IMG/VR virus record: IMGVR_UViG_3300017989_000514
Coordinates: 1 to 20,452 of that record
DNA: 20,452 nt
Direction: 5' to 3' (one strand)
From: a virus
The notes below the pieces were generated by a model. The model made no database searches. It was not told the DNA's origin and worked only from the letters and a program-made list of their open reading frames with translations. Positions 1-20,452 of the stretch are shown here, piece after piece. Within the stretch, counting starts at the first letter, position 1. Every line of letters begins with the position of its first letter. Position numbers and translations under genes: made by a program.

Positions 1-1
1 C

Positions 2-121
2 AATTACACAATAGATTCAACTGTGATGACACGAATTGTCGGGGGGCAATGGGATCTATTAAGTGAGAGCAAAGAACGTCTCCAAGACTTTGTAAATTTC
101 GGATATCAGTTGGGAGGGTAG
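2..121 (+). CDS. 3' end of an unidentified gene (39 codons, 5' end outside window)
   Basis: An open frame enters from the left edge and stops at TAG 119-121, one base before the ATG of the next gene. The visible C-terminus (ends QDFVNFGYQLGG) has no motif I recognise. Tight spacing to a head-closure-like gene, and the portal further on, make a head or packaging gene (connector, terminase-side gene) likely by position only. The GGGAGGG just before its stop serves as ribosome binding site for the next gene. Confidence 0.55.
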   Translation, partial: NYTIDSTVMTRIVGGQWDLLSESKERLQDFVNFGYQLGG

Positions 122-122
122 A

Positions 123-458
123 ATGGGAATCCTTGATAACATGCCACACACTTGCACAGCGAAACGACGGACACGGTCACAAGGTTCGATGGGTGGTGGC
201 AAGGACACACTCACAACCATATTCGCAGATAGGTCGTGTTGGCGACAACCAGCCACAGACGCCGAAATTCTGAAGATGAAGAAACGAGACATTGACGTAG
301 ATTATAAGATCTACTTTACGAGTGATCCGGGATTGGATGAACAAGATATTGTATTCATGAATGGGGATCGCATGGAGGTTCGTTCCACTCCGGAGCCGGA
401 TTCTAGTGCCGGTCTCGGGGTGGTTTGGAAAATTATGGTGAAACGCCGAAAAGAGTAA
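123..458 (+). CDS. head-closure / head-tail joining protein-like
   Basis: A 111-residue protein with the small beta-barrel pattern of siphovirus head-closure (head-tail adaptor, SPP1 gp16-like) proteins: an N-terminal HTCTAKRRTRSQ strand, a central VDYKIYFTSDPGLDEQDIVF segment followed by NGDRMEVRSTPEPD, and a hydrophobic-basic end (VVWKIMVKRRKE). This 'Y-x-I-Y ... D-x-I ... G-D-x-x-E-V ... PDP' layout is what I know from that family; no search was run. In the virion such proteins form a ring below the portal and connector that closes the head exit. The ATG follows GGGAGGG at a good distance. It is oddly placed: these genes normally lie after the capsid gene, but here it precedes the portal. 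Confidence 0.6.
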   Translation: MGILDNMPHTCTAKRRTRSQGSMGGGKDTLTTIFADRSCWRQPATDAEILKMKKRDIDVDYKIYFTSDPGLDEQDIVFMNGDRMEVRSTPEPDSSAGLGVVWKIMVKRRKE

Positions 459-469
459 CGAGGAGAACA

Positions 470-787
470 ATGGAACATAATATCAGCAAAGAACGGGCGC
501 AGGAAAAGGTTGTCCGGCGTTTACAAGAAGCAGATGCGGCCGGCCGATGGCTTGTGGCTGTTTGCTATGTCACGTCGGAGGGTGCAAGGGAGACGCATTA
601 TACGTCTTGCAATTTCCCTATTGATGATCTCCAACCTTTTGGGGTTGATCTGGTTGATTACCTCCAAAAAGAGGAAGAACGAATCAAGAACATTAGGGAA
701 AGCAAAGCAAAGCCGGCCCCATTGCCGGCGGTTACGTTCGATGATGATGGAAACATCGTTTCACAAGAAGAGCAAAACGAGGAATAG
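470..787 (+). CDS. hypothetical phage protein, 105 aa
   Basis: The start is set at ATG 470 because AGGAGAA (461-467) precedes it; the frame is open further upstream to 425 but would overlap the previous gene and has no comparable site. The protein opens with a basic, helical stretch, has a hydrophobic core around WLVAVCYVTSEG with an HYTS-CNFP segment after it, and ends in a charged helix followed by an acidic tail (VTFDDDGNIVSQEEQNEE). I do not recognise the family. It lies between the head-closure-like gene and a coiled-coil gene, in the same transcription direction and with 2 bases to the next start, so co-translation with the head genes is likely. Confidence 0.7.
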   Translation: MEHNISKERAQEKVVRRLQEADAAGRWLVAVCYVTSEGARETHYTSCNFPIDDLQPFGVDLVDYLQKEEERIKNIRESKAKPAPLPAVTFDDDGNIVSQEEQNEE

Positions 788-789
788 CG

Positions 790-1173
790 ATGAGACAGTT
801 CTTTAAAAGGCTGCGAAGTTGGTGGCTATTACGTCGCCATTCCGCCGCCATGCGACAGGTGATTAAATGGGTAGATCGAAGTCATGAAGTTGGGAGTCGT
901 TTGGAACGACAGCGGAAGAAATTGCTGGGCTTGAAAACCCAATTCGATTTGATTTCACAATCCATTATGGAAGATATTGAAACGACTGAATTTCTCCAAC
1001 GGGAACATGAGCATACATTGGAGGCGCTGCAAGAGGAAAATAAAGTGATGAGAGACGTTACAATTCCACAGTTAATTGCAGCCCATCAGCTATTGCTAGA
1101 ACGGTGGGATGCTGAAACCGCTGTTCACGTTCGTCGACGCGTGTTGTCGAATAGATCGAACGCAGAGGAATAA
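790..1173 (+). CDS. small coiled-coil hypothetical protein, 127 aa
   Basis: A strongly basic N-terminus (MRQFFKRLRSWWLLRRHS) is followed by long charged helices with heptad-like spacing (residues about 20-115), rich in Glu, Gln, Leu and Arg, as in a coiled coil. There is no transmembrane span long enough to call and no catalytic motif. It starts 2 bases after the previous stop and ends 2 bases before the portal start, so it belongs to the head operon. It could be a small structural or assembly factor; the family is not recognised. Confidence 0.7.
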   Translation: MRQFFKRLRSWWLLRRHSAAMRQVIKWVDRSHEVGSRLERQRKKLLGLKTQFDLISQSIMEDIETTEFLQREHEHTLEALQEENKVMRDVTIPQLIAAHQLLLERWDAETAVHVRRRVLSNRSNAEE

Positions 1174-1175
1174 AT

Positions 1176-2738
1176 ATGATAAGCCCTATGTCGAAAGCCA
1201 TGGATCGGACAAGAATGATGGTAGCTTCTGTTGAAGATGCCACGATTCGGAATCCAACTCTAACCGCGGATGCTCTAACGACCGGGGATGCCTTAGGCAT
1301 GCTGGGACAACATAGAAACGATGCTGCTTATAAAGAGCGTTACAGCCTTTTCCGTGGGGTTCTTTATTCCGCGGTTAATGCGTTGGCAACCGAAGCCTCC
1401 TCACAGCCTGTGCGCATGGGGCGTAAGGTTAAAGACGTTGAAGACGTTCGCCGCCCTATCACCATGTCCAAGAGTGTGGAGCATGGCAACATTGAAGTGG
1501 TTGAGAGCCATCCAATTCTAGACCTATTGGAAAATCCGAATCCCATGCAAGCCCGGTGGCAGTTCGTTTATTCCTTCATCGCCAATCTGTGTCTAACTGG
1601 TTGGTCTTACATCATCGCCGGTGAATCAGCTACGGGTCGTCTGGAATTGTATTCATTGCCGACGACTTGGGTACATCCCATACATGACAACGGCCCTTTC
1701 TCTTCTTTCCGAATACGCAATCCGAATAATCCAACGCATTGTGCTGATGGTGTGGTGCTGGAACGACATCAGGTGGCGTTTGCTTATTTACCGAACCCGT
1801 CTGATCCTCTGGCCGCCACAGCGCCAGCAAGTAGTCAAATGATGGCTATTCGAGCGGACGATCAAATCTGGGCAAGTCGGGAACAATTTTTCCACAATGG
1901 CATCTTCCCCGGTGCCATTGTAACCATTGGCAAAGATCCGCATCCGGATGTCCCATCGGGTGTCCGACCTCGTTTGAATGCTCCACAGCGCCGGCAAGTA
2001 TATGCGGCGGTCAAGAAGGTCATGTCCGGTGTCGCCAATTACGGCAATCCGGCAATTGTGGATGGATTGATCGAAAAGATTGAACGGCTATCTGCTACGA
2101 CGAATGAAATGGGCTGGGAGAAATCTGAAGTCTCTACCAAGAATGCCATCTTGTCGGCCTTCTGTGTTCACCCCTACATCCTCGGCGAAGTTGTCGGTGT
2201 TGGTGGATATGCCCAAGTCGCAAGCATCGAACGACGGTTTGTTAAGCGATACAATGTTTATTTGGACATGCTATCAAATTGTGTTACAAATTTCGTAGGC
2301 ACAACTACACAAGATCCGAATCTCTGTGTGTGGTGGGAACCGGGAGTAGCAGAAGACGACGATTTGAAGTGGCGGAATGTATGGTCCGCTCGAACGAATA
2401 AGGACATCACACGTTCCGAAGTCCGTGCCATGATGAATCTACCGCCATTGGATGAAGTGGAGCCTCTTGTTTCGATGGAGATGGTCCCTAATATCGTTGC
2501 CGTCTTGGGTCAGGTTGGATTTGGTTCAATCATGCCAGAACAAGCAACGGCTTTATTGACAAATATGGGCTTGCCGGCCGATGTCGCCGCCGAGATCGCT
2601 GGGAATGGTGTGTTGGCGACGACTCCTATGGGTCAGCCCGCCGAAGAATTGGCAGCTGCCACAGCCGATTTCAAACAAGCTTTGGCACAATTCAAAGACG
2701 GGTCAGGTGATCCTATCTTGTTGGAAGATCTGGGGTAA
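1176..2738 (+). CDS. phage portal protein, HK97 family
   Basis: The 520-residue length is a little over the usual range for HK97-type portals. The features are those of the family: an N-terminal region with the early helix SLFRGVLYSAVNALATEA, the HPILDLLENPNP stretch (about residues 112-123), the FVYSFIANLCLTGWSYI helix, a 'W...REQFFHNGIFPGAIV' clip/stem region, the NPAIVDGLIEKIERLS segment, then a long helix with ILSAFCVHPYILGEVVGVGGYA before the crown (DITRSEVRAMMNLPPL). The dodecameric portal sits at one head vertex, is the channel for DNA entry and exit, and nucleates head assembly. The C-terminal 70 residues are Ala/Gln-rich helix, typical of the crown. The minor head gene follows after 3 bases. 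Confidence 0.93.
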   Translation: MISPMSKAMDRTRMMVASVEDATIRNPTLTADALTTGDALGMLGQHRNDAAYKERYSLFRGVLYSAVNALATEASSQPVRMGRKVKDVEDVRRPITMSKSVEHGNIEVVESHPILDLLENPNPMQARWQFVYSFIANLCLTGWSYIIAGESATGRLELYSLPTTWVHPIHDNGPFSSFRIRNPNNPTHCADGVVLERHQVAFAYLPNPSDPLAATAPASSQMMAIRADDQIWASREQFFHNGIFPGAIVTIGKDPHPDVPSGVRPRLNAPQRRQVYAAVKKVMSGVANYGNPAIVDGLIEKIERLSATTNEMGWEKSEVSTKNAILSAFCVHPYILGEVVGVGGYAQVASIERRFVKRYNVYLDMLSNCVTNFVGTTTQDPNLCVWWEPGVAEDDDLKWRNVWSARTNKDITRSEVRAMMNLPPLDEVEPLVSMEMVPNIVAVLGQVGFGSIMPEQATALLTNMGLPADVAAEIAGNGVLATTPMGQPAEELAAATADFKQALAQFKDGSGDPILLEDLG

Positions 2739-2741
2739 AGT

Positions 2742-3764
2742 ATGCCATCTACTGCATCACAATGGGTCGCTGATAATTCAGGAGATGTAGAGGAATTAGC
2801 GGAGGTTCTGCACGATGCCGGATTCAAAGCTTCTGTATTTACAGAATTACCACCTTGGATGCAGAGGGATATTGCCAGTCAATTGTCGACTTCTTTCCAG
2901 CAACCTTACTGGGCTGGCATACAACGAGCTACGGCCGGCCGGGCTGCGGCTGTGTTGCGACAGGGAATCCAAAGTGGACTTGGAGTCCATGAAATGGCAC
3001 GGCGCATGAGAGGGTCATTTGCAGGCCACACTGCCCGTTATGCCTCACAGCGATCCAAAGCAATTGCTCGGACGGAATCTGCTAATGCCTTGAATGGTGC
3101 TCGTAAGGCCGGCATGGATAAGTTGATGGCGGAGGCAGCTAGCGATATTCCAATGGTTCCTGTGTGGCTCTCTGTGTTAGGCAATACGACGCGAGACACC
3201 CATGCTGCCTTGGATGGTGTGCCGGCCGACAGTAATGGGATGTGGAATCTCGCTGGCACGGATGTTCCTTGGCCAGGGCATTACTCACTGCCCCCAGAGG
3301 AGAGGGTAAACTGCCAATGCTCCATTATTATGGAATTTGGGGAACGGAAATCGAAAAGTCCTGGGAATGAATTACAAAGTCTGTTGGAAGAAGCTGTGCA
3401 TGTTGTCGGGGAAGCTTCCTTGTATATCAAGCGAAGTATTTCCCGCCGTGTATTTGCTCGCCATATCCGCTTGACTGAAGTAGACCTTGCACGAGCGGTG
3501 GCTCCGGTCATCCGGGATTCAATTCGAGATCTGAGTCAAAATTTGATGGAAATGACGGAGCCAATCAAATCGAAAAAAGAAGTCCGGGATGACAATATGG
3601 AAGCTCTAGTTGATTTGGCTTTTGATGAAGACGTGTGGACGAACAAAATGGTAGACCGGAGTCTTCCGGTTTTGGCAATGAGGATGGCCGAAGCCGGCCA
3701 TATTCAATTGGCAGAAATGCGACGGGTTGATGCAATTGCTGTTGAGCGAATAGAAGAAGATTAA
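2742..3764 (+). CDS. minor head / head morphogenesis protein (Mu gpF / SPP1 gp7-like)
   Basis: A 340-residue protein directly after the portal. The diagnostic core is visible: AIARTESANALNGARKAGM (about 107-125), a W-containing strand, RDTHAALDG (151-159), and a closing VNCQC (189-193). The family motif is R-T-E ... R-x-x-H-x-x-L-D-G ... N-C-R-C. Known members enter the prohead with the portal and are needed for proper head assembly or for DNA ejection. The domain lies in the first 200 residues; the remaining 140 residues are helical and charged with no motif, an extension beyond the core family. The ATG lies 3 bases after the portal stop. Confidence 0.88.
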   Translation: MPSTASQWVADNSGDVEELAEVLHDAGFKASVFTELPPWMQRDIASQLSTSFQQPYWAGIQRATAGRAAAVLRQGIQSGLGVHEMARRMRGSFAGHTARYASQRSKAIARTESANALNGARKAGMDKLMAEAASDIPMVPVWLSVLGNTTRDTHAALDGVPADSNGMWNLAGTDVPWPGHYSLPPEERVNCQCSIIMEFGERKSKSPGNELQSLLEEAVHVVGEASLYIKRSISRRVFARHIRLTEVDLARAVAPVIRDSIRDLSQNLMEMTEPIKSKKEVRDDNMEALVDLAFDEDVWTNKMVDRSLPVLAMRMAEAGHIQLAEMRRVDAIAVERIEED

Positions 3765-3774
3765 GGAGAACAAA

Positions 3775-4083
3775 ATGGTCGAGGATTCAAAATTATTTAA
3801 TAGTTCCATGGACATTGTGGCATTGGCAGAAGCCGTCGAACAACGCCTGGAAGATTTGTTTCGAACGTGGTTGCGTGTCCGTGGCACTATGTTGAAAGTG
3901 CCGGCAATGTTGGAACGGGATGTCGTCCGGTGGCGAGTGATGCGCAATCGCCACCAATCTGGAGACTTGCGGCATTCCCACTCCGAATTGGAATCGTTGA
4001 AAAGCTTGGCTCAGTGGTCCCTGGATAAGAATTGTGAGATGAGGGGGCAGCCCAATAAAAAAATCGAATGGCGAGGCATATGA
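3775..4083 (+). CDS. hypothetical phage protein, 102 aa
   Basis: A perfect AAGGAGA site at the preceding stop sets this ATG. The protein is mostly helical, with an amphipathic VALAEAVEQRLEDLFRTWL segment and an Arg-rich middle (RDVVRWRVMRNRHQ), and has no recognisable domain. Its TGA overlaps the ATG of the next small gene as ATGA, so the two are probably translationally coupled. The position between minor head gene and virion accessory genes suggests a morphogenesis role, but this is by context only. Confidence 0.65.
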   Translation: MVEDSKLFNSSMDIVALAEAVEQRLEDLFRTWLRVRGTMLKVPAMLERDVVRWRVMRNRHQSGDLRHSHSELESLKSLAQWSLDKNCEMRGQPNKKIEWRGI

Positions 4084-4271
4084 TGTGTTGGATGTTTTTA
4101 TTTGGCTTCTTGTTAGGTTCTATCTTTGGGGCTAGTCTGCTCCGAACTCAGATGAAGGAAGCCCTGCAACTAGCACAGAGGGCCGACACGATCGTGATAT
4201 ATGAAGTAAATGGTCCTAAGACGGACCATCCAAATATCCCTGAATATTTTGAAAGGATGAATCCAAATTGA
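4080..4271 (+). CDS. small single-pass membrane protein, 63 aa
   Basis: Start candidates are ATG 4068, 4080 and 4083 in one frame. I prefer 4080 (ATGA overlap with the previous stop) or 4083 (GAGG 4073-4076 six bases upstream); nothing resembling a binding site serves 4068. Residues 2 to about 20 (MCWMFLFGFLLGSIFGASLL) form one hydrophobic membrane span or an uncleaved signal, followed by a basic then acidic soluble tail of 40 residues. No lipobox is obvious. It could be a holin-like or other inner-membrane phage protein, but one span alone does not show that. It ends in an overlap with the next gene. Confidence 0.6.
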   Translation: MMCWMFLFGFLLGSIFGASLLRTQMKEALQLAQRADTIVIYEVNGPKTDHPNIPEYFERMNPN

Positions 4272-4450
4272 AAGAAGAACAATTAAATTCGAACGTGGAT
4301 GTAAAATTAGTTCCCAGTGAGGAACCGGACCATCTCATAGCAATTGTGGAACGAGAATTGTCTCCGGAACAGGAGGCAGCAATTGTTCGAGTGATTCAAA
4401 AAAAGGCACCTCGACCGGTCGAAGTCACCGTTCAAGTCGGGGAAATTTGA
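4268..4450 (+). CDS. hypothetical small acidic protein, 60 aa, TTG start
   Basis: The frame starts at TTG 4268, which overlaps the TGA of the membrane-protein gene; AAGGA (4253-4257) lies about 10 bases upstream, and no ATG exists in the frame. The peptide has a beta-like N-terminal half (DVKLVPSEEPDHLIAIVE), a helix (SPEQEAAIVRVIQKKA) and a closing strand. The family is not recognised. Coupling through overlaps with the two genes before it makes these three a small unit, after which a 108-base gap with a possible promoter follows. Confidence 0.55.
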   Translation: MKEEQLNSNVDVKLVPSEEPDHLIAIVERELSPEQEAAIVRVIQKKAPRPVEVTVQVGEI

Positions 4451-4471
4451 ATTTTAAGCTCAGACTTCTAT

Positions 4472-4499
4472 TTGGGAAACGGGGAGTCCATCTTATAAT
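4472..4499 (+). promoter_or_regulatory. candidate sigma-70-type promoter before the virion genes
   Basis: In the 108-base gap after the small acidic gene, a consensus TATAAT stands at 4494-4499, with TTGGGA at 4472-4477 as a weak -35 box and a 16-base spacer. It would start RNA near 4506, ahead of the gene at 4559 and the protease and capsid genes. The gap is the first in the window long enough to hold a promoter. Matching the -10 box alone could be chance. Confidence 0.35.
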
Positions 4500-4558
4500 T
4501 CAAATGAATGACGGAGGCTTTAGAGAAGTCACCTTCTACAAAATCAGGAGAAATTGAA

Positions 4559-5029
4559 ATGAAAAATGTTACGTTTTATCTCGGCCCAGCGGTGGGATTG
4601 ACTTCTCGTGCTCTGGTGATTACTCGAATGCCCGGTGCCGGTGATGACGATGCCATCACGCCGAGTGTGAATGCCACACTGGATGGTGCCGCCACGTCAA
4701 CTACACAAGCGCTTAATGATAATTACATTTATCAAGCTGTGCTGACGGACACAAAGACGACCGGCGAAATTTCGGAACCGGACATCCTTAATTTCAACAC
4801 AGGATCACTTCAGTTCCCAGGCCCTAAGAATCTTGGCGGACGATTGAGTGTGCTTTCGATGGAAGACCTCAGTTCGTCGTCTAGTTCGTCGTCCCAATCG
4901 TCGTCGTCCAGTTCGTCGTCCAGTTCTTCATCTTCTGCGTCGTCTCAGTCGTCTAGCTCGAGTTCAAGTAGCAGCTTGAATTCGTCATCCAGCTCGTCCG
5001 AGTCGTCCAGCAGTAGCTCCTCCACCTAA
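4559..5029 (+). CDS. small virion-type protein with 52-residue polyserine tail
   Basis: Start ATG 4559 is chosen over the upstream in-frame ATG 4508 because AGGAG (4546-4550) lies 8 bases before it. Residues 1-104 form a compact Thr/Asn/Asp-rich, beta-rich domain of unknown family (MKNVTFYLGPAVG ... GRLSVLSMEDL). Residues 105-156 are 45 serines out of 52, broken by Gln, Ala, Leu-Asn and Glu and ending in Thr. Serine is written with all six codons in mixed order, so the protein sequence rather than a simple DNA repeat seems to be kept. Such a tail should be disordered and could carry O-linked sugars. The same kind of tail ends the protein at 10454-11089. By position it may be a head decoration protein. 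Confidence 0.75.
   Translation: MKNVTFYLGPAVGLTSRALVITRMPGAGDDDAITPSVNATLDGAATSTTQALNDNYIYQAVLTDTKTTGEISEPDILNFNTGSLQFPGPKNLGGRLSVLSMEDLSSSSSSSSQSSSSSSSSSSSSSASSQSSSSSSSSSLNSSSSSSESSSSSSST
4871..5026 (+). repeat. serine-codon tract (polyserine tail 1)
   Basis: 52 codons, 45 of them serine: runs of 8, 13, 2, 9, 6 and 7 serines. TCG and TCC/AGT/AGC alternate irregularly, with TCGTCG doublets common, so there is short-period repetition but no long perfect repeat. Confidence 0.9.
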
Positions 5030-5043
5030 TCGGGAGTTCATTC

Positions 5044-5331
5044 ATGTTTCTGTCTTATGAACAAATCCAAGTCTCCAACACTGTTCTTGATGTTGACGAT
5101 TTGAATGTCCCTGCCAAGGCAACGCATGCGATGCTGCAAGCAGACACTCAACCCGTTCGATACACGATGGACGGTTTGACGGAGCCTTATCAGACGACCG
5201 GCATGGTATTGCTGACAACTTCCCCTCCTGAATTATTCCTGATCGAAGATTTGAGACGGATTAAATTCAAGAGGGGAGCGGCTTCGGATGGTCGTCTCAA
5301 TATCCATTACGTCGGTGGGAGGGATATTTAA
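5044..5331 (+). CDS. small accessory virion protein, 95 aa (beta-sandwich type)
   Basis: The sequence has the pattern of small beta proteins often found among phage head genes: KATHAMLQADTQPVRYTMDG (about residues 25-45), then a T-x-x-G turn with hydrophobic strand, and a final strand run (RIKFKRGAASDGRLNIHYVG). The 'ATHA-[LI]-[IL]-Q ... V-R-[YW]-x-x-D-G' signature is familiar to me from such proteins of unknown exact role; no search was run. GGGAG 8 bases upstream supports the ATG. Its TAA overlaps the ATG of the protease gene (TAATG), so the two are coupled. Confidence 0.7.
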   Translation: MFLSYEQIQVSNTVLDVDDLNVPAKATHAMLQADTQPVRYTMDGLTEPYQTTGMVLLTTSPPELFLIEDLRRIKFKRGAASDGRLNIHYVGGRDI

Positions 5332-7178
5332 TGGCCGTAAAGAATGAGCAACTTCTGTCTTCCATTCAACAGAGACAACACAAGCAAACGGAATTCGGTT
5401 ACGGTATTCTAACCGCTGATCGCCATGTTCGAAATCTGGAGAATGTTATTGGACTGGATAGTTGCTACCAATATGCTTCCACCAGAAGCAGTAGCTACAA
5501 TGACATCGTCCAGAAGGCGAGTCAGACCCTTGTTTATTCGAATCCCGACATGGAAGTCAAAGAAACGGGATTAGATGACTTGCGTGCTCGTGTCGGTGAA
5601 GACGTGGTTCTTCCTAAGAACATGCTAATGGCATTTGCCCATACGCTAACTTCGACTCGCAAGGATCGGGATAATGATGTTCTAGAAGCGGCCGGCGCTG
5701 TTATTGATCCAAGGATGTTGCTCCTGTGGCAGCATGTCCCAACCCTTCCTATCGGCAAGATGCTAGCGGTCACAGGTCGGGACGACCAGACAATTCAACT
5801 GATCTCCGCCATTGTGGACATGAACGATTTGAGTCACGACGCGGCGGTCATGGTGGATAACGGAATGGGGAGATTTTCCCATGGATTCCGTGCCCTGGAA
5901 TTTGAGGAATTGAATGACGAGGAATTCCCCGGCTTTCACGTTCTCAAATATGAAGTCATGGAGGAGTCGCTTGTCTCAGTTCCTTCCAATGTCGATGCCA
6001 CAACTCAAGAGATTCTGGTGTCGCTGGTGGAGGGAGATAAACTGACAAGTCCATTGATGAAGGAAATGGGGCGCTCGATACGTCGTGGCATGCCCTCTAT
6101 CGTGTCGGGTGGGATTCATTACAGAACAAACGGTAATGAATCAGAGATTACATGTGGTTCAGTTGCAGATTTGAAGGCCGTTGCTGAAGCTGGCCTCTTA
6201 GCGCAATCTAGTACGGAGGATATTGATGTGGCAGCCAAATCGAAAAAAGGAAAGCGAAGTGCCGGCAAGAGCGCCCGCACATCAAAAGAAGCCCAGCCGA
6301 ATCCCGAGCAAGGGGAACAGCAAGGGCAAGAAGAAGAGGCAGCTGAATACGAAGAAATGCCAAACGACGGGGCAATGAAGCTGAAAGAGGCCGCTGAAGA
6401 CCTCAAAGAAGCCATTGTCACGGAGGAGCTTTCTCGTGGGACTCGCAGCCTTCTAACGAATGCCATGGAAAATCTCCAGGAAATCGTTGAAGCCCTCCCA
6501 GCGCCGGCTGAGGGCGAAGAAGTTCCGGAAGAAGGCAAACAGGAGGAGGCCGAACCGACGACAGATCGTCCGGTTACTCTGTTGCCGAAGGGCACGAAAT
6601 CCAAATTGGAAGAAGTGGTTGAGGACTTGGAACTCGCTACGGAAACCGAAGAGATGCCTCGTGCTATCCACAGTCTTGTGAAAAGTGCCATCCGGGCACT
6701 CAAGGAAGTGGCCGAGCAAATCGAAGAAGCTGAAAAGCAGGAAGAAGAGGAGACGGAAGATCCGACCCCTCCGGCACCAACACCAGAAACGCCTACTCCG
6801 GAAGAGCCCAAATCTGCAAAGGCTGGCCGAGCGCTATCCAAGAGCAGTGAGGGCAAGATCAAGGAAGCCATTGAGGATCTTCAAGAAGCCGCCGAAATGG
6901 AAGAGGTTTCCCGAGGTGCTCGTAGCTTGATCAAGAGTGCTATCCGTCAATTAACGGAGGTCATGGAATCCACAACTCCTCCGGCTCCGGCCGAGGGTGG
7001 CGAAGAAGAAGGCAAGGCCGTTGAATTAACCGCCGACAAGTGTTTGGAATTTTTCCTTGCCAACGCCGATAAGAATCAGCAACAGAAGGCTTCGAGTATT
7101 CTCCTAGCTCTGTTAAAAATCGATGATACTAGCAAGGCGGCGGATGCTGTTCGCCGGTTGGTTGGAATCCTCGAATAA
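5331..7178 (+). CDS. prohead protease fused to C-terminal scaffold with triplicated helical repeat
   Basis: Residues 1 to about 235 carry a prohead serine protease of the HK97/S78 type. The 'DRDxD' entry (STRKDRDNDVLEAAG) is followed by WQHVPTLPIGKM with candidate catalytic His135, by RFSHGF with candidate Ser183, and by EESLVSVPSN with candidate Glu211/212. The family cuts scaffold and capsid N-termini inside the prohead. The remaining 380 residues are a Glu/Lys-rich scaffold: three 39-residue helical units (351-389, 426-464, 510-548) joined by acidic Pro-rich linkers, then a small helical C-terminal domain (563-615). HK97-like proteases are usually near 200-250 residues, so this is a protease-scaffold fusion. 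The ATG overlaps the previous stop after GGGAGGG. A hairpin follows the gene. Confidence 0.9.
   Translation: MAVKNEQLLSSIQQRQHKQTEFGYGILTADRHVRNLENVIGLDSCYQYASTRSSSYNDIVQKASQTLVYSNPDMEVKETGLDDLRARVGEDVVLPKNMLMAFAHTLTSTRKDRDNDVLEAAGAVIDPRMLLLWQHVPTLPIGKMLAVTGRDDQTIQLISAIVDMNDLSHDAAVMVDNGMGRFSHGFRALEFEELNDEEFPGFHVLKYEVMEESLVSVPSNVDATTQEILVSLVEGDKLTSPLMKEMGRSIRRGMPSIVSGGIHYRTNGNESEITCGSVADLKAVAEAGLLAQSSTEDIDVAAKSKKGKRSAGKSARTSKEAQPNPEQGEQQGQEEEAAEYEEMPNDGAMKLKEAAEDLKEAIVTEELSRGTRSLLTNAMENLQEIVEALPAPAEGEEVPEEGKQEEAEPTTDRPVTLLPKGTKSKLEEVVEDLELATETEEMPRAIHSLVKSAIRALKEVAEQIEEAEKQEEEETEDPTPPAPTPETPTPEEPKSAKAGRALSKSSEGKIKEAIEDLQEAAEMEEVSRGARSLIKSAIRQLTEVMESTTPPAPAEGGEEEGKAVELTADKCLEFFLANADKNQQQKASSILLALLKIDDTSKAADAVRRLVGILE
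6381..6974 (+). repeat. three 39-codon protein repeats in the scaffold part
   Basis: Units lie at 6381-6497, 6606-6722 and 6858-6974, equal in length with no gaps. 14 of 39 positions are the same in all three (E3, E6, D7, L8, A11, E15, E16, R19, S23, L24, A28, L32, E34, E37), for example IEDLQEA / AEDLKEA / VEDLELA. Linkers of 36 and 45 residues are rich in Pro, Glu, Ala and Thr. DNA identity is lower than protein similarity, so the duplication is old. Confidence 0.9.
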
Positions 7179-7188
7179 GTTTCGAATC

Positions 7189-7225
7189 AAACTGTGCCAT
7201 GGCGGTCATGGTGAGTTTATTTTTT
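7189..7225 (+). terminator. candidate hairpin terminator between protease and capsid genes
   Basis: AAACT (7189-7193) pairs with AGTTT (7214-7218), and CCATG (7197-7201) with CATGG (7207-7211), around a GCGGT loop and a 3x2 internal loop; A then T6 (7219-7225) follows. It is a modest terminator, perhaps a partial one or an RNA 5'-end stabiliser for the capsid message. Confidence 0.45.
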
Positions 7226-7252
7226 GAACCGTCAACCAAATTGGAGATCAAG

Positions 7253-8800
7253 ATGAATTTGACGGAAATGTTGAAAAGTTGGCTCGTCAAGAATTGTGGT
7301 GTTGCGAAAGACGCCACAGATGACGAGTTTCGTAAAGCGGCCGCCGCGGCACTTGTCAAAGGCACGTTGACGCCGGCCAAAATGGAAAAGCTCACCATCG
7401 AAGAGGGTGACGAGAAGGCCGTCGAAACGCTCGGCCATCTTGCCAAATCGATCGATTCGCTGACTTCCCAGATGGAAGATGGCGAACTAGAGAAGTCGGC
7501 CGAACCGGACACGAAACAAGTCGGTTCTCGTCGGTTCTCGAAAATGGTGTCCTCTATGGGTGGAACTCCGGTGGAAATCGATGGCAAGTCCGTCGACATC
7601 CGTGTCAAGGAAGCGGCCGAGCAATACGACACGACTCGCAAGTCTCTGTCGTATCCGGAAACGACCAAGAACGGAGCACCTCACCCGCTCGCCGGCCAAC
7701 GCGTGAAAGACGCCGGCCGAACGATCGATGCTCCCAGTGAGCAGGACAAGGCGCTTGCTGGTGCTTGGGCGAAGTTCCAGATTCGCACGGCCCAGCAAGG
7801 TGGAATTGCCGAGCGTGGTTTCGCTATGCTGACGGATCACGAAAAGTCGCTCCTGTTCTATATGGCGGACAACAGCGATTTCGATGCCAGTATGAACGGC
7901 AAGTCCCGAACCCGCAAGGGCTACGCTGGCGGTATGAAAGCCCTGATCGACGACTCGACCTCGGGTGGTATTGAAGCCGCTCCCATCGTGTTCGACGACA
8001 TGGTCATCCAAACTCCACTCCTACACGGTGAGCTTTATCCGCTGGTGAACGTGGTTCCGCTGGAACGTGGTCGACGGGTCGAAGGTGTTTCCACAGGCAC
8101 AGTCACGGCCTCGTGGGGTGGTGTGGACGACACGGCGATTGATCTGTTCAATACGGCGAGTTATGTCTCGGCGTTTGATACGACGGTCTTCCGCTGGGAA
8201 GGCGCCATCCGCATCGGCTTGGACTTCCTCGATGATTCGCCGATTGATTTCGGTGCCCACATCACTGCTCAATACGGTGAGCGGATGCTCGAAGATTTGG
8301 ACGACGTCATTGCGGCCGGCAACGGCACGACGCAGCCCGAGGGTATCATCAACAAGTCCGGGACGACCTCGGTCAACTTTGGTTCGACAACCAGCATCGG
8401 CAATTATGAATCCTTGCGGTTCGGCGTTGCCAAAGCGGAGCATCGACCCGACGTTGCCAAGACTGCGGTCTTCATCGGGAATGAAACCTCGTATCAACGG
8501 GCGCGTGCGTTACCCGTTGGCTCCTCGGATGCTCGGCGACTGTTCGGCATGGATTATGATGGATACTCCATCATGGAACGGCCGTACAAAATCAATGAGA
8601 CGCTTGCGAATACGCAGATCATGTATGCCATTCTTGCCCGATACCGAATGTATCGCCGCAAGGGCATCGACATCCGAACCACGACCGAGGGCGACACCCT
8701 CGTGCGACGGAACGAGATGATGATTGTCGCCATGGCTCGCTACGGTGGCCAGCTTGAGCGTGGAGCGTGTGCCGCGGTTACGACTTCGGCGCCTAGCTAA
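7253..8800 (+). CDS. major capsid protein, HK97 fold
   Basis: Start ATG 7253 is preferred to in-frame ATG 7199, since GGAG (7243-7246) lies 6 bases before it and the 7199 start would lie inside a hairpin. This gives 515 residues. The N-terminal 190 or so are charged and helical, like a cleavable delta (scaffold) domain. The capsid fold follows: GGIEAAPIVFDDMVIQ, the spine helix with WEGAIRIGLDFLDDSPIDFG, ITAQYGERMLEDLDDVIAAG and NGTTQPEGIINKSGT, and the P-domain end (MYRRKGIDIRTTTEGDTLVR ... MMIVAMARYGGQL). The 'LDDSPxD ... D-x-x-x-A-x-G-N-G-T-x-x-P-x-G-I' block is diagnostic. Codons end in C or G more often than in the neighbours, as expected for the most expressed virion gene. Confidence 0.93.
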   Translation: MNLTEMLKSWLVKNCGVAKDATDDEFRKAAAAALVKGTLTPAKMEKLTIEEGDEKAVETLGHLAKSIDSLTSQMEDGELEKSAEPDTKQVGSRRFSKMVSSMGGTPVEIDGKSVDIRVKEAAEQYDTTRKSLSYPETTKNGAPHPLAGQRVKDAGRTIDAPSEQDKALAGAWAKFQIRTAQQGGIAERGFAMLTDHEKSLLFYMADNSDFDASMNGKSRTRKGYAGGMKALIDDSTSGGIEAAPIVFDDMVIQTPLLHGELYPLVNVVPLERGRRVEGVSTGTVTASWGGVDDTAIDLFNTASYVSAFDTTVFRWEGAIRIGLDFLDDSPIDFGAHITAQYGERMLEDLDDVIAAGNGTTQPEGIINKSGTTSVNFGSTTSIGNYESLRFGVAKAEHRPDVAKTAVFIGNETSYQRARALPVGSSDARRLFGMDYDGYSIMERPYKINETLANTQIMYAILARYRMYRRKGIDIRTTTEGDTLVRRNEMMIVAMARYGGQLERGACAAVTTSAPS

Positions 8801-8830
8801 CCAACAAGAACGGGAAACCTCGTTGCAGCG

Positions 8831-8880
8831 CCTCGTCGTCGATTTTTGTTCTTCGTCGGCGGCGAGGTGTTTATTTTTTA
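8831..8880 (+). terminator. rho-independent terminator after the capsid gene
   Basis: A 12-pair stem joins 8831-8842 (CCTCGTCGTCGA) and 8856-8867 (TCGGCGGCGAGG), with two G-U pairs and a 13-base loop. A T-rich tract (8868-8879, ending in TTTTTT) follows. Stem and T tract lie within 70 bases of the capsid stop. Confidence 0.8.
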
Positions 8881-8919
8881 ATATAGAAGAACTGCCAGCA
8901 ACGCAATGAGGAAAGAAAC

Positions 8920-9498
8920 ATGTCTTTGCCATTTACAATCGAAGCGGATCATCCACGAAATTCGGATTTGTTGATTCAAAGCATTCCCAATTGCCGGCTC
9001 CGTTCGGCCATCGCCTCGGCGAAGGGAACCATCGTCAACATGCAAGATCCGGACAATATTCCGGTTATCCCAAAAGACCAATCCCGGCACCTCGGCAGCT
9101 TGCCGTTAATTCCCGGGATGCGTTTGTCTGTAAACCCCAAGAAAAAAACGTACACAATCTCCGACCCTCTGCACGAAGATGAAAAACTGTGCAAGCAAAT
9201 TGAACGAGCTTTGGAGTCGGACGATCGCCCTGTTCGGATGAGCAGTGTTCGAGGTGTTCCTCCAATGGAAGGAACATTGGACGAACACAGAATGAAGACT
9301 TTGATTCGTGAGCTTTTCCACATCGTGAAAACAGGAGAAGCCCGAGTTGTTAAGGGCAATTTGCCCGACATTCAAAGCATTGATGAATTGCCGGGAAAGT
9401 TTCTGTTGAATCCCGGTTCCCGAGTTCATAACAATCAACCGCAATTCGAAGAAGATTTGCCCGATTACATCAACAATCTGTCTCGGACAGGAGGCTAG
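8920..9498 (+). CDS. hypothetical phage protein after the capsid gene, 192 aa
   Basis: GAGGAAAG lies 6 bases before the ATG. The protein is mixed alpha/beta with several Pro-rich turns. Recognisable-looking parts are SLPLIPGMRLSVNPKKKTY (about 60-78), a helix near 120-138 (KTLIRELFHIVK), and a C-terminal FLLNPGSRVHNNQPQFEED segment before the DYINNLSRTGG end. I do not know the family. It occupies the slot where the head-tail connector normally stands, between capsid and gp10-like neck genes, so a connector or stopper role is possible by place only. Its stop is 2 bases before the next start. Confidence 0.7.
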   Translation: MSLPFTIEADHPRNSDLLIQSIPNCRLRSAIASAKGTIVNMQDPDNIPVIPKDQSRHLGSLPLIPGMRLSVNPKKKTYTISDPLHEDEKLCKQIERALESDDRPVRMSSVRGVPPMEGTLDEHRMKTLIRELFHIVKTGEARVVKGNLPDIQSIDELPGKFLLNPGSRVHNNQPQFEEDLPDYINNLSRTGG

Positions 9499-9500
9499 CG

Positions 9501-9968
9501 ATGCCCGCAATTGTGCCCCCTGCCTCCTCTGGAGTTCAATCAGCTAGAGAACGGCGGGAAACTAATGACGCCGTTATTGAAATCCAATGGCAAACGGCGC
9601 AAGTCCAAGACTCATTGGGACAGGACATGCAGCGGCGGTTATTGGTTGCCGCCGCTCTTGTTCAGTCCGCAGTGGTGAAAAATATCTCTGATCCCGTCAC
9701 GAAGGGGACAGGACCAAGAGGCGGTCAAGTTATTATGAATCGTTCGGTCGAAGGGGAATATCCAAAGGCGGACACGACAAATTTGATGAAACAGATTATT
9801 CATGGCGTGGATAAGAATGAACGTGGAGAAGTCGTGGGATTCGTAGGAACGACCGTTCACTATGGATTAATCCTTGAAACACGTATGGGACGCTTGATGC
9901 TGGCTTCCACGTTAGCAGAGAAAGCATCCGAGGTTCGAGCCATCCTAACGAAGCCGGTGAAGAAATGA
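9501..9968 (+). CDS. HK97 gp10-like neck / head-tail joining protein
   Basis: The 155-residue protein has the gp10-type arrangement: an N-terminal helix (MQRRLLVAAALVQSAVVKNI), a G-rich basic stretch (TKGTGPRGGQV), then VVGFVGTTVHYGLILE (about 110-125), matching the family's 'G-x-V-G-[ST]-x-V-x-Y-x-x-x-x-E' signature, followed by an amphipathic helix (RLMLASTLAEKASEV). Such proteins sit at the neck or tail end and are needed to join head and tail. AGGAGG upstream supports the start. The stop overlaps the next gene's ATG (ATGA). Confidence 0.75.
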   Translation: MPAIVPPASSGVQSARERRETNDAVIEIQWQTAQVQDSLGQDMQRRLLVAAALVQSAVVKNISDPVTKGTGPRGGQVIMNRSVEGEYPKADTTNLMKQIIHGVDKNERGEVVGFVGTTVHYGLILETRMGRLMLASTLAEKASEVRAILTKPVKK

Positions 9969-10441
9969 TTGGAACAGCTGATTTGATAACCGCTATCGTG
10001 GCAGCTTGGAATGCCAGCGGACTCAATGACGAATTCCATGTATTTGGTGGAGCGGAGGTGGTGTTATATGACGCCGAGGCCGAACCGGGGCAATCATATC
10101 CTTATTGTGTGATGGAGCCACTGGGGACCGCCCCAGTGGTGACAACACGCATGTCCGGGCGCCGCGAGACAAGAGGAACGCCGCTGACGTTTGTCGTCGT
10201 GGCCAAAGAATTGGAGAACGATTCAAGAACGGGTAAAGAATTAGCCGCAACATTAGCGGAAGAAGTCATGAAAGTGTTCGGTGGACATCCCGAGGTGCCG
10301 CCATCTGCAACGATCACACTGAGTCATGGAAATCACCTAATTACTCAATACCAGAATGATTACGGAATGCGTACTATGGACGATGGAGTTTATGAATGGT
10401 ATGTCCTTTATAATTTCGTCACAGACGTTCCCGTAGCATAA
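9965..10441 (+). CDS. tail terminator / tail completion protein-like
   Basis: 158 residues, in the usual place between the neck gene and the tail tube. The N-terminal helix (MIGTADLITAIVAAW), the YPYCVMEPLG strand after the 'A-E-x-G-x-x-Y-P' turn, the repeated strands (PLTFVVVAKELEN), the second helix (GKELAATLAEEVMKVFGG), and the final strand pair agree with tail terminator proteins (gpU / DUF3168-like alpha-beta fold). They cap the finished tail tube and let it dock onto the head. The identification is by layout and context; no search was run. The start overlaps the previous stop, so it is coupled. Confidence 0.65.
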   Translation: MIGTADLITAIVAAWNASGLNDEFHVFGGAEVVLYDAEAEPGQSYPYCVMEPLGTAPVVTTRMSGRRETRGTPLTFVVVAKELENDSRTGKELAATLAEEVMKVFGGHPEVPPSATITLSHGNHLITQYQNDYGMRTMDDGVYEWYVLYNFVTDVPVA

Positions 10442-10453
10442 AGGAGGTTATCG

Positions 10454-11089
10454 ATGAGTGATCGCAGCACGTCGGGAGCAAGGATCAATTGGAAATTATC
10501 CGGGGTCTTCCGTAATACATTGACGGATACCACGATCCCGCAGGTGTCCCAACCAGATGCCGCTTATAATATCAGTCTGACTGATGGTGTGCAAGCCAGC
10601 CAAGCCAATCGAGTTTGGCAGAGCAAGAGCCGAGAATTATCCAGCGGAGCCAATGAGGTGCTCGACCTCTACGATATGGGCTCGATAGATATTGGTGGTG
10701 GTGCTGGAGCGGACGCCCTCGGGCAACCCGTTGATTTTGAAGAAATCGTGGCCATCTTAATCACGAATGATAATGGGATTGCTGCCGATGGTCAACTGGA
10801 AATTGAACCGGACGCTACGGCGGGTTGGACACCCATTGGAATTCACACAGCCGCTACGGGCGGCGCCTTACGTGGCCAAGGCTGCTTGGCAAAAGCCCAA
10901 CCGGCCGAAGCCGCATTTGATGTAGAAGATGCCGTTAGCCATCGAATCAAGATAACGGCGAACGGTGGGGATATCACTTACAGTATATTCATCTTCGCCC
11001 GTAACGATGACGATGATTCCAGTTCATCCAGTTCATCCAGTTCTAATAGTTCTTCCAGTTCTCAATCGAGTAGCTCTTCCTCAACATAA
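10454..11089 (+). CDS. virion structural protein with polyserine tail, 211 aa
   Basis: A full AAGGAGG six bases before the ATG predicts strong translation. Residues 1-184 form a beta-rich domain of a phage structural family that I know by pattern (KLSGVFRNTLTD ... VWQSKSRELSSGANEVLDL ... VDFEEIVAILITNDNG ... AVSHRIKITANGGDITYSI). It is often found beside tail genes and has no precise assigned role. After NDDDD (184-188), residues 189-211 are 20 serines in 23, with Asn and Gln as breaks and a closing Thr, the same design as the tail of the protein at 4559-5029. The two globular domains do not look alike, so the tail, not the whole gene, is shared. It is followed by the tail tube gene. Confidence 0.75.
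   Translation: MSDRSTSGARINWKLSGVFRNTLTDTTIPQVSQPDAAYNISLTDGVQASQANRVWQSKSRELSSGANEVLDLYDMGSIDIGGGAGADALGQPVDFEEIVAILITNDNGIAADGQLEIEPDATAGWTPIGIHTAATGGALRGQGCLAKAQPAEAAFDVEDAVSHRIKITANGGDITYSIFIFARNDDDDSSSSSSSSSNSSSSSQSSSSSST
11018..11086 (+). repeat. serine-codon tract (polyserine tail 2)
   Basis: 23 codons, 20 of them serine, in runs of 9, 5 and 6. The first nine codons repeat TCC AGT TCA nearly exactly three times; the rest is mixed. It ends ...SSSST-stop, as tail 1 does. Confidence 0.9.
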
Positions 11090-11103
11090 GGAGATGATTG
11101 AAA

Positions 11104-11505
11104 ATGACATCTGAAAACACATTGACGGGCCGAAATGGCCATGTGACAGTAGGCGGCACTGAGGTCGCCCGAATCACTATTTGGAGCGTAAATCCGACAC
11201 TCTCATCGACGAATGAATGGGGTGATTCGGATTCCGCTGGTTACACGAATCGTTCGGCCGGCCGTAGGGATTGCACTTTCGACTGCGAGGGAAAGTATGA
11301 TTCCACGAATGAGGTCTTTGACCTCTTTGTCCCTGGGGACACTGCCGCGGTCCGTCTTTATATTGACGAGACGTCTCTATATTGGGATTTTCCTCGTGCT
11401 CTTTGCATGGATTTCAATCTGAATATCAACGTCGACACGGAAGAAGTGGTTGGTTGGACGTCAAGCTGGGGAGCGGATGGCGTGTATACGAGACCAGGGG
11501 TTTAA
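11104..11505 (+). CDS. major tail protein (tail tube subunit)-like
   Basis: A 133-residue beta-rich protein. It opens TLTGRNGHVTVGGTEVARIT, an entry typical of short tail tube proteins, and goes on with W-x-x-N-P-T-L, the D-C-T-F-D-C-E-G-K-Y-D strand (about 58-68), DTAAVRLYIDETS, and an FNLNINVDTEEVVGWTSSWG ending. This 'strand, D-G-T, then E-x-x-G-W-x-S' ending is characteristic of the tube family. The frame also has TTG 11098; I chose ATG 11104, 10 bases after AAGGAG. Subunits stack as hexamer rings around the tape measure. A GC-rich hairpin follows. Confidence 0.75.
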   Translation: MTSENTLTGRNGHVTVGGTEVARITIWSVNPTLSSTNEWGDSDSAGYTNRSAGRRDCTFDCEGKYDSTNEVFDLFVPGDTAAVRLYIDETSLYWDFPRALCMDFNLNINVDTEEVVGWTSSWGADGVYTRPGV

Positions 11506-11512
11506 TTTTGAA

Positions 11513-11560
11513 GCCCGCCCCTATGGATTTGCAATTTCCTGGGCGGGCATATTCTTTATT
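11513..11560 (+). terminator. GC-rich hairpin terminator after the tail tube gene
   Basis: GCCCGCCC (11513-11520) and GGGCGGGC (11541-11548) form a perfect 8-pair all-GC stem with a 20-base loop that can pair further (GGA with TCC). T-rich ATATTCTTTATTGT follows. The T run is broken, so it may stop RNA only partly. It starts 8 bases after the stop codon and ends before the chaperone's binding site. Confidence 0.65.
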
Positions 11561-11576
11561 GTAACGAGGTGGCACA

Positions 11577-12215
11577 ATGTCAGAGTCAGTAGCAAGAGCA
11601 GTTGGAGCAGAAGGGGATATTCAAACCACAATCGCCGGCAAGGTATGCACCGTGCGGGCGCTTGGGATTCGAGAACTGGCAGAGGTGGAACGAATCTGCC
11701 TCCGTCAATATCGCCGAAGTTTTATGGAGGCCCATTCGGAGAACATGGACTTTCTTCCTCCGGATCAAGCCCAAGCCATCATCGAAAAGAAGCTGGAACA
11801 GTGCGCTCAATGGGATATTGACGATCTCCCTTCGAAATTTGCTTATGATCCAAGCAGAATTTTGATCGGGTCAGACCTTCTTTCTTTGGTTGAGGGGTTC
11901 TTCGGCGAACAAGATAAGAACGACGAAGAAAAAATGCAGCGGTTGGTTGCTACTATGTTGGATCAAGGTGTATTATCCGACGACGTTTATAAAGACGTCA
12001 CTGGATTTTCCCCTGTGAAGCAGAAAGTGCCATACGTTAATTGGTGGATCACTGGGGCGTTCGAGGGTATGATCGTTTTCGTCTGGACGGCTTTCAAGCA
12101 CAATGGAGTCACCCGAGAAGAAGTGGCAGGGGAATTGGGAAGCAACCCTATGCTGCTTTCTGAATTAGCTCGGGAGATCGAAAGACTGTCGGCGCCACAA
12201 ACAAAAAATGGATAG
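11577..12215 (+). CDS. tail assembly chaperone G (zero-frame product)
   Basis: 212 residues, mostly alpha-helical, in the fixed place between tail tube and tape measure. The start (MSESVARAVGAEGDIQTTI, then an AGKVCTVRALGIRELAEVE segment) and the small acidic helical body fit the gpG class of siphovirus chaperones, which keep the tape measure soluble and load tube subunits on it. The class is poorly conserved in sequence, so the call rests on place and on the frameshift signal at its end: the last codons read ACA AAA AAT GGA TAG, and the -1 frame is open past the stop. Confidence 0.78.
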   Translation: MSESVARAVGAEGDIQTTIAGKVCTVRALGIRELAEVERICLRQYRRSFMEAHSENMDFLPPDQAQAIIEKKLEQCAQWDIDDLPSKFAYDPSRILIGSDLLSLVEGFFGEQDKNDEEKMQRLVATMLDQGVLSDDVYKDVTGFSPVKQKVPYVNWWITGAFEGMIVFVWTAFKHNGVTREEVAGELGSNPMLLSELAREIERLSAPQTKNG

Positions 12216-12249
12216 GAACCGCTGCTTCAAAGCGTCGGGTCAGCGGTTC
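12203..12249 (+). promoter_or_regulatory. programmed -1 ribosomal frameshift site with stem-loop
   Basis: The slippery heptamer A AAA AAT (12203-12209) lies in the zero frame, two codons before the G stop. After a 6-base spacer holding the TAG (12210-12215), GAACCGCTG (12216-12224) pairs perfectly with CAGCGGTTC (12241-12249), with a 16-base loop. The -1 frame is open from 12164 to 12640. The loop's GCGTC (12232-12236) could pair with GACGC (12266-12270), giving a possible pseudoknot. Sites of this kind in the same gene pair are known in lambda and many siphophages. Confidence 0.88.
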
Positions 12250-12640
12250 AAAAGACGATAATGAGACGCAGCCGATTGCCGGCTTATTGTGTGGCATTAC
12301 AACATGGCATGTCCGAGTCCTTTGCGAAAATCCATTCGAAGGGGGCAAGGGCTATACGCCTAAGCAAGTCGGGGATATGACGATCGACCAGATCCTCATG
12401 CTGTTATGCGAGAAGGAAATCCTACAAAATAGGAAGAAGAAAGTCTCTGCTTTAGAGGCATCCCAATTAATACCAGACGCTGACGGGACCATTAAAGGCC
12501 GTGCTGCCGATGGTACACCCATTCGAGGACGTATTCGGGGCAAGAGTGTTGTTCAGGAGTTGAGAGAAAAGATGGCCGCCGAAGAGGCGAAAAAGGCTCC
12601 GAATAAATCAGGCAGAAGGAGACGCCGTCGTGGGAATTGA
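12209..12640 (+). CDS. tail assembly chaperone T part, made as G-T fusion by -1 frameshift
   Basis: After the slip, reading continues at TGG 12209 and ends at the TGA at 12638-12640. This gives a G-T fusion of about 354 residues (211 from G plus 143). The T part has FEGGKGYTPKQVGDMTIDQI, then a helix (LMLLCEKEILQ), a basic stretch and an Arg-rich end (SGRRRRRRGN). In known systems the fusion is a minor product, a few percent of G, and its T domain contacts the tail tube. The only alternative start in the frame is TTG 12287, which has no good binding site, supporting the frameshift reading. The end overlaps the tape measure start. Confidence 0.85.
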   Translation, partial: WIGTAASKRRVSGSKDDNETQPIAGLLCGITTWHVRVLCENPFEGGKGYTPKQVGDMTIDQILMLLCEKEILQNRKKKVSALEASQLIPDADGTIKGRAADGTPIRGRIRGKSVVQELREKMAAEEAKKAPNKSGRRRRRRGN

Positions 12641-14447
12641 ACTTGCTCAAGCATACGTATCTATCAAAGGCGACGCCAGTGGATTTAAGAAGAGCGTGGA
12701 TAAGCAGAAGCCCGCTGTTCAAAAATCTATTGGCGATTTAGCTTCTAGTCTGAAAGGCATTCTTGCCGGTGTCGGTGCCGCATTCAGTATTGGTGCCATG
12801 CTCGGCAACATGAAAGAATCTATCGGCCTAGCTGAGATTCAGATAAATGCTGAGCAGCGTCTCACGAGTGCCATCAAAGCCCGCGGCGCCGCAGCTGGTG
12901 TGACAGCGAAGGAGATGATTGCATGGGCAAGTCAGCTTCAATCAGTAACGACCTTCGGTGATGAAGAAACAATAGCCGCCGCTTCAAGACTAATGGCATT
13001 CCAATCACAGACAGGAGACACACTCAAGCGAACCATGAAGGCTGCCATGGATTTATCTGCTGGCGGCTTCGGTCCACTTAAAAACATGTCTCTTCTATTG
13101 GCGAAATCTCTCGAAGACCCGATTGTCGGCATGACTGCCTTGAATAAAGCTGGTGTCGTTTTCAACGATACAGAGAAAAAGAGAATCCGGCAATTAGTTG
13201 AATCCAATCAATTGGGACAAGCCCAAGACATGATTCTAGCCCAAGCGGAAGCTAAAATGAAGGGTGTCGCGGAAGCCATGGCGGACACTCCTGTCGGTCG
13301 ATTGCAGCAAGCTCAAAACACACTCGGTGATATAAAAGAGGAAGCTGGCAAATTACTCATTCCTCTAGCAACGGGATTCACTCAATTAAAGATTGCCGCC
13401 CAGAAATCAATGAACACTATCTATTCTGTAATTGCTCCTGTTATTACAGCAGTCATGGAATTTAATGAGAGAACAGATGGTTCGATTACTTTGTTGGCGA
13501 GCGTAACACTGGGCATCTATGCTCTTGGAGCGGCGGTCAAATTCTTACGTAGTGGCATGATAAAATTGGCCGTTGTCAATGCCATAGCGTTTGCTCCCTT
13601 CTTCCTCATTGCTGCCGTTGTTGCCGGCATAGTATTGCTCGTTCGAAAAATATGGAGTATGGAGAAAGTCCAGAAAACCGTTGCCAACATATCGAAGAAG
13701 CTTGGTTACATCTGGCAAAATCTAAAAGAAGTTGGCATGGCATTGTGGAATGCCTTCCTGTCGGCCGCCAAATCCGTTGCCAATTTTATAGGAGACGTCC
13801 TCGGGGTGGACATGGCCGATCTTGGCGACAGTTTTGCTGAAATTGTCACAGGGATGGTTGACAGGTTCGCCGATTTTGTCTTAGAACTTACAGATTATAT
13901 GGTGGTCATTGCTGAGAATTGGGATCTGGTCTGGGGTAACATGGGGAAAATCATGCAACTCGCCCTTGATGAAATGTCCAATGGTTATTTAGACTGGATA
14001 GATGAAGCCCAAATTCGATTGGCAGAATTCTTCGCTTACGTAGCTGGTTATGAAACGGAAGACATCCGAGCGGATCATGATGCGGAAGCTCGAAAGGCAA
14101 AGGCTGAAGCAGAAGCCATTCTTCGACAATTGAAGGCGGCCGTAGAAGAACGCCGTAGGCAGCGTGAACAGGATGAAAAGGACAAAGACAAAGGACCAGA
14201 AGACAAGCCACCAGAAGCACCAGAACCGCCGGCAGTCCAAGCCGTAGTCGTGAAGGCGATTATCGATGATAAGCGATTAGGATTCGCTGACTTGGGAAGA
14301 AAAATGCAAGAGGCAATGCTCGATGCGGAACAAGATAAACGACAAGCCGAGATCGTTCGTTTGTTGGCAAATCAGTTACGAGCACAAGAGAGAATAGCAG
14401 ACGCAATGGAGAACCAAGAAATTGACGATCCTCCATTCTTAGTATAG
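12630..14447 (+). CDS. tape measure protein
   Basis: 605 residues starting at GTG, with AAGGAG 8 bases upstream and an 11-base overlap with the T gene. The N-terminus (GIELAQAYVSIKGDASGFKK) is the usual tape measure opening, followed by helices (SQLQSVTTFGDEETIAAASR, then the LMAFQSQTGDTLKRTMKAAM and GGFGPLKNMSLLLAKSL region, 120-165) that match phage tail tape measure domains. Two hydrophobic segments follow (about 284-304 and 311-338), of the kind that enter the host membrane during DNA ejection. The C-terminal third is helical, with a charged Pro-rich linker near 510-540. Length sets tail length; at roughly 0.15 nm per residue this would be a tail near 90 nm (estimate). No peptidase domain is seen. 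Confidence 0.9.
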   Translation: MGIELAQAYVSIKGDASGFKKSVDKQKPAVQKSIGDLASSLKGILAGVGAAFSIGAMLGNMKESIGLAEIQINAEQRLTSAIKARGAAAGVTAKEMIAWASQLQSVTTFGDEETIAAASRLMAFQSQTGDTLKRTMKAAMDLSAGGFGPLKNMSLLLAKSLEDPIVGMTALNKAGVVFNDTEKKRIRQLVESNQLGQAQDMILAQAEAKMKGVAEAMADTPVGRLQQAQNTLGDIKEEAGKLLIPLATGFTQLKIAAQKSMNTIYSVIAPVITAVMEFNERTDGSITLLASVTLGIYALGAAVKFLRSGMIKLAVVNAIAFAPFFLIAAVVAGIVLLVRKIWSMEKVQKTVANISKKLGYIWQNLKEVGMALWNAFLSAAKSVANFIGDVLGVDMADLGDSFAEIVTGMVDRFADFVLELTDYMVVIAENWDLVWGNMGKIMQLALDEMSNGYLDWIDEAQIRLAEFFAYVAGYETEDIRADHDAEARKAKAEAEAILRQLKAAVEERRRQREQDEKDKDKGPEDKPPEAPEPPAVQAVVVKAIIDDKRLGFADLGRKMQEAMLDAEQDKRQAEIVRLLANQLRAQERIADAMENQEIDDPPFLV

Positions 14448-14459
14448 AAAGCAATACAG

Positions 14460-15419
14460 ATGAGTCTTAATGAAAGTGTAAACCAGTGGAGGCTTCAAAC
14501 AGATGGGGGCATTCCTTATAAATTGGTTGCCGGTTATCCGCAAGGCGGTGGCACGCAAGGTGATGCTGAAATATCCGAACAGATCATCATCCAAGCAACT
14601 GATTTGGAAGCCTTCTTCGAAGAGAGTTTCCCATCTGAAATTCCTGGACCTCCGGGAACTTCATACACAATTAATACACCTCGGGCTTGTCCCCATCGAC
14701 AATACTTCTACACGGACTCGATCAAGTTCTCAGCACACGATACTTCTCGTCCTGTGGATCCTTGGTCTGTTGATGAGAGTGCTCCGGGAAGAACCTATGG
14801 TGATTTTCTAACACTCGACATTATTTACAAGCCACGTAAAGGAGCACCGCAAGAAGGAGATAACAGCGGGGACGAACGAGAATTTCCGGAGTACGAATTA
14901 TCTTCAGAAGGCTCTGGGGACTTCATTATGATTCCAGCGACAGAATGGTTGGCTGAAGATAATGAAGAAGACAAGCCCAAAGAAGTTGAATTCAAAATAC
15001 CACAAGCCATTCCAACAATCTCATGGACAGCCCGCTGGTCCAGTATTAGTCGAGACACGGCTTCATTCATTCTAGCACAATCACGGCAAGTGCTGGGACA
15101 AGTAAACAATGTCGTATTGTCTCAAATTTACAATGCCCCGGCAGAAACCATCCTGTTTCTAGGATTCAACATCCAGGAGAATTATCAATTCGTTTGGGGT
15201 GAGAAACAGAAGACAACATTGTCTTTGGAATTGTCGTTTGTAGAAAAGAATGTTCAAATACCAATCGAGGCCGGAGTGGCTCAAACAATAACCCACAATC
15301 ATATCTACAGGCCAAGCACGGGGCGGTGGGAAAAGCTCCAGAGACCGGATGGTGGGCTCCTTTACAAGCTCGGAAATTTATCTGGATTATTCTGGGTTCC
15401 AGATCAGGACCAAAATTAA
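14460..15419 (+). CDS. tail protein downstream of the tape measure, 319 aa
   Basis: The gene lies where distal tail / tail-tip genes normally lie. The protein is beta-rich, with an acidic, loop-like middle (KGAPQEGDNSGDEREFPEYE, about 125-145, then a segment with EDNEEDKPKEVEF near 170-180). Later parts show a strand-helix region (WTARWSSISRDTASFILAQS) and a QVNNVVLSQIYNAPAETILF stretch, which looks like the tail of a tip or baseplate domain. I do not recognise the family. The binding site is weak (AGAAAG). The TAA overlaps the ATG of the fibre gene (TAATG), indicating a shared role at the tail tip. Confidence 0.7.
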   Translation: MSLNESVNQWRLQTDGGIPYKLVAGYPQGGGTQGDAEISEQIIIQATDLEAFFEESFPSEIPGPPGTSYTINTPRACPHRQYFYTDSIKFSAHDTSRPVDPWSVDESAPGRTYGDFLTLDIIYKPRKGAPQEGDNSGDEREFPEYELSSEGSGDFIMIPATEWLAEDNEEDKPKEVEFKIPQAIPTISWTARWSSISRDTASFILAQSRQVLGQVNNVVLSQIYNAPAETILFLGFNIQENYQFVWGEKQKTTLSLELSFVEKNVQIPIEAGVAQTITHNHIYRPSTGRWEKLQRPDGGLLYKLGNLSGLFWVPDQDQN

Positions 15420-16774
15420 TGAAAGTTCCGCAAAAAAGAAAAGGCGATCCCCTCAGAGCCGCTGAGGTCAATGAGATGGCCAGAGGTGCCCGTGCCGGTG
15501 CTGGTTTATCTGCTGGGCTGAATTTGTATTCTACCCAACTAGCCGACGCCAAACATTTCTTAGCTAATCCGGAACATCATCAGCATACTTTTCAAATCAC
15601 CAATCTCAAAGCATTTGAGGATGATACGGAAACGAGTGGTCTGTATTTAGGTCGGATGCTCTTCTACGATGCCGATGATGAAGAATGGGATGTCCGAGCC
15701 GAACAGAGTGTTGGTGGGGATGACTCCGAACAAATCATAGATGCCAATTCTATTGGCGTCATATTGAATGTTGGGGATCGTGTTGTCTGCTATTTTGATT
15801 CTCAGCGGCGGGCTTACGTGCCTATCGGTGGCCCCGGTGCCGGTGGCGGTTCCCAAGCCTACTTCCAGACTGTCTCGACGTGGCAATGGCCGGTTGGTTC
15901 TGGGCAATACGCGGACTGTTATATGATGCTATGGGACGCTGTGTCTAATTCTTATAAAGTTGACACTAGCCGAACCTTTCGTGTGTGGTCCCCTATCGTG
16001 GAACAATGGGATCCCATCTATAATGGAACACCCTCTTCAACCCCTCGCACAATCTTCGATTTCGTATTAGGTTATTTCGACACCATATCCCAGCGGTGGC
16101 AGGTTAGTTATTCGAATCAAAATAATAGAAGACTCGCCAAGTGTTCTTCGGACTGGTCTGTGGATGGGACTGATGCTGTCGTCCAAGTCCAGATTTGTGA
16201 TCCGGACTCTAAGGCAGTCATAAGCAGCACAGCAAACAAAGCTATCATCCATCGCAATTGGGATGCTACTTATTTGACGGCTCCGGCTCCGGCCGTTTGG
16301 CAAGATGATTTCGTCTGGGTTGATGTAGACCTCGGTGGAAATGTTACTGTTGCCAGTGCCGTAGCTTTTCATTATCTTAAACAAGTCATCACGTATCGTG
16401 GCTCTGCTACGAATATCCCAACGGGTTTCAAACTACTGGATGGCACAAACTATCCGGCCGGAAGTAAGATTGGGACAGGGGCTTCCCCAGACATGAAGAA
16501 GCGCTTCATAATGGGAATCGATGCAGGAAGTGCCGAAGCCTCTGAAAATGCTATCGGTGGTACAGGTGGGGAAGAAACGCAGAATCATCGCCATGAATTG
16601 GATTCGACTACATACGTCACCGCTGGCGTGGCAGCAGGAACGGATGAAACAGTCATTACAAATGATGATGTTCCATATACTAGCGGGCTTGAAGAATTGG
16701 CAGTGCCTCAAGGAAATTTTGAAGAGAATCGTCCTCCATGGTATGTCTTCGCTCTAATTGAGCGTTACAAATAG
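15419..16774 (+). CDS. tail fibre / tail collar-domain protein
   Basis: Start ATG 15419 overlaps the preceding stop and has AGGA (15406-15409) 9 bases upstream, giving 451 residues; an upstream in-frame ATG at 15326 lies inside the previous gene. The N-terminus (MKVPQKRKGDPLRAAEVNEM) is probably the virion anchor. The centre (about 100-330) is beta-rich, Trp/Tyr/Asp-rich, as in fibre shafts and adhesins. The C-terminal 118 residues form a collar-like fold: GFKLLDGTNYPAG, PDMKKRFIMGID, GGTGGEETQNHRHEL and a PPWYVFALIERYK end. The HRH (His390, His392) resembles the metal-binding pair of collar and short-fibre tips. It likely binds host surface structures. The carbohydrate genes follow directly. 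Confidence 0.8.
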   Translation: MKVPQKRKGDPLRAAEVNEMARGARAGAGLSAGLNLYSTQLADAKHFLANPEHHQHTFQITNLKAFEDDTETSGLYLGRMLFYDADDEEWDVRAEQSVGGDDSEQIIDANSIGVILNVGDRVVCYFDSQRRAYVPIGGPGAGGGSQAYFQTVSTWQWPVGSGQYADCYMMLWDAVSNSYKVDTSRTFRVWSPIVEQWDPIYNGTPSSTPRTIFDFVLGYFDTISQRWQVSYSNQNNRRLAKCSSDWSVDGTDAVVQVQICDPDSKAVISSTANKAIIHRNWDATYLTAPAPAVWQDDFVWVDVDLGGNVTVASAVAFHYLKQVITYRGSATNIPTGFKLLDGTNYPAGSKIGTGASPDMKKRFIMGIDAGSAEASENAIGGTGGEETQNHRHELDSTTYVTAGVAAGTDETVITNDDVPYTSGLEELAVPQGNFEENRPPWYVFALIERYK

Positions 16775-16783
16775 AGAAGAACA

Positions 16784-18004
16784 ATGGAAATTTGTGTTTA
16801 TCGTGGCAACGAAACAGGACACCAGACTGAAAATGGATGTCCTGTCTATGAATGTCGTCTTCTACGGGAATGCGTCGCCAGTGGTGGCGGTCCGAAATTC
16901 CCCTCGTGTGATGATTGTCGCCACACACTCTTGAAATCAAGCCCGACGTTCGCCTCTGACTGGCAAGATCCCCTCATCATAGTAAACAGCAGGAGGGAGT
17001 CAACGGACGCACTGCGGGACAGCATGGGCGGCCGTGCCGGCTTTTTGTTGTGTGGCGGTCCCTCGGCTAATGATTTGGACCTGCAATTGCTCCAGCAGCG
17101 AGGAGCATGGACCATGGCAGTCAACAACGCCGCAGGACATCCACAGTGCCGGCCGAATGCTTTTGTTTGCTCCGACCCGCCCGCCAAATTTCACCATAGC
17201 ATCTGGTTGGATCCTGGCATTATGAAGTTCGTTCCCGATGCCAAACTCCTCCGCAGTCGCAATTATCTTCGACGCAAGTGTGAAGATGGGACATTTGAAC
17301 CGCTAGAAGTTCGTGCTGATAAGGCACCGAATGTTTGGGGCTTCCGCCGGCGGAATTGGATGGTCCCTGATGACACGTTTTTTATGGAAGACGCCGCTGC
17401 TTGGGGAAACATGGACGAGGGTGTAAAGTTATACGGGGAACGGAAGACGGCTTGCACCATGTTGATTGCCATCCGGTTGATGTATTACCTTGGATTCCGC
17501 ACCATTTTCATGCTGGGTGTGGATTTCCGCATGGCGGCCGGGCTGGGTTACAGCTTTGGGCAAGCCCGAGATGCCGGCGCTATGGAATCTAATAATGTCC
17601 AATACGACATTGTGAATGATTGGATGGATCGATTGACGGCTTCAGGAACTCTTGATCGCTTTGGTTTGCGTATGTTCAATTGCTTTCAACATTCCGGTCT
17701 GCGGGCATTCCCATACGTGCCGTTTGATCAAGCTCTTCAAGTGGCATGCAAAGGGATCGACCAGACTCCAGACTTGTCGGAGTGGTATGAAAAAGGAATC
17801 GACATGGATGGGAAATTCTACCTGTTTGTCCGCAGGTATGAATGGCACAATGATCGGGAATTGGCGTCTGTGCGATACGGTCGCCATGAACCACGCTTGG
17901 CATATCGGGAGAGGGGAAATAAGAGATGGAAATGGGTCGAAACCCAGACTGAGGAATGGGTTCAAGACATAATCAAAAAAGGAGAAGAACAAAATGACGG
18001 ATGA
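16784..18004 (+). CDS. MAF/DUF115-like sugar-transfer protein with Cys-rich N-terminus
   Basis: 406 residues in two parts. Residues 1-48 hold six cysteines in the pattern C4...C19-x4-C24-x5-C30...C42-x2-C45 (CVYRG, GCPVYECRLLRECV, CDDCRH), a probable zinc-binding knuckle. The rest resembles the MAF / DUF115 6-hydroxymethylpterin pyrophosphokinase-like fold: GFLLCGGPSANDLDLQLLQQ (86-105) as the nucleotide loop with AVNNAAGHPQCRPNAFVCSD next, and a later GFRTIFMLGVDF (237-248). MAF proteins glycosylate flagellin with nonulosonic acids in some bacteria. The function here is inferred. A Shine-Dalgarno-like GAGAAG precedes the ATG, and the stop overlaps the cupin start by 11 bases. Confidence 0.7.
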   Translation: MEICVYRGNETGHQTENGCPVYECRLLRECVASGGGPKFPSCDDCRHTLLKSSPTFASDWQDPLIIVNSRRESTDALRDSMGGRAGFLLCGGPSANDLDLQLLQQRGAWTMAVNNAAGHPQCRPNAFVCSDPPAKFHHSIWLDPGIMKFVPDAKLLRSRNYLRRKCEDGTFEPLEVRADKAPNVWGFRRRNWMVPDDTFFMEDAAAWGNMDEGVKLYGERKTACTMLIAIRLMYYLGFRTIFMLGVDFRMAAGLGYSFGQARDAGAMESNNVQYDIVNDWMDRLTASGTLDRFGLRMFNCFQHSGLRAFPYVPFDQALQVACKGIDQTPDLSEWYEKGIDMDGKFYLFVRRYEWHNDRELASVRYGRHEPRLAYRERGNKRWKWVETQTEEWVQDIIKKGEEQNDG

Positions 18005-18377
18005 TATCCCCGCAATCCGCCCCAAGCAAGGAAAAATCTGGGGCTACACGATGATGCCGTTTGCATTCAATAATATTGAGTCTCATGGCATCCAGGTCGA
18101 CGCCGGCACGTATTGCTCGAATCATGACCATCGCACGAAATGGAATCGTTTCTTTGTGTTAGTAGGCAAATTGAAGATCTGCCAATACACGGACGATGGT
18201 GAGAGCATAACAGATGAAACCATTGTCGGGCCGTGGGAAGTCACAGACGTTCCCCCTGGCGTCCGCCATACATTTGAAGCACTGGAAGACACAATCGCGG
18301 TTGAATACTACTGGTCCCCATTGGATCCAGATGATATTGACCGACACGGAACTCACGGAGGTCGAAATCATGGTTGA
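17994..18377 (+). CDS. cupin-domain protein, 127 aa
   Basis: One small beta-barrel of the cupin type. Motif 1 is G38-x5-H44-x-H46-x4-N51-x6-G58 (GTYCSNHDH ... NRFFVLVGKL), with Asn where the usual metal-binding Glu stands. Motif 2 has P88-G89-x2-H92 (VPPGVRHTFEAL). The protein ends in a YYWSPLDPDDIDRHG segment. Cupins of this size include sugar-nucleotide isomerases, epimerases and mannose-6-phosphate isomerase-like proteins; which of these, if any, cannot be told. Its place among glycosyltransferase genes points to a sugar-related job. GGAGAAG precedes the ATG; the start overlaps the MAF-like gene, and the stop overlaps the next gene by 8 bases. Confidence 0.78.
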   Translation: MTDDIPAIRPKQGKIWGYTMMPFAFNNIESHGIQVDAGTYCSNHDHRTKWNRFFVLVGKLKICQYTDDGESITDETIVGPWEVTDVPPGVRHTFEALEDTIAVEYYWSPLDPDDIDRHGTHGGRNHG

Positions 18378-18531
18378 TTTTACAACGGTCTGTGGTGTTG
18401 ATAGTAAGCACTTCCAACAACTGTGTTGGACATGGCCGACTTGGAAAAAGTGGAAGCCGAACATCTTAAATGCCAATGTTGATCTTCCGGGAAAGCTCGG
18501 TGCCCGAGTCCCAAATCCGTGCCAACATTGA
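18370..18531 (+). pseudogene. 5' part of a frameshifted glycosyltransferase gene
   Basis: The ATG has a very strong site (GGAGGT, 18357-18362, 7 bases away) and overlaps the cupin stop. The first residues (MVDFTTVCGVDSKHFQQLC, then WTWPTWKKWKPNIL) are a glycosyltransferase N-terminus by pattern. After about residue 33 the sequence stops looking like that family and ends at TGA 18529-18531, while the family continues in the +1 frame (18470-19168). A single-base change, sequencing or assembly error, or a +1 translational shift would explain it. Confidence 0.65.
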
Positions 18532-19168
18532 TCATCCCGAACTCATGGTCGTGGAATGGCCTCCTGAGAGTGCAACATATTCCGGCGACACAGATAGCAA
18601 GTGGTATCATCCACAAAGATACAAAATGCTTTCCGGATTCGTTCACGTGCCGGCTTTATACGTGGAGACACCTTATTGGCTTAAACTCGATACGGACGTC
18701 GTTGCCAATCACACTCCTGATTGGATAGATGAAGACTGGTTCCGGGATGATCCGGCAATCATTGCTCATCGGTGGGGCTATACAAAGCCGCCAAATCAAA
18801 TGGAGCTTCTGGACAATTGGGTTCGGGAAAACCAAGATCAAATGCCTTGGCTTTCCTTGAAGGAACCCCTCCACCTATACCCGGAACCAAACGCAACACG
18901 CGTCTCCCATGCACGCATCATCAGTTTCTGTGGATTTTTCCAAACCAAATTCAGCCAACATTGCTCCACCATTGCCGAGCGGGTCTGTGGTATTGGGCAA
19001 TTGCCAGTGCCGAGCCAAGACGGGTTTCACTGGTATGCCGCGAAAAGGATTGGATACAAAATTATACGAACAAATATGAAATCCCGCGGTTGGCAGCACT
19101 GGTCCACAACAGACAACATCCTCAAAGCTGTTGAAGAAGCCATGGAATCGCCTGTGGATGGCGTGTAG
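18470..19168 (+). CDS. GT-A-type glycosyltransferase, main part (N-terminus in another frame)
   Basis: 232 residues from the first ATG in the frame, but the true start is probably ATG 18370, in the -1 frame relative to this one. The frame is closed upstream by a TAA at 18467-18469, right before this ATG, and no good binding site precedes it. The protein shows a GT-A core: YKMLSGFVHVPALYVETPYW, then LKLDTDVVAN with the DTD (74-76) metal-binding motif, WIDEDWF, HRWGYTKP (a conserved-looking turn), and a C-terminal part with DGFHWYAAKRIGYKII. It would transfer sugar from an activated donor. Acceptor and donor are unknown. The intact catalytic core argues for a recent lesion or an error rather than long decay. 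Confidence 0.75.
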   Translation: MPMLIFRESSVPESQIRANIDHPELMVVEWPPESATYSGDTDSKWYHPQRYKMLSGFVHVPALYVETPYWLKLDTDVVANHTPDWIDEDWFRDDPAIIAHRWGYTKPPNQMELLDNWVRENQDQMPWLSLKEPLHLYPEPNATRVSHARIISFCGFFQTKFSQHCSTIAERVCGIGQLPVPSQDGFHWYAAKRIGYKIIRTNMKSRGWQHWSTTDNILKAVEEAMESPVDGV

Positions 19169-19177
19169 TGCGTTAAT

Positions 19178-19255
19178 ATGTTTCAAGGTGTTCTGTGTCC
19201 TATTTGTAATTTGACGCCGACACGGGCGAACGTATCGGCATTATCTGGTATTTAA
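19178..19255 (+). CDS. possible small ORF, 25 aa, with CPIC motif
   Basis: In the gap between two glycosyltransferase genes an ATG opens a 25-codon frame (MFQGVLCPICNL ... ALSGI) with a CxxC pair and a stop at TAA 19253-19255. No clear ribosome binding site is present. It could be a CxxC peptide or chance. The rest of the gap is only the AAGGA site of the next gene. Confidence 0.15.
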   Translation: MFQGVLCPICNLTPTRANVSALSGI

Positions 19256-19271
19256 GGAAGAAGGAAACAAG

Positions 19272-20168
19272 ATGAGATCCGCACGCGTGTGTTATTTGAT
19301 GTCCGGGCAACCGCACCTCCCCTATTTGACTGTCTCTTTATGGACACTGCGACAACATTATAACGGTCCTGTGACTGTGGCTGCTTGGCCGGAGTCAATT
19401 GATCTTCTTCGACAAATCGCCCAGGACAAAAGATTGGACATCGCCGTTCAAGTTCGCCGGCCGGCGATACGTGGGAAAAATGACCAGTTCATGGACAAGA
19501 TTGCCATGGCAATGGACCAAGATGGTCCGATGATTTATTTGGACGCGGACACCTCCATTCACGCTCCGATCCAACCCATCTTTGATAGGTTGGAGAAGTT
19601 CGATTTTGTTTCCACACAATTCTGTGATTGGGAAACCTCTTCTCCCATGATTGCTAATCGGATTCAAGGACTGGCGGAATTTGAGGGAATTCCATCCCAA
19701 TTGGTTGAAGACTTCTTGTTGCGGTCTTGGCCGAGTGTGAATGGAGGTGTTTGGGGTGCATTGCCGGACTCTCCGATTCTCCCTCACTGGCTCGCATACA
19801 CGGAAGCCGCCAAAAGAACATTCATCGCCGATGAGAAAGTCTTACATCTTATGTTAGGTGTCTATGCTCCATCTGGAAAAATGACAGTTATGACAGATCG
19901 CGGCCGCTGGAATTGTTCACCAAAGTATCAGCCGGCCGACTTGGCAGACGAAGACGTGGCTATTTATCATTATCACGGAGACTGTAATGTGAGGCCCAAG
20001 AAATGCGTTCGGGGGCTGTCGATCTGGTGGCCGATGTATCAAGAATGCATCGAAAACAATGTTGGAGGCATACAAGATTGGCACACGACCGTCAACAATA
20101 AATGGATTCGAGTAATCGAAAAAGAGATTGTTGAACAAGAGCACCAGCAGTGTAATGGAGAAGGATAA
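19272..20168 (+). CDS. glycosyltransferase, GT-A fold (GT8-like)
   Basis: 298 residues with AAGGA before the ATG. The GT-A landmarks are clear: an N-terminal Rossmann start (VCYLMSGQPHLPYLTVSLWT), the GPMIYLDADTSIHAPI motif (85-100) with DAD 91-93 as the Mn/donor-binding DxD, SVNGGVWGA (155-163) as the acceptor-side motif, and the late IYHYHGD (231-237) with His residues as the second metal site. Such retaining enzymes use UDP- or related sugars. There is no membrane anchor, so it is cytosolic. It lies in the carbohydrate block, and its TAA overlaps the ATG of the next gene. Confidence 0.85.
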   Translation: MRSARVCYLMSGQPHLPYLTVSLWTLRQHYNGPVTVAAWPESIDLLRQIAQDKRLDIAVQVRRPAIRGKNDQFMDKIAMAMDQDGPMIYLDADTSIHAPIQPIFDRLEKFDFVSTQFCDWETSSPMIANRIQGLAEFEGIPSQLVEDFLLRSWPSVNGGVWGALPDSPILPHWLAYTEAAKRTFIADEKVLHLMLGVYAPSGKMTVMTDRGRWNCSPKYQPADLADEDVAIYHYHGDCNVRPKKCVRGLSIWWPMYQECIENNVGGIQDWHTTVNNKWIRVIEKEIVEQEHQQCNGEG

Positions 20169-20452
20169 TGAAAGTCATTCGGACTTTATGGGGTGATAAT
20201 TTTCCGGGTTCCAGATGGAAGAAGGTTTGGCGGTCCAATGTCTTGCCGGCAATGTCACAGGCATGGTCCATGCCGCAAACTGTGTATGTATTTGGGACAG
20301 AGAATGCTGAACGACTTGCCGACTTGAAAAATCCATTCTGTAATATCGTATTGATGGACGAGGATCCATGGGGAGGACAAAGCCCAGATCAGGACAGCCC
20401 CGAACATGATACTTGGCTACGACCTTGGATTCTAAAATGGTTAGCTATTGAC
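20168..20452 (+). CDS. 5' part of a glycosyltransferase-like gene (runs off window)
   Basis: The ATG overlaps the previous TAA and has AAGGA 5 bases before it; the frame stays open for 95 codons to the right edge. The N-terminus (MKVIRTLWGDNFPGSRWKK) and a later EHDTWLRPWILKWLAID stretch resemble the beginning of phage and bacterial glycosyltransferases that start 'RTLWG' and carry an acceptor/donor helix before the DxD. The DxD would lie outside the window. The call is by pattern and neighbours. Confidence 0.5.
   Translation, partial: MKVIRTLWGDNFPGSRWKKVWRSNVLPAMSQAWSMPQTVYVFGTENAERLADLKNPFCNIVLMDEDPWGGQSPDQDSPEHDTWLRPWILKWLAID

Follow-up and report, generated by a model that had tools for sequence, protein, structure and literature searches.

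The window analysed here, 20,452 bases long, is an IMG/VR fragment of tailed-phage DNA. Its genes and features are as follows.

1176–2738, + strand: portal protein, the anchor of the structural block (phrog_2662, E 5e-31)
2742–3764, + strand: head morphogenesis protein (phrog_2468, E 2e-23)
4508–5029, + strand: polyS1, an N-terminal domain of 121 residues and, after it, a polyserine tail of 52 residues (open reading frame, tailed homologues, domain alignment)
4871–5026, + strand: polyserine tail 1, residues 122–173 of polyS1
5331–7178, + strand: prohead protease-like protein with a long acidic repeat region (phrog_617, E 1.5e-14, a family named major head protein)
7199–8800, + strand: major capsid protein (phrog_10, E 3e-18)
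10454–11089, + strand: polyS2, an all-beta (jelly-roll-like) domain of 188 residues and, after it, a polyserine tail of 23 residues (open reading frame, homologues, model, Foldseek)
11018–11086, + strand: polyserine tail 2, residues 189–211 of polyS2
11098–11505, + strand: probable major tail protein (phrog_1407, E 0.011, a weak match; 52–69% identity in close relatives)
12630–14447, + strand: tape measure protein (phrog_27166, E 1e-30)
14460–15419, + strand: g21, a conserved tail gene that serves as a landmark
15326–16774, + strand: tail collar/fibre protein (phrog_1800, E 2.6e-8), true start uncertain
16784–18004, + strand: putative GT42-like CMP-sugar transferase (profile against the PDB, AlphaFold2 model, Foldseek)
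17994–18377, + strand: WbuC-like cupin (TIGR04366, E 1.1e-9, 38.3 bits against a cut-off of 42; phrog_7851, E 1.8e-11)
18370–19168, + strand: gtA, a GT-A type glycosyltransferase with an invariant DxD, split by a frameshift
19272–20168, + strand: gtB, a GT8/glycogenin-like glycosyltransferase (Pfam match of a homologue, profile, invariant residues)
20168–20452, + strand: start of a further open reading frame, cut at the window end and called a glycosyltransferase by inspection in the preliminary description

The polyS1 gene sits between the head morphogenesis gene and the prohead protease/major capsid gene, and the polyS2 gene sits between the tail completion genes and the gene of the major tail protein. 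The protease role of the 5331–7178 product is suggested by gene order. This protein contains three similar acidic repeats of about 30 residues, and their antisense strand forms a serine-rich open reading frame (6119–6871), a trap for polyserine searches. In two related loci, L006 (3215–3967) and L014 (3037–3849), a GT8-like gene lies between the portal and head morphogenesis genes.

Polyserine tails in the window and its relatives

The preliminary description reported two unrelated small structural-type proteins ending in serine tails, and recounting confirms it, with serine at 45 of 52 positions in tail 1 and at 20 of 23 in tail 2. Against a baseline of 6.3% serine in the other proteins of the window, the binomial log10 P is −46 for tail 1 and −21 for tail 2. 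Both tails mix serine codons of the TCN block (four codons) and the AGY block (two codons), and identical neighbouring codons are not in excess. The mixing of the two blocks rules out a DNA-repeat or microsatellite artefact; therefore, selection is on the protein and not on a DNA repeat. An antisense artefact is also ruled out, since the tails are on the sense strand of conserved genes; antisense reading of acidic genes does give some apparent polyserine among the relatives, as in G066. Tail 1 is repeated in a second contig, L002, which is 100% identical over most genes.

Relatives were collected from the viral contigs of IMG/VR in scans whose queries were the capsid protein, the transferase, gtA and the two domains that bear the tails. 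The scans gave more than 200 loci, many of them on the same contigs. For the major capsid protein, the best 80 of 107 relatives were kept; for the transferase, a single-sequence scan found no relatives and an alignment scan did. A serine tail is present in 57 of 61 distinct complete copies of polyS1, and the remaining four are two copies with shorter serine tails and two apparently broken fragments. For polyS2, the tail is present in 67 of 79 distinct complete copies, with polyserine elsewhere in the protein in five more. Tails are retained on homologues at about 40–60% identity, and the tail-less polyS2 copies are the most distant, at about 32–41%. The tails range from 21 to 703 residues in length and are about 77% serine, threonine being the commonest other residue. 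Of 124 tails, 123 draw on both blocks of serine codons.

Polyserine is also found on other proteins and in other arrangements. A homologue of the collar protein carries a third tail in L017 and L018. In record G003, as oriented, the region 20759–25987 codes for two fibre-like proteins whose polyserine, about 350 residues in one and about 680 in the other, ranks among the longest found. In G009, a polyS2 paralogue (25124–27790) joins the polyS2 domain to a following glycine-rich domain through a polyserine stretch of about 490 residues. The polyS2 homologues of L134 and L145 have, after the polyserine, an aromatic-rich C-terminal domain (YSNGxYxLWW-like), possibly a binding domain.

The model of polyS2 is an all-beta domain with a pLDDT of 94.3. 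Its Foldseek matches are weak; alongside viral jelly rolls, carbohydrate-binding domains and convertase domains, they comprise many phage proteins that are uncharacterised. As modelled, the fold would suit a virion decoration or adaptor protein. The tailed proteins are probably present in the virion particle, with their polyserine tails presumably disordered.

Sugar-related genes downstream of the tail genes

The transferase at 16784–18004 was described earlier as an MAF/DUF115-like protein, a label for which we find little support. The window protein has no match to PF01973, the MptE-like family that includes the MAF proteins; nine of the 23 aligned members match it weakly, the best with an E of 0.0036, below the cut-off. 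Among curated profiles in general, the window transferase matches none over cut-off. A profile of the 23 sequences searched against the PDB gave nine matches, eight of which are GT42 sialyltransferases (E 0.009–0.04). The AlphaFold2 model (pLDDT 89.8) has as its top Foldseek match CstII of C. jejuni (1ro8; probability 1.00, E 8e-4), a remote match with 12% identity and a target TM-score of 0.48. All matches with a probability above 0.9 are sialyltransferases, including Cst-I and mammalian enzymes. G92-P93-S94 and Y256-x-F258 are invariant in the 23 sequences, and the GPS loop and the YxF motif align to CstII, where YxF is the region of the CMP-binding tyrosine. At the place equivalent to the GT42 catalytic histidine, the profile alignment, weak in that region, has no histidine. 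Thus, plain MAF membership is set aside in favour of the GT42 CMP-sialyltransferases, and the modelled fold, by its best matches, is that of a GT42-like CMP-sugar transferase. An additional or alternative copy of the transferase lies outside the cassette in G005, G016, G029, G033 and G061. In G005 and G016 this copy is upstream of the portal genes; for the others, its position on the record is what was established.

The preliminary description counted at least four sugar-related genes at the end of the block. The transferase, the cupin and the GT-A genes bear this out, with two corrections: the MAF label is weakly supported, and a frameshift between 18468 and 18473 splits gtA, which is a single open reading frame in relatives. 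The window copy may be a real pseudogene or reflect a sequencing error. For gtA, the PDB gave no match. For gtB, the homologue in G003 matches Pfam Glyco_transf_8 with 27.8 bits, over the cut-off of 24.3, and the window protein alone falls below that profile's cut-off. The gtB profile matches glycogenin-2 (E 3e-4), and residues D91, D93, H233 and H235, that is, the DxD and a C-terminal His motif, are invariant in 19 sequences. The open reading frame at 20168–20452 gave no family match, and tblastn against the relatives gave none either.

The window cuts the cassette after the second glycosyltransferase and the open reading frame fragment. Its further extent was read from 17 loci selected for the length of their downstream sequence. 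The transferase (labelled maf in these counts), gtA, gtB and GT244, a further GT-A enzyme that resembles chondroitin synthase and beta-1,3-GlcNAc transferases, are each present in all 17. The cupin is present in 14, and a KdsB-like protein and a class I methyltransferase in 13 each; 12 have an FkbM methyltransferase, 12 another methyltransferase and 12 a sulfotransferase-like protein. The KdsB-like CMP-Kdo synthetase is known from relatives, its gene lying past the window end. Two such proteins have best-model E values of 1e-45 and 2e-51 and score 155.7 and 174.3 bits against a curated cut-off of 193. The transferase fold and this CMP-Kdo synthetase-like enzyme fit together. The sulfotransferase-like protein has a PAPS-binding motif (PKTGTTW-like) in several members and no match in Pfam, NCBIfam or the PDB; its sequence makes a sulfotransferase possible. 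No cassette protein has a clear membrane helix: a few just touch the threshold of 1.6, and the tape measure protein reaches 2.78. The cassette looks suited to a soluble cytosolic acceptor rather than to lipopolysaccharide.

Co-occurrence of tails and cassette

With the transferase left out of the queries, 67 related records were found, and 29 of them contain it. In 28 of these, the gene follows the tail genes on their downstream side; with some of the records forming near-identical pairs, the number of distinct viruses is slightly lower. In the 29th, G005, the transferase is upstream of the portal gene, and the downstream site lies beyond the end of the record. The distance from g21 to the transferase is 1.5–8 kb in loci found through the transferase. 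Tail-bearing records without a transferase end before g21 or at most about 6 kb past it. Since they end inside this range, none is a firm counterexample, the closest being G038, which has tails and no transferase. A survey of related phages for tails without enzymes, as had been proposed at the outset, thus found no clear case. The gtA scan gave 41 loci, all in such cassettes so far as inspected, and the newly found ones have further cassette genes.

The negative controls are consistent with the link. Three unrelated records of 172, 73 and 29 kb have a lone distant transferase, with neither gtA nor polyserine. The tail-less polyS2 homologues of G066 and G067 are accompanied by no cassette and no sense-strand polyserine. 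L083 is a mixed case: the cassette is present, the polyS2 homologue is tail-less, and polyserine is found on a 690-residue protein. Across the tail-bearing records, identity between capsid proteins falls to about 50%, and the tails and the cassette core are kept together while the neighbouring fibre genes differ. All phages with tails and cassette belong to one lineage, and therefore shared ancestry is the main caveat.

Among 50,697 phage records there is no match to the window's major capsid protein, polyS2, transferase or gtA, so that cultured relatives for these four proteins are lacking in the records searched. Remote relatives of the capsid protein (L058, L059, L060 and L256; 35–39% identity for three of these loci) are from Planctomycetota and one Porticoccaceae MAG, and the DNA examined there has no tails and no cassette. 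Going by sequence similarity, they are a weak hint to the host group.

Proposed glycosylation of the tails, alternatives and known systems

We lean, with modest confidence, to the proposal that cytosolic enzymes of the phage O-glycosylate the polyserine tails of the virion before or during assembly. A host sugar would be turned by the KdsB-like enzyme into a CMP-activated ulosonic acid, either CMP-Kdo or a similar compound. Serine, or the chain as it grows, would receive this acid and ordinary sugars from the GT42-like transferase, the GT8 enzyme and the other GT-A enzymes, and the methyltransferases, the cupin and the possible sulfotransferase would finish the glycan. The glycan would be acidic, methylated and perhaps sulfated, and it would cover head and tail as a hydrophilic sugar brush with a negative charge. 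Such a coat could bind to, or hide from, host surfaces. That phage enzymes decorate the virion tails had been put forward in the preliminary description; the co-occurrence in the survey and a cassette suited to a soluble cytosolic acceptor speak for it, whereas the tails as acceptor are our inference, as are the choice of sugar, the sequence of reactions and what the phage gains. It is tempting to extend the proposal to a mucin-like coat, in which dense O-glycans on the polyserine of head, tail and fibre proteins, started or capped by a CMP-ulosonate-derived sugar, methylated and possibly sulfated, would give the whole particle a charged brush; this extension we hold only tentatively.

The cassette might instead act on other virion proteins, such as the capsid, tail tube, collar or adhesins, with polyserine as a flexible spacer or anti-aggregation brush. 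Polyserine does join two domains in the G009 protein, as it does in the Saccharophagus enzymes with polyserine linkers (PMC2386152), and the glycoproteins of mycobacteriophages are capsid and tail tube proteins (PMC12363180). However, a plain spacer is unexpected at a C-terminus with nothing beyond it, the arrangement found in the window and most relatives, and the lone distant transferases come without polyserine. We regard action on other acceptors as rather doubtful. Tails and cassette could also co-occur by shared ancestry in one lineage with unrelated functions, since all positives have homologous structural genes in the same order; but they stay together where capsids have diverged and neighbouring fibre genes vary, and the most distant tail-less relatives are without the cassette, which makes mere shared ancestry decidedly improbable.

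If the enzymes remodelled a surface glycan of the infected host, be it lipopolysaccharide or another, for serotype conversion or exclusion of other phages, this would account for a KdsB-like enzyme, Kdo being an inner-core lipopolysaccharide sugar, and for the WbuC-like cupin, as such cupins are found in O-antigen loci. We judge such remodelling unlikely: the cassettes encode neither a flippase nor a lipid-linked transferase nor any clear membrane protein, they directly follow the late structural block, and they are strongly tied to the polyserine phages. It is well known that some phage glycosyltransferases act on modified cytosine, and modification of the phage's own DNA bases was therefore considered as a role of the cassette. 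It is extremely improbable, since PF00303 (thymidylate synthase/hydroxymethylase) occurs in only one of 22 large records, some of them fragments, and a KdsB-like enzyme with a CMP-sugar transferase is unlike known DNA glucosylation.

If glycosylation of the tails is true, it would be a self-contained, phage-encoded pathway of protein O-glycosylation with a simple repetitive acceptor, the serine run, and would explain why these phages bear serine tails. It would also extend virion glycosylation past the mycobacteriophage cases to an uncultured lineage and offer glycobiology a small, testable set of acceptor and enzymes.

Several known systems resemble parts of the proposal. In mycobacteriophages Che8, Corndog and Myrna, capsid and tail tube proteins are modified by glycosyltransferases that the phages themselves encode (Freeman 2023, cited from PMC12363180). 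Phage-encoded glycosylation of virion proteins would be the shared feature, judged here from the genes; in contrast, the available part of that account describes neither a polyserine acceptor nor a CMP-ulosonate module. Maf transferases put Kdo or Neu5Ac from CMP donors onto Ser/Thr of flagellin (PMC11339370), and the likeness proposed here is cytosolic transfer from CMP-nonulosonate or CMP-Kdo to Ser/Thr of a self-assembling surface protein. The window family differs in that its similarity to the Pfam MptE-like family is weak and that the solved structures it matches are GT42 and GT29 enzymes, with no MAF protein in the list of 50 matches. CstII and Cst-I of GT42 are the best structural and profile matches, with the GPS motif and the tyrosine of the YxF motif invariant. 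However, the match is remote, the catalytic histidine is not located in the window family, and the usual acceptors of GT42 enzymes are sugars, not protein.

The serine-rich repeat glycoproteins of Gram-positive bacteria likewise have a serine-rich acceptor beside a dedicated, multi-enzyme cytosolic glycosylation locus. There the acceptor is an exported adhesin and here it would be a virion; ten proteins of the window and relatives gave no NCBIfam match to the initiating transferases GtfA/GtfB. In Saccharophagus enzymes and related bacteria, polyserine is a passive linker (PMC2386152). The long, near-pure serine stretches, sometimes between domains, are alike, whereas here they are mostly C-terminal tails on phage structural-type proteins and tied to a glycan cassette. 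Our literature search found no report of phage polyserine, which is not proof of absence. Virion glycosylation and polyserine linkers are each known, and it is their combination that would be new.
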